NCBI RefSeq assembly: GCF_023507705.1
Contig: NZ_JALBGD010000001.1
Span: forward strand, 62,001-126,000
Direction of reading: 5' to 3'
Source: Stappia sp. WLB 29
Lineage (GTDB): Bacteria > Pseudomonadota > Alphaproteobacteria > Rhizobiales > Stappiaceae
Length of the DNA stretch: 64,000 bases
The position numbers and the translations under genes were made by a program. Shown piece by piece: positions 1 to 64,000 of the stretch (positions are counted from its first letter, which is position 1; every line of letters starts with the position of its first letter). The notes under the pieces were generated by a model. That model saw nothing but the letters and a program-made list of their open reading frames with translations. It was not told where the DNA came from and ran no database searches.

Positions 1-987
1 GTCGGATCGCTGGCCGTCCTGGTGCTGGCGATCGCCACGGCGGTGGGGATAGGCGAGATGCACATCCCGCTGCGCACCGTGGCGCTCGCCGTGACCAACC
101 AGTTCGGCTGGACCTCCGCCGACATCAGCCGGATCCAGGCCAGCGTCATCTGGGACCTGCGGCTCAGCCGTGCGCTCGTCGCCGCCCTGTGCGGCGCCGG
201 CCTGGCCATGTGCGGCGCTATCCTCCAGTCGCTGCTGCGCAATGCCCTGGCCGAGCCCTATGTGCTCGGCATCTCGGCAGGCGCCTCCACGGGGGCCGTC
301 GCGGTGATTATCCTCGGCGTCGGCGCCGGGGCGATCTCGCTCTCGATGGGCGCATTCGCCGGGGCGCTGGCGGCCTTCGTCTTCGTGGCGGTCCTCTCCG
401 GCGGCGGGCGGGGCGGGGCCGACCGCACCATCCTGTCCGGCGTCGCGGCCGCCCAGCTTTTCAACGCGCTCACCGCCTATATCGTCACCACCTCGGGCAA
501 TGCCCAGCAGGCGCGCGACGTGATGTTCTGGCTGCTCGGCAGCCTCGGCGGCGTGCGCTGGCCCGAGTTCCAGTTGCTGGCCGTGGTGGTCGCGATCGGC
601 CTCGGCGTGTGCATCTGGTATGCACGGGCGCTCGATGCCTTCACTTTCGGCGATGACGCCGCCGCTTCCATGGGGATATCCGTGGAGCGCGTCAGACTTG
701 TCCTCTTCGCCGTTACCGCAGTGATGACGGCGACCATCGTCAGCATGGTCGGATCCATCGGCTTCGTCGGCCTGGTGGTTCCGCACGCGGTGCGCTTCCT
801 CATCGGGCCCGGACACATGCGGTTGCTGCCCGCCTGCCTGCTGGTCGGAGCCGTGTTCATGGTGCTCGCCGACATCGTCTCGCGCAGCGTCATGCAGCAG
901 CAGACACTGCCGATCGGCATCGTCACGGCGTTGGTGGGCGTGCCGTGTTTTGCGTTGATACTTTACCGCGCGAGGCCCGCAACATGA
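1..987 (+). CDS. FecCD/BtuC-type ABC transporter permease, 5' end outside window
   Basis: Inner-membrane permease of an importer for iron-siderophore, heme or cobalamin; the substrate cannot be told from sequence. The frame is open from base 1, so the true start lies upstream; the 328 residues present are close to the usual 330-350. The family pattern is clear: successive hydrophobic helices, the segment GAGLAMCGAILQSLLRNALAEP typical of FecCD proteins (seen here around residues 65-87), and near the end GFVGLVVPHAVRFLIGP, the cytoplasmic coupling region that contacts the ATPase. The stop codon overlaps the start of the ATPase gene by four bases (ATGA), so the two are translationally coupled. 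The binding protein is presumably upstream, outside the window. Confidence 0.93.
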   Translation, partial: VGSLAVLVLAIATAVGIGEMHIPLRTVALAVTNQFGWTSADISRIQASVIWDLRLSRALVAALCGAGLAMCGAILQSLLRNALAEPYVLGISAGASTGAVAVIILGVGAGAISLSMGAFAGALAAFVFVAVLSGGGRGGADRTILSGVAAAQLFNALTAYIVTTSGNAQQARDVMFWLLGSLGGVRWPEFQLLAVVVAIGLGVCIWYARALDAFTFGDDAAASMGISVERVRLVLFAVTAVMTATIVSMVGSIGFVGLVVPHAVRFLIGPGHMRLLPACLLVGAVFMVLADIVSRSVMQQQTLPIGIVTALVGVPCFALILYRARPAT

Positions 988-1742
988 GCGTTCGCGCCGA
1001 AAATCTCGTGTGGCGCGTCGGGGGCAAGACCATTGTCGACGACGTGTCGTTCGACGTCGAGCCGGGCAGGGTGCTCGGGCTGCTTGGGCCGAACGGCTCG
1101 GGCAAGTCGTCGCTGCTGCGCCTGCTGGCTGGCCTGCGACGCCCGGCTTCGGGCCGTGTGCTGCTCGACGGCACGGATATCGCTCGGAGCGGCCGTCGGG
1201 AGCTGGCGCGGCGCGTGGCGCTGGTCCAGCAGCATGCCGCGACTGATGTGAACGTAACGGTGGAGGACGTGGTGCGGCTCGGCCGCACGCCGCATCGCGG
1301 TCCGCTCGCGGCCTGGCGGCCGGCCGACACCCGGGCCGTCGACACCGCCCTGGAGCAGGTCGGCATGACCGGATTCCGCCGTCAGTCTTGGCACAGCCTG
1401 TCGGGCGGCGAGCGCCAGCGCGTCCACATCGCCCGCGCTCTGGCCCAGCAGCCGCGCGAGCTGTTTCTCGACGAGCCGACCAACCATCTCGACATCCAGC
1501 ACCAATTGGAGTTGCTGCGCCTCGTCTCGCAGCTCGGGCTGACGACCATCGTCGCGCTGCACGATCTCAACCACGCCGCGATGTTCTGCGACCGGCTGCT
1601 GGTGCTGCACCGGGGACAGGTCGTGGCGAGCGGGGCGCCGGCCGAGGTGCTTAACCCGGACCTCCTGCGCGATGTGTTTCGCGTCGACTGCGACTTCCTG
1701 CGCTCGGACGACGACATCCTCAGGATCCTATACCGCAAATAG
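984..1742 (+). CDS. FecE/BtuD-type ABC transporter ATPase
   Basis: ATP-hydrolysing subunit for the permease just upstream. 252 residues, standard length. Walker A GPNGSGKSS lies near residue 36, the Q-loop region follows, the signature LSGGERQR is near residue 137, and Walker B LFLDEPTNHLD is near residue 157. I chose the ATG at 984 because it overlaps the permease stop (ATGA) and the protein then begins just before the first beta strand of the fold; an in-frame start 39 bases upstream would lie inside the permease gene. Substrate is iron chelate, heme or vitamin B12. cobS and cobT lie about 4.5 kb away, but that does not settle the substrate. Confidence 0.93.
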   Translation: MSVRAENLVWRVGGKTIVDDVSFDVEPGRVLGLLGPNGSGKSSLLRLLAGLRRPASGRVLLDGTDIARSGRRELARRVALVQQHAATDVNVTVEDVVRLGRTPHRGPLAAWRPADTRAVDTALEQVGMTGFRRQSWHSLSGGERQRVHIARALAQQPRELFLDEPTNHLDIQHQLELLRLVSQLGLTTIVALHDLNHAAMFCDRLLVLHRGQVVASGAPAEVLNPDLLRDVFRVDCDFLRSDDDILRILYRK

Positions 1743-1754
1743 ATTGGCTGGCGC

Positions 1755-1895
1755 TCAGTCGGCGGAGGCGGAATACGTCAATACGTCTGCCATCAGCAGG
1801 TCGGCGATGGTGAAGCGCCCGGCTGCGAGCCGTTCACGCGCGGCAACCACTCTCTCCGTGTGCTTCACGCGGATCTCCAGGAATCGATCCAGCGT
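1755..1895 (-). pseudogene. 3' remnant of a glutathione S-transferase gene
   Basis: On the minus strand a frame ending at 1755 reads like the last ~45 residues of a GST C-terminal domain. It includes LDRFLEIRVKHTERVV, then AAGRFTIADLLMADVLT, the N-capping box region (T-I-A-D) typical of GSTs. The frame stays open to 2030, but nothing before about 1895 looks like GST and no N-terminal thioredoxin-like domain is present in any frame. The likely reading is a decayed gene whose 5' part has been lost, next to dusA. This remnant explains most of the 302-base gap between the ABC ATPase and dusA. Confidence 0.5.
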
Positions 1896-2044
1896 CTTGA
1901 GGCCCGGGTGGCGGACGTGTCGCCGACGAATCTGGCGAGCGACCAGGGAAGACTGTCCATCTAGGAACAGCAGGCTGGTTTCGGAAGGCCTGAAGCAGAG
2001 GTGGAGCCTAGGAAAATCGCGCTGCCGGTGCTATCTAGCCGCCC

Positions 2045-3085
2045 ATGACGACACCGCGCCTCTACACCGCAGCCAACCGGCCGAAACTGGCCGTGGCGCC
2101 GATGATGGAATGGACCGATCGCAATTGCCGGGCGTTCCACCGCCATCTGAGCTCCCATGCGCTTCTCTATACCGAGATGGTGGCGAGCGCCGCCGTCATT
2201 CATGGCGACCGGGAAAAACTCCTTGGCTTCGACGCCATGGAACATCCTGTCGCCTGCCAACTCGGCGGCTCGGACCCGCGCGAACTGGCCGAGGCCGCCC
2301 GCGTCGTCGAGGAGTTTGGCTATGACGAGGTCAACCTTAATGTCGGCTGCCCGTCCGACCGGGTACAGTCCGGCCGGTTCGGCGCCTGCCTGATGCGCGA
2401 GCCGGAGCTTGTCGCCGAAAGCGTTGCCGCGATGCGGGGCGTCGTCTCGATCCCGGTCACCGTCAAGTGCCGCATCGGCGTCGACGACCAGGACCCGGAA
2501 GAGGCGCTCGACCGGCTGGCCGACGCCGTGGTCGCGGCAGGCGTCGACGCGCTGTGGGTGCATGCCCGCAAGGCCTGGCTGAAAGGCCTGTCGCCTAAGG
2601 AAAACCGCGATATTCCGCCGCTCGACTACGACCGCGTCTACCGGCTGAAGCAGCGCCTGCCGGACCTTTACATCGGCATCAACGGCGGCATCCCCGACCT
2701 CGACGAGGCGGAAGTGCATCTTGAGCGGGTCGACGGGGTGATGCTGGGTCGTGCGGCCTATCATGATCCCTGGCTGCTGGCCGATGTCGACCGCCGCCTG
2801 CATAGGGCGGAAAACCCCGCCGCGACGCGCGAGGACGCGGTCGAGGCCTTCCGCCCGTATATCCTGGCGCGGCTCGAAGAGGGCGGCCGGGCGAACCAGA
2901 TGCTTCGCCACATGCTCGGCCTCTATCACGGGGTGCCGGGCGCGCGCTCCTGGCGCCGCCGCCTCACGGTGGACGCGGTGAAACCGGGGGCCGGCATCGA
3001 GGTGCTGGATGCTGCCCTTGCCGAGATTTCCGGTGCCGGACTGGACAAAGCGGCCGCCTTGGGTCAGTTAGAAGCCACGGGGTAG
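2045..3085 (+). CDS. dusA: tRNA-dihydrouridine(20/20a) synthase DusA
   Basis: FMN-dependent enzyme that reduces uridine to dihydrouridine in the D-loop of tRNAs, acting in the cytosol. 346 residues. The TIM-barrel start reads LAVAPMMEWTDRNCR. The catalytic loop GCPSDRVQSGRFGACLM contains the proton-donor Cys at about residue 115. The DusA-specific block HARKAWLKGLSPKENRD is near residue 177, followed by YIGINGGI and VMLGRAAYHDPWLL for flavin phosphate binding. These blocks separate DusA from DusB and DusC. It stands alone after the GST remnant; the next gene starts 66 bases later on the same strand. Confidence 0.95.
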   Translation: MTTPRLYTAANRPKLAVAPMMEWTDRNCRAFHRHLSSHALLYTEMVASAAVIHGDREKLLGFDAMEHPVACQLGGSDPRELAEAARVVEEFGYDEVNLNVGCPSDRVQSGRFGACLMREPELVAESVAAMRGVVSIPVTVKCRIGVDDQDPEEALDRLADAVVAAGVDALWVHARKAWLKGLSPKENRDIPPLDYDRVYRLKQRLPDLYIGINGGIPDLDEAEVHLERVDGVMLGRAAYHDPWLLADVDRRLHRAENPAATREDAVEAFRPYILARLEEGGRANQMLRHMLGLYHGVPGARSWRRRLTVDAVKPGAGIEVLDAALAEISGAGLDKAAALGQLEATG

Positions 3086-3151
3086 GCGACCGTCTGAGTC
3101 CGGCCCGCTTGTCCCCGCTTCCTTCCCGCGCCGCATCCAGTGGGGGCTTTC

Positions 3152-3982
3152 ATGGATTTGTCGTCGATCAACGGCGAGGTCATCGGCCTCGTGCTTGCCC
3201 TTGTTGCGTCGGGCGCCGTCGCCGGCCTGCTTGCCGGCGTCTTCGGCATCGGCGGCGGGGCGGTGCTGGTGCCGGTGCTCTACCAGTTTCTCACTTGGCT
3301 CGGCGTCGACGAGTCCGTCCGCATGCACATCTCGGTGGCGACCTCGCTCGGCATCATCGTGCCGACGTCCATCCGCTCCTTCATGGCGCACAAGAAGCGC
3401 GGTGCGGCCGATCTTGAGCTGCTGAAGAGCTGGATCATCCCCGTGCCGGCCGGTGCGGTCGTCGCTAGCCTGGTCGCGGCCTATGTCTCCGGCGACGGCC
3501 TCAAGGGCATCTTCGCCGGCATCGCAGTGATCGTCGGCCTGCGCATGCTGTTCAACCGTGAGAGCTGGAAGATCGGCAACGACATCCCAGGCAATCCAGT
3601 CAGGGCGATCTGCGGCGTGTTGATCGGTTTTTTCTCCACGTTGATGGGCATCGGCGGCGGCGTCATGAACAACACCTTCATGACCCTGTTTGGCCGGCCG
3701 ATCCATCAGGCGGTGGCGACCTCCTCCGGCACCGGCGTGCTGATCTCGATTCCCGGCGTCATCGGCATGATGTGGGCAGGCTGGGGCGCGGCGGACCTGC
3801 CGGCGTTTTCGCTCGGCTATGTCAACATTCTCGGTGTGGCGCTGATCATCCCGATCACCACCTTTGCCGCGCCGTTCGGCGTGAAAATCGCCCACGCGCT
3901 GCCGCGCCGTTATCTCGAGGTCTTCTTCGGCCTGTTCCTGCTGTCGGTGGCCGTCCGCTTCGCCTGGAGCCTGTGGGGCTGA
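3152..3982 (+). CDS. TauE/SafE family sulfite/organic anion permease
   Basis: Predicted inner-membrane exporter of sulfite, sulfoacetate or a similar small anion (family-level inference). 276 residues with about eight hydrophobic helices in two repeats. Each repeat carries the family glycine motif: GVFGIGGGAVLVPVL near residue 30 and FFSTLMGIGGGVMNNTF near residue 165. I start at the ATG at 3152; an in-frame GTG four codons earlier is possible. It is convergent with the aspartyl protease gene, four bases apart. Nothing nearby fixes the substrate, although a sulfurtransferase and a DUF302 gene lie about 8 kb away. Confidence 0.88.
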   Translation: MDLSSINGEVIGLVLALVASGAVAGLLAGVFGIGGGAVLVPVLYQFLTWLGVDESVRMHISVATSLGIIVPTSIRSFMAHKKRGAADLELLKSWIIPVPAGAVVASLVAAYVSGDGLKGIFAGIAVIVGLRMLFNRESWKIGNDIPGNPVRAICGVLIGFFSTLMGIGGGVMNNTFMTLFGRPIHQAVATSSGTGVLISIPGVIGMMWAGWGAADLPAFSLGYVNILGVALIIPITTFAAPFGVKIAHALPRRYLEVFFGLFLLSVAVRFAWSLWG

Positions 3983-3986
3983 CGCC

Positions 3987-4703
3987 TCACGGCTCCAGGA
4001 TCAGCCTGTTGCCCTCGACACGCCAGCTCTTGAGCCGGTCCATCGCCGACATGCCGAGCAGGCTCGTTTCCAGCGCGCCCGGCCGGGCGACGAAGGCGCG
4101 CAGGTCCGCAAGCGCGAGCTCGCCGATCTGCAACCGGTCCAGCCGTACGGTGGCGACCTCGGTGCGCCCGTTCGCCGTCGATACCGGAACCGTGTAAGAC
4201 AGCACGGAGGGATCGAGGCCGGCGGCGCGCGCATCGGCATCCGTGAGCGTCACGGCCGAGGCGCCCGTGTCGAACAGGAAGTCGACATCGGTGCCGTTGA
4301 CCTGCGCGGCGATGCGGTAGTGGCTGGAACCGTCGCGGATGATCGTGATGGTGCCGGTCTGCGGATCGGTGAGCGCCATGCCGGGAACCAGCGTTCCGAC
4401 CACGCGGCGGGCGATGACCTCCAGCTCGTCCCGCCAAGCATAGCCGGTGACCAGCAGCGCACCGAGAGCTCCCCAGATGAGTAGGCTGCGCAGCAGCGCC
4501 GGCACCTGGCGCGGAGAGGCGGCCATCGAGCCGCCGATCACCACGAGCAAGGCCAGCAGCGCGACGATGCGGGGACCGGTTTCGGAATAGCCGCCGTCGT
4601 CGCCCGGCATCTGGAAGCCGAACAAATACGCGACGAGGGCCGTCACGATCACGGCGGCCAGGAGCGCGAGGATGACGAGGCCTGCAGTCTTGCCGCGAAA
4701 CAT
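3987..4703 (-). CDS. Membrane-anchored retroviral-type aspartyl protease (TIGR02281-like)
   Basis: 238 residues. The N-terminal third has three hydrophobic helices (about residues 5-30, 45-65 and 72-90). The C-terminal ~130 residues form a single aspartyl protease domain with the active-site motif FLFDTGASAVTLT, the DTGA signature of clan AA proteases, and the later segment LGMSAMDRLKSW typical of the TIGR02281 group. Such proteins are thought to act as dimers in the periplasm; substrates are unknown. The ATG at 4703 overlaps the stop of the DUF1289 gene (TGATG), so the two are coupled. A longer frame continues upstream, but it would run through the DUF1289 gene. Confidence 0.82.
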   Translation of the reverse strand: MFRGKTAGLVILALLAAVIVTALVAYLFGFQMPGDDGGYSETGPRIVALLALLVVIGGSMAASPRQVPALLRSLLIWGALGALLVTGYAWRDELEVIARRVVGTLVPGMALTDPQTGTITIIRDGSSHYRIAAQVNGTDVDFLFDTGASAVTLTDADARAAGLDPSVLSYTVPVSTANGRTEVATVRLDRLQIGELALADLRAFVARPGALETSLLGMSAMDRLKSWRVEGNRLILEP

Positions 4704-4885
4704 CAGCTTGCCTCCGCCGTCGAGGTGATCCGATCTGAAAGCGAGGCGTTGATCGCGCGCCGCTGATCGTCCGAAAAGCTCGCCCAGCCGGCAATCTCGT
4801 CGAGCGTCCGCCAGCAGCCGACGCAAAGGCCGGTTGCCGGATCGACCCGGCAAAGGCGGATGCAGGGGCTGTCGCTGCCAGTCAT
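4703..4885 (-). CDS. DUF1289 family small Cys-rich protein
   Basis: 60 residues with the family pattern C-x3-C-x8-C-x2-C (CIRLC ... LCVGCWRT) followed by LDEIAGWASFSDDQRRAI. The four Cys suggest metal or Fe-S binding; the function is unknown in the literature I recall. I chose the ATG at 4885, which gives the usual family length; an in-frame TTG at 4921 adds 12 residues without a clear ribosome binding site. The stop overlaps the start of the aspartyl protease gene, a common pairing in alphaproteobacteria. Confidence 0.85.
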   Translation of the reverse strand: MTGSDSPCIRLCRVDPATGLCVGCWRTLDEIAGWASFSDDQRRAINASLSDRITSTAEAS

Positions 4886-4936
4886 GTCTCTCGCTGGTCC
4901 TGTCGTTGCGGTGTCATCCAACCCATGTGGGAGATT

Positions 4937-6109
4937 TCATCGCCTGGACAAGATCGTGATCGGCGCGGTGAGGATCTTAAGCGGGAAGGTGACCGCCGCC
5001 TTGGCCGTGTTGCCGACCACATCCAGGGTCGTCTCAGTCGGCCCGGATTGCTGCCGTAGCTCCAGCGACTGAAGCGCCTGGTTGAGTTCGGGCGCGACCT
5101 GGGCGAGCTGGGCGAACTTGCCGTGGTTTGCGGCATCGTCTCCCTTCACGGCAGTAAGGTCTACGACCACAGCACCGAGCTTTGCCAGCTCCTCCTCGTC
5201 GCCATAGGCGCCGAGTCGCTCGCCGCCGGCGAGCAGGCTGGAGGCCCGCAAGGCCCGGTCATCACGGGAAACGAGGATGACGTAAGGTCGTTCCGGTCTG
5301 CCGCTGCTCCGCAGCTGCGCCTTGAACACATCGACGTCGACATCCGGCGCGGCCATCGCGATCAGGCCGATCTTGCGGGCCGGCAGCGGCTTTCCGGAGA
5401 TGCGGATCTGGCGGATCGTCTCCGTCAGCACCCAGTTGCCCATCGAGTGGGCCAGTATGTTGACCCTATCTGCACTCGAGGAGGTGAGGGCGCGCAGGGT
5501 CCGCTCCAGCGAGTCTCTAGCGATGGTGGCGCTGTTGGTGTCGTAGAGATAGCCGGTGACGTCGCCGCTGGAGGCCCAGGTGAACAGCACGGCCACGCTC
5601 GGCATGTTGCTGTCGTGCTTCAGCTGCGTCATCCTGTAGAGCGCTTCGGGAAAGCGCGTGTTGTAGCCGTGGACGAAGAGGAAGACTTCGCGCTTGCCCC
5701 TCGGTCGTTTCGCCAGCTGGCGCTCCAACTCGGCGCTGAATCCCTTGTCGTCGAGATAGGCGGCCGAGCGCAGGGTGAAGTCCTTGGTCGGGTCGCCAGG
5801 CGGAATGGACGGCCACTCGATCGCCCCCGGCTTGTGGTCGGGCGGGACGGAAACGGTGGCGACCGCATGGTCGAGCCCGCCGCCGCGCTCGCCGCTGAAC
5901 AGGCTGCCGCGGGTGGTGTCGCGCTTGCGGGTGGTGGCGATCAGGATCTCATGCGTCCTTGCGCCGGGTGCGGTCGCGTCTGTCTCGATCAGGCTGCCCG
6001 GGCCGGGGCGCCCGGCGCAGGCGGCAAGGATCAGCGCGGCGACAAGGATCACCACAGCCGCCGGTCGGGCGGAGGCGTTTCTGCCGTAACGGGAAGCGGA
6101 ACTCGGCAC
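4937..6109 (-). CDS. DUF900 alpha/beta-hydrolase lipoprotein
   Basis: 390 residues. A hydrophobic signal ending in the lipobox LILAACAG (Cys about residue 31) predicts a lipoprotein. The hydrolase core follows: FLFVHGYNTRFPEA supplies the oxyanion segment, and NILAHSMGNWV contains the nucleophile elbow G/A-H-S-M-G, with Ser as nucleophile. DUF900 proteins are putative esterases or lipases with unknown substrates. The start is a GTG at 6109. A C-terminal tail of about 60 residues without homology I recognise ends the protein. It lies 51 bases upstream of the DUF1289 gene on the same strand and may be co-transcribed with it. Confidence 0.85.
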   Translation of the reverse strand: MPSSASRYGRNASARPAAVVILVAALILAACAGRPGPGSLIETDATAPGARTHEILIATTRKRDTTRGSLFSGERGGGLDHAVATVSVPPDHKPGAIEWPSIPPGDPTKDFTLRSAAYLDDKGFSAELERQLAKRPRGKREVFLFVHGYNTRFPEALYRMTQLKHDSNMPSVAVLFTWASSGDVTGYLYDTNSATIARDSLERTLRALTSSSADRVNILAHSMGNWVLTETIRQIRISGKPLPARKIGLIAMAAPDVDVDVFKAQLRSSGRPERPYVILVSRDDRALRASSLLAGGERLGAYGDEEELAKLGAVVVDLTAVKGDDAANHGKFAQLAQVAPELNQALQSLELRQQSGPTETTLDVVGNTAKAAVTFPLKILTAPITILSRR

Positions 6110-6192
6110 GCTGCGGACCTCACTTGAAACCGGCCGGCAGCGCCTGCCGAAAGCCTATAGTCTTCTCTACCAGCAAATGCGCCGGGATGCAG

Positions 6193-7020
6193 TCATCGCG
6201 CAAGGCAGAAGCCGAGAAGCAGACCGATAAGGGTTAGCTGCTGTGTCGCGCCGAGCACATCGCCCGTGTGCCCGCCGATGCGTGCCCGTGCCAACAGGGC
6301 GGTGCCGGTAGCTGCCGTAGCGGCAAGGAGCAGCGCGGCGAAGACCGTCAGGGCGGGAAGCAGGGCGAGGCCGGCAAGCGCTGCGGCAAGGCCGAGCAGC
6401 ACGGCCGCCGTCGCCGCGCGAGACGAGGGCTGGCCGCTGGCCGCCGCCAGCCCGTCGGGCCGGGTAGGGGCGAGCGCCGTCCACACGCCGACCATGGCCG
6501 CGCGCGAGACGGCTTCGGCCAGGATCAGCAGGAGAGCTGCCGAAAGCGCGCCGACACGCTCCATGAGCGCTGCGAGCAGCACGGCCCGCAATCCGACGCA
6601 GACGACAAGCGCCAGCGTGCCGAAAGCGCCGATGCGGCTGTCCTTCATGATCTCCAGCCGTCGCTCGCGCCGGCTGGCGCCGAAAAACCCGTCGGCGACA
6701 TCGGCGAGCCCGTCTTCGTGCAGCGCGCCGGTGAGCGTCATCGCGAAGGCGACGGCAAGGAGCGATGCGGCAAGCGGCGGCAGGTCCGTGAGGCCGAGGA
6801 GGGTCAGCAGCAGGGCCGGCGGCAGGGCGAGCAGGGCGCCGGCGACGGGCACCAGCCAGGCAGCGCGGGAGAAGGCGGGAAGCTGCGATAGATCGTCGAG
6901 CCGGTTCACCGCCGGGAAGGGCACGCGCGAGAAGAAACGCAGGCAGGCCGCAAGGTCGGCAGCCGAGCGCAACACCGGGTCAGCGATCCTGTCATGGGGG
7001 ATTTCGGCCTCAGGCTTCAT
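6193..7020 (-). CDS. cobS: Adenosylcobinamide-GDP ribazoletransferase (cobalamin synthase)
   Basis: Integral membrane enzyme of the last steps of vitamin B12 assembly, joining adenosylcobinamide-GDP to alpha-ribazole. 275 residues, hydrophobic throughout. The N-terminal motif FFSRVPFP (near residue 29) and the metal-binding motif GALHEDGLADVADGFFG (near residue 98) are the CobS hallmarks. It is transcribed away from cobT, which supplies alpha-ribazole phosphate, with 107 bases between the two starts. I saw no cobalamin riboswitch in that gap. Confidence 0.95.
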   Translation of the reverse strand: MKPEAEIPHDRIADPVLRSAADLAACLRFFSRVPFPAVNRLDDLSQLPAFSRAAWLVPVAGALLALPPALLLTLLGLTDLPPLAASLLAVAFAMTLTGALHEDGLADVADGFFGASRRERRLEIMKDSRIGAFGTLALVVCVGLRAVLLAALMERVGALSAALLLILAEAVSRAAMVGVWTALAPTRPDGLAAASGQPSSRAATAAVLLGLAAALAGLALLPALTVFAALLLAATAATGTALLARARIGGHTGDVLGATQQLTLIGLLLGFCLAR

Positions 7021-7127
7021 TTTTCACTCATCCGACTTTGCGAGCCTGCGCCCGCCGGTTTATAGATCGACCCCCGCCCGCCGCCAAGATCGTGCGGACT
7101 GCCGATGCCAGCCGGAGTCTCCAGCCC

Positions 7128-8156
7128 ATGTCCCTTTCGCCGTCCGCGCTTCCCTTCGACGACATTCGCAACCTGGTCCGCCAGATGCCCGGACCCGACG
7201 AGGATGCGGTGGCGGAAGTGCGCGCCCGCGACGCGCAACTGACCAAGCCTGCCGGTTCGCTCGGCAAGCTGGAAGACCTCGCCGAATGGCTGGCAGGCTG
7301 GAGCGGCCGCGGCCGGCCCAAGGTCAGCCGCCCGGTCGTCGCGATCTTTGCGGCGAATCATGGCGTTGCCGACAAGGGCGTCTCGGCGTTTCCCGCCAGC
7401 GTCACCCGGCAGATGGTGGAGAATTTCGCAGCCGGCGGCGCGGCGATCAACCAGATCTGCATCGCCCACGATCTCGGCTTGAAGATCTTCGATCTGGCGC
7501 TGGACATGCCGACGCCGGACATCACGGAGGAAGACGCCTTCGACGAGGCCAACTGCGCCGCGACCATGGCATTCGGCATGGAGGCGGTCGCCGGCGGAAC
7601 CGACCTGCTGTGCATCGGCGAGATGGGCATCGCCAACACCACCGTTGCCTCCGCGCTGCTGGCCGGCCTGTTCGGCGGTGCGCCGGGCGACTGGGTGGGG
7701 CCGGGCACCGGCGTCGACGCCGAGGGCATGGCGCGCAAGCGTGCCGCCGTCGAGCAGGCCGTCGCTCGGATCGAGGGGACGAGCGATCCGCTCGAGGTGC
7801 TGCGCCGCGTCGGTGGGCGCGAGCTTGCCGCCATGGCCGGTGCGGTGCTGGCCGCGCGCCTGCAGCGCACGCCGGTGATCGTCGACGGTTTCGTCGCGAC
7901 CGCCGCCGTCGCCGTGCTGCATGCGATGGATCCGCGCGCGCTCGATCATTGCCTCTTCGCGCATCTGTCCGCCGAGCCGGCGCATCGCATGGCGCTGGAA
8001 AAGCTCGGCAAGGAGCCGTTGCTCGATCTGGGCATGCGCCTCGGCGAGGGAACGGGCGCGGCGCTTGCCGCCGGTATCGTGCGTGCGGCCGCGCAGGTGC
8101 ATGACGGCATGGCGACGTTTGCCGATGCCGGTGTGTCGGGGAAGGGCGATAACTGA
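7128..8156 (+). CDS. cobT: Nicotinate-nucleotide--dimethylbenzimidazole phosphoribosyltransferase
   Basis: Makes alpha-ribazole 5'-phosphate from nicotinate mononucleotide and dimethylbenzimidazole. 342 residues. Visible blocks are LTKPAGSLGKLEDLA near residue 38, FAANHGVADKGVSAFP near residue 76, the glycine-rich LCIGEMGIANTTVASAL, and near the C-terminus LGMRLGEGTGAALA, which holds the catalytic Glu. The ATG at 7128 gives the standard length; an open frame upstream to 7038 is not needed. It is divergent from cobS and convergent with the AraC gene that follows. Confidence 0.95.
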   Translation: MSLSPSALPFDDIRNLVRQMPGPDEDAVAEVRARDAQLTKPAGSLGKLEDLAEWLAGWSGRGRPKVSRPVVAIFAANHGVADKGVSAFPASVTRQMVENFAAGGAAINQICIAHDLGLKIFDLALDMPTPDITEEDAFDEANCAATMAFGMEAVAGGTDLLCIGEMGIANTTVASALLAGLFGGAPGDWVGPGTGVDAEGMARKRAAVEQAVARIEGTSDPLEVLRRVGGRELAAMAGAVLAARLQRTPVIVDGFVATAAVAVLHAMDPRALDHCLFAHLSAEPAHRMALEKLGKEPLLDLGMRLGEGTGAALAAGIVRAAAQVHDGMATFADAGVSGKGDN

Positions 8157-8170
8157 CTCCCGCTTCCGTC

Positions 8171-8821
8171 TCAGCCGGCAGAAACCCGCGCCCGATAGGC
8201 GCTCGGCGTCTCGCCGGTCACGCGCAGGAATTCGCGGTTGAAGTTGGACTTGGTGTTGAAGCCGCTGGCCAGCATCGCCGCGGTTACGCCGTGGCCTTCC
8301 ACGAGCAGCTTGCAGGCGTGGCGGATGCGGTAGCCGTTGACATGGCGTGACACGTTCTCGCCTTGCGTGCGGTTGATCGCCACCGAGAGCTGTTTCACTG
8401 GAACGTGCAGGCGCCGGGCAAGGCGGGCGAGCGTCAGATCCGGATCGAGGCAAGCACCGCCCTGGTCGAGCAGTGCGTCGAGGCGCGCCATCAACTCCTT
8501 GTCGGCCTCGATGTCCGCCCCGCTCTCGGCTCCGGTCTCCCCGGGGACTGCCTCGTCGCTATCGGGCCCTTCGTCCTCTCCCACCGATCCGGGGCGCGCG
8601 GCGACGAGGCCGAGCAGGCCCACGGCCAGAAGCGCCAGCGATGAGGTGGGGTTCACGCACGCCGCAGTAGAGGAAAGCCTTGCCGGTGTCCGGACGCCGG
8701 TCCTTTTCGTCAATCTGGGCGATGAGCACCGCTGGCCGTGAGTGGATGTCGGGCCGAACGGCAACGGTCTTGCTGCCCGCGTGCCCGGCGCGCGCCAGTC
8801 GCAGTCGTGCCGGCGTGGCAC
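8171..8821 (-). CDS. AraC-type regulator, N-terminal membrane domain apparently lost
   Basis: The C-terminal ~110 residues are a normal AraC DNA-binding domain: LTLARLARRLHVPVKQLSVAIN is the first helix-turn-helix and AAMLASGFNTKSNFNREFLRVTGETPSAYR the second (quoted as a span near residues 175-205). Before it sits one hydrophobic helix, LALLAVGLLGLVAA, then an acidic linker. Proteins of this shape usually carry a six- or seven-helix N-terminal membrane domain. Here the ~55 residues before the helix are Arg/Pro-rich and unlike protein. The nominal start is GTG 8821; GTG 8656, just before the helix, is an alternative giving 161 residues. The upstream part looks truncated or decayed. Confidence 0.6.
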   Translation of the reverse strand: MPRRHDCDWRAPGTRAARPLPFGPTSTHGQRCSSPRLTKRTGVRTPARLSSTAACVNPTSSLALLAVGLLGLVAARPGSVGEDEGPDSDEAVPGETGAESGADIEADKELMARLDALLDQGGACLDPDLTLARLARRLHVPVKQLSVAINRTQGENVSRHVNGYRIRHACKLLVEGHGVTAAMLASGFNTKSNFNREFLRVTGETPSAYRARVSAG

Positions 8822-9009
8822 TTCAGCTTTCTCGGCCTGTGCAAGGAGGGCGGGCGGAACTGCTGCGAAAGTGGCAGGACGATCCGATCTGCGACGATCC
8901 GCAAGGCACGGACCGAGGGAGGGCGCATGAGGAGATCGTCGGCATTGTGGCCGACTTTTTCGGGCTGTCCCGGACAGGCGCCGAATAGAACGAAAGGCTC
9001 CGGACGGAC

Positions 9010-9031
9010 GGCGGCAGCGCGTGCTGCCGCC
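9010..9031 (-). terminator. Strong GC hairpin directly after the histidine kinase stop
   Basis: Perfect 9-bp inverted repeat GGCGGCAGC/GCTGCCGCC with a 4-base loop, touching the stop codon of the histidine kinase gene. There is no clear U-tract after it, so it may be a transcript-end stabiliser or a Rho-assisted terminator rather than a classical intrinsic one. Confidence 0.45.
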
Positions 9032-10600
<1,569 letters not shown>

Positions 10601-10761
10601 GTAGCTCGGGCACCTGGTTGCCGGGATCTTGCCCGGTTGGATCGAAACAGGTCCAGTGTGGTGACCAACCCTTAATATCCGCCTCAAGGACGTGGTTAAC
10701 CAAACGTCACGACCTTACATGGACGGCGTCGGGACATGCCGGCGGCGGGCAAGGAGAATGC

Positions 10762-11397
10762 ATGACAACGAAAAGTGGACCGGAGCTTGCTGTGCTTGCG
10801 CGCGAGATCGGCACCTGCAGGGCCTGCGTCACGGCTCCGGCGGGACGGCCGCTGCCGCACGAGCCGCGACCTGTCTGCGTGATGTCGTCGACGGCCCGCA
10901 TCGCGGTTTGCGGTCAGGCACCAGGAACGCGCGTTCACGCCAGCGGCCGTCCGTTCACCGATCCGAGTGGGGACCGGCTGCGCGAGTGGATGGGGATCGG
11001 CGAGGATGTCTTCTACGATCCTGCGAAACTCGCCATTGTGCCGATGGGATTCTGCTTTCCCGGGCTCGACGACAAGGGCAGCGATCTGCCACCGCGCCGC
11101 GAGTGCCGCCGGCTCTGGCACGACCACGTCTTTGCCGCCATGCCGCAGTTGCGGCTGAAGCTCGTCATCGGCGCTTATGCGCAGGCCTATCACCTCGGCG
11201 ACCATCGCCGCGGTTCCGTGCGCGAGACGGTCGCTGCCTGGCGGGAGATCCTGGAGGAAACGCGGGCCGAGGGCGTCGCTGCCGTCCCGCTTCCGCATCC
11301 TTCGTGGCGCAACAATGCCTGGTTGAAGCGTAATGCCTGGTTCGAGGAGGAGTGCCTGCCGGTGGTGCGGAGGGAGGTGGCGCGTCTTCTGGACTGA
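10762..11397 (+). CDS. Uracil-DNA glycosylase family protein
   Basis: 211 residues. The opening pattern LAREIGTCRACVTAP and IAVCGQAPGTRVHASGRPFTDPSGDRL resembles the glycosylase-like fold of family 4/5 UDGs: a Gly-Q-A-P-G water-activating loop and downstream P-H-P-S-W-R-N near the C-terminus, the DNA-intercalating histidine loop. The role is probably excision of uracil or a related base, but this subgroup is mostly untested. AAGGAG at 10751-10756 sits six bases before the ATG at 10762, supporting that start. It is divergent from the histidine kinase, with 161 bases between. Confidence 0.75.
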   Translation: MTTKSGPELAVLAREIGTCRACVTAPAGRPLPHEPRPVCVMSSTARIAVCGQAPGTRVHASGRPFTDPSGDRLREWMGIGEDVFYDPAKLAIVPMGFCFPGLDDKGSDLPPRRECRRLWHDHVFAAMPQLRLKLVIGAYAQAYHLGDHRRGSVRETVAAWREILEETRAEGVAAVPLPHPSWRNNAWLKRNAWFEEECLPVVRREVARLLD

Positions 11398-11408
11398 GGT
11401 GGGGGCTC

Positions 11409-11447
11409 AAAAAAGGCCGGCGCCCGGGACGAGGCCCGAACGCCGGC
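11409..11447 (-). terminator. Intrinsic terminator of the rhodanese gene
   Basis: On the minus strand the stem GCCGGCG/CGCCGGC (7 bp, GC-rich loop of 18 bases) is followed one base later by six T residues. It lies 58 bases past the stop of the sulfurtransferase gene and just beyond the convergent UDG-family gene. Confidence 0.75.
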
Positions 11448-11504
11448 TGAAGGTGCGGGGCGCAAGGCCCCGGGGAGTATCCCAGAGGGGAAGCGTGCGG
11501 CCGA

Positions 11505-12479
11505 TCAGCCGAACAGGTCGCTCAGAAAGGTGCGGACCTCGTCGATGACCGTGCGGTCGGAGGTCATCGGCAGGGACTCGTCCTGCGACCAGCCGACCAT
11601 GCTGTCGTCGTAGAGCGACACGTTGCGGTAGCCGAGCAGTTCGTGCAGCACGAACCAATTCGTCGCGGCCCAGTGGCCGGTGTTGCAATAGGAGACGATT
11701 TCCACCGACTTGTCGCCCAGCGTTGCCGGCACCAGGGCCGAGATCTCGGCCTGCGGTTTCAGCTGGCCCTTCGCATCGTCGTAGAAGACGGCCTGGTCGA
11801 GGCTGACAGATTCGGGGATCCGGCCGAAGCGCGTCGCCTTGGAGTGCTTGTCCAGTCCTGCGAACTGGTCGGCCGGACGGCCGTCGATCAACACTGCGGA
11901 GGTCTCAAGGCGCTTCGCGACATCGGAGGTCTGCGCGAGATAATCGGCGCGCGGCTCGGCGATGAACATGTCGCCGACGGGCGTTACATTGCCGGTCTCG
12001 ACCGGGTGACCAGCCGCGACCCAGGCCTTGTGACCGCCGTCGAGGATAGCGACCGCGTCGTGGCCGAGATACTTCACGGTCCAGTAGACGCGCGCTGCGG
12101 CGGAAAATTCCGAGCTGTTGCCGCCGGCCGGCACGATCACCAGCGCCTTGTCTTCCGACAGGCCGAGCTCCGACAGGGCCGCCTCGAGCTTCTCGACGGA
12201 CGGAAGGATGCCCACCAGGTCGCCGCGGTCCGTGCGCCAGTAACCGGGATACTCGCTCCACACTGCGCCGGGCACATGGCCCTTGAGATAGTCGTCCTTG
12301 CCGGAGCCGGCGAAGGGCGAGCGGATGTCGATGACGACGACATCGTCGCGCTCGAGATTGTCGGCGAGCCATTGCGGGCTGACCAGCGGCGTCACGTCGG
12401 GCGCAGCAACGGCGGCTGGCGCGGCGAAGGATGTGGCGACCACCAGAAGGGTCGCCGCAAGACGAGAGAACGCAAACAT
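11505..12479 (-). CDS. Periplasmic thiosulfate/mercaptopyruvate sulfurtransferase (tandem rhodanese)
   Basis: 324 residues with a Sec signal peptide (ATLLVVATSFAAPAAVAAP, cleavage about residue 27). Two rhodanese domains follow; the first (residues ~40-160, VVIDIRSPFAGSGKDDY) lacks an active Cys, and the second (residues ~185-320) carries the catalytic loop SYCNTGHWAATN with the persulfide-forming Cys. Typical two-domain SseA-like architecture, but exported, so it acts on periplasmic thiosulfate or a similar sulfur donor. The ATG at 12479 places the signal peptide at the start. It is divergent from an Lrp-type regulator, which may control it. Confidence 0.9.
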   Translation of the reverse strand: MFAFSRLAATLLVVATSFAAPAAVAAPDVTPLVSPQWLADNLERDDVVVIDIRSPFAGSGKDDYLKGHVPGAVWSEYPGYWRTDRGDLVGILPSVEKLEAALSELGLSEDKALVIVPAGGNSSEFSAAARVYWTVKYLGHDAVAILDGGHKAWVAAGHPVETGNVTPVGDMFIAEPRADYLAQTSDVAKRLETSAVLIDGRPADQFAGLDKHSKATRFGRIPESVSLDQAVFYDDAKGQLKPQAEISALVPATLGDKSVEIVSYCNTGHWAATNWFVLHELLGYRNVSLYDDSMVGWSQDESLPMTSDRTVIDEVRTFLSDLFG

Positions 12480-12653
12480 CTGTCTGCCTCCGGAAAGGAT
12501 GGCCGCCTGCGAGCTTTGCAGACGCTTTTTCAAGAGAGGAGTTGACACCGGAGACAAAACGCGGCAAGCGAAATCGAGACGGAAATTGGAAGAAAAATCT
12601 AATATTCTCCATTATCCAACCAGCAGAAGAAAAAGAGAGTTGCCTGAATGTGG

Positions 12654-12669
12654 TTCATTGGAAAATGAA
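12654..12669. promoter_or_regulatory. Candidate Lrp-type operator in the rhodanese/Lrp gap
   Basis: Perfect dyad TTCATT-N4-AATGAA, 35 bases before the lrp-type start codon, in a stretch clearly richer in A and T than the flanking genes. Its place between divergent genes fits an autoregulatory site. The rest of the 225-base gap holds AT-rich DNA (about 12590-12620) where promoters would be expected, but no further element I can name. Confidence 0.35.
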
Positions 12670-12704
12670 TCCGGATACCTCTCGAGCCGCCGAGCCAGGA
12701 ACCC

Positions 12705-13202
12705 ATGATCGACCGCATCGACAGACGCATCCTTTCGATCCTCCAGGAGGATTGCACCATTCCGGTCGCCGAAATCGGCCGCCGGGTCGGACTTTCCACA
12801 ACACCTTGCTGGCGTCGCATCCAGAAGTTGGAGGAGGATGGGGTCATCCAGCGCCGGGTGGCGATCCTCGATCCAAAGAAGATCAACGTGAAGGTCACCG
12901 CTTTCGTGGCGATCACCACCTCGCGGCACAACGACGACTGGCTGCGCAAGTTCGCCGACGTGATCTCCGAGTTCCCCGAGGTGATCGAGTTCTACCGGAT
13001 GGCCGGGCAGGTCGATTACCTGTTGCGGGTCGCGGTGCCGGATATCGAGGCCTATGATGCGTTCTACAAGCGACTGATCGCCAAGATCGACATCTCCGAC
13101 GTCTCCACCTCCTTCGCCATGGAGCAGATCAAGTCGACAAGCCAGCTGCCGCTCGGCTATGTCCAGACGGAGAAGCCGCGCGCCGAACGCGACGACCAGT
13201 AG
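12705..13202 (+). CDS. Lrp/AsnC family transcriptional regulator
   Basis: 165 residues. The N-terminal winged helix-turn-helix reads IDRRILSILQEDCTIPVAEIGRRVGLS, and the turn PCWRRIQKLEEDGVI follows. The C-terminal RAM ligand-binding domain includes EFPEVIEFYRMAGQVDYLLRV, the standard Lrp effector-domain block. Family members bind an amino acid and act as octamers. It starts at ATG 12705, reads away from the periplasmic rhodanese, and is followed 25 bases later by the DUF302 gene. Control of these two neighbours is the simplest inference. Confidence 0.93.
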   Translation: MIDRIDRRILSILQEDCTIPVAEIGRRVGLSTTPCWRRIQKLEEDGVIQRRVAILDPKKINVKVTAFVAITTSRHNDDWLRKFADVISEFPEVIEFYRMAGQVDYLLRVAVPDIEAYDAFYKRLIAKIDISDVSTSFAMEQIKSTSQLPLGYVQTEKPRAERDDQ

Positions 13203-13227
13203 GGTGCGCCAGAGAGGGAGGCGAGAC

Positions 13228-13731
13228 ATGGAAGAGCATTCGCGGCGGCAGGGCCAGACCTGGCGACGGCTTGCGGTTGCTGGCCTGATGGCATGCGCCG
13301 TGTCCGCCGCCCCGGCGATGGCCGCCGACGGGCCGAAGATCCGCCAGGTGGAGCGGTCTTACGAGGACGTGCGCTTCGACCTGGAGAACGCGATCATCAA
13401 TCGCGGCCTCGTCATCGACCATGTCTCCAATGTCGGCGATATGCTGACCCGCACGGCCGCCGACGTCGGGTCGCAGACGCAGGTCTTCGTAAACGCGGAA
13501 GCGCTGCTGTTCTGCTCCGCCCGGCTGTCGCGCGCGGCAATGGAGGCGGCGGCGGAAAACCTCGCCTTCTGTCCCTATTCGGTGTTCCTTTACGAGACGC
13601 CGGATGCGACCGGAAAGGTCTCCGTCGGCTACCGTCCGCTCCCCGAAACGGGAAGCGAGGCATCGCGGGCCGCCATCGCCGAAGTGAACGCGCTGCTCGC
13701 CGGCATCGTCGAGGAAGCCGGAGGCGAGTGA
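13228..13731 (+). CDS. Exported DUF302 domain protein
   Basis: 167 residues. A signal peptide (LMACAVSAAPAMAAD, cleavage near residue 33) is followed by a DUF302 domain: the strand-helix pattern YEDVRFDLENAIINRGLVIDHVSNVGDML, then FCSARLSRAAMEAAAENLAFCPYSVFLYE. DUF302 proteins occur with sulfur-oxidation and rhodanese genes; the function is unknown, with ligand binding suspected. GGGAGG at 13216-13221 precedes the ATG at 13228. Together with the rhodanese and Lrp genes it suggests a small sulfur-compound response unit. Confidence 0.8.
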   Translation: MEEHSRRQGQTWRRLAVAGLMACAVSAAPAMAADGPKIRQVERSYEDVRFDLENAIINRGLVIDHVSNVGDMLTRTAADVGSQTQVFVNAEALLFCSARLSRAAMEAAAENLAFCPYSVFLYETPDATGKVSVGYRPLPETGSEASRAAIAEVNALLAGIVEEAGGE

Positions 13732-13753
13732 GCGGGCCGATGACGGTCTCGCC

Positions 13754-14173
13754 TCAGGCGTTCTCGCCGACCTTCGGCCAATAGGTGCCGAGGCACCAGA
13801 CATTGTCCTCCGGATCCCGGCAGATGAACTCGCGGCTGCCGTAGTCGCGGGTGACGAGCGGCTCGACGATGACGGCGCCTGTCGCTTCGGCGCGAGCAAA
13901 GGCCGCGTCGATGTCATCGACCGCGATGTAGAGCGTCTTGCCAGCCGGGCCGTCCGGCTGGCCGACGATTTTCGCGAAATCGTCGTCGCGCGCCTGTCCC
14001 AGCATCAAAATCGAGCTGCCGAGCGCGAGTTCGGCATGGGCGATCGTGCCGTCAGGCGCCTCATGGCAGGCGTGGACGGTGAAGCCGAAGGCCTGTTGCA
14101 GCCACTCCACCATCTGGCGGGCGTTGCCGAAGCGAAGGGCCGGAAAGATGCAAGGGGCAGGGGACATCGTCAT
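13754..14173 (-). CDS. VOC (glyoxalase/bleomycin resistance-like) family protein
   Basis: 139 residues with the beta-alpha-beta-beta-beta pattern of the vicinal oxygen chelate fold: PALRFGNARQMVEWLQQAFGF at the start and REFICRDPEDNVWCLGTY at the end, the latter carrying the usual metal-ligand Glu/Asp region. The substrate is unknown. It follows an AraC gene on the same strand by 71 bases; AraC-VOC pairs are common and often involve electrophile or drug stress. Confidence 0.88.
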   Translation of the reverse strand: MTMSPAPCIFPALRFGNARQMVEWLQQAFGFTVHACHEAPDGTIAHAELALGSSILMLGQARDDDFAKIVGQPDGPAGKTLYIAVDDIDAAFARAEATGAVIVEPLVTRDYGSREFICRDPEDNVWCLGTYWPKVGENA

Positions 14174-14244
14174 GGATCACCTTTGTTCTCGTTGCGGAAC
14201 GGCTCAGAGATAGCCGCCGTGTCCGGCAGACGATTGAACAAATG

Positions 14245-15189
14245 TCACCTGCCCGGCGGGTCCTGCCAGGTCGCGGAGCCGAGCTTGTCGAGGCTCAACC
14301 ACCAGGCACGCGGCGAGAGCCCCGCGAACTCCTCGAACTCCCGGATCATGTGCGCCTGATCCGAATAGCCGCCGGCGCTGGCGATATCCGCCCAGTCGGG
14401 GCGCTTTGCCGCGCGGGCAAGTGCCTGCGCCCGGTTGAAGCGGGCGATGCGGGCAACTGTCTTCGGCGAAAGGCCGAACGCGCGCGAAAAGCGGTCGGCA
14501 AGGTGTTTGCGGCTCCAGCCGATCCGTGCGGCCAGATCGTCGATGCGATGCACGCCTCCGGAAGCGATGAGACCGAAGGCGATGTCCACCAGAGGGTGGC
14601 TGGGCTCTGCGGCCGCCGCGCCGAAGCCGGCGGCGAGGAAGCCTTCCGCGCAGTCGAGCCGGGCGTTCCAGTCGTCGGTGTCCTCCAGGCGTCGGCGAAG
14701 CTCCGAGATCTGCGGATGGGCAAGATCGGCGAGCGGCACCATCCGTCCGGCGAATTCGGACGCCGGGATGCCGAGGAGGCGCTGCGCGCCGACCGGCGTC
14801 AGATTGACCTGCAGGCAGGCAGCGCGGCCGCTCGAGGCGATGAAGATGCGCGCGGTATCGAGACCGGCAATGAAGCTCGGTTGCTCATCTCCGGCGATCG
14901 GTGTCTGGCCGAGACGGATGCGGAAAGGCGTACCGAAGCTGATGATGAGGGGGATCGCGAGCGAAGCAGTCTCGATCTGGCGGATCGTGAAGCCGCCGGT
15001 TTCCTCATAGGTGGCAAGTTCGGTGTAGAAGGGGCGCAAGGATGGCGGGGCAGGCCTGTGCAGGAAGACGACGCCGCAGTCGGCGGGCGCGTTCATGCCG
15101 GGCGTATGCGGATCGGGAAGGTCCCTACCGGACGCGACGTGAACCACCGGAGCGGCGAGATCGCGCCGGGCGCTGGTGCGCTTGCTCAT
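14245..15189 (-). CDS. AraC family transcriptional regulator
   Basis: 314 residues. The C-terminal DNA-binding domain (about residues 200-300) has both helix-turn-helix motifs: RIDDLAARIGWSRKHLADRF and WADIASAGGYSDQAHMIREF, ending in GLSPRAWW. The N-terminal ~190 residues are a cupin-like effector domain with no residue pattern that reveals the ligand. The start at 15189 is the longest; ATG 15096 is an alternative that would give 283 residues. It is upstream of, and likely co-expressed with, the VOC gene. Confidence 0.88.
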   Translation of the reverse strand: MSKRTSARRDLAAPVVHVASGRDLPDPHTPGMNAPADCGVVFLHRPAPPSLRPFYTELATYEETGGFTIRQIETASLAIPLIISFGTPFRIRLGQTPIAGDEQPSFIAGLDTARIFIASSGRAACLQVNLTPVGAQRLLGIPASEFAGRMVPLADLAHPQISELRRRLEDTDDWNARLDCAEGFLAAGFGAAAAEPSHPLVDIAFGLIASGGVHRIDDLAARIGWSRKHLADRFSRAFGLSPKTVARIARFNRAQALARAAKRPDWADIASAGGYSDQAHMIREFEEFAGLSPRAWWLSLDKLGSATWQDPPGR

Positions 15190-15281
15190 GTTTTCCAGAT
15201 GCTCCCACTTCCTGTCGTCCGTGCCATTCTGGAGCGCGGGGGAAGGGTGGAGCAGTCCGGGCCCGGGCGCAACCCCGGCCG

Positions 15282-15312
15282 GGCCCGGCAGCGCGGTGCC
15301 GCCGGGCCTTTT
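15282..15312 (+). terminator. Possible terminator hairpin between two minus-strand genes
   Basis: Perfect 8-bp stem GGCCCGGC/GCCGGGCC around an 11-base loop, followed on the plus strand by TTTT. Both flanking genes run on the minus strand, where the hairpin lies seven bases or so past the stop of the dehydrogenase gene but has no U-tract. It may still end that transcript. Confidence 0.35.
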
Positions 15313-15318
15313 GGGGAG

Positions 15319-16197
15319 TTACTTGCCGGCGTTCTGCAGGCGGGCGATGAGGCTGGACGTGTCCCAGCGGTTGCCGCCCATGGCCTGCACCTCGGCGTAG
15401 AATTGGTCGACCAGCGCCGTGACCGGCAGGCGGGCACCGGTCTCGTTGGCGGTCTTCAGGCAGATGCCGAGATCCTTGCGCATCCAGTCGACAGCGAAAC
15501 CGAAGTCGAACTTGTCGTCGCGCATGGTCTGCCAACGGTTTTCCATCTGCCAGGACTGGGCCGCGCCCTTCGAGATCACCTCGATCACCTTGGCGACGTC
15601 GAGGTCGGCCTTCTTGGCGAAGTGGATGGCCTCGGAAAGGCCCTGCACCAGTCCGGCGATGCAGATCTGGTTGACCATCTTGGTGAGTTGGCCGGCGCCG
15701 GCCGGGCCCATGTGGCCGACCATCTTGGCAAAGCACTCGATGGCGGGGCGAGCGGCCTCGAAGGTGTCGGCATCCCCGCCGACCATGACGGTCAGTGCGC
15801 CGTTTTCGGCCCCCGCCTGTCCGCCGGACACCGGCGCGTCGAGAAAGCTGCAGCCCTTGGCCTTCGCGGCCTCGTACAGCTCGCGTGCGACTTCCGCCGA
15901 GGCGGTGGTGTTGTCGATGAAGATCGCGCCCTTCTTCATGCCGTGGAAGGCGCCGTCCGGGCCGGTGGTGACCGACCGCAAGTCGTCGTCGTTGCCGACG
16001 CAGGCGAAGACGAAATCGCAACCCTCGGCCGCCGCGGCGGGCGTCGCGGCGTGGGAGCCGCCATGTTCCGCCGCCCATTTCTCCGCCTTGGCGGCGGTGC
16101 GGTTGTAGACGGTGACGTCGTGGCCGCCGCGCGACTTGAGGTAACCGGCCATCGGATAACCCATCACGCCGAGACCGATGAATGCAACTTTCGCCAT
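15319..16197 (-). CDS. NAD(P)-dependent beta-hydroxyacid dehydrogenase (3-HIBADH family)
   Basis: 292 residues. The N-terminal Rossmann motif is AFIGLGVMGYPMAGYL. The substrate-binding motif FLDAPVSGGQAGAENG near residue 118, the catalytic Lys in GQLTKMVNQI near residue 170, and the C-terminal KDLGICLKTANETG are the family's three signatures. Candidate substrates are 3-hydroxyisobutyrate, tartronate semialdehyde or related acids; neighbours do not decide. Length is normal. The gene stands alone. Confidence 0.9.
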   Translation of the reverse strand: MAKVAFIGLGVMGYPMAGYLKSRGGHDVTVYNRTAAKAEKWAAEHGGSHAATPAAAAEGCDFVFACVGNDDDLRSVTTGPDGAFHGMKKGAIFIDNTTASAEVARELYEAAKAKGCSFLDAPVSGGQAGAENGALTVMVGGDADTFEAARPAIECFAKMVGHMGPAGAGQLTKMVNQICIAGLVQGLSEAIHFAKKADLDVAKVIEVISKGAAQSWQMENRWQTMRDDKFDFGFAVDWMRKDLGICLKTANETGARLPVTALVDQFYAEVQAMGGNRWDTSSLIARLQNAGK

Positions 16198-16336
16198 TGC
16201 GCCCCTCCTCCTGAGTTCGTTGGCTGAGCCGTCCCGGCCAGGACGGCAATTGTATGATGTCGCATCCTCTTTAGCGCATCGTGCTGCCAGTGTCAGGGAG
16301 GGAGTGCATCCAGAACAAGGTTTCGCAAATGCGGGC

Positions 16337-16360
16337 GGCCGGAGCTGGGAGGCTCCGGCC
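16337..16360 (-). terminator. Hairpin after a short minus-strand gene
   Basis: Perfect 9-bp inverted repeat GGCCGGAGC/GCTCCGGCC with a 6-base loop, six bases past the stop of the 47-codon frame at 16367-16510. It has only a weak T-rich tail. Confidence 0.4.
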
Positions 16361-16366
16361 GTCGTC

Positions 16367-16510
16367 TTACGTATCGCGGGCTGTGACGGGCGATGTCGCA
16401 GGCCGGCGCTTCACCGGGCGCCAGATCCGACGCGGCGACTCGAGAGGCGGAAGGACCTGGTCCTCGGCCCGCAAGGCGATCAGATAGGTTCTTGCAAGTG
16501 CGTCGATCAT
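16367..16510 (-). CDS. Hypothetical 47-aa basic protein
   Basis: A short frame starting ATG at 16510, preceded by GGAGAG six bases upstream, and ending TAA at 16367, with a strong hairpin just beyond. The sequence begins MIDALARTYLIALRAEDQVL and the second half is rich in Arg and Pro. I recognise no family. The ribosome binding site, length and downstream hairpin support a real gene; its position is divergent from the LysR gene. Bases 16198-16336 and 16511-16610 otherwise hold nothing I can name. Confidence 0.45.
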   Translation of the reverse strand: MIDALARTYLIALRAEDQVLPPLESPRRIWRPVKRRPATSPVTARDT

Positions 16511-16610
16511 GTCGGCTCTCCATCAGGGCGATCTCATGTAGGGGAGCATTGCGGTTTTTGGCCATTCGTGCGACTCAGGAAAAACTTCGGAATGTAAGTG
16601 AGGCTTACAT

Positions 16611-17501
16611 ATGGAATGGCGCCGGATGCCGTCGCTCGCCAGTCTGCGCGCCTTCGCCGCCGTGGCGGAGGCCGGGACGCTGGCCGGAGCTGGACGAACG
16701 CTGAATGTCAGCCATGCAGCCATCAGCCAGCAGGTTAGGGCGCTGGAGGCGTTCCTGGGGACCGAACTGGTGGTGCGCGAGGGGCGGGGACTTGCCCTGA
16801 CGCAGGAGGGGCGCGCGCTTGCCGATTATCTCGACGAGGCCTTCTCGCTGATGCACCGGGCGGTGGCGGAACTGACCGATGCCGACCGTACCCGCCCGCT
16901 GCAGGTGACCATGACGCCGACCTTCGCGGTCAGCTGGCTGATGCCGCGCATCTCCGAGTTTCGGCATCGGCACCCGGATATCGAACTGATGCTGAACCCG
17001 ACGGCGGACGTGGTCGAGTTGGAGCCGGGTGGCGTCGATCTCGCCATCCGCTTCGGCAAGGGGCAGTGGCGGGGGCTGAATTCGGAACCGTTGCTGCTGA
17101 CGAGCTTCGTCGTCGTGGCGGCGCGCTCGCTCGTCGGCGATACGGATTTCACGGATTTGACGAAACTGCGGGAGTATCCCTGGCTGCAGGAGCTCGGCGC
17201 CAATGAAAGCGCCAACTGGTGGAAGCGACAGGGCATCGCGCCGTCGAAGGGCAACAACCTGCACATGCCGGGCTACATGATGCTGGAAAGTCTGCGGCGC
17301 GGCGACGGGGTGACCGCTGCCGCGCGCGCGTTCATCGAGCCGGAGATCCGCTCGGGCCATCTGCGGGTCCTGTTCGAGGACGAGGAGCGCGGCAACGGCT
17401 ACCACCTCGTCACGCGGCCGGGTGTGCAGCGGCCGCCGCTCAAGACCTTCATCGCTTGGCTGCGAAGCCACCGCGACGGGCGAGGTGCCGTGTCGGACTA
17501 A
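16611..17501 (+). CDS. LysR family transcriptional regulator (GcvA-like)
   Basis: 296 residues. The N-terminal helix-turn-helix reads LRAFAAVAEAGTLAGAGRTL, then NVSHAAISQQVRALE, as in the GcvA/AmpR branch. The effector domain follows with VTMTPTFAVSWLMPRISEF. The target is unknown. Its stop overlaps the stop region of the convergent Cys/Met PLP-enzyme gene by four bases (17498-17501), so the two are tail to tail and a regulatory link is not implied by position alone. Confidence 0.92.
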   Translation: MEWRRMPSLASLRAFAAVAEAGTLAGAGRTLNVSHAAISQQVRALEAFLGTELVVREGRGLALTQEGRALADYLDEAFSLMHRAVAELTDADRTRPLQVTMTPTFAVSWLMPRISEFRHRHPDIELMLNPTADVVELEPGGVDLAIRFGKGQWRGLNSEPLLLTSFVVVAARSLVGDTDFTDLTKLREYPWLQELGANESANWWKRQGIAPSKGNNLHMPGYMMLESLRRGDGVTAAARAFIEPEIRSGHLRVLFEDEERGNGYHLVTRPGVQRPPLKTFIAWLRSHRDGRGAVSD

Positions 17502-18661
17502 CGGGCGAGCGGCGCAAGGGCGGAGGACAGGTCCGCGATCAGGTCGCCCGCATCCTCGATGCCGATGGATAGGCGCAGCAGGTTGACCGGAACGCCGGTG
17601 GCGTCACCCTCGATGGTGTGGCGATGCTCGACGAGGCTCTCCACGCCGCCGAGCGAGGTTGCCCGCTTGATCAGCTCCAGCCGCCCGGCGACCGCCAGGG
17701 CCTCTGCAGCGCCGCCCTTGACCAACACCGACATCAGGTAGCCGCCGCCCGCCATCTGCCGGCTGGCAACAGTGTGCGAGGCGTGGCTGGCAAGGCCCGG
17801 ATAGAGGACGCTCTCTACCGCGGGATGCGCCTCCAGCATCTCGGCGACGGCCTGCGCGTTGGCGCACATGCGCTCCATCCGCAGGGACAGGGTGCGCAGG
17901 CCCCGAAGCAGCAGATAGGCCTCGAAGGGACCGAGCACGGCACCGGCATCGTGCCGCTCCTCGCGGATGAAGCGCCAGGCGTCGCTGTCCGCGTCGCGGC
18001 AGGTGGCAATGCCGGCCAGCACGTCGGAATGACCGTTCAGCGCCTTGGTTGCCGAATGCACGACGAGGTCCGCGCCGAGTTCCAGCGGTTTCATCAGCAG
18101 CGGCGTGGCGGCGGTGGCGTCGACCGCAACCACGGCCTTCAGCGCATGGGCGGCCTCGGCGATGGGAGCGATGTCGGCGACGGTCAGCCACGGGTTGGAT
18201 GGCACCTCCAGGAAGACGAGGTCTGGCCCGGTCTCGCGGAGCGTCTCGCAGAAGCGCACCGTGTCGGCCGCATCCGCTTCGATCAGGGCGATCCCTGCGT
18301 GACCGCAATGCTTGCGCAGCCAGAAGGTGGTGCCCCAGTAGATGCCCGACTGCGCGACGATGGTGCCGCCCGGTCGCACGCTGCGTAGCGTCGCGGAAAT
18401 TGCCGCCATGCCGGAGCCGAAGGCACGGCTTTCTGCACCATTCTCCAGCGTCGCGACGAGGCCTTCGATCTGCCGCACGAGGTCGCTGTCGTCGCGCAAG
18501 TAGATGTGGGCAGCGCTGGTCAGGCGGTACTCGGTGTCGCGGGCGAAGGTGGTGGCGGTGTGGATCGGCGGAACGACCGCGCCATTCACCGGATCGATGC
18601 CGCCGCCGCCGTGAGCCAGAAGCGAAGCGGGAGAGAGGCTGCGGTTGGTCGTTTCGGCCAT
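17498..18661 (-). CDS. Cys/Met metabolism PLP-dependent enzyme (cystathionine beta-lyase-like)
   Basis: 387 residues of the gamma-family of PLP enzymes. Visible are AFGSGMAAISATL (cofactor-phosphate region, residues ~80), EVPSNPWLTVADI, the Asp of VDATAATPLL, and the Schiff-base Lys in VVHSATKALNGHSDV, Lys206. These fit trans-sulfuration lyases; cystathionine beta-lyase, gamma-lyase and gamma-synthase cannot be separated by eye. Start ATG 18661. It lies just upstream of a polar amino acid ABC importer on the same strand, with 100 bases between, so amino acid use may link them. Confidence 0.88.
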   Translation of the reverse strand: MAETTNRSLSPASLLAHGGGGIDPVNGAVVPPIHTATTFARDTEYRLTSAAHIYLRDDSDLVRQIEGLVATLENGAESRAFGSGMAAISATLRSVRPGGTIVAQSGIYWGTTFWLRKHCGHAGIALIEADAADTVRFCETLRETGPDLVFLEVPSNPWLTVADIAPIAEAAHALKAVVAVDATAATPLLMKPLELGADLVVHSATKALNGHSDVLAGIATCRDADSDAWRFIREERHDAGAVLGPFEAYLLLRGLRTLSLRMERMCANAQAVAEMLEAHPAVESVLYPGLASHASHTVASRQMAGGGYLMSVLVKGGAAEALAVAGRLELIKRATSLGGVESLVEHRHTIEGDATGVPVNLLRLSIGIEDAGDLIADLSSALAPLAR

Positions 18662-18761
18662 GGGGAAACTCCGGTGATACTGATCTTGAGGCAAGCGGTA
18701 GCCGCGAAACGCCGGCCCCGCAATGGGGCAGGCGTTTCGATTTTTCGCGGAAGGGAACTGG

Positions 18762-19598
18762 TCAGTTGCGGCGCAGGTGCCGGGTGAGGCGAAGCTCGAT
18801 CTCGTCCCAGAGCCGTCGCAGCGCCTCGACGACGATGAGATAGAGCACGGCCGCCCAGATATAGGCCTGGAAGTCGAAGGTGCGCGAGTATGCCCGCCGC
18901 GTCTCGCCCATCAGGTCGAAGATCGTCACCAGCGAGACGATGGCGGAGCCCTTGATCATCAGCACCAGCTCGTTGCCATAGGGGCGAAGCGCGACGATCA
19001 TCGCCTGCGGCAGGACCACCTTCCAGAAGGTGATGCCCTTACGCAGGCCGAGCGCGGCTGCGGCCTCCCACTGGCCCTTGTCGACATTCTGCACCGCGCC
19101 GCGCAGGATCTCGGCCTGGTAGGCAGCCGTGTTCAGGGTGAAGGCGAAGACGGCGCAATACCAGGCGTCGCGGAAGAACCACCACAGGCCGATGTCGCTG
19201 AAGAAGGGGCGGAACGTGCCGGCGCCATAGTAGATCAGGAAGGTCTGGGCGAGCAGCGGCGTGCCGCGGAAGAAGTAGACATAGGCGTAGGCAATCCCGG
19301 AGATGAACGGGTTGCGCGAGGCGCGCGCCAGCGCCACCGGCAGCGACAGTGCCGCGCCGGCGACCATCGACAGGCCGACCAATTGCAACGTGATGACGAT
19401 GCCGTCGAGATACTTCTGCCAGTAGTCCCGGAAGAAGTCCGACAGGACATTGCTGGCGAGGTAGTACAGCAGGTTGGCGCCGGCAACGATCCAGAGCGCC
19501 ATGAGGAGATGGCCGGCGATGCGCGTTCCGGTCCAGCGGCGCTGGCGGGCCGGCGGAGCCGGCTGCGGGGCGAGCGTCTCGTTGCTGACCCAGCTCAT
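18762..19598 (-). CDS. Polar amino acid ABC transporter permease (HisM/ArtM-like)
   Basis: 278 residues of an inner-membrane permease. About five core helices, with the EAA loop GQWEAAAALGLRKGITFWKVVLPQA near residue 175, which docks on the ATPase. FFRGTPLLAQTFLIYYG is the family's periplasmic-side motif. The start at ATG 19598 overlaps the stop of the other permease by four bases (ATGA). Substrate unknown; a polar amino acid or opine is likely. Confidence 0.92.
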   Translation of the reverse strand: MSWVSNETLAPQPAPPARQRRWTGTRIAGHLLMALWIVAGANLLYYLASNVLSDFFRDYWQKYLDGIVITLQLVGLSMVAGAALSLPVALARASRNPFISGIAYAYVYFFRGTPLLAQTFLIYYGAGTFRPFFSDIGLWWFFRDAWYCAVFAFTLNTAAYQAEILRGAVQNVDKGQWEAAAALGLRKGITFWKVVLPQAMIVALRPYGNELVLMIKGSAIVSLVTIFDLMGETRRAYSRTFDFQAYIWAAVLYLIVVEALRRLWDEIELRLTRHLRRN

Positions 19599-20308
19599 CG
19601 CGGTGCCTCGCCTCGCCGCGTCCAGGTCTCGATCCGGGACAGCCCGGCAGACGAGATCATGGACAGAGCCAGATAGATCAGGCAGGCGCCACCGAAGAAC
19701 AGGAAGGGCTCCTTGGTGACGCGGGCGGCGATGCCGGCCCACCGCAGGAGGTCGTCGAGCCCGATAGCCGACACGAGGGCGGTTTCCTTGAGCAGGATCA
19801 GCCAGAGATTGCCGAGCGCGGGCAGGGCGAGGCGGATCAGTTGCGGCAGGATCACAAGACGCATCGTCAGCGAGCGGCTGAGGCCGAGCGCATAGCCGCC
19901 TTCGTACTGCCCTTGGCGGATCCCACGGAACGCCGAGAGGAAAGCCTCCGAGGCGTAGGACGAGAACACCAGCGACAGCGCGACCATGCCGGCGATGAAC
20001 GAGTTCACGTCAACGGTCGCGCCGGTGACGAAGACGCGGGCGATCTCGTTGAGCAGCATCTGTCCGCCGTAATAGACGAGGAACAGGGTGAGAAGCTCGG
20101 GTAGGCCGCGGAAGATGGTGGTGTAGACATTCGCCGCCGAACGCAGTGACGGTTCGCCGGAATTCTTGGCCAGCGCGATCAGGAACCCGAGCACGAGGCC
20201 GAAGGGCAGCGAGGCCAGCGCCAGCGACACGGTGACGAGAACGCCGCGCGCGATCTCGTCGCCCCAGCCGTCCGGGCCGAACGCTATCAGGGTGAGGGCT
20301 TCATTCAT
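19595..20308 (-). CDS. Polar amino acid ABC transporter permease (HisQ/ArtQ-like)
   Basis: 237 residues, second membrane subunit of the same importer. IFRGLPELLTLFLVYYGGQ is the family motif and the EAA loop is GQYEGGYALGLSRSLTMRLVILPQ near residue 150. It begins with ATG 20308, 63 bases after the binding-protein gene, and overlaps the next permease by four bases. A stem-loop sits in the upstream gap. Confidence 0.92.
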   Translation of the reverse strand: MNEALTLIAFGPDGWGDEIARGVLVTVSLALASLPFGLVLGFLIALAKNSGEPSLRSAANVYTTIFRGLPELLTLFLVYYGGQMLLNEIARVFVTGATVDVNSFIAGMVALSLVFSSYASEAFLSAFRGIRQGQYEGGYALGLSRSLTMRLVILPQLIRLALPALGNLWLILLKETALVSAIGLDDLLRWAGIAARVTKEPFLFFGGACLIYLALSMISSAGLSRIETWTRRGEAPR

Positions 20309-20329
20309 GCGACGGAACCGCTGGTCTTA

Positions 20330-20356
20330 GCGGGACGGCAGACGACTGCCGCCCGC
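20330..20356 (-). promoter_or_regulatory. Intercistronic hairpin between binding protein and permease genes
   Basis: Stem GCGGG(A)CGGCAG/CTGCCGCCCGC, 11 pairs with one bulged base and a 4-base loop, in the 63-base gap after the binding-protein gene. Such hairpins commonly protect the upstream message or reduce read-through so the binding protein exceeds the membrane subunits; this role is inferred. Confidence 0.45.
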
Positions 20357-20371
20357 GAGGTTCAACGGTCG

Positions 20372-21151
20372 TCAGCCGCCATAAACGTCGAAGTCGAAAT
20401 ACTTCGACTGGATCTGCTCATAGGTGCCGTTGGCGCGGATCGCCTCGATGGCCGTGTTGAACATTTCCTTGAGCTCGGGCTCGTTCTTGCGGATGGCAAT
20501 GCCGGCGCCCTCGCCGTTGATCACCGGATCCGGCGTCAGGGTTCCGAGCAGCTTGCAGCAGGCGCCGTCCTCGGTGGCGAGCCACTCGGACAGGACGACG
20601 ACGTCGTCGATCACCGCATCGATGCGGCCCGAGGCGACGTCCAGCTTGTACTCGTCCGGCGTCGGATAGAGCTTCAGCTCGGCATCGCCGAGCTTGGCCT
20701 CGGCATAGTTGGAGTGAGTGGTCGACGACTGCGCGCCCAGCAGCTTGCCGGCCAGCGCTTCCTTGGTCGCAGCCGGAATGTCGCTGTCCTTGGGGACGGC
20801 GATGGCCGGTGGCGTGTTGTAGTACTTGTTGGTGAAATCGACCTTCTGCAGGCGCTCCTCGGTGATCGACATGGAGGCGATTACTGCGTCGAACTTGCCG
20901 GCCTGCAGCGCCGGGATCATGCCGTCCCAGTCCTGGACAACGAACTCGCACTCGACCTTCATCTCGGTGCAGAGCGCCTTGGCGATGTCGATGTCGAAGC
21001 CGACGAGTTGGCCGTCGGAGGTTAGGTTGTTGAAGGGAGGATAGGCGCCCTCGGTGCCGATCAGCACCTTGGTCCAGTCCTTGGCCTCGGCTGCGCCTAC
21101 GGTAGCAATGGCCAGCGCGGCTGCAGCCGCGATCTTCATCAAACGCATCAT
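20372..21151 (-). CDS. Periplasmic polar amino acid binding protein (HisJ-like)
   Basis: 259 residues. The signal peptide is KIAAAAALAIATVGAAEAKD, cleaved about residue 22. The binding domain opens with VLIGTEGAYPPFNNLTSDGQLVGFDIDIAKAL, the standard family-3 solute-binding start, and continues with DFTNKYYNTPPAIAVP. It is probably the first gene of the importer operon: binding protein, hairpin, two coupled permeases. No ATPase gene follows or precedes it in the window; the next gene downstream of the permeases is the PLP enzyme. Confidence 0.92.
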   Translation of the reverse strand: MMRLMKIAAAAALAIATVGAAEAKDWTKVLIGTEGAYPPFNNLTSDGQLVGFDIDIAKALCTEMKVECEFVVQDWDGMIPALQAGKFDAVIASMSITEERLQKVDFTNKYYNTPPAIAVPKDSDIPAATKEALAGKLLGAQSSTTHSNYAEAKLGDAELKLYPTPDEYKLDVASGRIDAVIDDVVVLSEWLATEDGACCKLLGTLTPDPVINGEGAGIAIRKNEPELKEMFNTAIEAIRANGTYEQIQSKYFDFDVYGG

Positions 21152-21346
21152 GTGTCCCCTGCGGTACTGTTTTCTGCCCGCGTCCATTTTTTCGGCGCGA
21201 GGTCAGATTTCATACTCCCACCAAAATTATCCGAAGTTCAACCGCTTTACGCTGGATTGTCCCCATCGCTTGCGCAGAACGGGGAACGTTGTTCCGCAAT
21301 TGTTTCCGGTATCGTAGGGGAAAGTGCAGGGATTTTTGCGTCTGGA

Positions 21347-22636
21347 CTAGCGTGCAGCGAGGCCGTAATCGCCGAAACTGATGAAATCGACGAGCTGTCC
21401 CTCGGCGACCGACATCATCTCCTCGGGAATCTCGATAAGGCCGTCTGCCTCGCGCAGTGAGGTGATGAGGCCTGAGCCGTCGCGGGCGAACTTGCGCACG
21501 ACGGTCCGCCCGGTCGCATCGCGGCCCAGAATGCCGCGATAGAACTCGCGGCGGTCGGGCTTCTTCTTCGGCACGGAGAAGGCGGCCGGGATCTGGTAGC
21601 GAACCGGCTCGAAGAAGGTGCCGCCGCCGAGCGCAGACAGGACCGGCAGGACGTAGAGAAGGCCGCAAACCATGGCGGCGACCGGATTGCCCGGCAGGCC
21701 GAGCGTGACGCAGTCGCCAATACGGCCGAAATTCATCGGCCGGCCCGGCTTGATCGCCAGTTGCCACATGTGCCGGCTGCCGAGTTCGTCGATGGCGTCG
21801 ACGAAATGGTCCTCCTCGCCGCGAGAGGCGCCGCCCGTCGTGACGATGACATCGTGGCTCGCTGCGGCGCTTGCCAGCGCTTCACGCACCGCCTCCGAGC
21901 GATCCGGCAGGATACCGAAGTCCGTGACATCAACGCCGCTTGCCGCCACCAACCCCGACAGGAGAAAATGGTTGCTGTCGTAGACGCCTCCGGCAGGCAA
22001 AGGCTGGCCGGGGCGGCGCAACTCGTCGCCACTGGAGACCAGCGCCACGCGCAGCTTGCGGAACACGCCGACCCGGTCCGTGCCGGTGGAGGCGATCGCC
22101 GCGATGTCCTGCGGTCTCAGCCTGGCGCCGGCCCGCACCAGCACCTCGCCGGCCTTCAGGTCTTCGCCGGCCTTGCGCCGGTTGGCGCCGGGCTTCAGGC
22201 CGGGCGGAACATGCACGAAAGTCCGCCCGCCGCGCTCGGCGATTTCGCAGTCCTCCTGCATGGCGACCGTGTCCGCGCCCTCCGGCATCAGGGCGCCGGT
22301 GAAGATTCGCGCCGCACTGCCGACGGCGAGCGGGGCCTCGAGCGGATGGCCCGCCGCGATGCGCGCGGAGACCGGCAAGAGGCCGTCGCCGGCGGAGAGA
22401 TAGTGCTCATGGAGAAACGCGTAGCCGTCGACGGCTGAATTGTCGGCGAGCGGGACGTTCTGAGGCGCCGAGACGGCTTCTGCCAGAATACGGGCATGGG
22501 CGTGGTCGAGCCCGACGGCCTCTCGCTCAACCACCGGGACGACCCGCTCGCGTAGGATGGCCAGCGCCTCCGCATGGCTCAGCCGGTCGCGGTCGTGCAG
22601 GAAGCAGTCGTCAAGCAGTCGTCTGGTCGGAGCCAT
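21347..22636 (-). CDS. moeA: Molybdopterin molybdenumtransferase
   Basis: Inserts molybdate into adenylylated molybdopterin to finish the molybdenum cofactor, in the cytosol. 429 residues. Visible are LADNSAVDGYAF near residue 64 (catalytic Asp region), GEDLKAGEVLVRAGARL, VALVSSGDEL, the MoaB/Mog-type motif IVTTGGASRGEEDHF and LGLPGNPVAAMVCG. Its start lies inside the 3' end of mobB (26-base overlap), the last gene of the fdhD-mobA-mobB-moeA operon that serves the FDH encoded nearby. Confidence 0.95.
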   Translation of the reverse strand: MAPTRRLLDDCFLHDRDRLSHAEALAILRERVVPVVEREAVGLDHAHARILAEAVSAPQNVPLADNSAVDGYAFLHEHYLSAGDGLLPVSARIAAGHPLEAPLAVGSAARIFTGALMPEGADTVAMQEDCEIAERGGRTFVHVPPGLKPGANRRKAGEDLKAGEVLVRAGARLRPQDIAAIASTGTDRVGVFRKLRVALVSSGDELRRPGQPLPAGGVYDSNHFLLSGLVAASGVDVTDFGILPDRSEAVREALASAAASHDVIVTTGGASRGEEDHFVDAIDELGSRHMWQLAIKPGRPMNFGRIGDCVTLGLPGNPVAAMVCGLLYVLPVLSALGGGTFFEPVRYQIPAAFSVPKKKPDRREFYRGILGRDATGRTVVRKFARDGSGLITSLREADGLIEIPEEMMSVAEGQLVDFISFGDYGLAAR

Positions 22637-23165
22637 GTCGCGTCCCGGAAAGTCCGCAGGTGGTCAGGATGAAGCTGGCGATGCCGTCGATATCATCGAG
22701 ATGGTAGACCGGCAGGGCCGTATCCGCCACGGCGCTGTCCGAAGCGATGGCGACCACATGCGGATCGCCCGGTGAGAGCGGCTCGCCGCGCGCAGCAGAA
22801 GACCGCCGCAGCTCCAGCTTGGGCAGCGGCGTGCGCTTGTAGCCCTCGACCAGCACCAGGTCGCAGGGCGACAGGCGGGCAAGGATCTCTTCAAGCGAAG
22901 GTTCCGCCTCGTCGCGCAATTCGTGCATCACGGCCCAGCGGCGACCCGACACCAGGGCCGTCTCGACGGCACCGGCCGTCCGGTGGCGATGGCTGTCCGT
23001 GCCCTCGTGGTCGATGTCGAAGGCGTGATGTGCATGCTTGACCGTGGCAACGCGAAACCCGCGCGCCGTGATCGCCGCGACGAGGCGCTCGGTCATGGTG
23101 GTCTTGCCGCTGTTCTTCCACCCGGCGATGCCGAAGACCGGGGCAGGGGCGCTTTCGTCGGTCAT
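22611..23165 (-). CDS. mobB: Molybdopterin-guanine dinucleotide biosynthesis adaptor MobB
   Basis: 184 residues. P-loop GTP-binding protein that assists MobA in forming the bis-MGD cofactor. The opening VFGIAGWKNSGKTTMTERLV holds Walker A (GWKNSGKTT), and VKHAHHAFDIDHEGTDSHRHR is the typical MobB switch region; LVLVEGYKRTPLPKLEL follows. ATG 23165 overlaps the mobA stop by four bases. It overlaps moeA by 26 bases at the 3' end, so three cofactor genes are tightly coupled. Confidence 0.93.
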   Translation of the reverse strand: MTDESAPAPVFGIAGWKNSGKTTMTERLVAAITARGFRVATVKHAHHAFDIDHEGTDSHRHRTAGAVETALVSGRRWAVMHELRDEAEPSLEEILARLSPCDLVLVEGYKRTPLPKLELRRSSAARGEPLSPGDPHVVAIASDSAVADTALPVYHLDDIDGIASFILTTCGLSGTRHGSDQTTA

Positions 23166-23788
23166 GCTCCGGCCTTCAGGAGATCTTCGGCGGCAGCCAG
23201 ATCCTCGGGCGTGTTGACGTTGAAGAACGGATCGGGCGCGCCGGGCGGCGGGGTGAAGTCGGCGCTCGTGTTGGGATGCAGGTCGACGAAGGCCAGCACC
23301 TTTCGCGTCGTACCCTGGCGCAGGAAAGTCTCGAGCGAGTCCGCGACCGCGACCGGCCAGTAGCCGAAGACCGGGTGCATGTGCCCGTCGGCCCGGGCCA
23401 GCACGATCCGTTGCGGATCCTCGCTGCGTGCGGCAACGAGGCGGGCAGCAAGATCCACCGGATAGAACGGCGTGTCGCCGGCGACAGACACGATTCCGTC
23501 CGTACCCGGAGCATGGATCTGCGCCCAGCGGAGACCCGCGAGAACGCCCGCCAGCGGCCCGGCAAAGCCCTCGACCGGATCGGGCGCGACCGGCAGGCCG
23601 AACTCGGCGAAGCGCCCGGCCTCGCCATTGGCGTTGAGCACGAGAGGGCCGACCTGCGGCCGAAGCCGTGCGATGACGCGGGCGAGCATGGTTTCGCCGC
23701 CCAGCGGCAGCAGCGGCTTGTCGCCGCCGCCCATGCGGCGAGCAAGGCCGCCGGCCAGGATGCACCCTGCGAGATCTGCAGTGCTCAT
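23162..23788 (-). CDS. mobA: Molybdenum cofactor guanylyltransferase
   Basis: 208 residues. Transfers GMP from GTP to Mo-molybdopterin. The nucleotide-binding signature CILAGGLARRMGGGDKPLLPLGG is at the start (LAGG-x-x-x-R-M-G-x-x-D-K pattern), and VAGDTPFYPVDL holds the metal-binding Asp. It ends in NVNTPEDLAAAEDL, as expected. Start ATG 23788 overlaps the fdhD stop by four bases. MGD is needed by the FDH catalytic subunit at 28868. Confidence 0.94.
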   Translation of the reverse strand: MSTADLAGCILAGGLARRMGGGDKPLLPLGGETMLARVIARLRPQVGPLVLNANGEAGRFAEFGLPVAPDPVEGFAGPLAGVLAGLRWAQIHAPGTDGIVSVAGDTPFYPVDLAARLVAARSEDPQRIVLARADGHMHPVFGYWPVAVADSLETFLRQGTTRKVLAFVDLHPNTSADFTPPPGAPDPFFNVNTPEDLAAAEDLLKAGA

Positions 23789-24705
23789 GCGGCATCGCCC
23801 TCGCTGCGCGAGCCTTTGCGGGCGTGGCGCGGATCCTCCCGCTCGCCTGCCTCGTGCAGCGCGTCGTACTCGACCCGCTCGGGCCCCGACAGCACGACGA
23901 AGCGCTGGCCACGCGCCCGGCCGACCAGCGTCAGCCCGACGCGGCGGGCAAGCTCCACGCCCCAGGCGGTGAAGCCCGAGCGCGAGACGAGAATGGGAAT
24001 GCCCATCATCGCGGTCTTGATGACCATCTCGGAGGTCAGCCGGCCGGTCGTGTAGAAGATCTTGTCCTGCGGCGGGATATGGTTGAGCCACATCCAACCG
24101 GCGATCTTGTCGACGGCATTGTGCCGTCCGACGTCTTCCATATAGGCGGCCGCCCGGTCTTCCTGGCACAGCACGCAGCCGTGAATCGCCCCGGCCTCCA
24201 GATAGAGCGAGGGCTGGGTATTGATCTTACGGGTGAGGGCGTGCAGCCAGGAGGTGCGAAGGCGGGCCGAGGGGTCGAGCACGATCTCGTCGAAGCGCTC
24301 CATCACATCGCCGAAAACGGTGCCTTGCGCGCATCCGGAGGTGCGCACCTTCTTCTTCATCTTCTCCTCGTAGTTGGTCTCGCGCTCGGTGCGCACGACC
24401 ACAACCTCGAGGTCGTCGTCATAATCGATGCCGGTGATGCGGTCGTCCGGCCGCAGCATGTTCTGGTTCAGCAGGTAGCCGACGGCCAGCAGATCCGGAC
24501 GGTCGCCGATCGTCATCATCGTGACGATCTCCTGCGCGTTGAGATAGAGTGTCAGCGGCCGCTCCGTGACGACGCGGATCTCCACCTCGCGGCCGGTCTG
24601 GTCGATGCCGGTTACCGGGGTGGACAGGCGCTCGTCCTGCGGATCGGGCCGGACGAGAAAATCCGGCAACCGTTCCGGAGCAACGTCTTTTCGAAGGTTC
24701 TGCAA
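23785..24705 (-). CDS. fdhD: Formate dehydrogenase accessory sulfurtransferase FdhD, variant Cys pattern
   Basis: 306 residues. FdhD passes sulfur from IscS to the molybdenum site of formate dehydrogenase. The family blocks are RPLTLYLNAQEIVTMMTIG, YMEDVGRHNAVDKIAGW and TGRLTSEMVIKTAMMGIP. In E. coli the sulfur relay uses a C-x2-C pair; here that segment reads SGCAQGTVFG, with only one Cys, while another pair appears in IHGCVLCQEDR about 65 residues later. Start is taken as TTG 24705, because GGGAGGGAGG lies five bases upstream; a longer TTG start at 24780 lacks such a site. It heads the fdhD-mobA-mobB-moeA operon. Confidence 0.9.
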   Translation of the reverse strand: MQNLRKDVAPERLPDFLVRPDPQDERLSTPVTGIDQTGREVEIRVVTERPLTLYLNAQEIVTMMTIGDRPDLLAVGYLLNQNMLRPDDRITGIDYDDDLEVVVVRTERETNYEEKMKKKVRTSGCAQGTVFGDVMERFDEIVLDPSARLRTSWLHALTRKINTQPSLYLEAGAIHGCVLCQEDRAAAYMEDVGRHNAVDKIAGWMWLNHIPPQDKIFYTTGRLTSEMVIKTAMMGIPILVSRSGFTAWGVELARRVGLTLVGRARGQRFVVLSGPERVEYDALHEAGEREDPRHARKGSRSEGDAA

Positions 24706-24831
24706 GCTGTCCTCCCTCCCGTGCGACTCGAAATCCCCCGCGAAACGGGACCCACGGCGCACGGTGTCTATTGCAATCAAACTAGGGAAGGAGGGGCGAG
24801 GCTGGCAAGGGGACGGACGCGCGCGCCGGCC

Positions 24832-25290
24832 TCAAGCCGATATGGCGCGCGGCTGCGTGTTGAGACGGGCCTGACGGGCGGCACTGAAGATCACCGCAGA
24901 GGCGAGATCGTCATAGCTCGCGAGATCCGGCGCCTGGCAGATCGGGATGTAGAGGTTCGACAGCACGCCGTCCTGCGAATCGAGCGCATCAGCAAAGAAC
25001 ATCGGCATGCCGGGCAGAAGACGCGCCGTATCGTCGCGCCGGTCGATGATCTGGCAGCCGATGTGCCGGGTGTCGTCGATAATGCGCGCGTAAGCGCTTT
25101 CGACTGCGCCGCACTCGCCCTCCAACACCTGGAAAAAGGTGTGTCCGGCGAGCAGCAGCGCACCCGTGAGTCCGTCTCGGGCATTGTTGCGGCGCGCGAC
25201 CGCGAGCAAGCGGTTGACCTCCTCGTCGAACGACAAGGTCATGTCGCTAAAGTTGATCCTGCTCCTGTAGCTGAGCCGGGTGATGGTCAT
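24832..25290 (-). CDS. BLUF-domain blue-light photoreceptor protein
   Basis: 152 residues, a BLUF domain (about residues 1-95) with a short C-terminal extension, i.e. a stand-alone sensor of the PixD/BlrB kind. The flavin pocket residues are all visible: Tyr in LSYRSR (residue ~7), Asn in RRNNARDGLTG, and Gln in TFFQVLEG. RHIGCQI follows, as in other BLUF domains. The start ATG 25290 has GAGG six bases before it; ATG 25314 is possible. Output partner unknown. It sits between fdhD and a second BLUF gene on the same strand. Confidence 0.85.
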   Translation of the reverse strand: MTITRLSYRSRINFSDMTLSFDEEVNRLLAVARRNNARDGLTGALLLAGHTFFQVLEGECGAVESAYARIIDDTRHIGCQIIDRRDDTARLLPGMPMFFADALDSQDGVLSNLYIPICQAPDLASYDDLASAVIFSAARQARLNTQPRAISA

Positions 25291-25421
25291 GGACTGCCTC
25301 GATGCGTCTGTCATGACATGCAGTCTAGTGACAACCCCTTGGTGTTCCGTAAGTGGAAAACCGAAGTCTTGCCTGTGACCATTAACTCGCTGGCAAGCAA
25401 GCAGGATCGCCGCTGCGAGGC

Positions 25422-25889
25422 TCAGACCAGGAGTGCCGCCCGCGTGTAGCGGCAATCCTCGATCCGCCGGGCAAGGCACTGGACCGCATCTGCGACCTGC
25501 GCGAAATCGGCGGAGGCTGGGCCTGCCAGCACATCGGCAACCTTCGCGGGCATTTCCATGCGATGGTCCTGCGTGCTGGCCCCGTTGTTGGCAAGGCAGA
25601 GCCAGCAATGGGGAAACAGGCGGGCGTCGAGCGGGCCTTCGCAGAGAAGTTCGACGCGGGAAAGCCCGAGATCCCTCTCTGTGCAGGCGCGGCTGTCCGC
25701 GAGCCCCGAAGCCTCGCCCTCCAGCCAGAGCAGGACATGATCTCCCTGTCGCAGAAGAGCGCCTGTGACACCGTTGAGGCGGTTGAGACGACGTGTCCGG
25801 TCGAGCAGGCGGTCGACTTCCGGAGAAGGAACGCCGTCAAGGGAGCTGCCGTCGATACGGGCTCTGTAGCAGATCGCACTCAGCACCAT
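25422..25889 (-). CDS. Degenerate BLUF-domain protein lacking the flavin Gln
   Basis: 155 residues, clearly related to its neighbour: LSAICYRARIDG keeps the Tyr, RRLNRLNGVTGALL keeps the Asn, and the next strand reads HVLLWLEG. The position of the essential Gln (FFQVLEG in the neighbour) is occupied by Leu. The hydrogen-bond switch of BLUF photochemistry needs this Gln, so this copy should be light-insensitive even if it binds flavin. ATG 25889 follows AAGGATCGG; a longer TTG start at 25955 is less likely. It is 131 bases upstream of the intact copy, so the pair may form one transcript. Confidence 0.75.
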   Translation of the reverse strand: MVLSAICYRARIDGSSLDGVPSPEVDRLLDRTRRLNRLNGVTGALLRQGDHVLLWLEGEASGLADSRACTERDLGLSRVELLCEGPLDARLFPHCWLCLANNGASTQDHRMEMPAKVADVLAGPASADFAQVADAVQCLARRIEDCRYTRAALLV

Positions 25890-26160
25890 TTTTCCGATCC
25901 TTGCTTGCGGTGTCCCCAGCCACCCTTGCAGTTTGCCGCGCAAGGTCTCGACCAATGGTTAAGGAGACGTCGACGGGCACGTGAAAATCGCTCCCTGCTG
26001 CCGTTTTGTCGCGTTTGCGCCGGACATGAACGCAGATGTGCCGGGCGTGTTTGCGGGGCTGCGACGGGAAAGCAATTGACGTTTCCAGGTGCGGCCTTAC
26101 GTTCCGCGCATGTGATCGGGCACGGGAACCGTGATGTTCTGGAAGAAAAAGAGGGATGCA

Positions 26161-27339
26161 ATGCCGACGCGCGAAGAGGTCCTTGCCGAGCTTTCCAAGG
26201 TCAAGGGGCCGGATCTCAAAGGGGATATCGTGTCGCTTGGCCTTGTCTCGGATGTTTTCATTTCCGAGGGGAAGGTGATCTTTTCGATCACCGTGCCGGC
26301 GGAACGGGCGCAGGAGCTGGAGCCGATGCGGCAGGCGGCCGAGAAGGTCGTCGGCAAGCTCGCCGGCGTCGAGAAGGTGCTGGCGGCGCTGACCTCCGAG
26401 CGCCAGGGCGGGGCGGGAACCAAGACGCCGCCGGTGCGACCGGCCCCCGCCGCCGCCGACATGGGCAGTGTCCCGCCGCCGATGCAGCGCCGTGCGGCGC
26501 ATGCAGCGCCTGAGCAGGCGGCAAAGCCTGGCGTGCCGGGCGTGAAAGCGATCATCGCGGTCGCCTCCGGCAAGGGCGGCGTCGGCAAGTCGACCACCAC
26601 CTGCAATTTGGCGCTCGCGCTGCAGGCGAACGGGCTCAAGGTCGGCGTGCTCGATGCGGACATCTACGGCCCGTCGATCCCGCGCCTCTTCCGTGTCTCG
26701 GGCCGGCCGGAACCGGTTTCCGGTCGCATCCTCAAGCCGCTGGAGGGCTACGGCATCAAGGTGATGTCGATGGGCTTTCTCGTGGACGAGGAGACCCCGA
26801 TGATCTGGCGCGGGCCGATGGTGATCTCCGCCATCACCCAGATGTTGCGCGAGGTCGCCTGGGGCGAACTGGACGTGCTCGTAGTCGACATGCCGCCGGG
26901 AACCGGCGACGCGCAGCTGACCATGGCGCAGAACGTTCCGCTGGCCGGGGCGGTGATCGTGTCCACGCCGCAGGACCTGGCTCTGATTGACGCGCGCAAG
27001 GGGCTCAACATGTTCCGCCGCGTGGATGTGCCATTGCTCGGCATCGTCGAGAACATGAGCTACTTCCTGTGCCCCGATTGCGGCGGGCGCCACGACATCT
27101 TCGGCCATGGCGGAGCGCGTGCGGAAGCCGAAAAGCTGGGCGTGCCGTTCCTCGGTGAAGTTCCGCTGGATATGGCGATCCGCATCAACTCGGACGCCGG
27201 TACGCCGGTGACCGTTACCGACCCTGAAGGAACCCATGCCGCGATCTATCGCGACATCGCATCGAAGGTATGGGCGGAGATCGAGCGCAACCGCGAAGGC
27301 GGACAGCGCGCCGCGCCGCGCATCGTCATCGAGAGCTAG
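26161..27339 (+). CDS. mrp: Mrp/ApbC-type Fe-S cluster carrier ATPase
   Basis: 392 residues. The N-terminal MIP18-like domain reads LSKVKGPDLKGDIVSLGLVSDVFI (residues ~9-32), then a Pro/Ala linker, then the deviant Walker A VASGKGGVGKSTTTCNLAL near residue 140. DMPPGTGDAQLTM is the Walker B/switch region, and YFLCPDCGGRHDIFG carries the C-x2-C that binds the bridging [4Fe-4S] cluster at the dimer interface. It delivers Fe-S clusters in the cytosol. GAGGG precedes ATG 26161; an ATG at 26134 is also in frame. It lies between the cofactor operon and the Fe-S-rich FDH operon. Confidence 0.92.
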   Translation: MPTREEVLAELSKVKGPDLKGDIVSLGLVSDVFISEGKVIFSITVPAERAQELEPMRQAAEKVVGKLAGVEKVLAALTSERQGGAGTKTPPVRPAPAAADMGSVPPPMQRRAAHAAPEQAAKPGVPGVKAIIAVASGKGGVGKSTTTCNLALALQANGLKVGVLDADIYGPSIPRLFRVSGRPEPVSGRILKPLEGYGIKVMSMGFLVDEETPMIWRGPMVISAITQMLREVAWGELDVLVVDMPPGTGDAQLTMAQNVPLAGAVIVSTPQDLALIDARKGLNMFRRVDVPLLGIVENMSYFLCPDCGGRHDIFGHGGARAEAEKLGVPFLGEVPLDMAIRINSDAGTPVTVTDPEGTHAAIYRDIASKVWAEIERNREGGQRAAPRIVIES

Positions 27340-27390
27340 GGTCACCCCAGGCACGCATCCTTCAGGGGGGAAAGCCTGGACGTCTTGTGC

Positions 27391-27426
27391 AAGGGCTTCG
27401 CGGCCGAGTGTCGCGAAGCCCTTTTT
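27391..27426 (+). terminator. Intrinsic terminator after mrp
   Basis: Stem AAGGGCTTCGCG/CGCGAAGCCCTT with a 9-base loop, followed by a run of T residues, 51 bases past the mrp stop. It isolates mrp from the FDH operon downstream. Confidence 0.88.
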
Positions 27427-27427
27427 G

Positions 27428-27797
27428 TTGCTGGCGAATCGCGACGCGACTGATGGCGGAAGTTCTTGGCGAGAACGCTCGCGAACGGACGTTTGACTGT
27501 TCGGCAACGTGTTTTCGAAACATGACTATTCAAGTTAACTTTTACTTCAAGGCAAAATGCCTCCCTCGATCGATAATTTTTGTCGCATGTCCAACTGGGA
27601 TCAGTACGATTTTTGTGCGACGCACAATCAATGAGCGAAGCTTGAGTATGTATTATGTGTAATTTTGTGTCGTTATGTACAAGGAAATTCACATAACTGC
27701 ACGATATGCATGATTAAGTCGTGCGCAGCGCAATACCGAAAGCGTTTGCTTGCACCCGTTCAAAATGACAATCTGCAAGACGAGGGAGATTGACTGG
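27428..27797 (+). promoter_or_regulatory. AT-rich control region of the FDH operon with three dyads
   Basis: This 370-base gap is much richer in A and T than its surroundings and precedes the first gene of the FDH operon. It contains three inverted repeats: TTGTGCG-A-CGCACAA at 27613-27627, GTTATGT-N12-ACATAAC at 27672-27697, and GCACGA-N14-TCGTGC at 27699-27724. The first has a T-N11-A core like LysR-type sites. No regulator gene is adjacent, so the binding proteins are unknown. I see no clean sigma-54 or Fnr consensus. Confidence 0.5.
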
Positions 27798-28469
27798 ATG
27801 ATCAACAAGCCGGATTTCGGTGCCGCCGTTGCGGATTCCGAAACGACGGAGGCGCATGTGGTAGAGAAGCTGGCTGTCGCCCCCGAAGACGGGGAGCGGG
27901 CCATTCTCTACGGCATTCTGGCAAGCGGGCTCGAGCGGGCCGCAGATCGCGGTTGGCTGGCCGCTGTCGCGGCGCTGCCGCGCCTCGACGGCGAAATCGG
28001 TGGTCCGCTGGCCGAGCTCTCCCGTCTCGCTGCTGCTGTCGATCCCGAGGCGCTCCGGCGCGAATATCACGACTTGTTCATCGGCGTCGGGCGGGGCGAA
28101 CTCGTCCCTTACGCTTCGTACTATCTGACCGGTTTTCTGAACGAGAAGCCGCTGGCTATGCTGCGTCAGGACATGCGTAGGCTCGGTATCGAGCGCGATC
28201 CCGACATTCACGAGCCGGAGGACCACATCGCGGCGGTTTGCGCGATGATGGCCGGGCTGATCGACGGCAGCTTCGGCGAGGGGGGCGAGGACGAGGCTTC
28301 CGCCTTCTTCCGTGCTCACCTAGCCGTTTGGGCGCCTTATTTCTTCAAGGATCTGGCTGCGTCCACGACGGGCGAGTTGTATCCGGCGCTGGGGCGTCTG
28401 GGGCAGGCATTCCTTGCGGTCGAGGTCGAGGCGGATAGGCTTTTTGCGGAGCACCGCAAGACGGGTTGA
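27798..28469 (+). CDS. TorD/DmsD-family chaperone for the FDH catalytic subunit
   Basis: 223 residues, all-helical. The family pattern is visible: EALRREYHDLFIGVGRGELVPYASYYLTGFL around residue 90 (the Y/F-x-x-L-F and P-x-x-S/Y-x-Y segments), and the later EPEDHIAAVCAMMAGLI (E-P-x-D-H). Such chaperones bind the Tat signal of molybdoenzymes and hold export until the cofactor is inserted. Start ATG 27798 with GAGGGAG nine bases before it. First gene of the operon; next comes the small Tat protein. Confidence 0.88.
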   Translation: MINKPDFGAAVADSETTEAHVVEKLAVAPEDGERAILYGILASGLERAADRGWLAAVAALPRLDGEIGGPLAELSRLAAAVDPEALRREYHDLFIGVGRGELVPYASYYLTGFLNEKPLAMLRQDMRRLGIERDPDIHEPEDHIAAVCAMMAGLIDGSFGEGGEDEASAFFRAHLAVWAPYFFKDLAASTTGELYPALGRLGQAFLAVEVEADRLFAEHRKTG

Positions 28470-28555
28470 GTATCTGGCCCGGCAACGACCGGGCAAAAGG
28501 CGGGCAGCCGGCAAAGCAGCTGTCCAGGGCAATGGCGATGGAACGAGAGGGTGTC

Positions 28556-28747
28556 ATGAGACGCAAGGACACAGCGATTGAGGCAGATCGTCGGAGTTTC
28601 CTGAAGCTTGCAGGGCTCGGTGCCGTAGCGGGTACCGCGACGCTCGTGACCGGCGAAGCCGAAGCGGTCGAGGCCGACAAGGCGGCAGGCAGCGGTTATC
28701 GCGAGACCGAGCATGTGAAGACCTTCTACGACACGGCCCGGTTCTGA
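28556..28747 (+). CDS. Small twin-arginine protein of FDH operons (TIGR02811-like)
   Basis: 63 residues. A Tat motif DRRSFLKLAGLGAVAG is followed by a hydrophobic stretch and an A-E-A-type cleavage region, leaving about 25 residues ending in TEHVKTFYDTARF. This matches the 'formate dehydrogenase region Tat target' family as I remember it. Its function is unknown. GAGAGGG precedes ATG 28556. It is always found between a TorD-like chaperone and the catalytic subunit, as here, so it may be an extra exported subunit or an export helper. Confidence 0.85.
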   Translation: MRRKDTAIEADRRSFLKLAGLGAVAGTATLVTGEAEAVEADKAAGSGYRETEHVKTFYDTARF

Positions 28748-28867
28748 CCTCCGAGGCCGCCTGACTGTCTTAAGTCGAAATTCAGTGCCCCGAGCCGTAG
28801 GCAAAAAAGGGGCATGCGCAGAATGAACCGTCACGAAACGGACCTGCGCAATCGAGGGAGAAACGTG

Positions 28868-31849
28868 ATGCTGAGGAAGAAGACGAGCGGGACTGCGCGT
28901 CGTTCCAGCCTGGCTTCCGCGATCGAGGCGATCGGCGCCAGCGCGATGGATCGCCGTACGTTCCTGCGCAGGTCGGGCCTTGCTGCGGGTGGGCTCGCCG
29001 CAGCCGGGGCGCTCGCCGGCGGCATGGTGCGCAAGGCCGAGGCGGCCGGGCCGACCAACGCCAAGGTCGAGATCAAGAAGTCCGTCTGCACCCACTGCTC
29101 GGTCGGCTGTACCGTGCTGGCGGAAGTCCAGGACGGCGTGTGGACCGGCCAGGAGCCGGGCTTCGACAGCCCGTTCAATCTCGGCTCGCACTGCGCCAAG
29201 GGCGCTTCGGTACGTGAGCACGCCCATGGTGAGCGCCGCCTGAAGTACCCGACCAAGCTGGTCGGCGGAAAGTGGGAGCGCATTTCCTGGGATCAGGCGA
29301 TCAACGAGATCGGCGACCAGATGCTGAAGATCCGCGACGAGAGCGGTCCGGATAGCGTCTACTGGCTCGGCTCGGCCAAGCACAGCAACGAGCAGGCCTA
29401 CCTGGTTCGTAAGTTCGCCGCCTTCTGGGGCACGAACAACGTCGACCACCAGGCGCGTATCTGTCACTCCACCACGGTCGCAGGTGTCGCGAACACCTGG
29501 GGCTACGGTGCGATGACGAACTCGTACAACGACATCCACAATTCCAAGGCGATCTTCATCATCGGCGGCAATCCCGCCGAGGCGCACCCGGTCTCCCTGC
29601 TTCATGTGCTGAAGGCGAAGGAAGAGAACGCGGCGCCGCTGATCGTCTGCGATCCGCGCTTCACCCGCACTGCGGCGCATGCATCGGAATATGTCCGTTT
29701 CCGTCCGGGCTCCGACGTCGCACTGGTCTGGGGCATCCTCTGGCACATCTTCGAGAACGGTTGGGAGGACAAGGAGTTCCTGCGCCAGCGCGTCTGGGGG
29801 ATGGATCAGGTCAAGGCCGAGGTGGCCAAGTGGACGCCGGAAGAGACCGAGCGCGTCACAGGCGTGCCGGGGTCGCAGCTGAAGCGCGTCGCCCGTACCC
29901 TGGCGAACAACCGTCCCGGCACCGTAATCTGGTGCATGGGCGGCACCCAGCACACCAACGGCAACAATAACACCCGTGCCTATTGCGCCCTGCAGCTTGC
30001 GCTCGGCAACATGGGCAAGGCCGGCGGCGGCACCAACATCTTCCGCGGCCATGACAACGTGCAGGGCGCGACGGACCTGGGCGTGCTTGCCGACACGCTG
30101 CCGGGCTATTATGGCCTGGCAGAAGGCTCCTGGCGCCACTGGGCGCGCGTGTGGGGCGTTTCCTACGACAGCCTTGCCGAACGCTTCGCCACGATGAAGG
30201 GCGCAGACGGCAAGGACAAGCCGATGATGTTCGAGAACGGCATCACGGTGTCGCGCTGGATCGACGGCGTATTGGAAGACAAGGCGAACCTCCTTCAGCC
30301 GGACAACACCCGCGCGATGGTGTTCTGGGGCCACGCTCCGAACTCGCAGACCCGTCTGCCCGACATGAAGCGTGCGATGGAGAAGCTCGATCTCTTGGTC
30401 ATCATCGATCCGTTCCCGACCATGTCGGCGGTGATGCATGACCGCAAGGACGGCGTCTACCTGCTGCCGGCGACCACTCAGTTCGAGACCTACGGCTCGG
30501 TGACGGCATCGAACCGCTCGCTGCAGTGGCGCGAGAAGGTCATTGATCCGCTGTTCGAGTCCAAGACCGACCACACCATCGCGTATCTCTTCGCGAAGAA
30601 GTTCGGTTTTGCCGAGGACATGTTCAAGAATATCGAGGTGAACGGCGAGGAGCCGCTCATCGAGGACGTGACCCGCGAGTTCAATCGCGGCATGTGGACC
30701 ATCGGCTATACCGGCCAGTCGCCGGAGCGGATGAAGCTGCACATGGAGAACCAGCACACGTTCGACCGCACGACCCTGCGCGCCAATGGCGGCCCGGCAG
30801 ATGGCGACTTCTATGGCTTGCCTTGGCCGTGCTGGGGGACTGCCGAAATGAAGCACCCCGGCTCTGCGGTGCTCTACGACACGTCGCTGCCGGTCGCCGA
30901 GGGCGGCATGGGCTTCCGCGCCCGTTTCGGCGTGGAGAAGGACGGCGACAACCTGCTGGCCGAAGGCTCCTGGCCGGTCGGCTCGGAAATCGAGGACGGT
31001 TATCCCGAGTTCACGATGGCCATGCTGATCAAGCTGGGCTGGGACAAGGATCTGACGCCGTACGAGCGGCGGATGATCGAGTGGGCGGCCGGCATGATCG
31101 ATGCCATGCCCTCTGCGGAAGAGGTCGGCGAGACCTCGCAGACCGGCGATATCCCGTCGGACTACAACGACCGGGTCGGCGGCGTGAACTGGAAGACCGA
31201 CCTGTCCGGCGGCATCCAGCGCGTTGCGATCAAGCATGGCTGCGCGCCCTACGGCAATGCCAAGGCCCGCGTCGTCGTGTGGACGTTCCCGGATCCGGTG
31301 CCGCTGCACCGCGAGCCGCTCTACACCAGCCGTCGCGATCTGCTCGACAAGTATGCGACCTATGAGGACAAGACCTTCTGGCGCGTCCCCACCCGCTACA
31401 AGTCGATCCAGGAGAACGACTATTCCAAGGACTTCCCGATCATCCTGACTTCGGGCCGTCTGGTGGAATACGAGGGCGGCGGCGACGAGACCCGCTCCAA
31501 CCCGTGGCTGGCCGAGCTGCAGCAGGACATGTTCATCGAGATCAATCCGCGCGATGCCAACAATCTCGGTATTCGCGACAGGGAAATGGTCTGGGTGCAC
31601 GGTCCGGAAGGCGGCAAGGTCAAGGTGATGGCCATGGTGACCGAACGCGTCGGCGTGGGCGTTGCCTTCATGCCGTTCCACTTCGGCGGCCATTTCCAGG
31701 GCGAGGACCAGAGGCACAAGTATCCGACCGGTTCGGATCCCTATGTGCTCGGCGAGGCGACCAACACGGCCCAGACCTACGGCTATGACAGCGTCACCCA
31801 GATGCAAGAAACCAAGGCCACGCTCTGCCGCATCGAGCGCGTGGCGTAA
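28868..31849 (+). CDS. Periplasmic formate dehydrogenase, catalytic alpha subunit (Mo, Cys-type)
   Basis: 993 residues. It oxidises formate to CO2 at a bis-MGD molybdenum site. A Tat signal is near residue 28 (DRRTFLRRSGL, cleavage ~residue 60). The proximal [4Fe-4S] cluster is bound by Cys74, Cys77, Cys81 and Cys109, with Lys111 for electron transfer. The metal ligand is Cys199 in DHQARICHSTTVAG (codon TGT); E. coli FdnG has selenocysteine here, so this is the Cys form. His200 completes the active site. The C-terminal MGD-binding domain starts near residue 850 (PIILTSGRLVEYEGGG). GGGAG precedes ATG 28868. The beta subunit follows in 12 bases. Confidence 0.95.
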   Translation: MLRKKTSGTARRSSLASAIEAIGASAMDRRTFLRRSGLAAGGLAAAGALAGGMVRKAEAAGPTNAKVEIKKSVCTHCSVGCTVLAEVQDGVWTGQEPGFDSPFNLGSHCAKGASVREHAHGERRLKYPTKLVGGKWERISWDQAINEIGDQMLKIRDESGPDSVYWLGSAKHSNEQAYLVRKFAAFWGTNNVDHQARICHSTTVAGVANTWGYGAMTNSYNDIHNSKAIFIIGGNPAEAHPVSLLHVLKAKEENAAPLIVCDPRFTRTAAHASEYVRFRPGSDVALVWGILWHIFENGWEDKEFLRQRVWGMDQVKAEVAKWTPEETERVTGVPGSQLKRVARTLANNRPGTVIWCMGGTQHTNGNNNTRAYCALQLALGNMGKAGGGTNIFRGHDNVQGATDLGVLADTLPGYYGLAEGSWRHWARVWGVSYDSLAERFATMKGADGKDKPMMFENGITVSRWIDGVLEDKANLLQPDNTRAMVFWGHAPNSQTRLPDMKRAMEKLDLLVIIDPFPTMSAVMHDRKDGVYLLPATTQFETYGSVTASNRSLQWREKVIDPLFESKTDHTIAYLFAKKFGFAEDMFKNIEVNGEEPLIEDVTREFNRGMWTIGYTGQSPERMKLHMENQHTFDRTTLRANGGPADGDFYGLPWPCWGTAEMKHPGSAVLYDTSLPVAEGGMGFRARFGVEKDGDNLLAEGSWPVGSEIEDGYPEFTMAMLIKLGWDKDLTPYERRMIEWAAGMIDAMPSAEEVGETSQTGDIPSDYNDRVGGVNWKTDLSGGIQRVAIKHGCAPYGNAKARVVVWTFPDPVPLHREPLYTSRRDLLDKYATYEDKTFWRVPTRYKSIQENDYSKDFPIILTSGRLVEYEGGGDETRSNPWLAELQQDMFIEINPRDANNLGIRDREMVWVHGPEGGKVKVMAMVTERVGVGVAFMPFHFGGHFQGEDQRHKYPTGSDPYVLGEATNTAQTYGYDSVTQMQETKATLCRIERVA

Positions 31850-31861
31850 GGGGGAAAAACC

Positions 31862-32461
31862 ATGGCACGGATGAAATTCCTCTGTGACGCCGAACGCTGC
31901 ATCGAGTGCAATGCCTGCGTCACTGCCTGCAAGAACGAGCACGAGGTGCCGTGGGGCATCAATCGTCGCCGCGTGGTGACCATTCAGGACGGCAAGCCGG
32001 GCGAGCGCTCGATTTCCGTCGCCTGCATGCACTGCTCCGACGCGCCCTGCATGGCGGTGTGCCCGGTCGACTGCTTCTATCAGACCGACGAGGGTGTGGT
32101 CCTTCACTCCAAGGACCTGTGTATCGGTTGCGGCTATTGCTTCTATGCGTGCCCCTTCGGCGCGCCGCAGTATCCGCAGGCGGGCAACTTCGGTTCGCGC
32201 GGCAAGATGGACAAATGCACCTTCTGCGCCGGCGGCCCCGAGGCGGACAACTCCTCGGCAGAATATGCCAAGTACGGCCGCAACCGTCTTGCCGAGGGCA
32301 AGCTCCCGCTCTGTGCGGAGATGTGCTCGACCAAGGCTCTGCTGGCTGGCGACGGCGACGTGGTCTCGTCGATCTATCGCGAGCGCGTCGTGGCCCGCGG
32401 CTTCGGCTCTGGCGCGTGGGGATGGGGGACCGCCTACGAGCAGAAAGCCGGCAGCTTCTGA
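31862..32461 (+). CDS. Formate dehydrogenase beta subunit, four-cluster ferredoxin
   Basis: 199 residues, binding four [4Fe-4S] clusters that carry electrons from the alpha to the gamma subunit. Cys groups are CIECNACVTACKNEH, CMHCSDAPCMAVCPVDCFY, CIGCGYCFYACPFGAPQY and CTFC...CAEMC. Typical DmsB/FdhB fold, with an insertion between the last groups. It has no C-terminal membrane anchor (E. coli FdnH has one), so contact with the membrane must be through the cytochrome b subunit. It has no signal peptide and would be co-exported with alpha. Confidence 0.95.
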   Translation: MARMKFLCDAERCIECNACVTACKNEHEVPWGINRRRVVTIQDGKPGERSISVACMHCSDAPCMAVCPVDCFYQTDEGVVLHSKDLCIGCGYCFYACPFGAPQYPQAGNFGSRGKMDKCTFCAGGPEADNSSAEYAKYGRNRLAEGKLPLCAEMCSTKALLAGDGDVVSSIYRERVVARGFGSGAWGWGTAYEQKAGSF

Positions 32462-32488
32462 TCGGTCGCTCCAGCCGTTGAAAATGAC

Positions 32489-32511
32489 AGGGGCGGCCTG
32501 CGGCCGCCTCT
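32489..32511 (+). promoter_or_regulatory. Intercistronic hairpin after the FDH beta gene
   Basis: 10-pair stem AGGGGCGGCC/GGCCGCCTCT with one G-T pair and a 3-base loop, in the 102-base gap after the beta gene. It has no U-tract and lies inside the operon, so message stabilisation or partial attenuation is more likely than full termination. Confidence 0.5.
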
Positions 32512-32563
32512 GTTGCGTCGGCGAGGCATTGCACCGCCGCAATCCGATCGAGGAGAGAGTAAC

Positions 32564-32761
32564 GTGAAATCGGGATCCGCCACCTGGGGCATGTTGATCG
32601 TCGCGGGAGCGCTGCTGGCGCTGGTTCCGGGCTGCCGGGACGACGAGCAGAATCGCCCGCTGCATCTGGAGAAGGGCGTCTATCAGGGCGCGGAAGATGC
32701 CCCACTGACGGCGGAGGAGCGTCGTGCTCTGCAGGAGCGCGGCAACCGGCAGCGCTTTTAG
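32564..32761 (+). CDS. Small lipoprotein of the FDH operon
   Basis: 65 residues. A signal peptide ends in the lipobox LVPGC (Cys ~residue 25); the mature part is only about 40 residues, acidic then basic, ending RRALQERGNRQRF. GTG 32564 is the start, with GGAGAGAG seven bases before it. I know no characterised homolog. Placement between the beta and cytochrome b subunits suggests a structural or assembly role in the periplasmic complex. Confidence 0.75.
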   Translation: MKSGSATWGMLIVAGALLALVPGCRDDEQNRPLHLEKGVYQGAEDAPLTAEERRALQERGNRQRF

Positions 32762-32817
32762 AAACTCGACAAAAGCCTGAAGATCAAGCCTGTGGACGGA
32801 ACAGGGGAGGGACTAGG

Positions 32818-33978
32818 ATGAACGACACGGGAACCGCGCGCCCCGCACATATCTCGGATGGCCCTGTCCGGCGGCTTCGCATCGCTCTCTTGGCGGTTTT
32901 CGCCGCGCTGTTCCTTGCGATTGCGGTGCAGGATCCGGCTCTTGCGCAGCAACCGGTAGACAACGATCCGGCAGCGGCATCGCCCGTACAGGGACGGGTT
33001 CCCGGCAACACGCTGGGAACGGATTCCGATACCGAAATGTGGCGTGCCGTGCGCCAGGGCGTCGCCGGACAGGTTTCCATCCCGGACCAGAACGCTGCGA
33101 CCCTCGTCCAGTCGGAGGGGGAGCTTTGGCGCTCGATCCGCAATGGCCCGCTTGCGCTCTACGCCAGTTGGGCGATGCTGGCCATGGTGGTGGTGCTGAG
33201 CCTGTTCTTCGCGATCCGCGGCCGGATCCGTATTGAGCACGGCCGGTCCGGCCTGACCATCACGCGCTTCGCCGCCTTCGAACGTTTCGGCCACTGGCTG
33301 CTCGCCTCGTCATTCATCATCCTGGCGTTGACAGGCCTCAATGTGATGTACGGCCGATACGTTTTGCTGCCGCTGATCGGCCCGGAAGCCTTCGGCGCGC
33401 TCACGATCTTCGGCAAGTACCTGCACAATTATCTCGCCTTCGCCTTCATGGCGGGCCTCGTCATCATCTTCGTGATGTGGGTCAGCCACAACCTGCCGCA
33501 CAAGGCCGATATCAAGTGGGTGCTTCAGGGCGGCGGCATCTTCTCGCGCAAGCTCCACCCGCCGGCGAAGAAGTTCAACGCCGGGCAGAAGGTCATCTTC
33601 TGGCTGACGATCCTCGGCGGCCTCTCGATCTCTCTGTCCGGCTGGACGCTGCTCTTCCCGTACACAACGCACTTCTTCTCCGGCACGTTCGAGCTGGTGA
33701 ACACCGTGTTCGGGACCGCGCTGCCGGTGCCTCTGTCCCCCCTGCAGGAGCAGCAGCTCGCCTCGCTCTGGCACGCGATCATGAGCGTGTTCCTGATCTG
33801 CGTGATCATCGCTCACATCTACATCGGCACCATCGGCATGGAAGGTGCGTTCGATGCGATGGGGTCCGGCGAGGTCGATCTCAACTGGGCGAAGGAGCAT
33901 CACTCGCTCTGGGTCGACGAGGTGATGGCTCGCGAGGCGGAGCACAAGGGAACGACAAAGACTCAGCCCGCAGAATAG
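32818..33978 (+). CDS. Formate dehydrogenase gamma subunit, cytochrome b556
   Basis: 386 residues. After a signal-like segment ending LAQQP, residues ~35-110 form a periplasmic extension; four core transmembrane helices follow from about residue 115. Heme-ligand His candidates lie in FERFGHWLLASS, GKYLHNYLAF, LASLWHAIMSVF and IIAHIYIGT. This subunit takes electrons from beta and reduces quinone. Compared with E. coli FdnI (217 residues) the N-terminal extension is long, as in the Wolinella/epsilon-type FdhC. ATG 32818 follows GGGAGGG. Confidence 0.92.
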   Translation: MNDTGTARPAHISDGPVRRLRIALLAVFAALFLAIAVQDPALAQQPVDNDPAAASPVQGRVPGNTLGTDSDTEMWRAVRQGVAGQVSIPDQNAATLVQSEGELWRSIRNGPLALYASWAMLAMVVVLSLFFAIRGRIRIEHGRSGLTITRFAAFERFGHWLLASSFIILALTGLNVMYGRYVLLPLIGPEAFGALTIFGKYLHNYLAFAFMAGLVIIFVMWVSHNLPHKADIKWVLQGGGIFSRKLHPPAKKFNAGQKVIFWLTILGGLSISLSGWTLLFPYTTHFFSGTFELVNTVFGTALPVPLSPLQEQQLASLWHAIMSVFLICVIIAHIYIGTIGMEGAFDAMGSGEVDLNWAKEHHSLWVDEVMAREAEHKGTTKTQPAE

Positions 33979-33991
33979 GCCGGAGCATGAC

Positions 33992-35380
33992 GTGTCGGCA
34001 GTGATCAACGCCTTCGTCGTCATTCTGGGGGTCATGCTGGCCGGCGGCCACGCGGTCGCCGCCGGCGATGAGTCTGCGCAGGTCTGGCCGGAGCGGCTGC
34101 ACGGTCATGGCGGTCCGGTTCGCTCGGTCGCGCTCGATGCGGACGACAAGCACGGCCTTACGACATCTTTCGACTACTCGGTCATCCTCTGGAGGTTCGA
34201 GGCTGGCAAGGGGCAGGTCGTTCATCGCATGATAGGCCATGAGGCTGCGGCAAACGATGCCGCCTTCGCCGGAGCGCAGCGCGCCGTGTCGGTCGGCGAT
34301 GATGGCGCCGTCATCCTGTGGAACCTGTCCGACGGCGCGGTGCTCGACCGTGTCGATACCGGCGACGACAAGATGCTGGCGGTCTCCGTCAGTGCCGACG
34401 GGCAGTTTGCCGTGACGGCCTCCTGGGATCGTACCGCCAGGATCTTCGCGCTGGAGGGCGACAGGCTGTCCGAGCGCGCGGTGCTGGACGGGCATCGCGG
34501 CAACGTCAATGCCGTCGCCTTTTCCCGGGACGGCAGCCGCGTGTTCACCGCCTCCTATGATGGTACCATCCGGGTGTTTGAACGCGAAAGTGGAGAGATG
34601 CTGCGGGAGGTCCACTCGCACGGCTGGGGCGTCAACGTGATGCGCCTGCTTCCGGGCGAGACACATCTGGCCTTCGGTGCGACGGATGGTGCGGTTGCCG
34701 TGATCGACATCGCGCAAGGCGCGGTATTCAAGCAGCTTGCCAGCCACGAACGGCCGGTTCTGTCTCTGGCGCTTTCGCACGACGGGAGCCGGCTTGCCAG
34801 CGGCGGCGGCGATGGGCGCATCCGTGTCTACGACACCGGCGAGTGGGAGCTGCTGGAAGAGTTCGAGAACCCCTATGGCCCGGTCTGGGGGCTTGCCCTG
34901 TCGTCCGGTGGCGCGATCGCGCTCTATGCCGGACTGGATGATCACGTGAACATCTGGCAGGTGGCGCCGCGCGAGCCGTTCGAGCCGGTGGAAAGCCAGT
35001 TTCCGCGCCGGTTCCAGGTCTCGGCGGAGGACGATCTCGGACGCCGGCAGTTCGCGCGCAAGTGTTCCGTCTGCCACACGCTTACACCCGATGGCGGCAA
35101 TCGCGCCGGCCCGACGCTTTATGGCGTATTCGGACGGCGCGTCGGCACCTTGCCCGGTTATCCCTACTCCGAGGCGCTGAAGCGTCTCGACTTTCTGTGG
35201 GACGAGCAGACAATCTCCGATCTCTTCGACCACGGTCCCGACGTGGTGACGCCCGGCTCCAAGATGCCGATCCAACGTCTGCGGAGCGACGAGGAGCGTG
35301 ATGCCCTGGTGGCCTATCTGAAACGTGCGACCGCGCCCGAAGGGAGCGGGGCGGACAGCCAAGGAGAACAGAAGCAATGA
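33992..35380 (+). CDS. Exported WD40 beta-propeller fused to cytochrome c
   Basis: 462 residues. A signal peptide (residues 1-24) precedes about seven WD40-like repeats (residues ~35-325), with recurring LDGHRGNVNAVAFSRDGSRV and SLALSHDGSRLASGGGDGRI patterns. A class I cytochrome c domain ends the protein: heme motif C358-S-V-C361-H362 and axial Met425 in GSKMP. Location directly after the gamma subunit, 13 bases apart, suggests a periplasmic electron acceptor or docking protein for the dehydrogenase. Start GTG 33992. The stop overlaps the next start by four bases. Confidence 0.85.
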   Translation: MSAVINAFVVILGVMLAGGHAVAAGDESAQVWPERLHGHGGPVRSVALDADDKHGLTTSFDYSVILWRFEAGKGQVVHRMIGHEAAANDAAFAGAQRAVSVGDDGAVILWNLSDGAVLDRVDTGDDKMLAVSVSADGQFAVTASWDRTARIFALEGDRLSERAVLDGHRGNVNAVAFSRDGSRVFTASYDGTIRVFERESGEMLREVHSHGWGVNVMRLLPGETHLAFGATDGAVAVIDIAQGAVFKQLASHERPVLSLALSHDGSRLASGGGDGRIRVYDTGEWELLEEFENPYGPVWGLALSSGGAIALYAGLDDHVNIWQVAPREPFEPVESQFPRRFQVSAEDDLGRRQFARKCSVCHTLTPDGGNRAGPTLYGVFGRRVGTLPGYPYSEALKRLDFLWDEQTISDLFDHGPDVVTPGSKMPIQRLRSDEERDALVAYLKRATAPEGSGADSQGEQKQ

Positions 35381-35541
35381 AGGCGTTCCTGAGCGCAATC
35401 CTGGCGCTCGCGGTGATCGGGACCGGGGCCTGGGCCTATCTGACCCGCGAGCTCGATTATTCGTCGGCCTCGGTCTATTCGTCCCACAATCCGGGTGCGG
35501 TCCGGCTGTCTCCCGATTCCGGCAAGCGACCGGGCGAATGA
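35377..35541 (+). CDS. 54-aa single-pass membrane peptide in the FDH operon
   Basis: Coupled at both ends: ATG 35377 overlaps the stop of the WD40-cytochrome c gene (ATGA), and its own stop TGA overlaps the ATG of the protease gene. The N-terminal ~20 residues are hydrophobic (FLSAILALAVIGTGAWAY), an anchor or signal, followed by a short Ser/Tyr-rich tail. AAGGAG lies six bases upstream. No family recognised. Overlaps on both sides make it very likely to be a real gene. Confidence 0.7.
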   Translation: MKAFLSAILALAVIGTGAWAYLTRELDYSSASVYSSHNPGAVRLSPDSGKRPGE

Positions 35542-36458
35542 TCCGCCCGGCGGTGGCCGTCCTGGCGTTCCTCGTCGCAGGCGCGCCGACGGTTCTTGCC
35601 GAGACTGTTGGCGCCTCTGCGGCTCTGCGATCCGTCGTTGCGTTGTTGCCGGATTGGCCGGCTGACCAGCGGCGGACAGAGGAACCGGAGGGCTCCGCCG
35701 TCGTCGTCGGCAAGGATGGTTTGCTGCTGACCGCCGATCATGTGATAGGCGCGGCGAAAAGCGTTCGCATCCGCCTTGGCGACGGCAGCGTCCACGCTGC
35801 CGAAATCGTACACCGTGACCCGGAAACCGATCTGGCTGTGTTGAGAGCGGGCATCGAATTGCCGGCCCTTGCGGCGGGCCACGATCCTGAACCTGCCAGC
35901 CCCGTCTGTGCGCTCGGCAATGCCTTCGGTCTCGGCATCTCGGTGACCTGCGGCGTGGTCTCGGCGACTGGTCGAGGGGGCATCGGATTCAACGCCGTGG
36001 AGGATTTCGTGCAGACCGATGCCGCCGTCAATCCGGGCGCCTCCGGCGGGGCCTTGGTGGACGCGCAAGGGCGTCTTGTCGGCATCCTCTCGGCGATCTA
36101 CACGAAGTCCGGCGACGGCGATATCGGTGTGAACTTTGCCGTCTCCTGGGCGCTGGCCCGCAGGGTTGTCGAGGCGGTACAGGAGGGGCGCTCGCCGCGA
36201 CGTGCGCTTGGGGCGAGCCTGCGCCCGACGCCTGCTGGTCCGCTGGCGGCCGGCCTTCAGGTGATTTCGGTTCGCGAAGAGGGCCCTGCCGCGCGAGCGG
36301 GCCTGCAGACCGGCGATGTGATCCTTGCAGTCGACGGCTGGCCTCTCGCAAGCGTTGCACTGCTGCGCGGGCGGCTGGAGCGAAGCGACGCGACCGGCAT
36401 CGTGACCTTGCGCCGAGGTGAATCGATTTCTGAAACGAAGCTCGATCTCTCCGATTGA
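35538..36458 (+). CDS. HtrA/DegP-like periplasmic serine protease with PDZ domain
   Basis: 306 residues. A signal peptide ends near residue 21 (VLAET). The trypsin-like domain (residues ~30-195) has the triad His68 (TADHVIG), Asp98 (ETDLAVL) and Ser169 (NPGASGGALVD); the usual GNSGG is GASGG. A PDZ domain (residues ~215-300) follows: LQVISVREEGPAARAGLQTGDVILAVDG. Shorter than DegP, with one PDZ, like DegS. Part of the FDH transcript by overlap, so its substrates may be subunits of the complex or misassembled parts. Confidence 0.87.
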   Translation: MIRPAVAVLAFLVAGAPTVLAETVGASAALRSVVALLPDWPADQRRTEEPEGSAVVVGKDGLLLTADHVIGAAKSVRIRLGDGSVHAAEIVHRDPETDLAVLRAGIELPALAAGHDPEPASPVCALGNAFGLGISVTCGVVSATGRGGIGFNAVEDFVQTDAAVNPGASGGALVDAQGRLVGILSAIYTKSGDGDIGVNFAVSWALARRVVEAVQEGRSPRRALGASLRPTPAGPLAAGLQVISVREEGPAARAGLQTGDVILAVDGWPLASVALLRGRLERSDATGIVTLRRGESISETKLDLSD

Positions 36459-36550
36459 TCAGTCACTTGTGACTGCTTCCGGATTCATGTTCTGAATATT
36501 ATCCTGCGGCCACCATCCGGTTCGGCTGCTGCATCGAAAGGACAGGTCTC

Positions 36551-36742
36551 ATGAACGACGAAACCTTCAACATGTCCCTCAGGAAGTTCCTCAAGCAGGT
36601 CGGTGTGACCTCGCAACAGGCTCTGGAGACTCATGTTCGCACCAACGGACTAACTGACGGCACGCTTGCGGCGAAGGTCGTGTTGACGCTGGAGGGTCAG
36701 GAGTTCGAGCATGTGGTCACGGGTAAGATCGACCTGGGTTGA
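36551..36742 (+). CDS. DUF6494 family protein
   Basis: 63 residues, MNDETFNMSLRKFLKQVGVT at the start and a beta-rich second half. It matches the DUF6494 family as I remember it (MNE-x-TFNMS-x-RKFLK-x-VGV). The function is unknown. It lies 92 bases after the protease gene; bases 36459-36550 hold AT-rich sequence that could carry a promoter. Members of this family accompany the ligase-like, DUF6505 and DUF6352 genes that follow here. Confidence 0.75.
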   Translation: MNDETFNMSLRKFLKQVGVTSQQALETHVRTNGLTDGTLAAKVVLTLEGQEFEHVVTGKIDLG

Positions 36743-36801
36743 GCCATCCTCGGATACTCCCCGGCGTTGCCGGATTCAACTCTTGAAGGAACACAGTCAT
36801 C

Positions 36802-37617
36802 TTGCCGGAAAATAACGTCGACCAGCTCCCGGAGCCGGTTTTCCCGCCCTTGCTGAAGGGGCACAGGCTGGATGGTGGCGATCATCCCTTCGAGGCAGCG
36901 GTGGCGGGCGCGGAAGCAGGCCACTATTCGGCTGGAGATTTGCTGTGGTCGTCCGATCCTGCGCATGTCCGCATCGCGCTTGTACTGGAGCCTGACGTGG
37001 AGCCGGCGCGCGGCGTCGAAATGTTGTTCCTCGCCATGGTCGCCACGACCGATGCCATCGGCGCGCTGATCCCGCCGGAAATCGCCCTGACCTACGAATG
37101 GCCGGCCGTCCTGCGCGCAAACGGCGCAAGGGTCGGGCGTGCCCGCTTCCGTCAGGCTACGGATATCGGCGAGGACGGCGCACCGCTCTGGCTGGTGGTC
37201 GGCATCGAGGTGCGCCTTGCTCCCGTCGGAGGACCGATGGAACCGGGCGAGATGCCGCATCTCACCAGCCTTGCCGACGAGGGCGCGGCGGAGCTGGAGC
37301 ATAGGCTTGCTATCGAATCCCTGTCGCGACACCTGCTCACCTGGATCCATTCCTGGGACGTCGACGGCTTCGCGCCGGTTCTGGACAACTGGCTGTTCCG
37401 CGCCGATGGCTATAGGGAAGAGATCGTGGTACCCGGGCCGCAGGGCGAACAGCGTGGATTGTTTCTGGGGCTCGACGAGACCGGCGGCCTTTTGCTGAAG
37501 CCGGCCGACGGGGCCTCTGCGGTCGTGCTTCCGCTCGGCGAGCACCTGGTGCATCTCGACCGGCGCGACAGCCAGGATGCCATGTTGGCGCTGCACAACA
37601 GGGGAAATGACCAATGA
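36802..37617 (+). CDS. Biotin/lipoate A/B ligase-like protein (DUF4444 type)
   Basis: 271 residues. The N-terminal ~200 residues resemble the LplA/LipB/BirA fold, in segments LPEPVFPPLLKGHRLDG, GHYSAGDLLWSSDPAHVRIALVLEP and IALTYEWPAVLRANGARVG; the C-terminal ~65 match a DUF4444-like domain (GLFLGLDETGGLLLK). Whether it attaches lipoate or biotin to anything is unproven. Start TTG 36802; no good ATG exists in frame nearby. The stop overlaps the next gene by four bases. Linkage to FDH genes hints at lipoylation of, or cofactor handling for, this system. Confidence 0.75.
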   Translation: MPENNVDQLPEPVFPPLLKGHRLDGGDHPFEAAVAGAEAGHYSAGDLLWSSDPAHVRIALVLEPDVEPARGVEMLFLAMVATTDAIGALIPPEIALTYEWPAVLRANGARVGRARFRQATDIGEDGAPLWLVVGIEVRLAPVGGPMEPGEMPHLTSLADEGAAELEHRLAIESLSRHLLTWIHSWDVDGFAPVLDNWLFRADGYREEIVVPGPQGEQRGLFLGLDETGGLLLKPADGASAVVLPLGEHLVHLDRRDSQDAMLALHNRGNDQ

Positions 37618-38102
37618 CGCGGCTGCTCAAGGCAATCCGGCTCGATGTATCGGACACGAAGGTGTTTCCGCTCGCGGCGGAAGCGGGAGACTGGGTCATC
37701 CCCGGCACGTTCGCCTTTCGCGCCTATGCCGACGAGGGCCTGACCGGCAAGCTGCGCCAGGCGTTCGTCTCCGGCTTTCTGTCGCTGGAGAACTTCGGCT
37801 GGACGACACTTGCGACCCCGGCCGAAATCTCCGACGAGGAACGGGAGAGGCTGCTGGAAAGGCTCTGCAAGCACTTCGTCGAGGAGCATGGCGCCCCCTC
37901 CATGGAGGCGGCGCGCCCCGTTGCCGAGGCGGAACTCAGTGACACGGCGGAGATTGCAGCGGAGCTCGACCTCAACGCACTGCTGGCGATCAGTCGGGAG
38001 ATCGACGAGGACGACGGGACGATCCGCGAGAGCTTCCACCTGGTAACGCCTCCGGGCGATGCGCCCCATGCCCGCATCTGGGACGTGACCGAGGACGACT
38101 GA
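37614..38102 (+). CDS. DUF6505 family protein
   Basis: 162 residues, soluble, acidic. The opening LLKAIRLDVSDTKVFPLAAEAGDWVIPGTF is the part I associate with DUF6505. No catalytic motif is visible. It is coupled at both ends: ATG 37614 overlaps the ligase-like gene (ATGA), and its stop shares a base with the DUF6352 start (TGATG). Function unknown; the tight coupling suggests it acts with its two neighbours, possibly as a complex. Confidence 0.75.
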   Translation: MTRLLKAIRLDVSDTKVFPLAAEAGDWVIPGTFAFRAYADEGLTGKLRQAFVSGFLSLENFGWTTLATPAEISDEERERLLERLCKHFVEEHGAPSMEAARPVAEAELSDTAEIAAELDLNALLAISREIDEDDGTIRESFHLVTPPGDAPHARIWDVTEDD

Positions 38103-39115
38103 TGCCGCAATTCTGGAAATCGTCAGGGGCGCACCTGTTGAGCCGCGATGCGAACGGCTATCTCGAGGTGACGCCGGACTTCCTTCGGGCTTATTTCACC
38201 AGGCCGGAGATCCATCCCGTCGAAGAATCCTGCGAGGCCGAGCATCGCCTGTTCGAGACGCTGATGACCGATCCCTTTGCCGCGGTCGGCGAAAGCGATC
38301 TTCTGGCCATCGCCGACCCGGATGCGGCCGACAACTACCGTGTCGTCCTGCGCTTCCGGGACCATCTGGTCGCCCATGGCAGCCTGGAGGGAGGCTATGC
38401 GGCCCTTTTCAAGGGCACTGGCATCGACATTCCGCCGATGTTCATCGATCAACTCGTGCACCTGATCACCCACAATGTCCTGCGCAAGGTGGCCGACCCG
38501 TTGCGCGTGCGCGCCGGCGAACTCCTGTTCCGGGAGCAGGTCGTGACCACCGCGGAAGGACAGCTGATGCTGGCCGATGCCGAGATGGTCGAGACCTATT
38601 CGCGCACCGGTGGCCTCGGCGGCCTCGGTGCGCTGCTGGCGGAAGCCGGCACGCCCATGCCGTCGGTCTCGCTGGACGTGCTCACCGAGGAGAATGCCTC
38701 GATCTATTGGGACCGGTCGGACCGCTTCGACACGGCCATCGATTTTCGCTTTACCGAGCCGGCGCTGGATGCCTTCGCCCGTGTTCTGGAAAGCTGGATA
38801 GGCCATTTCCATGGGGTGTCTGTGCGCATCCAGCCGCAGCAGTCGATCCGCGACGAGCGCTGGTCCTGGCATGTCGGGCTGGATGCGGAGTCAACGCGCA
38901 TCCTCAATGCCCTCTACGAGGGGCAGCAGGTTGGGGAGGCGGATCTGGGGCGCATCGTCGCCCTGTTCCGCATGGATTTCGACAATCGGGGCGATGCCAT
39001 CGAGAGCATGCGCGGGAAGCCGGTCTGGATGGGGCTGGCGATGGGCGCCGACAATATCGTGCGCATGAAACCCCAGAACCTGTTGACAAACCTGCCCGTT
39101 CGGCCTCGAAACTGA
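38102..39115 (+). CDS. DUF6352 family protein
   Basis: 337 residues. The signature start MPQFWKSSGAHLLSRDANG is followed by YFTRPEIHPVEESCEAEHRLF and FIDQLVHLITHNVLR. It is rich in acidic and helical segments and has no signal peptide, so it is cytosolic. Function unknown. It is the third gene of a coupled trio (ligase-like, DUF6505, DUF6352) that follows FDH genes. It ends 44 bases before an EamA transporter. Confidence 0.78.
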   Translation: MPQFWKSSGAHLLSRDANGYLEVTPDFLRAYFTRPEIHPVEESCEAEHRLFETLMTDPFAAVGESDLLAIADPDAADNYRVVLRFRDHLVAHGSLEGGYAALFKGTGIDIPPMFIDQLVHLITHNVLRKVADPLRVRAGELLFREQVVTTAEGQLMLADAEMVETYSRTGGLGGLGALLAEAGTPMPSVSLDVLTEENASIYWDRSDRFDTAIDFRFTEPALDAFARVLESWIGHFHGVSVRIQPQQSIRDERWSWHVGLDAESTRILNALYEGQQVGEADLGRIVALFRMDFDNRGDAIESMRGKPVWMGLAMGADNIVRMKPQNLLTNLPVRPRN

Positions 39116-39159
39116 ACGTCCCGCCCGCGGCCCCTGTCCGCAAGCAATCGGACATTGCC

Positions 39160-40062
39160 ATGTTCACCTCCGAAAACGGCCGCGCCATCCTGTTCATGAT
39201 GCTGGCCATGGCCGGTTTCATCGTGAACGACAGCTTCGTGAAGCTGGTCTCCGAGCGCCTGCCGCTCGGCGAGATCATGTTCGTGCGTGGCATTATGGCG
39301 CTGGTGCTGGTGTTGGGGCTCGCCGTGATCAACGGCGAGGTGAGGCGGTTTCACCTGCTGGCGAGCCGGCTGGTCGGACAGCGCGTCTTTGCCGAGGTGA
39401 CTGCAACGGTGCTGTACCTGACGGCGCTCTTCAACATGGAGATCGCCAACGCCACGGCGATCCTCCAGGCGTTGCCGCTGCTGGTGACAGCAGGTGCGGC
39501 AACGTTCCTGGGCGCGCCGGTCGGCTGGCGGCGCTGGACGGCCATCGCGGTCGGCTTCAGCGGCGTCCTGCTGATTGTGCGTCCGGGTATGGAGGGGTTT
39601 AACGCATGGGCGCTGATGGCTCTCGCCGGAGTGCTCTTCATGGCCCTGCGCGACCTCACGACCAGCGTGCTGCCGAAGAACGTCCCGACGCTCGGCGTCA
39701 CCTTCGCCACGCTTGTCGGCGTTACCTTGACCGGTCTGGCGCTTTCGGTCGGTGAGACCTGGACGGTGCCGTCGCTTCTGGACCTGACATTCCTTGCCGC
39801 GGCCGCCTGTTTCATCCTGATCGGGTTTGTCTGCATCATCAACGCGATGCGCATCGGCGACATCTCGCTGGTCGCCCCGTTCCGCTATTCGATCATCGTC
39901 TGGGCGATCATCATCGGCTATTTCGTGTGGGGTGACGTCCCCGACCTGCCGACACTCGCCGGAATCGCCATCGTCGTTGCCACGGGGCTCTACAGCCTGA
40001 TGCGTGAGCGCAAAAAACTGGACGAGGCCGGACCTGCCGCTACGGCCGACTTGCCTCGATGA
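39160..40062 (+). CDS. EamA-type DMT superfamily transporter
   Basis: 300 residues with ten predicted helices and two EamA repeats. The start MFTSENGRAILFMMLAMAGFIVNDSF and the internal ALPLLVTAGAATFLGAPVGWRRW (end of the first repeat) are typical, as is VVATGLYSLMRERK at the C-terminus. Exporters of amino acids or metabolites are common in this family; the substrate is unknown. ATG 39160. It is 57 bases before the Bcr/CflA gene and may be co-transcribed. Confidence 0.87.
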   Translation: MFTSENGRAILFMMLAMAGFIVNDSFVKLVSERLPLGEIMFVRGIMALVLVLGLAVINGEVRRFHLLASRLVGQRVFAEVTATVLYLTALFNMEIANATAILQALPLLVTAGAATFLGAPVGWRRWTAIAVGFSGVLLIVRPGMEGFNAWALMALAGVLFMALRDLTTSVLPKNVPTLGVTFATLVGVTLTGLALSVGETWTVPSLLDLTFLAAAACFILIGFVCIINAMRIGDISLVAPFRYSIIVWAIIIGYFVWGDVPDLPTLAGIAIVVATGLYSLMRERKKLDEAGPAATADLPR

Positions 40063-40119
40063 TTGGCGGCGCTCGCCAAGCCTTGCCAACGTGCCGTCGC
40101 GCGCCATAAAGCAGATCGT

Positions 40120-41343
40120 ATGACAAATTCCCTCCCTTCGGCAGGGCCGGAGCGGCGCCCCACAATCGCGCTCCTTGTTGCCGTCTCCGCCGTCAATCCT
40201 CTGGCTCTCAATATCTACCTGCCGTCGATGCCGACGCTGGTGGATATCTTCGACACGACCGCCGGTATGGTGCAGCTGACGCTGTCGCTCTATCTGGCGG
40301 CCGTGGCGATCGCACAAATCGGCATTGGCCCGCTCTCGGACCGGCACGGACGGCGCCCGGTGCTGATGTGGGGCCTCGGCATCTTCATCATCGGCAGCGT
40401 CGTTTGCGTACTGGCCGACACCATCGAAACGATGCTGATCGGCCGCGTGCTGCAGGCGGCCGGTGGTTGCGCGGGCATCGTGTTGGGGCGCGCCATCGTG
40501 CGCGACCTGTTCGACCGCAGCCAGGCGGCGAGCATGATCGGCTACGTCACGATGGGCCTGGCGGTTGCCCCGATGATCGGGCCGGCCATCGGGGGTGCGC
40601 TGGACGAGAATTTCGGCTGGGGCACCAGTTCGTACCTGATGGTCGTTCTCGGGATCATCGTCTTCATCTGGGCCTGGTTCGAGCTGCACGAGACCAACCA
40701 CAATCGCGCCGCCGCCGGAGGCGGACTGCTGGGACTGGTGCGCAGCTACGGTGTGCTTGCCCGTTCGCCGCTATTTGTCAGTTATGCGCTGACCTCGGCC
40801 TTCACGTCGGCCGTGTTCTTTTCCTTCCTCGGCGGAGCGCCCTTCATCGCGGCGAAGCTCATGAACATGACGCCCTCCACCTACGGGCTCTATTTCATGA
40901 TGGTTGCAGCGGGCTATATCGTCGGCAACTGGACGTCCGGACGCTTTTCCGCGCGGATCGGCATCGGCCGGATGATCAACGGCGGCAACATCATCCTCAG
41001 CCTCGCGGTGATCGCCATTGCCGTCGCCTTCGGGATGGGGCACGTGCACCCGCTATCGCTGTTCGGTCCGATGTTCGTCGTCGGTGTCGGAAACGGCATG
41101 TCGCTGCCCAACGCCATCGCCGGCGCCGTCAGCGTCCGGCTGGATCTTGCCGGCGCCGCTTCGGGCTTCACGGGCAGCATGCAGATCGGCGCCGGTGCGA
41201 TCACCTCGGCATTGGTTGGCTGGCTGCTGACGGGAGTTCTTTGGCCGGGCACCATCTGGCCGCTGGTTCTCGTCATGGCCGTCAGCTGCTGCGTGGCCGT
41301 CGCATCCGGTGTTGCGGCAAGGTTGCTGGAAGCGGTGGAATAG
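40120..41343 (+). CDS. Bcr/CflA family multidrug efflux MFS transporter
   Basis: 407 residues with twelve hydrophobic helices. Signature segments are ALNIYLPSMPTLVDIFDT (motif at the first helix), GPLSDRHGRRPVLMWG (MFS motif A), and GRAIVRDLFDRSQAASMIGYV, all diagnostic of the Bcr/CflA group. Export of drugs or dipeptides by proton antiport is the family role. ATG 40120. Confidence 0.92.
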   Translation: MTNSLPSAGPERRPTIALLVAVSAVNPLALNIYLPSMPTLVDIFDTTAGMVQLTLSLYLAAVAIAQIGIGPLSDRHGRRPVLMWGLGIFIIGSVVCVLADTIETMLIGRVLQAAGGCAGIVLGRAIVRDLFDRSQAASMIGYVTMGLAVAPMIGPAIGGALDENFGWGTSSYLMVVLGIIVFIWAWFELHETNHNRAAAGGGLLGLVRSYGVLARSPLFVSYALTSAFTSAVFFSFLGGAPFIAAKLMNMTPSTYGLYFMMVAAGYIVGNWTSGRFSARIGIGRMINGGNIILSLAVIAIAVAFGMGHVHPLSLFGPMFVVGVGNGMSLPNAIAGAVSVRLDLAGAASGFTGSMQIGAGAITSALVGWLLTGVLWPGTIWPLVLVMAVSCCVAVASGVAARLLEAVE

Positions 41344-41454
41344 GCAAGACGCGCGGCAGGCGGTATCGTCTATGCCTGTTAGCCGCTTGTCGGCGCCGCG
41401 CATTGCACCAGTTTCCGGCAGTCCGTGAAGCCGAAAGCCACACGAGGTCCTGCA

Positions 41455-42873
41455 ATGTCGAGAAGGTCCGAGCCGTCGCGCCGTTTGCTGATTCAGTCCG
41501 CGCTCGCCGCGGGCGCCTTGCCGCTTCTGCCTTGTGCCTCCCTGGCGAGCACATCCGGCCCGACCACTTTGGTGGCAAGGCCCGGCACGGCGTCGCTTTG
41601 GGAAGAGGGCGGTCCACTCGCGGACATCTGGGGCTATGACGGTGGCGTGCCCGGGCCGGTTCTGCGGATGCGGCAGGGAGAAACCCTGCGCGTGAACTTT
41701 CGCAATGAGCTCGACCAGCCCTCGACCATCCATTGGCACGGCATTCGGATCGACAATGCCTATGATGGCGTTGCCGGCCTGACGCAGCAACCGGTCGAGC
41801 CCGGCGAGACGTTCGAATATCTCATCAAGGCACCGGACGCAGGCACGTTCTGGTATCACCCGCACAATCGCAGTTGGGAGCAAATGGCCCGCGGCCTCTA
41901 TGGCGTTCTGATCGTGGAGGAGCAGGACCCCGTTGCCGTCGACCGCGATCTCGTCATGGCTTTCGACGACTGGCGGCTCGACGAGGCGCGGCAGATCGAC
42001 CTGGCGAGCCTGGGCATGCTGCACGACTGGGCCCATGCCGGCCGTCTCGGCAATGTGCTCACCGTCAACGGACAGCCCTATCTGAAGCAGGCGGTCCGCC
42101 CCGGCGAGCGATTGCGCCTGCGCATCCTCAATACGGCCAATGCGCGCGTGCTCCAGCTTCGGTTTGCCGGCCTTTCACCGGTCGTCCTGGCGCTGGATGG
42201 CCAGCCGGTGGAGCCCCATTCCCTGGCCGGCGAAACGCTTGAGATCGCCCCGGGGCAGCGCTGCGATCTCATGGTCGATGTGCCGGATGAGACGGCTGTG
42301 TTCAAAGTCGAGGAAGTTTCCCGCGAGCCCTTTGCGGCTTGCGAGCTGCGCGCCGAAGGAGATCCGGTCGCCCGAGCAGATCCCTCGCCCGAGACCTTGC
42401 GGCTGCCGGCGAACCCGCTGGCGACCGCGCTCGATCTCGATGGCGCCCTGTCGGTCGATCTGCTGATGGAGGGCGGGGCGATGGGGCGCATGAGCGGGGC
42501 GATGCTGCACGGTGAGAAGAAGGGCATGCGCGATCTCGTGGAAGCGGGCAAGGTCTGGAGCTTCAACGGCATCGCCGGCAGCCATCACGACCCCGCGCTG
42601 TTTTCGGCCGCGCTTGGCCGCACGGTGCGCATGCCCATCGTCAACGACACACGCTGGCCGCATGCGATCCACCTGCATGGCCACCACTTCCGGGTTCTCA
42701 GCCGGAACGGTGCGCCGGTTGCGCGGGAGGAGTGGCGCGACACGGTGCTGACCGCGGCAGGCGAGCGTGTCGAAATTGCCTTCGTCGCGGACAATCCCGG
42801 CAAGTGGATGCTTCACTGCCACATGCTCGAACACCAGGAAGCCGGCATGATGAGCTGGTTCGAAATAAGCTGA
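41455..42873 (+). CDS. Tat-exported multicopper oxidase
   Basis: 472 residues, three cupredoxin domains. Twin-arginine signal SRRLLIQSALAAGALPLL. Copper ligands are in all four expected places: TIHWHGIRI, FWYHPHNR, HAIHLHGHHFRV and MLHCHMLEHQEAGMM, the last giving the type 1 site with its His-Cys-His and axial Met. The family includes CueO-like cuprous oxidases and laccases; a Met-rich insert typical of CueO is not obvious. ATG 41455, with GAGG seven bases ahead; GTG 41425 is an alternative. Neighbours in the FDH locus make a redox link plausible. Confidence 0.9.
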   Translation: MSRRSEPSRRLLIQSALAAGALPLLPCASLASTSGPTTLVARPGTASLWEEGGPLADIWGYDGGVPGPVLRMRQGETLRVNFRNELDQPSTIHWHGIRIDNAYDGVAGLTQQPVEPGETFEYLIKAPDAGTFWYHPHNRSWEQMARGLYGVLIVEEQDPVAVDRDLVMAFDDWRLDEARQIDLASLGMLHDWAHAGRLGNVLTVNGQPYLKQAVRPGERLRLRILNTANARVLQLRFAGLSPVVLALDGQPVEPHSLAGETLEIAPGQRCDLMVDVPDETAVFKVEEVSREPFAACELRAEGDPVARADPSPETLRLPANPLATALDLDGALSVDLLMEGGAMGRMSGAMLHGEKKGMRDLVEAGKVWSFNGIAGSHHDPALFSAALGRTVRMPIVNDTRWPHAIHLHGHHFRVLSRNGAPVAREEWRDTVLTAAGERVEIAFVADNPGKWMLHCHMLEHQEAGMMSWFEIS

Positions 42874-42931
42874 TCGCTGCCGTAAGGCGAACAGGTCACG
42901 ACCACATCAACAGGAGAGGAACGTTTCCCGC

Positions 42932-43234
42932 ATGGCCAACAGACAGGAACGGCGCGCAGGGCGCGCGTCAGGGATGCTCGACACGACCGGATTCCTGCAG
43001 GTCGCGGGCAAGTTCATCGATGTGGCGAACCGCGAGAACCGCAAGATCCCGGCAACCGACCTGCAGATGGCGTTCCTCTGGGCGGCGGCCCGCTACAACG
43101 CGCATGTGGCGAAGACCGTAGTCGGGGTCGAAGATCACGAGGAGTTCGTGACCCGGATGGTCGAGAGCTATCGCGAAATGCTGCGCCAGAACCTCGCCGA
43201 TCCGGAGCTGGATCCGCCGGCAGGAAGCGCTTGA
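42932..43234 (+). CDS. DUF3144 family protein
   Basis: 100 residues, helical. FIDVANRENRKIPATDLQMAFLWAAARYNAHV and the closing YREMLRQNLADPE match DUF3144 as I recall it. Function unknown. The N-terminal ~20 residues are basic and extra compared with most members. ATG 42932 has AGGAGAGG fourteen bases upstream. It follows the multicopper oxidase by 58 bases and is convergent with the large ferredoxin gene. Confidence 0.75.
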   Translation: MANRQERRAGRASGMLDTTGFLQVAGKFIDVANRENRKIPATDLQMAFLWAAARYNAHVAKTVVGVEDHEEFVTRMVESYREMLRQNLADPELDPPAGSA

Positions 43235-43282
43235 GCTAGATCGGATGAAATCCGCTCGCCGCCGGGCGGCGACCGGTCCCTG

Positions 43283-45322
43283 TCAATTGTCCTTGAGGAA
43301 GTCGTCCGCGGTCAGCGGTCCCTTTTCCATCGACAGGTAATCGTCCGTGGTGACGATCCGCGGCCGCGCACCGCCGCGCAGCGGCGTGTCCTCCATCTCC
43401 CACTGCGCCGAAATCCGGCAGTCGTCGCACATCTCGATCAGGGCGATCTGGTCGGCACGCTGGAACATCCAGTGCTTGCCGGACAGTTTTTCGCGGATGC
43501 GGGCGATGGACGAGCGGGTGCCGAAGGCCTTGCCGCAGGACACGCAGGTGGCCGGCTCTTCCTCATGCAGCACCTCCGGCCGCATGGCGCTTGGCGCGGC
43601 GTTGTAACGCGCGTCGAGCGTGATGACCTGCTCCGGACAGGTATTGGCGCAAAGGCCGCATTGCACGCAGGCCGCTTCCGTCAGGCTGACCTGGGGCTTG
43701 TCCGGGTTGTCGGAGAGCGCTGCTGTCGGACAGGCGGAAACGCAGGCGAGGCAGAGCGTGCAGCCGTCCGAGGCGAGCTGGATGCGGCCATAGGGCGCGT
43801 GCGCGGGCAGGGCGATCATTTCCTGCGGCATCGGTGCGCCCTCCAGCAGCCGGGCGATCGCGCTGCGGGCGACGTCGCGCTTGGTGCCGACCGGATCGAA
43901 GCTTGCAGAGCGGACGGAGAGCGGGGTTGCCTCCAGCATAAAATAGCCGGAGACGGCGTCCGGGTCGTCTTCGACGGCGATGGCGAAGGCGCCGTGAGGC
44001 TTGTGCCCCATGCCGGTGAGCAGGCTCTCGCAGAGCTCGATCTCCATGCGCAGGGCGTCCAGCTCATGCGCCTTGGAGGGCGGGCAGAGGAATACGATGC
44101 GCTTGGCGCCGGCGAGGACGGCGGCGAGCATGGAGTCATGGCCGAAGCTCGTGACGGCATGGGTGCCATGCGGCAGCACGTTGCCCGGCAGGCCTTCGCC
44201 GAGGCGGGCGAGCGCATTGATGATGTCGCCGCCATGCCGGCTTTCGTGGACGAGGAGAACGGCATCCCTGCCGCCGGCCTCGCGATACGTGCCGAGCAGT
44301 GCCTGGAGCCGGCGGATCTGGCTGCCGCGCTCCGGGTAGCGGTAGCTGACAGCGCCTGTGGGGCAGTGGGCTGCGCAGGAGCCGCAGCCGCCGCAAATGC
44401 CCGGGTCGATGGCGATCTCGCGCCCCGTGCTCGAAATCGCCCCCGCCGGACAGGCGTCCAGGCAGTTGGTGCAGCCGGTCTTACCCGAGCGGCCATGGGC
44501 GCAGATCGAGGCATCGTAGGTGACGTAGAGCGGCTTTTCGAACGTGCCGACCATGTCCGAGATGTCGAACATAGCCCGTGCCACGACGGCCGGATTTCCG
44601 GGGTCGACGCGGATGTAGCCGTCGCGCTTGGAGGGTGCACTGACCAGCGGCGTCTCGCCGGACAAGTCGAGGATCAGGCTGCAATTGGCGCGTGCGCCGT
44701 CGCGGGCCAGGGCAAAGGAAGGCGCGCCACGAGACGACGGCAGCATCTGGGCGTAGCCGTCGACCGTGACCTCGAAATCGCCGAGCGATCCCTTGAGCAT
44801 GCGAATGCGCCCCATGTGTACCGGGATTTCCAGCGTGCCGGGCAGAATGAGATCGGAGGCATCGCTGAGCAGCAGCGACACCGACAGCCGACCCTCCAGG
44901 GCCTGTGCCGCGTCGAGCGCCTGCTGGCCGGCACCGTAGACGAGGCAGACCCCATCCGATTCGATCGAGTGCAGGGCCGCGGGAACGGAGGGTGTCAGCG
45001 CTTCGGCGAGCAGGGCCGAGATTTTCGGATGCGGGTCGGTCGACGTGCCGCACCAGCCGGCGCGTTCGCGGATGTTGACGAAGGAGAGCTCCTGTTCGGC
45101 GCCTCGCTCCTCGGCGATCTCCTGGAACAGCGGGGCTTCCTGCGTGCAGGCGACGAGGAGCGGCTCGCCGGTCGCCAACGCCTTTTCGAACGAGGCGATC
45201 TGCGCGCGGCAGAGCTGGGTATGAACGGTGTGGTCCTTGTCCAGCCCTGCGATGCGGCCTGCGTCGAGACGCATGGTCTTCTCGCAATTGCACAGCATGA
45301 CCCGGGGTTTGCTCGACGCCAT
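43283..45322 (-). CDS. Multi-cluster 4Fe-4S protein with HdrA-like N-terminus
   Basis: 679 residues, cytosolic. Residues ~8-110 (VMLCNCEKTMRLD, HTQLCRAQIASFEKAL, LLVACTQEAPLF, NIRERAGWCGT) resemble the N-terminal domain of heterodisulfide reductase HdrA. Ferredoxin-type sites follow: CTNCLDACPAGAIS and CGGCGSCAAHCPTG near residue 290, then CTLCLACVSACPTA and CVQCGLCANTCPEQ near residue 540, and two more pairs (CVSCGKAF, CDDCRIS) near the end. So four ferredoxin clusters, and a possible metal site in the C-terminus. Divergent from DUF3305. Likely an electron-transfer or cluster-assembly partner of the FDH system. Confidence 0.85.
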   Translation of the reverse strand: MASSKPRVMLCNCEKTMRLDAGRIAGLDKDHTVHTQLCRAQIASFEKALATGEPLLVACTQEAPLFQEIAEERGAEQELSFVNIRERAGWCGTSTDPHPKISALLAEALTPSVPAALHSIESDGVCLVYGAGQQALDAAQALEGRLSVSLLLSDASDLILPGTLEIPVHMGRIRMLKGSLGDFEVTVDGYAQMLPSSRGAPSFALARDGARANCSLILDLSGETPLVSAPSKRDGYIRVDPGNPAVVARAMFDISDMVGTFEKPLYVTYDASICAHGRSGKTGCTNCLDACPAGAISSTGREIAIDPGICGGCGSCAAHCPTGAVSYRYPERGSQIRRLQALLGTYREAGGRDAVLLVHESRHGGDIINALARLGEGLPGNVLPHGTHAVTSFGHDSMLAAVLAGAKRIVFLCPPSKAHELDALRMEIELCESLLTGMGHKPHGAFAIAVEDDPDAVSGYFMLEATPLSVRSASFDPVGTKRDVARSAIARLLEGAPMPQEMIALPAHAPYGRIQLASDGCTLCLACVSACPTAALSDNPDKPQVSLTEAACVQCGLCANTCPEQVITLDARYNAAPSAMRPEVLHEEEPATCVSCGKAFGTRSSIARIREKLSGKHWMFQRADQIALIEMCDDCRISAQWEMEDTPLRGGARPRIVTTDDYLSMEKGPLTADDFLKDN

Positions 45323-45472
45323 GTCGTTCCTCCGTGGCGCGCGCCTGTCCTGCCCAGAGGCACCGGCGAGCCGCTTTTGTTCGATTTGCCTGACACTAGC
45401 GCAATTCGTGCGGATTTTCCTTACCTGCCTGAACTTGTGCGCATCCTTGTCGGTCGTCGGAGTAAGGTGGGA

Positions 45473-45516
45473 GAGTACGCCAACATGGTCTCATTGCCTT
45501 TCTCCTCCGCGTACTC
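45473..45516 (-). promoter_or_regulatory. Inverted repeat in the gap between the ferredoxin and DUF3305 genes
   Basis: Perfect 8-bp repeat GAGTACGC/GCGTACTC with a 28-base spacer. On the minus strand the spacer contains GGAGGAGAAAGG, a good ribosome binding site, ahead of an ATG opening a 20-codon frame (45421-45483). The 248-base gap 45323-45570 otherwise holds the divergent promoters. The repeat could be an operator for both genes or an RNA stem around the leader. Confidence 0.35.
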
Positions 45517-45570
45517 CAGAATTACGTAGATACGGCAATATAGGACCGCATCTTGCGGGGAGGTTTTTAC

Positions 45571-46107
45571 GTGCAAAGGGAAGTGCTTGCGCCGTTCGGC
45601 ATCGTGCTGGAGCGTCGCCCGTCCTCCTCGAAATGGGCGGACTGGTCGTGGAAAGTCACGGAAGTGATCCCTGACGCACCGGCCACCGAGGGATGGACGG
45701 TCATCCATGACGGCGATGGCATCACCCGCTATCTGTCCGCGCCGCACATGCTCGTCCTGCATCACAAGATGGTGGAGGCCTACGACGCCAATATCGAGAC
45801 CGGCACGCCGTCGATCTGGGCGATGCTGGACGACGAAATCATGCCGAAGACACCGCCCTACAGGGTGCGCGGCGTCACGGCCGACCCTTACGAGGCGCAG
45901 GGCGTGCTCGACAGCGCCGCCGGACTGGTGGAGCGGGTCGCCATGCCGCGCGAGACCGTGGCCTGGATGGCGCAATACCTCTCCTCGCTGCCGGAGGCGC
46001 CGGCGTTCCGCAAGCGCCGCCGCGATCGCATCGAGACCGAGAAGCAGATCTTCGGAAAGGAGCCGATCTTCTCGCCGCTCGGCCGCAGAGAGGAGCGGGA
46101 GCCGTGA
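45571..46107 (+). CDS. DUF3305 family protein
   Basis: 178 residues. PFGIVLERRPSSSKWADWSWKVTEVIPDAP, VTADPYEAQGVLDSA, VAMPRETVAWMAQYL and the closing FRKRRRDRIE are the DUF3305 blocks as I recall them. Function unknown. GTG 45571 has GGGGAGG seven bases upstream, which fixes the start; an earlier TTG adds six residues. The stop overlaps the DUF3306 start. The pair is always seen near molybdenum or FDH genes in my memory of alphaproteobacteria. Confidence 0.82.
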   Translation: MQREVLAPFGIVLERRPSSSKWADWSWKVTEVIPDAPATEGWTVIHDGDGITRYLSAPHMLVLHHKMVEAYDANIETGTPSIWAMLDDEIMPKTPPYRVRGVTADPYEAQGVLDSAAGLVERVAMPRETVAWMAQYLSSLPEAPAFRKRRRDRIETEKQIFGKEPIFSPLGRREEREP

Positions 46108-46865
46108 GCACCGAGACCGACCGCGGCTTCCTCTCGCGCTGGTCGCAGCGCAAGCAGGCAGCGCGTCAGCAGGTCGCCGAGAGCACCGAAGTTGAGCAGA
46201 CGGGGCTCGACGAGGCGAGTTCCGAACTCTCCCACAGCGAGCCGGAGGGCGAAGCACAGCATCCTGGCGCGACGCGCGAAGAGATTGCCGAGGCCAACCG
46301 GGCGGCAGCCGAGGCTGTCGATCTCGAGACGCTCGCCTTCGACTCTGACTTCTCGCTCTTCCTGAAGGAGGGCGTCTCCACCCAGCTCAAGAACGCGGCG
46401 CTGCGCAAGCTCTGGCGGTCCAATCCGGTGCTGGCCTGTGTCGACGGCCTCAACGACTACGACGAGGACTACCGTACAGTGGAGACCTTCGCTGACGGGA
46501 TCCGCTCCTCCTGGCAAGTCGGCAAGGGCTACAGCTGGATGTCGGAGGTGGAGGAAAAGCTGGAGGCGGTGGCCGACGCAGTCGATATGCAGCCCGCTTC
46601 GGACGAGATTCTTGAACGCACTTCGGGCGAGGCGATCCCGGACAATCCGCAAGGCATAGAGGTTGAAGTCTCCGACCTCTCCGATAAGCAAAGCGATGAC
46701 CAGCAAGCCTTGGCGGAGGCGCCCGAAGGAGAGAACGGGCCGGTGCAAGATGGGCTCTCGCTTATGGCACCCATGACCCGCGATGACGGGAAGGTGGCTC
46801 GTCCGCGCACGCCTGCTGCCCAGGAGCCTGCTCGTCCTGCACGTCGGCGTGTGCGCTTCATCTGA
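46104..46865 (+). CDS. DUF3306 family protein
   Basis: 253 residues, strongly acidic, low in structure at both ends. FLSRWSQRKQAARQQ opens it, and LAFDSDFSLFLKEGVSTQLKNAALRKLWRSNP is the conserved core, followed by LNDYDEDYRT. Function unknown. GTG 46104 overlaps the DUF3305 stop (GTGA). Coupling suggests the two proteins act together in maturation of the FDH; this is inference. Confidence 0.82.
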   Translation: MSTETDRGFLSRWSQRKQAARQQVAESTEVEQTGLDEASSELSHSEPEGEAQHPGATREEIAEANRAAAEAVDLETLAFDSDFSLFLKEGVSTQLKNAALRKLWRSNPVLACVDGLNDYDEDYRTVETFADGIRSSWQVGKGYSWMSEVEEKLEAVADAVDMQPASDEILERTSGEAIPDNPQGIEVEVSDLSDKQSDDQQALAEAPEGENGPVQDGLSLMAPMTRDDGKVARPRTPAAQEPARPARRRVRFI

Positions 46866-46887
46866 ACGAGGCGAAGTGCCGGTGCTC

Positions 46888-47217
46888 CTACTGGGGCGGA
46901 AACTGGCTCTCGCAATAGCTGACCGCGCGCGAGCGGAACGTATCGTAGCGCGCCGCGTCGACAAGTCCTTCCTTGCGCATCTGGTCTACCGCGCCGACGC
47001 GTTCGGCGAGGCACGTGTCGAGCTGTGGGTTGCCCGACGACGTCCTGCCGGCGCTGACGGTGCTCGAACTTTCGAACGGCGTCATGGGAACGCCGGCGAA
47101 ACCGACCTTTCCGATCCACACCATGGCAGCCGCGAGCCCCGCTGCGACGGCGAGCGCGGCAAGGCGCGCAGCAAGGCCGTCGATGGCTCGCGGGCGAGAG
47201 ACGGGCGCTTCCGCCAT
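46888..47217 (-). CDS. Hypothetical 109-aa single-pass membrane protein coupled to moaA
   Basis: A hydrophobic helix (AARLAALAVAAGLAAAMVWIG, residues ~15-36) is followed by a periplasmic part of about 65 residues with two Cys (TCLAERVG and SYCESQF), which could form a disulfide. No family recognised. Its ATG is one base past the moaA stop, so it is in the moaA transcript. It is convergent with DUF3306, 22 bases apart. Confidence 0.7.
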   Translation of the reverse strand: MAEAPVSRPRAIDGLAARLAALAVAAGLAAAMVWIGKVGFAGVPMTPFESSSTVSAGRTSSGNPQLDTCLAERVGAVDQMRKEGLVDAARYDTFRSRAVSYCESQFPPQ

Positions 47218-47218
47218 C

Positions 47219-48220
47219 TCAGCCGCCCGTCACGCTCATGTGGCGAGAAACCGCGGGCTGGCGCGTACGCCGGTCGATGATGAAGTCGTGCCCCTTCGGC
47301 TTGCGCCCGATCGCCTCGTCGATGGCAGAGTACAGCAGATCGTCGCTCTCCGAGGCCCGCAGCGCTGCGCGAAGGTCGGCGCTGTCGTCCTGCCCAAGGC
47401 ACATGTAGAGCATGCCGGTGCAGGTCACGCGAACCCGGTTGCAGCTTTCACAGAAATTGTGAGTCATCGGCGTGATGAAGCCAAGTCGCCCGCCGGTCTC
47501 CGCGATGCGCACGTAGCGGGCGGGTCCGCCGGTCTTGTACGGGATGTCCTCGAGCGTCAGGTGTGCGGCAAGGTTGGCGCGTACGAGCGAAAGCGGCAGG
47601 TACTGGTCCGTCCGGTCCTCGTCGATCTCACCGAGCGGCATGGTCTCGATCAGCGTCAGGTCGTAGCCGTTGCCGTGGCACCATTCGATCATCGGCACGA
47701 TTTCGTGCTCATTGACGCCCTTCAGGGCGACCATGTTGATCTTGATCGACAAGCCTGCTGCCGTGGCCGCACGGATCCCGTCCATCACCTTCGCAAGATC
47801 GCCCCAGCGGGTGATCGCGCGGAACCGCGCCGGATCCAACGTGTCGATGGACACGTTGATACGGCGCACGCCGCAGTCGTAAAGTTCCGATGCGTAGCGG
47901 GCGAGCTGCGATCCGTTGGTCGTGATCGTCAGCTCCTCGAGATCACCGCTGTCGATATGGCGTGAGAGCGAGCGGATCAGGCTCATGATGTTCTTGCGCA
48001 CCAGCGGTTCGCCACCGGTCAGGCGCAGCTTACGCACGCCCTTGACGATGAAGGCGGAGCACAGCCGGTCGAGTTCCTCAAGGCTCAGAACCTCCCGCTT
48101 GGGCAGGAAGGTCATGTCTTCGGCCATGCAATAGACGCAACGGAAATCGCAGCGGTCGGTAACGGAAACGCGCAGATAGCTGACGGTTCGCCCGAACGGG
48201 TCGATCATCTGCTGGGACAT
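47219..48220 (-). CDS. moaA: GTP 3',8-cyclase MoaA
   Basis: 333 residues. Radical SAM enzyme of the first step of molybdenum cofactor synthesis (GTP to 3',8-cyclo-GTP). The first [4Fe-4S] cluster is bound by Cys24, Cys28 and Cys31 in [14 protein letters not shown]; the second by [15 protein letters not shown] near residue 260. The C-terminal GG that enters the active site is present (SVTGG). Start ATG 48220. moaC, moaD, moaE and mog are not in the window, so the remaining steps are encoded elsewhere. Confidence 0.95.
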
Positions 48221-48446
48221 CGTGTGTTCCTTGCCCGGCCGCCGGTGCGGCCTCTTGATATCTGGACGCCGGATGCGCGGTGCCTCCGGTCTCCTCCCCA
48301 TTTGGGTATGAAGGTAGCGGAAAGAAGACTTGCGTCAATTGTGCGCAGGAAGGAGATGCAGCCGGCTGCCGTGGCGCTTGCAGTTTGCCGCAGCCCCACT
48401 ATCGTCGCGGCCAACCGAAGCAATGCAACCGGGAAGGATTTGCAAC

Positions 48447-48818
48447 GTGACCGACAGCAAGCCCTGGCCGACGGAACTCCGTCTGAGTAAGGACCGCAAG
48501 CGGCTCACCGTCACCTTCGACACTGGCGAGACGCACGAGTACTCCGCCGAGTATCTGCGCGTCTGTTCTCCCTCTGCGGAGGTGCAGGGGCACTCGCCGG
48601 CACAGCGCAAGACGGTGCCCGGGAAGATGAATGTAGGGATCATGCAGATCGATCCCGTCGGCAACTATGCCGTCCGCATCCATTTCGACGACCTTCACAA
48701 CACCGGGATCTTCTCCTGGGACTATTTCCTCACGCTGGCGAACGAGCGGGAGGAACTGTGGGGCGGCTATCTGCGCGAGCTGGAGGAAAAGGGCCTTTCG
48801 CGCGAGCCGCGGCACTGA
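48447..48818 (+). CDS. DUF971 (gamma-butyrobetaine hydroxylase-like N-domain) protein
   Basis: 123 residues. WPTELRLSKDRKRLTVTFDTGE, then YLRVCSPSAEVQGH and the closing NTGIFSWDYFLTL, are the DUF971 blocks. Such stand-alone domains occur beside Fe-S assembly and Mrp-like genes and may bind zinc; the function is unknown. GTG 48447 has GGGAAGG nine bases before it. It is divergent from moaA, with 226 bases of intergenic sequence in which I see no further element. Confidence 0.85.
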   Translation: MTDSKPWPTELRLSKDRKRLTVTFDTGETHEYSAEYLRVCSPSAEVQGHSPAQRKTVPGKMNVGIMQIDPVGNYAVRIHFDDLHNTGIFSWDYFLTLANEREELWGGYLRELEEKGLSREPRH

Positions 48819-48954
48819 AACCGCCGTCGACAGCCGCTTGGAATCGTCTGCATAGTTGCTGCAGATGGAATCACGTCGGAGAGTGCGAATCGTGAGCGGT
48901 GATGAAGCGACAATCCGGGCTGCCGGACAGCAGGGCGCGGGCAATTCAAGCGGT

Positions 48955-49605
48955 ATGAGCCGCCGGGCGCTTCTGGCCGGCCTGCCCTTGTTGCTGGCGG
49001 CATGCCAGACCAAGAGCGGCGCGATCCGCAATGCCGGCCTCGAAGTGACGGCGGAAGGCGCGCCGGATTATGCGCTGGCTTATGCGGCGCGGCGCGACGG
49101 TGGGTTCTATCTTCCGGCCATCCCGTGGAAGGAGTTCGACCCGCGCTATCTGCGCCAGTCGGTGCGCTACATGAGCCGCCACGAACCGGGAACCGTGGTC
49201 GTCGATCCGCACGCCAAGTTTCTCTATCTCATCCAACCGGGCGGCAAGGCGATCCGCTATGGCATCGGCGTCGGCCGCGCAGGCTTTGCCTGGTCGGGCG
49301 ATGCCACGATCCGTTTCAAGCGGGAATGGCCGAAGTGGTTCCCGCCGGCAGAGATGATCGACCGCGATCCCTCCCTAGAGAAGTATCGCGACGGCCAGGA
49401 AGGCGGCCCGAGCAATCCCATTGGTGCGCGCGGTCTCTACCTTTGGCAGGGCAACGTCGACACCCTGTACCGGATCCACGGTACCAACCAACCGCGCTCC
49501 ATCGGCACCAACGCCTCGTCGGGCTGCATCCGCATGTGGCACCAGGACATCATCGACCTCTACAACCGGGTGGAAGTCGGCGCGAAGGTGGTCGTCCTCG
49601 GCTGA
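48955..49605 (+). CDS. L,D-transpeptidase lipoprotein (YkuD domain)
   Basis: 216 residues. Signal with SRRALLAGLPLLLAAC and a lipobox Cys (~residue 17). The YkuD catalytic domain (residues ~85-215) contains IHGTNQPRSIGTNASSGCIRMW, the H-x2-x14-S-G-C-I-R pattern with the active Cys. Makes 3-3 peptidoglycan crosslinks or attaches proteins. ATG 48955 puts the signal at the start, but its ribosome site is weak; GTG 48892, with GGAGAG upstream, would add 21 residues. Confidence 0.88.
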   Translation: MSRRALLAGLPLLLAACQTKSGAIRNAGLEVTAEGAPDYALAYAARRDGGFYLPAIPWKEFDPRYLRQSVRYMSRHEPGTVVVDPHAKFLYLIQPGGKAIRYGIGVGRAGFAWSGDATIRFKREWPKWFPPAEMIDRDPSLEKYRDGQEGGPSNPIGARGLYLWQGNVDTLYRIHGTNQPRSIGTNASSGCIRMWHQDIIDLYNRVEVGAKVVVLG

Positions 49606-49607
49606 GA

Positions 49608-49997
49608 TCAGCGCGCCGCGGCCGCCAGGCTTTCGGCATAGGCGAGGATGGCTTCGATGTCGTCCTGCGTCAGGATGACCTCGGCCAGCGTAGCGGGGCT
49701 ATCCTGCGGGCGAGGGGGCTCGTTCTCGAAGCGCAGGTGCGCCGGGTGCGGCCGGCGTGCAAGGAAGGTTGCGAACCGGTCGTGCCAGTCTTCCAGCGCA
49801 CTGACCATGATCATGAAGGACGGGGTGGAGGAGATGCCGGTCATCCGGTTCTCCGGGGTCACCACATGGCACCGGGCGCAATGCAGTTGCGACAAGGCCT
49901 TGCCGCGCTGCGCCAGTGTCTCGTCCGGCGATTGCGCAGCAGCCGGAACTGGCGCCAGAAGCACCGAATGGAGACAGGCGACGATCAGTGTCCGCAT
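49608..49997 (-). CDS. Small exported cytochrome c
   Basis: 129 residues. A signal peptide (residues 1-22) is followed by one heme motif C-A-R-C-H near residue 41 and, 60 residues later, the Met-containing stretch EPPRPQDSPATLAEVILTQDDIEAILAYAESL. No typical axial Met near a 'K-M-P' is seen, so the sixth ligand is uncertain (MTGISSTPSFMIM is a candidate). Convergent with the L,D-transpeptidase, two bases apart. Start ATG 49997. Confidence 0.75.
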   Translation of the reverse strand: MRTLIVACLHSVLLAPVPAAAQSPDETLAQRGKALSQLHCARCHVVTPENRMTGISSTPSFMIMVSALEDWHDRFATFLARRPHPAHLRFENEPPRPQDSPATLAEVILTQDDIEAILAYAESLAAAAR

Positions 49998-50146
49998 GGC
50001 GGCTGCCCGCAAATCCGACAACCGGAAAGACGCTCTGCTTTGCCGCCGTTGTGTCCTGTACGATGTCATCGCTGGTCGCCCCGCTTTCTCCCCGAGCACA
50101 CGCTAGCACTGGCAAGATCGTACTGGCGCGACGGCAGATCAATGCA

Positions 50147-50172
50147 AAAGGGCCGGCAAAACGCCGGCCCTT
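50147..50172 (-). terminator. Terminator of the second L,D-transpeptidase gene
   Basis: Stem AAGGGCCGGC/GCCGGCCCTT, 10 pairs, 5-base loop, followed on the minus strand by TTTT-like residues (CCCTTTTGC). It lies 27 bases past the stop at 50199. Confidence 0.7.
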
Positions 50173-50198
50173 GGCATCTGGATGAAGCTGTCGAATGC

Positions 50199-50789
50199 TC
50201 AGCGCTTGACCACAACCCGCGCGCCGACATCGACGCGGTCGTAGAGATGCACGACGTCGTCGTTGGCCATGCGGATGCAGCCCGACGAGACGGCCGTGCC
50301 GATGGTCCAGGGCTCGTTGGAGCCATGGATCCGGTACAGGGTGTTGCCGAGATACATGGCACGCGCGCCCAGCGGGTTGTTCGGTCCGCCCGGCATGTGC
50401 GCCGGCAGCACACGCCCCTTGGCGCGCTCGCGGGCACGCATCTGCGGCGGCGGGGTCCAGCCCGGCCACTCGGCCTTGCGGCTGATCCGCTGGGTACCGG
50501 CCCACTGGAAGCCCTCGCGGCCGACGCCGATGCCGTACTTCATCGCACGGCCATTCTTCTGGACGTGATAGAGGCGGCGCTCGCCGGTATCGATGATGAT
50601 CGTGCCCGGCGCATAAGGGCCATCATAGCGCACGGTCTCGCGACGGATCGGCGACTTGCCGCTCGGCGCGCCGTGAGCACTGAAGTCCACCCACTTGCGG
50701 GTGGCAGGATCAAAGAAGCTGTTTGCGGCCGCAGGCGTCGCGATGGTCGCGGCGACGAGCGTTGCGGCAAGCAGGTTGAAAAGGCGCAT
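50199..50789 (-). CDS. Exported L,D-transpeptidase (YkuD/ErfK-like)
   Basis: 196 residues with a Sec signal (LLAATLVAATIATPAAAN). The catalytic segment is LYRIHGSNEPWTIGTAVSSGCIRMAN, with the active Cys in SSGCIRM. The domain start LYHVQKNGRAMKYGIGVGREGF matches its neighbour at 48955, so the two are paralogs. ATG 50789; an ATG at 50804 is five codons further upstream. Bases 50790-51114 (325) hold no gene; I see only short dyads, for example GCCCAC/GTGGGC at 51093-51106, near the end of fumarase. Confidence 0.88.
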   Translation of the reverse strand: MRLFNLLAATLVAATIATPAAANSFFDPATRKWVDFSAHGAPSGKSPIRRETVRYDGPYAPGTIIIDTGERRLYHVQKNGRAMKYGIGVGREGFQWAGTQRISRKAEWPGWTPPPQMRARERAKGRVLPAHMPGGPNNPLGARAMYLGNTLYRIHGSNEPWTIGTAVSSGCIRMANDDVVHLYDRVDVGARVVVKR

Positions 50790-51114
50790 ATCCAGTTTCC
50801 CCATCCGGTGGTCGTCCGAACCAGCCCCTGAACCTTTGCGACGACGCGATGAAACTCGGATGACAACACGTCTCGGCGGAGATGGTGCTGCGGAGGAGAC
50901 TCCGGTGCATGGTTCGCGTGGCGCTGTCTGACGATCTGGCTCCGAAACGATACTTCCTACTGTCCCTTGCAATGCGGTTAATGCAAAGGTCTCGACAGAC
51001 AGGAAACTGCCATATTCGGAAAATGGTTGGCGTGACGTCGGTCACATGATCGTGAGTTCGCTACCCGAAGGTGGCGGCAGTGCCGCCGTCACGCCCACAG
51101 GTGGGCCTCGGCCG

Positions 51115-52749
51115 TCAGCCGAGGTTCAGCTCCTTGAAGAAGTCGTTGCCCTTGTCGTCGATGACGATGAACGCGGGGAAGTCCTCGACCTCGATACGCC
51201 AGATCGCTTCCATGCCGAGTTCCTCGAACTCGACGACCTCGACCTTCTTGATGCAATCCTGGGCAAGGCGGGCGGCCGGGCCGCCGATGGAGCCGAGATA
51301 GAAGCCGCCATGAGCCTGGCAGGCGCGGCGCACCTGCGCGGAGCGATTGCCCTTGGCGAGCATCACCATCGATCCGCCGGCCGCCTGGAACTGGTCGACA
51401 TAGGCATCCATGCGACCGGCCGTGGTCGGGCCGAAGGAACCGGAGGCATAGCCTTCCGGCGTCTTGGCCGGGCCGGCATAATAGATCGGGTGGTTCTTAA
51501 AGTAGTCGGGCAGCGGTTCGCCCTTTTCCAGCCGCTCCCGCAGCTTGGCATGGGCGAGATCGCGCGCAACGATCAAGGGACCGCTCAGCGACAGCCGCGT
51601 CTTGATCGGGTGCCGGGTCAGCTCGGCGAGGATCTCCGGCATGGGCCGGGTCAGGTCGATCTTGACGACGTGATCTGAGAGGGTGTCGTCTGTGACCTCC
51701 GGCATGTACTTGTGCGGCTCGCGCTCGAGCTGCTCCAGATAGATGCCGTCGCGGGTGATCTTGCCGAGGGCCTGGCGGTCGGCCGAGCACGACACGCCGA
51801 TGCCGATGGGCAGCGAAGCCCCGTGGCGCGGCAGACGGATGACGCGCACGTCGTGACAGAAGTACTTGCCGCCGAACTGCGCGCCGACGCCGGTCGCCTG
51901 GGTCAGCTTGTGGATCTGTTCTTCCATCTCCAGGTCGCGGAAGGCGTGCCCCAGTTCGGAGCCGGTCGTCGGCAACTGGTCGAGGTAGCGGGCGGAGGCG
52001 AGCTTGACCGTCTTGAGAGTGGTCTCGGCCGAGGTGCCGCCGATGACGATAGCCAGGTGATAGGGCGGGCAGGCGGCCGTGCCGAGGGTCAGGATCTTCT
52101 CCTTGATGAACTCGACGAGCCGGTCCGGCGTCAGCAGCGACGGGGTGCCCTGGTAGAGGAAGGTCTTGTTGGCCGAACCGCCGCCCTTGGCCATGAACAG
52201 GAACTTGTAGGCGTCGTCGCCCTCGCTGTAGAGCTCGACCTGCGCCGGCATGTTGTTGGAGGTGTTCTTCTCCTCGAACATCGACAGCGGTGTCAGCTGC
52301 GAGTAGCGCAGGTTCTTCTTGAAATACGCATCGCGCGCGCCCTCAGCCAGCTTCGCCTCGTCGCTGCCGTCGGTCCACACGCGGCGGCCCTTCTTGCCCA
52401 TGATGATGGCGGTGCCGGTGTCCTGGCACATTGGCAGCACGCCGTGAGCGGAGATGTTGGCGTTCTTCAGAAGGTCGAAGGCCACGAACTTGTCGTTCTC
52501 GGTCGCCTCCGGATCGTCGAGGATCTTGCGCAGCTGCTCCAGGTGACCAGGCCGCAGGTAGTGGTTGATGTCTGCGAAGGCTTCCTCTGCGAGGATGCGC
52601 AGCCCTTCCGGCTCCACCACCAGCACTTCCTCGCCCTGGAACGTCACCGTTGAGACGTAGTCGGACGTGAGCTTGCGATAAGGCGTGGGGTCCGCGCCCA
52701 GGGGGAACAGCGTGGAGTGGCGATAGTCGGGAGGAGTGGACTCGGACAT
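51115..52749 (-). CDS. fumA: Fumarate hydratase class I
   Basis: 544 residues. Oxygen-sensitive [4Fe-4S] hydro-lyase of the TCA cycle converting fumarate and malate. Features are [19 protein letters not shown] (cluster Cys), [35 protein letters not shown] (cluster Cys), [10 protein letters not shown] and the C-terminal beta-domain [17 protein letters not shown] with KGNRSAQV. Length and order match FumA/FumB. The gene stands alone. Confidence 0.95.
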
Positions 52750-52894
52750 CGGTCTGCCTTGGCTGGAAGCTGAGGTGGATAGATTTGGATGCCTTTTACG
52801 CCATCACCTTGCCGCCCGCCAAGTCGACTTGAGCCCGAGACTGCGCGGAAGGGGAGCGCGGGCGACCACGTTCCCCTTCTGGCGCCATTTGGCG

Positions 52895-53461
52895 TTACCG
52901 CTTGGCGGTGATGTCGACCCTGACGGAAACCTCGTCGCCGACGGTCGAGGCCGGGATGTCCGAGCCGATGCCGAAGGCCAGCCGCATTAGCGGTACTTCG
53001 GCCTGGGCACGGGCGGTGTCGCCGTCGATCTCCAGCGTGAAGGGCAGGGTAAGCGGGACTGCTTTGCCCTTGATCGACAATTCGCCGGCAGCCTCGTAGC
53101 GCCCGTCGCCGAGCGCCGTGATCTTCGACGATTCGAAGACCGCCTGCGGATGGCTGGAGGGATCGAACCACGAGGCGCTCGACAGGGTCTGGTCGATCTG
53201 CGGCTGGCCGGTGCCGGCCGTGCCGGTTTCGACGACGGCCCGGATACGGGCATCTGCGATGTTGTCCGGATCGAGCGAGATTTCGGCCGACCAGTTTTGG
53301 AAGCGACCTTCCACCGGGTTGCCGTTTTGCATGGCAATGAAGGAAAGGCTGCTTTCGGCCGTGTCGACGGTCCAGTCGCTGGCTTCAGCAGGGCCGGCGA
53401 CAAGAAGGCCTGCAAGCGCGAAGCCGAAGAGACGGCAGCGGAAATTTCGGGATGCGAACAT
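52895..53461 (-). CDS. YceI family lipocalin-like periplasmic protein, copy 2
   Basis: 188 residues. Signal peptide to about residue 27 (LLVAGPAEAS), then the YceI beta-barrel: WTVDTAESSLSFIAMQNGNPVEGRF and DPSSHPQAVFESSKI, ISVRVDITAKR at the end. YceI proteins bind isoprenoid quinones or related amphiphiles. Third gene of an operon with cytochrome b561 and another YceI. Start ATG 53461. Confidence 0.88.
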   Translation of the reverse strand: MFASRNFRCRLFGFALAGLLVAGPAEASDWTVDTAESSLSFIAMQNGNPVEGRFQNWSAEISLDPDNIADARIRAVVETGTAGTGQPQIDQTLSSASWFDPSSHPQAVFESSKITALGDGRYEAAGELSIKGKAVPLTLPFTLEIDGDTARAQAEVPLMRLAFGIGSDIPASTVGDEVSVRVDITAKR

Positions 53462-53553
53462 CGTGAGGAACCTTGTGTCTGGACCCGTCGCAGCGCGCCT
53501 CCGGGAGGAGAGGGCGGCGCAGAGTGAGGGGCGTCTGTCAGAGCGGTGTTTCG

Positions 53554-54141
53554 TCAGTCGATACGGCGCGCCGGTACGGTGCGGATCATGCGACGCAACA
53601 CATCATCGCGGTTGAGGAAATGGTGTTTCAGCGCCGCGGCCACATGCAGCAGCACCAGCAGCAGCAAGCCGTTGGCCAGCAGTTCATGCACCTCCTTGAG
53701 TGCATTTTCGGCTTCTGCCTTGGTGCCCAGTGCCGCCGGAACGGGCAGGTGCGGGACAGGCAGGACGTCGAACACCACGGTTGGGATTCCCCAGGGCGAG
53801 GCGGAAACCATCAGCCAGCCGGACAGCGGGATCGCCAGCATCAGGGCGTAGAGCCCGGCATGCCCGAGATGGGCCGCCAGCCGCTCAATCCTCGGCATTG
53901 TCTTCGGCAGGGCGGGAGAGGGATTGGCAAGTCGCCAGGCGAGCCGCGCCACCACGAGCACCAGCACCAGGAAGCCCAACGACTTGTGCAGCTGATAGAG
54001 CGCAAAGGTGTCGGGCGCCAACGGGTCGAGCCCGGTCATGTACTTACCGAACAGGAACAGCCCGATGATGAGCAGCGCCATCGTCCAGTGGAAAACAATG
54101 GCAACAAGGCCGTAGCCAAAGCGGGTGTTGCGCAGGTGCAT
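53554..54141 (-). CDS. Cytochrome b561
   Basis: 195 residues with four transmembrane helices. Heme His candidates are AIVFHWTMALL, LYQLHKSLGFL, and near the end VHELLANGLLLLVLLHVAAALKHHFL. The family moves electrons in the membrane, often from quinol to a periplasmic acceptor such as superoxide. ATG 54141. It lies between two yceI genes, 71 bases from the first and 92 from the second. Confidence 0.9.
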   Translation of the reverse strand: MHLRNTRFGYGLVAIVFHWTMALLIIGLFLFGKYMTGLDPLAPDTFALYQLHKSLGFLVLVLVVARLAWRLANPSPALPKTMPRIERLAAHLGHAGLYALMLAIPLSGWLMVSASPWGIPTVVFDVLPVPHLPVPAALGTKAEAENALKEVHELLANGLLLLVLLHVAAALKHHFLNRDDVLRRMIRTVPARRID

Positions 54142-54176
54142 GGCGTCTCCAATCCTTGCTGCCGGCAGGAGCGGGA

Positions 54177-54199
54177 GCGGGCCGCGGGAGGAGGCCCGC
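54177..54199 (-). promoter_or_regulatory. Intercistronic hairpin between yceI and cytochrome b561 genes
   Basis: Perfect 7-bp stem GCGGGCC/GGCCCGC with a 9-base loop in the 71-base gap. No U-tract, so it is more likely an RNA-stability element inside the operon than a terminator. Confidence 0.4.
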
Positions 54200-54212
54200 C
54201 CCACACATCCGC

Positions 54213-54788
54213 TTACTTCGCCTGCAGCGCTTCGGCGCTGAACGAGATGGTAACTTCGTCGCCGACATAGGGCACGAACATGTTCATGCCGAAGTCCGAA
54301 CGCTTGACGACGGTGGTCGCATCGAGGCCGACTGCCGGGGTCTTGGCCATCGGGTGCTCGCCGATCGAGTTGATGGTCACATCGAACGTCACCGGCTTGG
54401 TGATGCCCTTGATCGTCAGATCGCCGGCCACGGCGAGAGTGTTCTCACCAGTCTTCTCGACGCCGGTCGACACGAAAGTCGCGATCGGATGCGCTGCGAC
54501 TTCGAAGAAGTCTGCGCTCTTGAAGTGCGTGTCGCGCTCGCCCCAGAAGGTGTCGAGGCTGTCGACATTGACGGTCATCGAGATCCGTGAATTGGCCGGC
54601 GTTTCCTGGTCGATCACCAGCTCGCCAGTCCAGTCGCCGAAGCGGCCGTGGGTCGTCGAGTAGCCGAGATGGTTATAGGAGAAGGTCAGGTTGGCGTGGG
54701 ACTTGTCGAACTCATAGGCGACCGGCTCGGCAATCGCGGGGGCCGTGACGAGGGCGACCGCGAGTGCGGCGGCGGACAAACGCATCAT
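54213..54788 (-). CDS. YceI family periplasmic protein, copy 1
   Basis: 191 residues with a Sec signal (AALAVALVTAPAIAEP). The YceI barrel reads YEFDKSHANLTFSYNHLGYSTTHGRF, then FKSADFFEVAAHPIATF and VPYVGDEVTISFSAEA. Close to E. coli YceI in layout. First gene of the yceI-cytochrome b561-yceI unit. ATG 54788. The 264 bases before it, up to the GST gene, hold the divergent promoters and a loose dyad (TTCAC-N12-GTGAA), but nothing I can assign. Confidence 0.92.
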   Translation of the reverse strand: MMRLSAAALAVALVTAPAIAEPVAYEFDKSHANLTFSYNHLGYSTTHGRFGDWTGELVIDQETPANSRISMTVNVDSLDTFWGERDTHFKSADFFEVAAHPIATFVSTGVEKTGENTLAVAGDLTIKGITKPVTFDVTINSIGEHPMAKTPAVGLDATTVVKRSDFGMNMFVPYVGDEVTISFSAEALQAK

Positions 54789-55052
54789 GTGGAACTCCTG
54801 GCATATCTGTTGACGGTAGGGGCATGGACCGCTCTTGCGGCCTGTCGTGGAGATCGTATGAAGGCGTTGCGTCATCAACCGCATCCTGCTGAATTCACTG
54901 TACGCGCTGCGTGAACAATAAAACGGTGTGAGGCCTCACTGTATGACGCTTGCGTGAAATCGTCAGGTCGGGCACCTTCGCGTGGTCCACGCGAAGCCGC
55001 GCGGCGCAAGGTCCGAAAGTGGCCGGCCGGATCGGAAATGGAGATGCGATAT

Positions 55053-55685
55053 ATGATCGACCTTTACACATGGAGCACGCCGAACGGCCGCAAGGTCTCG
55101 ATCATGCTGGAGGAGTGCGGGCTTCCCTATGAAGTGTTCCCGGTCGACATCACGAACTCGGAGCAGCACGCGCCGGCTTTCGTCCATATTTCTCCCAACA
55201 GCAAGATCCCGGCGATCATCGACCGCGAAGCGGGCGTGAGCCTGATGGAGTCCGGCGCGATCCTGCTATATCTCGCCGAGAAGACCGGCCGCTTTCTCCC
55301 TCCGGAAGGGCCGGAGCGGCTGCGCGTCATCGAATGGCTGATGTGGCAGATGGGCGGTTTTGGCCCCATGCTCGGCCAAGCCCATCATTTCCTGCATTTC
55401 AATCCCGGCAAGGCGCCCTATGCCGAGGAGCGCTATGCCAGCGAGGCCAAGCGGCTTTACGGCGTCCTGGATCGGCAGCTGTCGGAGCACCAGTTCGTCG
55501 CCGGTGACTATTCGATCGCCGACATGTCGATCTGGCCCTGGGCAAGCCGTTTCGAGTGGCAGGGGATCGCTCTGGCGAATTATCCCAATGTGCGGCGCTG
55601 GTACCTGGAGGTGGCGGCACGGCCGGCCGTCCAGCGCGGCTACGACGTGCCGAGCGCTACTGCCGGGATCCCCATGCCGGCCTGA
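55053..55685 (+). CDS. Glutathione S-transferase, YfcG/Nu-class-like
   Basis: 210 residues. The thioredoxin-like N-domain is LYTWSTPNGRKVSIMLEECGLPYEV with HISPNSKIPAIID and the glutathione-binding ESGAILLYLAEKTGR. The C-domain contains LMWQMGGFGPMLGQAHHFLHF and the capping box YSIADMSIWPW. The T-P-N-G-R/K start is typical of the YghU/YfcG disulfide-reducing GSTs, which use two glutathiones. ATG 55053 with GGAG eight bases before it. Convergent with a paralog at 55712. Confidence 0.92.
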   Translation: MIDLYTWSTPNGRKVSIMLEECGLPYEVFPVDITNSEQHAPAFVHISPNSKIPAIIDREAGVSLMESGAILLYLAEKTGRFLPPEGPERLRVIEWLMWQMGGFGPMLGQAHHFLHFNPGKAPYAEERYASEAKRLYGVLDRQLSEHQFVAGDYSIADMSIWPWASRFEWQGIALANYPNVRRWYLEVAARPAVQRGYDVPSATAGIPMPA

Positions 55686-55711
55686 GGTCGGCATGGGGCG
55701 GGCGGCGCGCG

Positions 55712-56410
55712 TCAGGACGGAATGGACACGGCGCGCTGCGAGGCCAGCCGCTCAGAGCAGTCGGCAAACCAGCGCTGGACATTCGCCAGCGTGTTCAGGC
55801 CGGTGATCTCGCCCGCGCCGTAGAAGCCGCCGAGCGTGCGAATCCAGGGCCAGACCGCGATGTCGGCGATCGTATAGTCGTCGCCCAAGATATAGGAGCG
55901 TCCTTCCAGGCGTTGTTCCAGCACGGCGAGCAGGCGCTTTGCCTCCGCCGTATACCTTTCGCGCGGATAGGGATCCTTGACCTTGTCGGCGACGAAATAA
56001 TGGAAGTGGCCGAGCTGTCCGAACATCGGCCCGAGTCCTCCCATCTGCCACATCAGCCACTGGATGCAGTGGTAGCGTCCCGCCGGATCGGCGGGGATCA
56101 GCTTGCCGGTCTTCTCGGCGAGATATAGCAGGATGGCGCCGCTCTCGAACAGGGTCAGAGGCTTGCCGCCCGGCCCGTTGGGGTCGAGGATCGCAGGGAT
56201 CTTGTTGTTCGGGTTCAGAGACAGGAATTCCGGCGTCATCTGGTCGTTCGTGTCGAACGAGATCTTGTGGGCCTCGTAAGGGAGACCGAGTTCCTCCAGT
56301 GCGGCGGACACCTTGATACCGTTGGGGGTCGCCAGCGAATAGAGCTGGAGACGGTCGGGATGCTGGGCCGGCCAGCGATGCGTGATCGGAAAATCGTTGA
56401 GTGAGACCAT
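55712..56410 (-). CDS. Glutathione S-transferase, YghU/YfcG-like, paralog
   Basis: 232 residues. LYSLATPNGIKVSAALEELGLPYEA, SLNPNNKIPAILDPNG and ESGAILLYLAEKTGK repeat the pattern of the previous gene, with the same LMWQMGGLGPMFGQLGHFHYF segment. The capping box is YTIADIAVWPW. Paired convergently with the other copy, 26 bases apart; a duplication is likely. Start ATG 56410. Confidence 0.92.
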   Translation of the reverse strand: MVSLNDFPITHRWPAQHPDRLQLYSLATPNGIKVSAALEELGLPYEAHKISFDTNDQMTPEFLSLNPNNKIPAILDPNGPGGKPLTLFESGAILLYLAEKTGKLIPADPAGRYHCIQWLMWQMGGLGPMFGQLGHFHYFVADKVKDPYPRERYTAEAKRLLAVLEQRLEGRSYILGDDYTIADIAVWPWIRTLGGFYGAGEITGLNTLANVQRWFADCSERLASQRAVSIPS

Positions 56411-56664
56411 GATTTTGCTCCCGGAAAGCGAGTGGGTGCGCCCTTCTTAGGAAATCCGCACCGACCTGTCGCGGCATGTTTGGGCGGCGCCGGCGACTGT
56501 TGCGGCCCATCACACGCAAAGTGCATTTTGGTCTTGGACTTGTCACGATTGCATGCTCCGATCCGCGCTCGATAAGTTGAGATCCGCACCGGCAAATGGC
56601 GCCCTCGGGAGGGGCGAGCCACATTTGGCCCGCAAGCCAGGCCGGGAAGCCCCGGGGGGACGTC

Positions 56665-59600
56665 ATGCGCGGCAAGTTCGGAAGATGCGGTCTCGGCGGC
56701 ATTCTTGTCCCGGTTCTGGCCGGGATGCTCGCTCTCGGCCTTGCAGCCGGTCCGCACGCGCTGGCGCAGGAGAGCAGCGAACGCCGCATCGTGACGGTCG
56801 ACGATGCCGACTATTTCGGAGCGGACTTCAGGACGCTGAAGGATGTCGATCTCGACACCTGCAAGACCGCCTGCCTCGACAGCGACCAGTGCCGGGCCTT
56901 TACCTACAACACGTCGGCCCGCTGGTGCTTCATGAAGTCCGATGTGGGGCAGTTGCAGTCCTTCGCCGGGGCGGTTGCCGGCCGTGTCGTCACCGTAGCG
57001 CGCCGGGACGACGCAAGCCGGAAGGCCCGCAACGAAGAGCTTTCCTTCCTCTCGCGCTCGCTCATGGACGATGCGGCGGCCTATGCTCGGCGCCTGCCGC
57101 GCAACTTCAAGTCAGGCGGGGAGAGCGCCGGCCAGCTCGAAGCCCAGGCGCGCACGGCTTTCGGATCGCGCAATTTCGACGAGGCGGAGCGCCAGTTCGC
57201 CCGCGCGCTCACGCTGGACGCAGAGCGCAACGATCTGTGGTCGGGGCTGGTCGGCTCGCTGTTGGCGCAGCAGCCCTCCGACTGGCAGCGGCGCAACCAG
57301 GTCGAGACCGACGGCACCCTGGCCGCGATCAACACTTATCTGACGGCAGCCGGCGAGGACGAGCGCGTTCGCGCCCTCGACCTGCTGGCGTCTTCGCTCG
57401 AGCGACGCCAGCTGTACAAGCCGGCGATCAAGGCTCTGCGTGCCGGCCTCGCCCTTGACGAAGTGCCCGCACGGCGGGAGCGCTACGACAAGATGGTGGC
57501 GACCCATGGCTTCCGCATCCTCGATCATCAGGTGGACTCAGACGCGGTAAGCCCACGGATCTGCGTCGTGTTTTCCGACACGTTGCAGCGGGGCACCGAC
57601 TTTGCTCCCTTCGTCCAGGTGACGGGCGAGGGCAGCTATTCGGTCGAGGGCGAGGGTGCCCAGATCTGCATCGACGGTATCCGCCACGGCGAGCGTTACG
57701 CGCTGCAGATGCGCTCCGGAATCCCGTCGGCCGACGGAGAAAAGCTCGAAAAGTCCGCAAACCTGACCGTCTACGTTCGTGACCGCGCGCCATCGGTGCG
57801 GTTCCTCGGCCGGGCCTATGTCCTGCCGGCCGGTGACGGCGCGACGATCCCGCTGGTGACGGTGAACACCACAAGCGTCGAGACGGAGATCTATCGTATC
57901 GGCGAGCGCGGTCTTTCGCCCGCGCTCCGTGACCGCCGCATCCTCTCGCAGCTGAACAGCTATCAGTCGGAGCAGGTGCGCGACGAGTACGGCGAAAAGC
58001 TCTGGTCCGGCACCGTGGAAACGGAGCAGCGACTGAACCAGGATGTCACGACCGCGGTTCCGGTTGCCGACTTCGGACTTGCCATGCAGCCGGGTATCTA
58101 CGCCATGACCGCCCGGGCGCGAGAGGACAAGCAGAACGAGTGGGGACCCTGGGCGACCCAGTGGTTCCTGGTGTCGGATCTCGGTGTCAGCTCCTATACC
58201 GGATCTCAGGAAACACTCGTCTCGGTTCGCAAGCTCTCCGATGCCGGTCCGGTCGAAGGGGCGAAGGTGAAGCTGGTCGCGGTCAACAACGATATTCTCG
58301 GCGAGACCGTAAGCGACGCCGACGGTTTTGCGGCCTTTCCTCCCGGCCTGTCGCGCGGAACGGGCGGCCGTGCCCCGGCCCTTGTCAGTGTCGAGACCGC
58401 GGAGGGCGGGGACTACGCGTTCCTCGATCTGACCAAGCCGGCGTTCGATCTGTCCGACCGCGGCGTGGAGGGACGAGCAGCACCCGGGCCGGTCGATGTC
58501 TTCGCCTGGCTCGACCGTGGCGTCTTCCGCCCCGGCGAGACGGTTCATGTCGGCGCGATGGCGCGCGATCGTACGGCCATGGCGGTCGGTGGCCTGCCGT
58601 TGACCTTCATTTATGAGCGCCCCGACGGCGTCGAACACAGCCGCGTGCAGATCTCGGAGGCCGGTGCCGGTGGCCGTGCACACGCGCTGGAGCTTTCCGC
58701 AAGTGCTCAGCAGGGCAGCTGGTCCGTCAGCGTCCATGCCGATCCCAAGGGCGAGGCGCTGGCGCGTCTGTCCTTCCTTGTGGAGGATTACCAGCCGGAA
58801 CGCGTCGACTTCACTCCGCAGACCGAGGCAAAGACTTTCGATCTCGAGGCGCCGCCGACGGTCTCGCTGCAGGCGAGCTTCCTCTATGGTGCCCCGGCCT
58901 CCGGCCAGCGGGTCGAGGGCGAAGTCGTCGTGTCGCCCACGCGTCAGTTCCCCGGCTATGCCGGTTTCTCGTTCGGTCTTGCCGACGAACAGATCTGGCC
59001 CGAGCGGACCGCCTTTCCGGACGGCGTCGCGACGGACGAGGACGGCAAGGCCAGCTTCACGCTGCCGGTGCCGCAGCTGCAACCGACGACGGCGGGCTAC
59101 ACCGCCAAGGTGATCACCCGCGTCGTCGAGGCCGGCGGGCGCTATGTCGAGCGTAGTCTCGATCTCCCCGTTCTGGCCGATGGCCGCAGGATCGGCATAA
59201 AGCCGGCCTTCGAGGGCGGTGTCGATGAGGGCGCGCCGGCTGAATTCGAGCTCGTTGCGCTCGATCGGCAGGGTGAGCGGATCGCGGCCGACGTCCAGTG
59301 GACGCTTTCGCGCATCGATACGCGCTACCAGTGGTATCGCGCCGACGGACGGTGGTCCTTCGAGCCGGTGACCACCAGCCGTCGTGTCGCGAATGGTGAA
59401 CTCGACCTTGCCACGGATCAGTCCGCACGTCTGTCCGTGCCGGTCGAGTGGGGCGAGTACCGCCTCGAGGTTGCGGCGAACGGGGCCGAGCCGGCTGCGA
59501 CCAGCATCACCTTCAACGCCGGATGGTATGTCTCTTCTGCCTCTTCGCAGACGCCCGACGTGCTCGATGTCGGCCTCGACAAGAAGGCCTATCGCTCCGG

Positions 59601-62178
59601 CGATACGGCAAAGCTACGGCTGAAGCCGCGCTTCGACGGTATCGCCCTCGTTTCCGTGATGTCCGACCGGCTGATCGAAAGCCGTGTGGTCGAGGTTTCG
59701 GAAGGCGAGACGGAGATCGATCTCACCGTGACCGACGACTGGGGCAGCGGCGCCTATGTCACCGCGACCCTGCTGCGCCCGATGGATCTGGAGGCGAAGC
59801 GCATGCCCTCGCGCGCGCTCGGCCTGCAGTGGCTCTCCGTCGATCCCGGCGAGCGTCGGCATACGGTGAAGATCGATGCGCCGGAGACGATGCGCCCGCG
59901 CTCGACCATGGAGGTCGGTTTGACGATCTCCGGCCAGCCCGCCGGCAGGCCGGCTTTCGTGACCGTAGCGGCCGTCGATGTCGGCATTCTGAACCTCACC
60001 CGGTTCCCGACGCCGGATCCGGCCGGCTGGTATTTCGGTCAGCGGCGCCTCGGCGTCGAGATCCGTGATTATTACGGCGAACTCATCGACCGGACCGTCG
60101 GCGATCTCGGCGTGGTGCGTTCGGGCGGCGACGGCGGCGGCCTGTCCTTCGCTGCCCCACCGCCCCAGGAAGAGCCGATGGCGCTGTTCTCCGGCGTCGT
60201 CGAGACTGACGCGGACGGAAAGGCGACCGTCACTTTCGAGGTGCCGGACTTCAACGGCACCGTCCGGCTCACCGCCGTCGCTTGGAGCGAGAGCGGCGTC
60301 GGCCATGCTGAGCGCGACGTGACGGTGCGCGACCCGGTCGTCGTGACCGCCACGCTGCCGCGCTTCCTTGCGCCTGAGGACCAGTCGCGTCTTCTGGTGG
60401 AGATCGACAATGTCGAGGGCGCTGCAGGCGATTACATGCTGCAGGCGGCCGTCGACGGTCCGGTCTGGCTGCCGGCGGACGATGCCTCCCGTACCCTGTC
60501 GCTCGCCGCCGGCGAGCGCCAGACCCTGCGCATGCCGCTGATGGCGGAGACCGGCACGGGCGATGCGACCCTGACCCTGACGCTGGAAGGGCCGGACGGC
60601 CCGATTGCGGAAAAGGTGCTGTCGCTCGGCGTTCGCGACACCATGCCGCCGCTGACGCGCCGGTCCTTCGTGACGCTGGCAGCCGGTGCCGGCCTGACGC
60701 TGGACGACGGCACGCTGGCCGGGGTCGTTCCGGCGAGCGCCAGCGTGAGCGTGGCGGCCGGCGGGGCTGCGCGGATCGATATCCCGGGACTTCTGGGAGC
60801 GCTCGACCGCTATCCCTATGGCTGCACTGAGCAGATGACGAGCCGTGCATTGCCGTTGCTCTATCTCAACGAGTTGGCCGTCGCGAGCGGCCTGAAGACC
60901 GACGGAGATATCCGCGGCCGTATCGAACAGGCGATCGTGCGGGTGCTGGGCAACCAGAGTTCGAATGGTTCGTTCGGCCTGTGGTCCAGCTTCGGCACGC
61001 AGGACACCTGGCTCGATGCCTATGTCACCGACTTCCTGCTGCGCGCCCGCGACCGGGACTACAACATCCCGACCCAGGCGCTGGAGGCGGCCCTGGAGAA
61101 CCTGGAAAACCGCATCGCTTATGCCTCGGACTTCGACGACGGCGGCGAGGGGATCGCCTATGCGCTCTACGTTCTGGCCAGTGCCGGACGCGCGTCCATC
61201 GGCGACCTTCGTTACTACGCGGATGTGAAGCTCGATGATTTCGCGACGCCGCTTGCCAAGTCGCAGATCGCTGCGGCGCTTTCGCTGTACGGCGAAAGCG
61301 GGCGGGCGGAGCGTGCCTTCAAGACCGCGGTCGGCGAGACGGGGCAGCCGGAAAACACGAGCTATCGCGCCGACTATGGGACGGCCCTGCGCGACTCGGC
61401 CGGCGTGCTGGCCTATGTGACCCGCGCCAGCGCTGCCTCCGTCGATACGGTCAGCCTGACCCGCGATGTCGCCAACCGGCAGGACGCAACGCCTGCGCTG
61501 TCTACGCAGGACATGGCCTGGCTGCTGGTGGCCGGTCATGAACTGGAGCAGAAGGCGGAGGCCGCAAGCTTTGCGGTCGACGGCACTGCCGTCAGCGGGC
61601 GGCTGGACCGGCGACTGACCGGCGATACCGTCTCTGGGCAGCCCATGCGGATCGAGAACCGGAGCGACAAGGCCGCCGATGTGGTGATCACCGTCAGCGG
61701 GCGCCCGGTGGAGCCGGAGCCTGCAGGCGGAACCGGCTACAGCATCACCCGTGCGCTCTACGACCTCGACGGAAACGAGCTCACCTCCGAGGCTGTGCCG
61801 CTCAACACCCGGGTGGCGGTCGTGCTGACGGTCACGCGCGACCGGCCGGGCAAGGGGCGGATCATGGTCGTCGACCGGCTGCCGGCGGGGCTGGTGATCG
61901 ACAATCCGCGGCTGGTGCGCTCGGGCGATCTCGGCGGCCTCGACTGGCTGTCGACGGTCGACAACACCGACCATGTCGAGTTCCGTGACGACCGTTTCGT
62001 CGTCGCGCTGGATGAGTCCCAGCAGAACATCGACGTGATGACCTTCGCCTATCTGGCGCGGGCGGCGCTGCCGGGCAGCTTCGCCCATCCGCCGGCGACC
62101 GTGGAGGACATGTATCGGCCCGACCTTGCGGCCCGCACCGATACGGGGCGGCTCGAGGTGTTGGGCCCGCTGCGTTGA
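56665..62178 (+). CDS. Bacterial alpha-2-macroglobulin with N-terminal PAN domain
   Basis: 1837 residues, exported. Signal peptide to residue ~33 (GLAAGPHALAQE), then a PAN/apple-type domain (residues ~40-105: CKTACLDSDQCRAFTYN, WCFMKS), then macroglobulin domains through residue ~1150. The A2M core follows near residue 1170. The thioester motif GCTEQM is intact: Cys1387 to Gln1390. It ends in the receptor-like domain (PGSFAHPPATVEDMYRP). These proteins trap proteases that attack the cell envelope and pair with PBP1C, encoded 24 bases downstream. GGGGGGA precedes ATG 56665. The signal has no lipobox, unlike YfhM. Confidence 0.92.
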   Translation: MRGKFGRCGLGGILVPVLAGMLALGLAAGPHALAQESSERRIVTVDDADYFGADFRTLKDVDLDTCKTACLDSDQCRAFTYNTSARWCFMKSDVGQLQSFAGAVAGRVVTVARRDDASRKARNEELSFLSRSLMDDAAAYARRLPRNFKSGGESAGQLEAQARTAFGSRNFDEAERQFARALTLDAERNDLWSGLVGSLLAQQPSDWQRRNQVETDGTLAAINTYLTAAGEDERVRALDLLASSLERRQLYKPAIKALRAGLALDEVPARRERYDKMVATHGFRILDHQVDSDAVSPRICVVFSDTLQRGTDFAPFVQVTGEGSYSVEGEGAQICIDGIRHGERYALQMRSGIPSADGEKLEKSANLTVYVRDRAPSVRFLGRAYVLPAGDGATIPLVTVNTTSVETEIYRIGERGLSPALRDRRILSQLNSYQSEQVRDEYGEKLWSGTVETEQRLNQDVTTAVPVADFGLAMQPGIYAMTARAREDKQNEWGPWATQWFLVSDLGVSSYTGSQETLVSVRKLSDAGPVEGAKVKLVAVNNDILGETVSDADGFAAFPPGLSRGTGGRAPALVSVETAEGGDYAFLDLTKPAFDLSDRGVEGRAAPGPVDVFAWLDRGVFRPGETVHVGAMARDRTAMAVGGLPLTFIYERPDGVEHSRVQISEAGAGGRAHALELSASAQQGSWSVSVHADPKGEALARLSFLVEDYQPERVDFTPQTEAKTFDLEAPPTVSLQASFLYGAPASGQRVEGEVVVSPTRQFPGYAGFSFGLADEQIWPERTAFPDGVATDEDGKASFTLPVPQLQPTTAGYTAKVITRVVEAGGRYVERSLDLPVLADGRRIGIKPAFEGGVDEGAPAEFELVALDRQGERIAADVQWTLSRIDTRYQWYRADGRWSFEPVTTSRRVANGELDLATDQSARLSVPVEWGEYRLEVAANGAEPAATSITFNAGWYVSSASSQTPDVLDVGLDKKAYRSGDTAKLRLKPRFDGIALVSVMSDRLIESRVVEVSEGETEIDLTVTDDWGSGAYVTATLLRPMDLEAKRMPSRALGLQWLSVDPGERRHTVKIDAPETMRPRSTMEVGLTISGQPAGRPAFVTVAAVDVGILNLTRFPTPDPAGWYFGQRRLGVEIRDYYGELIDRTVGDLGVVRSGGDGGGLSFAAPPPQEEPMALFSGVVETDADGKATVTFEVPDFNGTVRLTAVAWSESGVGHAERDVTVRDPVVVTATLPRFLAPEDQSRLLVEIDNVEGAAGDYMLQAAVDGPVWLPADDASRTLSLAAGERQTLRMPLMAETGTGDATLTLTLEGPDGPIAEKVLSLGVRDTMPPLTRRSFVTLAAGAGLTLDDGTLAGVVPASASVSVAAGGAARIDIPGLLGALDRYPYGCTEQMTSRALPLLYLNELAVASGLKTDGDIRGRIEQAIVRVLGNQSSNGSFGLWSSFGTQDTWLDAYVTDFLLRARDRDYNIPTQALEAALENLENRIAYASDFDDGGEGIAYALYVLASAGRASIGDLRYYADVKLDDFATPLAKSQIAAALSLYGESGRAERAFKTAVGETGQPENTSYRADYGTALRDSAGVLAYVTRASAASVDTVSLTRDVANRQDATPALSTQDMAWLLVAGHELEQKAEAASFAVDGTAVSGRLDRRLTGDTVSGQPMRIENRSDKAADVVITVSGRPVEPEPAGGTGYSITRALYDLDGNELTSEAVPLNTRVAVVLTVTRDRPGKGRIMVVDRLPAGLVIDNPRLVRSGDLGGLDWLSTVDNTDHVEFRDDRFVVALDESQQNIDVMTFAYLARAALPGSFAHPPATVEDMYRPDLAARTDTGRLEVLGPLR

Positions 62179-62202
62179 CGCCGTAACCGGAAGGGGCGGC
62201 CT

Positions 62203-64000
62203 ATGGCACGGACAGGACGGGGCGGGCGCGTGCGATGGCTGGCGATCGGCCTTTCCTGCGCCGCCGCCCTGTGCCTTCTCGCCATCGGCACGACGTTGGC
62301 CGTCCAGGTTTTCTCGTTGAAGCGGGAGGATTTGCCCGGAACTGTGGAGATGTCACGCTCGGTCAGCGACCGAAACGGGCGCCTGTTGCGCGCGTTCCAG
62401 ACCAGCGACGACCGGTGGCGCATGCCGGTTTCTCCCGACGAGGTGGACCCGCTCTACCTATCGATGCTACTCGCCTATGAGGACAGGCGCTTTAACGACC
62501 ATTACGGAGTCGATCCGCTGGCGATCCTGCGAGCAGGTGCTCAGCTTGTGTCCAACGGGCGGATCGTGTCGGGCGCCTCGACCCTTACCATGCAGACCGC
62601 CCGGCTTCTGACAGAAGCGCCGACCCGCTCGCCCCTGTCGAAATGGCGCCAAATGGTGCTGGCGCTTGCGCTCGAACGCCATCTCGACAAACAGGAAATC
62701 TTGTCGCTTTACCTCGCGCGCGCACCCTTCGGTGGCAACATCGAGGGCGTGCGAGCGGCAAGTCACGCCTGGTTCGGCAAGGAGCCGGCCCGGTTGACGC
62801 CGGCCCAGGCGGCGCTTCTGGTGGCTCTGCCGCAATCGCCGGAGGGGCGTCGTCCCGACCGATTTCCTCAGGCTGCGCGCACAGCTCGGGACCGCGTCCT
62901 GCTGGCGGCGATGGACGCGGGGCTGCTGTCCCCGGAAGATGTCACGGCAGCGAAACGCGAGGCAATTCCGGAGCGGCGCCGTCCCATTCCGATGCTTGCC
63001 CCGCATGCGACCCGTCAGGCACTCGCCCAAAGCGAGGCGACAGATCAGCGCCTCACCATCGAAGCGGACCTGCAGGCGCGGCTGGAGGCGATGGTGGCGG
63101 AGCGCGCCGGTCGGCTGGGCAGCCACGTCTCCGTTGCCCTAATCCTTGCCGACAATGCCAGCGGCGAGATCCTGGCGCGTGTCGGCTCTGCCGGCTTGCT
63201 GTCGCAGGCGCGCCGCGGCCATGTCGACATGAGCGGTGCTATCCGCTCTCCGGGCTCCACGTTGAAGCCGCTGATCTACGGGCTCGCCTTCGAGCAGGGC
63301 GTTGCCCATCCAAACAGCCTGATCGAGGATCGCCCGACGACGGTCGCAGGCTATAGCCCGACCAATTTCGATCTGTCGTTCCAGGGGACGGTTCGCGTTC
63401 GTGAGGCCTTGACCGCCTCACTCAACGTGCCGGCAGTGACGCTTCTGGATGCGGTTGGTGTGTCGCGCTTCATCTCGCGGCTGAAGCGGGCCGGTGCGAC
63501 GCCGCGCTTCCCGCAGGGCGAGGCGCCGGGTCTGGCCGCCGCTCTCGGCGGTTTCGGCATCTCGCTGCGCGAGCTTGTTGCCCTTTACGCAGGTATTGCG
63601 CGCGGTGGTGTCGCCGTCTCGCTGCACGAGAGCCTTGAAGCGGGCGTGGGGGAGGCCTTGCCCGACGAGGATCGCCGGTTCCTGTCGGAAATGGCCGCCT
63701 GGCGTATTTCCGATATCCTGTCCGAAGTGCCGCCTCCTGATACGGCGAATGGCGCCGGCATCGCCTACAAGACCGGCACGTCCTACGGCTATCGCGATGC
63801 CTGGGCCGTCGGGTTCGACGGACGCCACACCATCGGCGTCTGGGTCGGTCGTGCCGACGGGACGCCAGTTCCAGGGCTCACCGGCTACAAGTCTGCCGCA
63901 CCGTTTCTGTTCGACGCCTTCCAGCGGGTGGCTGCCCGCAGAATGCCGCTGCCGCAGCCTCCGAAGGACTTCGACCCCGTAGCCGATGCAGTGCCCGCGC
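62203..64000 (+). CDS. pbpC: Penicillin-binding protein 1C, 3' end outside window
   Basis: First 599 codons visible; the frame is open at base 64000. A membrane anchor (residues ~10-32) precedes the GT51 glycosyltransferase domain (residues ~50-215) with YEDRRFNDHYG (catalytic Glu) and GASTLTMQTARLL. The transpeptidase domain starts near residue 285: SPGSTLKPLIYG holds the nucleophile Ser in S-T-L-K, SLNVP the second motif and YKTGTSYGYRDAW the K-T-G motif. PBP1C makes and crosslinks glycan, and its pairing with alpha-2-macroglobulin is well known. ATG 62203. Confidence 0.93.
   Translation, partial: MARTGRGGRVRWLAIGLSCAAALCLLAIGTTLAVQVFSLKREDLPGTVEMSRSVSDRNGRLLRAFQTSDDRWRMPVSPDEVDPLYLSMLLAYEDRRFNDHYGVDPLAILRAGAQLVSNGRIVSGASTLTMQTARLLTEAPTRSPLSKWRQMVLALALERHLDKQEILSLYLARAPFGGNIEGVRAASHAWFGKEPARLTPAQAALLVALPQSPEGRRPDRFPQAARTARDRVLLAAMDAGLLSPEDVTAAKREAIPERRRPIPMLAPHATRQALAQSEATDQRLTIEADLQARLEAMVAERAGRLGSHVSVALILADNASGEILARVGSAGLLSQARRGHVDMSGAIRSPGSTLKPLIYGLAFEQGVAHPNSLIEDRPTTVAGYSPTNFDLSFQGTVRVREALTASLNVPAVTLLDAVGVSRFISRLKRAGATPRFPQGEAPGLAAALGGFGISLRELVALYAGIARGGVAVSLHESLEAGVGEALPDEDRRFLSEMAAWRISDILSEVPPPDTANGAGIAYKTGTSYGYRDAWAVGFDGRHTIGVWVGRADGTPVPGLTGYKSAAPFLFDAFQRVAARRMPLPQPPKDFDPVADAVPA

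Follow-up and report, generated by a model that had tools for sequence, protein, structure and literature searches.

The FDH gene cluster of Stappia sp. WLB 29

The window is a stretch of 64,000 nucleotides from Stappia sp. WLB 29, of which positions 21347..48818 were examined. The formate dehydrogenase (FDH) gene cluster claimed there by a sequence-only reading is real: the same string of genes recurs in many alphaproteobacteria, which is more than chance. The structural genes lie on the plus strand. fdhA (28814..31849) encodes a Tat-exported, Cys-type catalytic subunit, in which a twin-arginine signal and the active-site cysteine could be read; it matched 9vap_A with 1432 bits, including a shared RICHS stretch, and scored 474 bits with the NCBIfam profile TIGR01591, under the cut-off of 666. 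fdhB (31862..32461) encodes the FDH3 beta subunit (NF038355, FDH3_beta; 345.1 bits, equivalog cut-off 240) and fdhC (32818..33978) the cytochrome b gamma subunit (TIGR01583; 146 bits, cut-off 115.85). By this beta subunit, and by the homology of its catalytic subunit to an established FDH, the enzyme is a Tat-exported, Cys-type FDH of the FDH3 type. Such a respiratory enzyme would consist of exported FdhAB, with Cys-ligated W- or Mo-bis-MGD, and the cytochrome b anchor FdhC.

Genes for known cofactor, carrier and chaperone proteins are found on both strands. The minus strand carries moeA (21347..22636; metal insertion into molybdopterin), a neighbour rather than a private member, as well as mobB (22611..23165; PF03205, 154 bits; start placed by eye), mobA (23162..23788; start by eye), the sulfurtransferase gene fdhD (23785..24780; PF02634, 259 bits) and moaA (47219..48220; PF06463, PF04055). 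The plus strand carries the gene of an mrp/NUBPL-type Fe-S carrier (26131..27339; PF10609, 344 bits) and that of a TorD-family chaperone (27798..28469; PF02613, 108 bits), which stayed under the NCBIfam equivalog cut-offs for TorD and DmsD (57.6 versus 132 and 40.9 versus 162). Profile searches confirmed the earlier naming of the FDH subunits, fdhD, mobB, mrp and moaA; moeA and mobA are present as well, their identity being read from the sequence only.

The remaining accessory genes include the proteins that had been listed as uncharacterised. The small Tat-targeted protein (28538..28747, plus strand, start uncertain; TIGR02811, 52.2 bits, cut-off 48.45) is present, but it is not nameless, as its family is already called 'formate dehydrogenase region TAT target'. 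Between fdhB and fdhC, a 65-aa lipoprotein is encoded (32564..32761, plus strand), with a lipobox-like cysteine and a motif common to 13 loci including the window; it had no match in Pfam or NCBIfam. Further along the plus strand follow a fusion of a WD40 propeller with a mono-haem cytochrome c domain (33992..35380; PF00400; its one CxxCH haem site at residue 358), a 54-aa membrane peptide recognised by hydropathy (35377..35541), a trypsin/PDZ protease (35538..36458; PF13365, PF00595), DUF6494 (36551..36742; PF20104, 93 bits), a PF16917 pseudo-ligase with a biotin/lipoate-ligase fold (36802..37617; 189.6 bits, cut-off 27; 3bfm_A by profile), DUF6505 (37614..38102; PF20115, 160 bits) and DUF6352 (38102..39115; PF19879, 300 bits). 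DUF6505 and DUF6352 matched only their own Pfam families and nothing in NCBIfam. DUF3305 (45571..46107, start by eye; PF11749, 106 bits) and DUF3306 (46104..46865; PF11748, 96 bits) lie downstream on the same strand. Two proteins are encoded on the minus strand, a 679-aa Fe-S protein (43283..45322; Fer4 families) and a 109-aa membrane-anchored protein (46888..47217) with two conserved cysteines, compared at 8 loci including the window, a recurrent member that the earlier account had overlooked as a component. The Fe-S protein has six four-cysteine sites, and 24 cysteines are invariant in 13 relatives. It had been described as HdrA-like; the ferredoxin stretches are indeed there, but full-length HdrA models gave only 47.5, 45.7 and 42.9 bits, versus 1100, 1400 and 1300. 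Its N-terminal domain, searched with a profile of 8 rows, had no PDB sequence match up to an E-value of 10. The DUF, ligase-like, Fe-S and WD40 families named earlier were all verified by profile search.

Active biotin or lipoate ligases are marked by a conserved catalytic lysine and a glycine/arginine-rich loop. In a comparison among 15 relatives of the PF16917 protein, no lysine was invariant and no such loop was kept, and this protein is therefore probably not an active ligase.

The reported overlaps of one to four bases were borne out at several junctions. They amount to four bases for WD40-cytochrome/54-aa peptide, PF16917/DUF6505 and DUF3305/DUF3306, and to one base for DUF6505/DUF6352. 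Four-base overlaps that involve starts placed by eye were seen for 54-aa peptide/protease, fdhD/mobA and mobA/mobB, and a four-base overlap of torD with the Tat gene requires a doubtful upstream start of the latter.

Two BLUF photoreceptor genes sit inside the cluster. Together with the protease and with EamA, MFS, multicopper oxidase and DUF3144 (PF11342) genes, they make the statement that almost every gene concerns molybdenum cofactor, Fe-S clusters, Tat export or formate an overstatement.

Co-occurrence with FDH3 and two layers of accessory genes

The distribution of the accessory families was quantified in a class sample of 172 alphaproteobacterial genomes (24 with FDH3, 148 without) and, for DUF6352 only, in a phylum sample of 279 genomes (36 with FDH3, 243 without). 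Genomes were scored positive by FDH3_beta (NF038355), which in one of them (G001) is encoded by a gene truncated at contig ends. Both samples contain the window's own genome, four genomes are common to both, and kinship was handled by even drawing only. In the class sample, DUF6352 was present in 20/24 FDH3 genomes versus 3/148 others, and the difference persisted when only genomes of at least 2.4 Mb were counted (20/24 versus 3/66, p 3e-13); in the phylum sample, the counts were 14/36 versus 0/243. Altogether, 32 of the 35 distinct DUF6352-positive genomes have an FDH3_beta above the cut-off; in two of the other three (G071 and G127), the short contig with DUF6352 also holds genes of the FDH cluster. 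DUF3305 and the 679-aa Fe-S protein were each found in all 24 FDH3 genomes and in 3/148 others, and DUF6505 in 14/24 versus 2/148. For PF16917, the counts were 16/24 versus 2/148 at 120 bits or more, a line that, like the 30 bits used for the small Tat protein, was set after the scores were known; the curated cut-offs alone gave 98/172 genomes for PF16917 and 16/172 for the small Tat protein. For DUF3306, the evidence consists of its presence at individual loci. Equal frequency in genomes lacking FDH, which would speak against the proposed association, was thus not observed for DUF6352, DUF6505, DUF3305, the ferredoxin or high-scoring PF16917. DUF6494 does not hold up as a private FDH gene: 13/148 FDH3-less genomes carry it (two of these, again G071 and G127, being fragmented drafts with FDH-cluster genes), and in some FDH3-less genomes its neighbours look like genes for succinate dehydrogenase. 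Several of the uncharacterised families were thus found, among the sampled genomes, almost only together with FDH3, and these are probably dedicated FDH helpers.

The single private system suggested earlier had to be split into two layers. Layer 1 occurs inside and outside the Alphaproteobacteria and comprises DUF3305, DUF3306, the multi-cluster Fe-S protein, TorD and the small Tat protein, often with FdhD nearby. Layer 2 is mainly alphaproteobacterial and comprises the pseudo-ligase, DUF6505, DUF6352, the lipoprotein, the WD40-cytochrome c, the 54-aa peptide and the 109-aa protein. Of 12 FDH3 loci from outside the class, most had layer 1, and a single one had the pseudo-ligase and DUF6505.

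Physical linkage was considered next to co-occurrence. Neighbours were counted at 59 loci picked by DUF6352; the DUF6352 loci represent the closest 80 of 584, so that kin of the window are over-represented. A protease gene is a recurrent companion (20/59), and the 54-aa peptide was found at 12/59. EamA, MFS and multicopper oxidase genes occurred at 9, 10 and 5 of the 59 loci, almost all from Stappia and Roseibium, and look like passengers. The accessory genes could likewise have been kept with FDH through linkage alone, but DUF6352 is co-inherited with FDH3 in eight clearly unlinked genomes (G028, G051, G105, G128, G159, G187, G359, G387), where the two are separated by 94 kb or more even on the assumption that contigs join end to end. 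In G135 and G087 the contigs could abut, and these genomes are not among the eight. In addition, parsimony on the DUF6352 tree needs 4 to 5 changes of linkage (4 without G135, which the tree labels had counted as unlinked), although just 1 of them is required by branches with strong support. The passenger explanation is thus already weakened, and we regard it as very improbable. The dedication of the pseudo-ligase, DUF6505 and DUF6352 (hereafter the trio) to FDH3 is well supported.

Candidate roles of the trio

Of the undescribed maturation or electron-routing system that had been postulated, the co-occurrence with FDH3 stands, while these sequence analyses do not separate maturation from electron routing. 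On balance, we consider it somewhat probable that the trio comprises cytosolic, FDH3-dedicated maturation factors within the two-layer accessory set. We infer that it would act in the cytosol ahead of Tat export, on apo-FdhAB or the bis-MGD cofactor. There it would add a further stage of loading and quality control, beside FdhD and TorD, that would let an aerobe mature FDH3. Electrons from FdhABC would reach the respiratory chain by way of the exported parts, among which the WD40-cytochrome c is counted. By crude hydropathy, DUF6352, DUF6505, DUF3305 and DUF3306 look soluble, and the lipoprotein, the 54-aa peptide and the 109-aa protein look exported or membrane-bound. No relative of DUF3305 (0/26) or DUF3306 (0/27) has a hydrophobic span. 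The analysis also yielded a structural model with pLDDT 92 and pTM 0.90.

Alternatively, layer 2 could serve electron routing, with the trio assembling or regulating the connections among FdhABC, the WD40-cytochrome c and the respiratory chain. It shares its neighbourhood with the WD40-cytochrome, the 109-aa protein and the lipoprotein at 36, 28 and 18 of the 59 DUF6352-picked loci, respectively. However, only 2/24 relatives of DUF6352 and 2/14 of DUF6505 exceeded the hydropathy line, and at several DUF6352 loci the stretch examined contains FDH genes while a WD40-cytochrome is missing from it. Gene order also argues against routing and counts in favour of maturation: in Bradyrhizobium sp. 131 and Sinorhizobium meliloti LMB1 the genes form a one-direction run PF16917-DUF6505-DUF6352-DUF3305-DUF3306-TorD-Tat-FdhA-fdh3B-FdhC, in which DUF6505 and DUF6352 precede DUF3305-DUF3306-TorD in one operon. 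We therefore think that a routing function is unlikely. Also in favour of maturation, DUF3305 adjoins mobA in three loci, and in the NCBI family NF011058 it is joined to MobA, as indicated by what the family is called and by a match at positions 222-372 of 382.

Tungstate transport bears on two further explanations. TupB-like genes lie near 17/59 loci, and tungstate-type transporter genes are also found near the S. meliloti locus, which would suit regulation of the operon by a trio that responds to formate, tungstate or redox state. Yet a helix-turn-helix regulator adjoins the S. meliloti transporter, and PF16917, DUF6505 and DUF6352 had no match to a DNA-binding family in Pfam or NCBIfam, leaving a sensor role quite improbable. 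TupA-like proteins, found with a query that itself scores 219 bits versus the NF041772 cut-off of 400, were present in 23/24 FDH3 genomes versus 11/40 controls, which were hand-picked FDH3-less genomes of at least 2.3 Mb, including G125, a carrier of layer-1 genes. As tungstate-type transport tracks FDH3 too, and as the trio is absent from some FDH3 genomes, it might belong to another process of the same bacteria, e.g. another W or Mo enzyme; the near-absence of DUF6352 from FDH3-less genomes in both samples, also after the size cut, makes this doubtful in our judgement.

Within the favoured maturation reading, a specific version can be imagined. The trio may be a new cofactor-handling complex, in which the retired ligase fold would hold a W/Mo bis-MGD intermediate or the receiving FdhA segment, DUF6352 would insert or check the cofactor, and the Fe-S protein would keep the step reduced, enabling oxygen-sensitive assembly in an aerobe. 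This version is speculative and, on present evidence, rather unlikely.

If three unstudied families are indeed dedicated to FDH3, deletion work could turn to them at once, and they would be candidate co-expression aids for making the enzyme elsewhere. Passages of two papers describe insertion, sulfuration and checking of Mo/W-bis-MGD in FDHs as still partly open (PMC10609526) and treat an oxygen-tolerant W-FDH working on electrodes as notable (PMC13397495).

Relation to known systems

Judged by the library searched, the designation "undescribed" fits layer 2 but not layer 1, which was published in 2015. Passages of Bay et al. 2015 (PMC4464133) report dmsD- and torD-linked fdhGHI operons accompanied by DUF3305, DUF3306, fdh tat and fer4, and mention TorD-fdh operons that include ferredoxins and putative lipoproteins (DUF1439); layer 1 of the window is that neighbourhood. 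These passages do not name PF16917, DUF6505, DUF6352, DUF6494 or the WD40-cytochrome, and they term DUF3305 and DUF3306 putative membrane proteins, whereas no hydrophobic span was found here. The library searched contained no paper on DUF6352, DUF6505 or DUF6494. The pseudo-ligase belongs to the same family as 3bfm (profile match 270 bits), a 'biotin protein ligase-like protein of unknown function' whose structure was solved without a function and on which the library held no relevant paper.

The closest characterised enzyme in our comparison is SoFdhAB of Shewanella oneidensis (PDB 9VAP), an oxygen-tolerant enzyme described in a passage of PMC13397495 as Cys-W; the window FdhA is homologous to it over most of its length, including the active-site cysteine stretch. 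This homology and the co-occurrence with TupA-like proteins are indirect pointers to a possible tungsten active site in the window enzyme. The 12 loci outside the class mostly have layer 1, Shewanella itself not being identified among them. Methylobacterium extorquens fdh3ABC is alike in bearing the FDH3 name; in an evolved strain, fdh3 transcripts go up with formate, and the accessory genes are absent from that passage (PMC12445348).

A further comparison concerns maturation. FdhM of Campylobacter is a TorD-family protein for periplasmic FdhABC, according to a passage of PMC10609526. Coexistence of the trio with FdhE is suggested by the 2015 survey. DUF6352, DUF6505 and the pseudo-ligase had no match to the FdhD, FdhE or TorD families in Pfam and NCBIfam; like FdhD, FdhE and FdhM, they would be factors dedicated to FDH.

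The formate dehydrogenase and its metal

The gene list of the sequence-only reading was upheld by reading frames with a coding-type base composition and by family searches, apart from some entries that had to be corrected. The window is part of a 4.7-Mb draft genome, and its enzyme is predicted from the sequence to be a Tat-exported, Cys-type formate dehydrogenase (FDH3). FdhB exceeded the curated FDH3-family cut-off (345 versus 240 bits), and FdhA matched PDB 9vap_A with 1432 bits, the catalytic-Cys stretch included. This structure is SoFdhAB of Shewanella oneidensis, described as tungsten-containing and oxygen-tolerant (PMC13397495).

TupA-like tungstate-binding proteins, retrieved with a query that reaches 219 bits against NCBI's TupA family (cut-off 400), were present in 23 of 24 FDH3 genomes versus 11 of 40 hand-picked FDH3-less genomes of the same class (p 5e-8). 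The Stappia sp. WLB 29 genome encodes one on contig 2. Because these proteins track FDH3, tungsten is likely in the enzyme of the window. Two tandem genes for BLUF blue-light receptors (24832-25314 and 25422-25889, minus strand; PF04940, 68.5 and 36.2 bits) were located between fdhD and mrp; the second protein seems to lack what we take to be the flavin-contacting Gln.

Co-occurrence of accessory genes with FDH3

The class sample comprised 172 alphaproteobacterial genomes from about 140 families, 24 of which contained an FDH3 beta subunit above the cut-off. DUF6352 was found in 20 genomes with and 3 without FDH3 (23 in total, p 3e-19), DUF6505 in 14 and 2 (16), the PF16917 pseudo-ligase, at 120 bits or more, in 16 and 2 (18), DUF3305 and the 679-aa ferredoxin-like Fe-S protein each in 24 and 3 (27), and the small Tat protein, with a score of at least 30 bits, in 23 and 2 (25). 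DUF6494 was a wider family (31 genomes, 18 with and 13 without FDH3), which in some FDH3-less Alphaproteobacteria lies beside genes reading by eye as sdhAB or ABC transporters (L161, L166, L165). The contrasts persisted when genomes below 2.4 Mb were dropped (24 FDH3 versus 66 other genomes). In a phylum sample of 279 genomes, all 14 with DUF6352 were among the 36 with FDH3 (p 2.7e-14), namely 11 of 18 in the Alphaproteobacteria versus 3 of 18 outside this class. The sequence-only reading had named equal frequency of the DUF genes in genomes without this enzyme as speaking against a common system; DUF6352 was rare there (3 of 148 class and 0 of 243 phylum genomes).

Two of the exceptions (G071 and G127) are fragmented draft genomes with fdhA and Tat genes on their DUF6352 contigs, and a search of genome G007 gave no FDH3 match. 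G119 encodes DUF6505 but no FDH3. In G053, a distant relative of the Fe-S protein accompanies TorD and another molybdoenzyme-like pair. A dedicated accessory set for FDH3 is well supported, and DUF6352 very probably serves this enzyme in some way.

The set has two layers. Twenty further FDH3 stretches were fetched, 12 of them from other classes of the phylum. The first layer was widespread in these 12 (Tat gene 12, Fe-S gene 11, TorD 11, DUF3305 8). One of them (L172) contained the pseudo-ligase and DUF6505; none contained DUF6352, the lipoprotein or the WD40-cytochrome. In genomes G187, G359 and G387, DUF6352 was found elsewhere. DUF3305, DUF3306, fdh tat and fer4 had already been reported alongside fdh operons in a survey of NarJ-type chaperones (PMC4464133). 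A literature search for the second layer under its family names found none.

DUF3305 is joined to MobA in NCBIfam NF011058, going by the family name, and adjoins mobA and fdhD in three loci (L046, L048, L070), which hints that it works at the guanylylated cofactor. In G125 (L070), DUF3306-DUF3305-mobA-fdhD and an intact Fe-S gene are kept beside genes reading as DNA-repair polymerase genes; no fdhA was found within the 18 kb fetched, and the first-layer genes may be a remnant or may serve another enzyme. Read by eye, the G053 locus (L071) combines a shorter relative of the Fe-S protein with TorD, a small two-CxxCH protein, an Fe-S subunit and a molybdoenzyme-like subunit of a different kind. 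The clients of this Fe-S family may therefore include other molybdoenzymes as well.

Gene order and inheritance without linkage

In 40 stretches from 29 alphaproteobacterial genomes and 83 named loci, a recurrent string was found: pseudo-ligase, often DUF6505, then DUF6352; the divergent Fe-S gene; DUF3305-DUF3306; and TorD, Tat, FdhA, FdhB, often the lipoprotein, FdhC, and often the WD40-cytochrome. Directly upstream of DUF6352 was DUF6505 in 37 of the 83 loci; in a further 16, the pseudo-ligase took this place. The trio of pseudo-ligase, DUF6505 and DUF6352 is directly followed, in both Bradyrhizobium sp. 131 and S. meliloti LMB1, by DUF3305, DUF3306, TorD, Tat, FdhA, fdh3B and FdhC, all co-directional.

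The nearest named relatives of the window's DUF6352, among the closest 80 of 584, a set in which kin of the window are over-represented, were Stappia strains with at most 94% identity. Of 59 loci of at least 15 kb chosen by DUF6352, 43 contained fdhA, fdhB or fdhC, 15 none of nine tested cluster genes, and one (L123) the pseudo-ligase, DUF6505 and fdhD without fdhABC. A trypsin/PDZ protease gene (35538-36458), with the cytochrome on one side and DUF6494 or the pseudo-ligase on the other, recurred in 20 of these loci, and DUF3144 (42932-43234) close to the Fe-S gene in 22.

DUF6352 could merely hitch-hike with its neighbours. However, FDH3 was present in all eight genomes with clearly unlinked DUF6352: four with both on one contig, 180 kb to 2.8 Mb apart (G028, G187, G359, G387), and four with DUF6352 on a different contig and, even with abutting contig ends, no closer than 94 kb (G051, G105, G128, G159). 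G135 (26.7 kb) and G087 (19.2 kb) were left out because the two loci might adjoin across a gap between contigs. A tree of 78 DUF6352 proteins required five changes of linkage (four without G135), of which well-supported branches force only one. Taken together, this argues against mere hitch-hiking.

Protein anatomy and the role of the trio

An alignment of 78 DUF6352 relatives has 23 invariant positions and a mean column identity of 57%. The predicted structure of DUF6352 is confident (pLDDT 92, pTM 0.90), as is that of DUF6505 (pLDDT 89), for which a fold search gave no clear match. The pseudo-ligase belongs to the same family as 3bfm; neither an invariant lysine nor a kept glycine/arginine-rich loop, which we take to be the active-site motifs of true ligases, was found among 15 relatives. 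Of the 24 Cys invariant in 13 relatives of the Fe-S protein, 16 would fit four [4Fe-4S] sites by spacing, and the remainder would form an N-terminal group of four as well as two CxxC pairs towards the C-terminus. A lipobox-like Cys is common to the lipoproteins of 13 loci, as is a KGxYxG-like stretch.

With frames trimmed to the profile envelope, a 19-residue mean hydropathy above 1.6 was rare or absent in DUF3305 (0/26), DUF3306 (0/27), DUF6494 (0/13), DUF6352 (2/24), DUF6505 (2/14) and TorD (1/25), and frequent in the lipoprotein (12/17), the 54-aa peptide (7/7), the 109-aa protein (7/8) and FdhC (22/22). The pseudo-ligase (11/18) and the Fe-S protein (12/25) were intermediate; we read their hydrophobic stretches as buried helices of globular folds, not spans.

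A role of the trio as a stand-in for FdhE was dropped on checking, and the maturation reading does not depend on it. Our best reading, a role of the trio in cytosolic maturation, seems somewhat probable because of the hydropathy, the operon order beside DUF3305-DUF3306-TorD, the MobA-DUF3305 family NF011058, and the known need of formate dehydrogenases for dedicated factors, of which the source names FdhD, FdhE and FdhM (PMC10609526).
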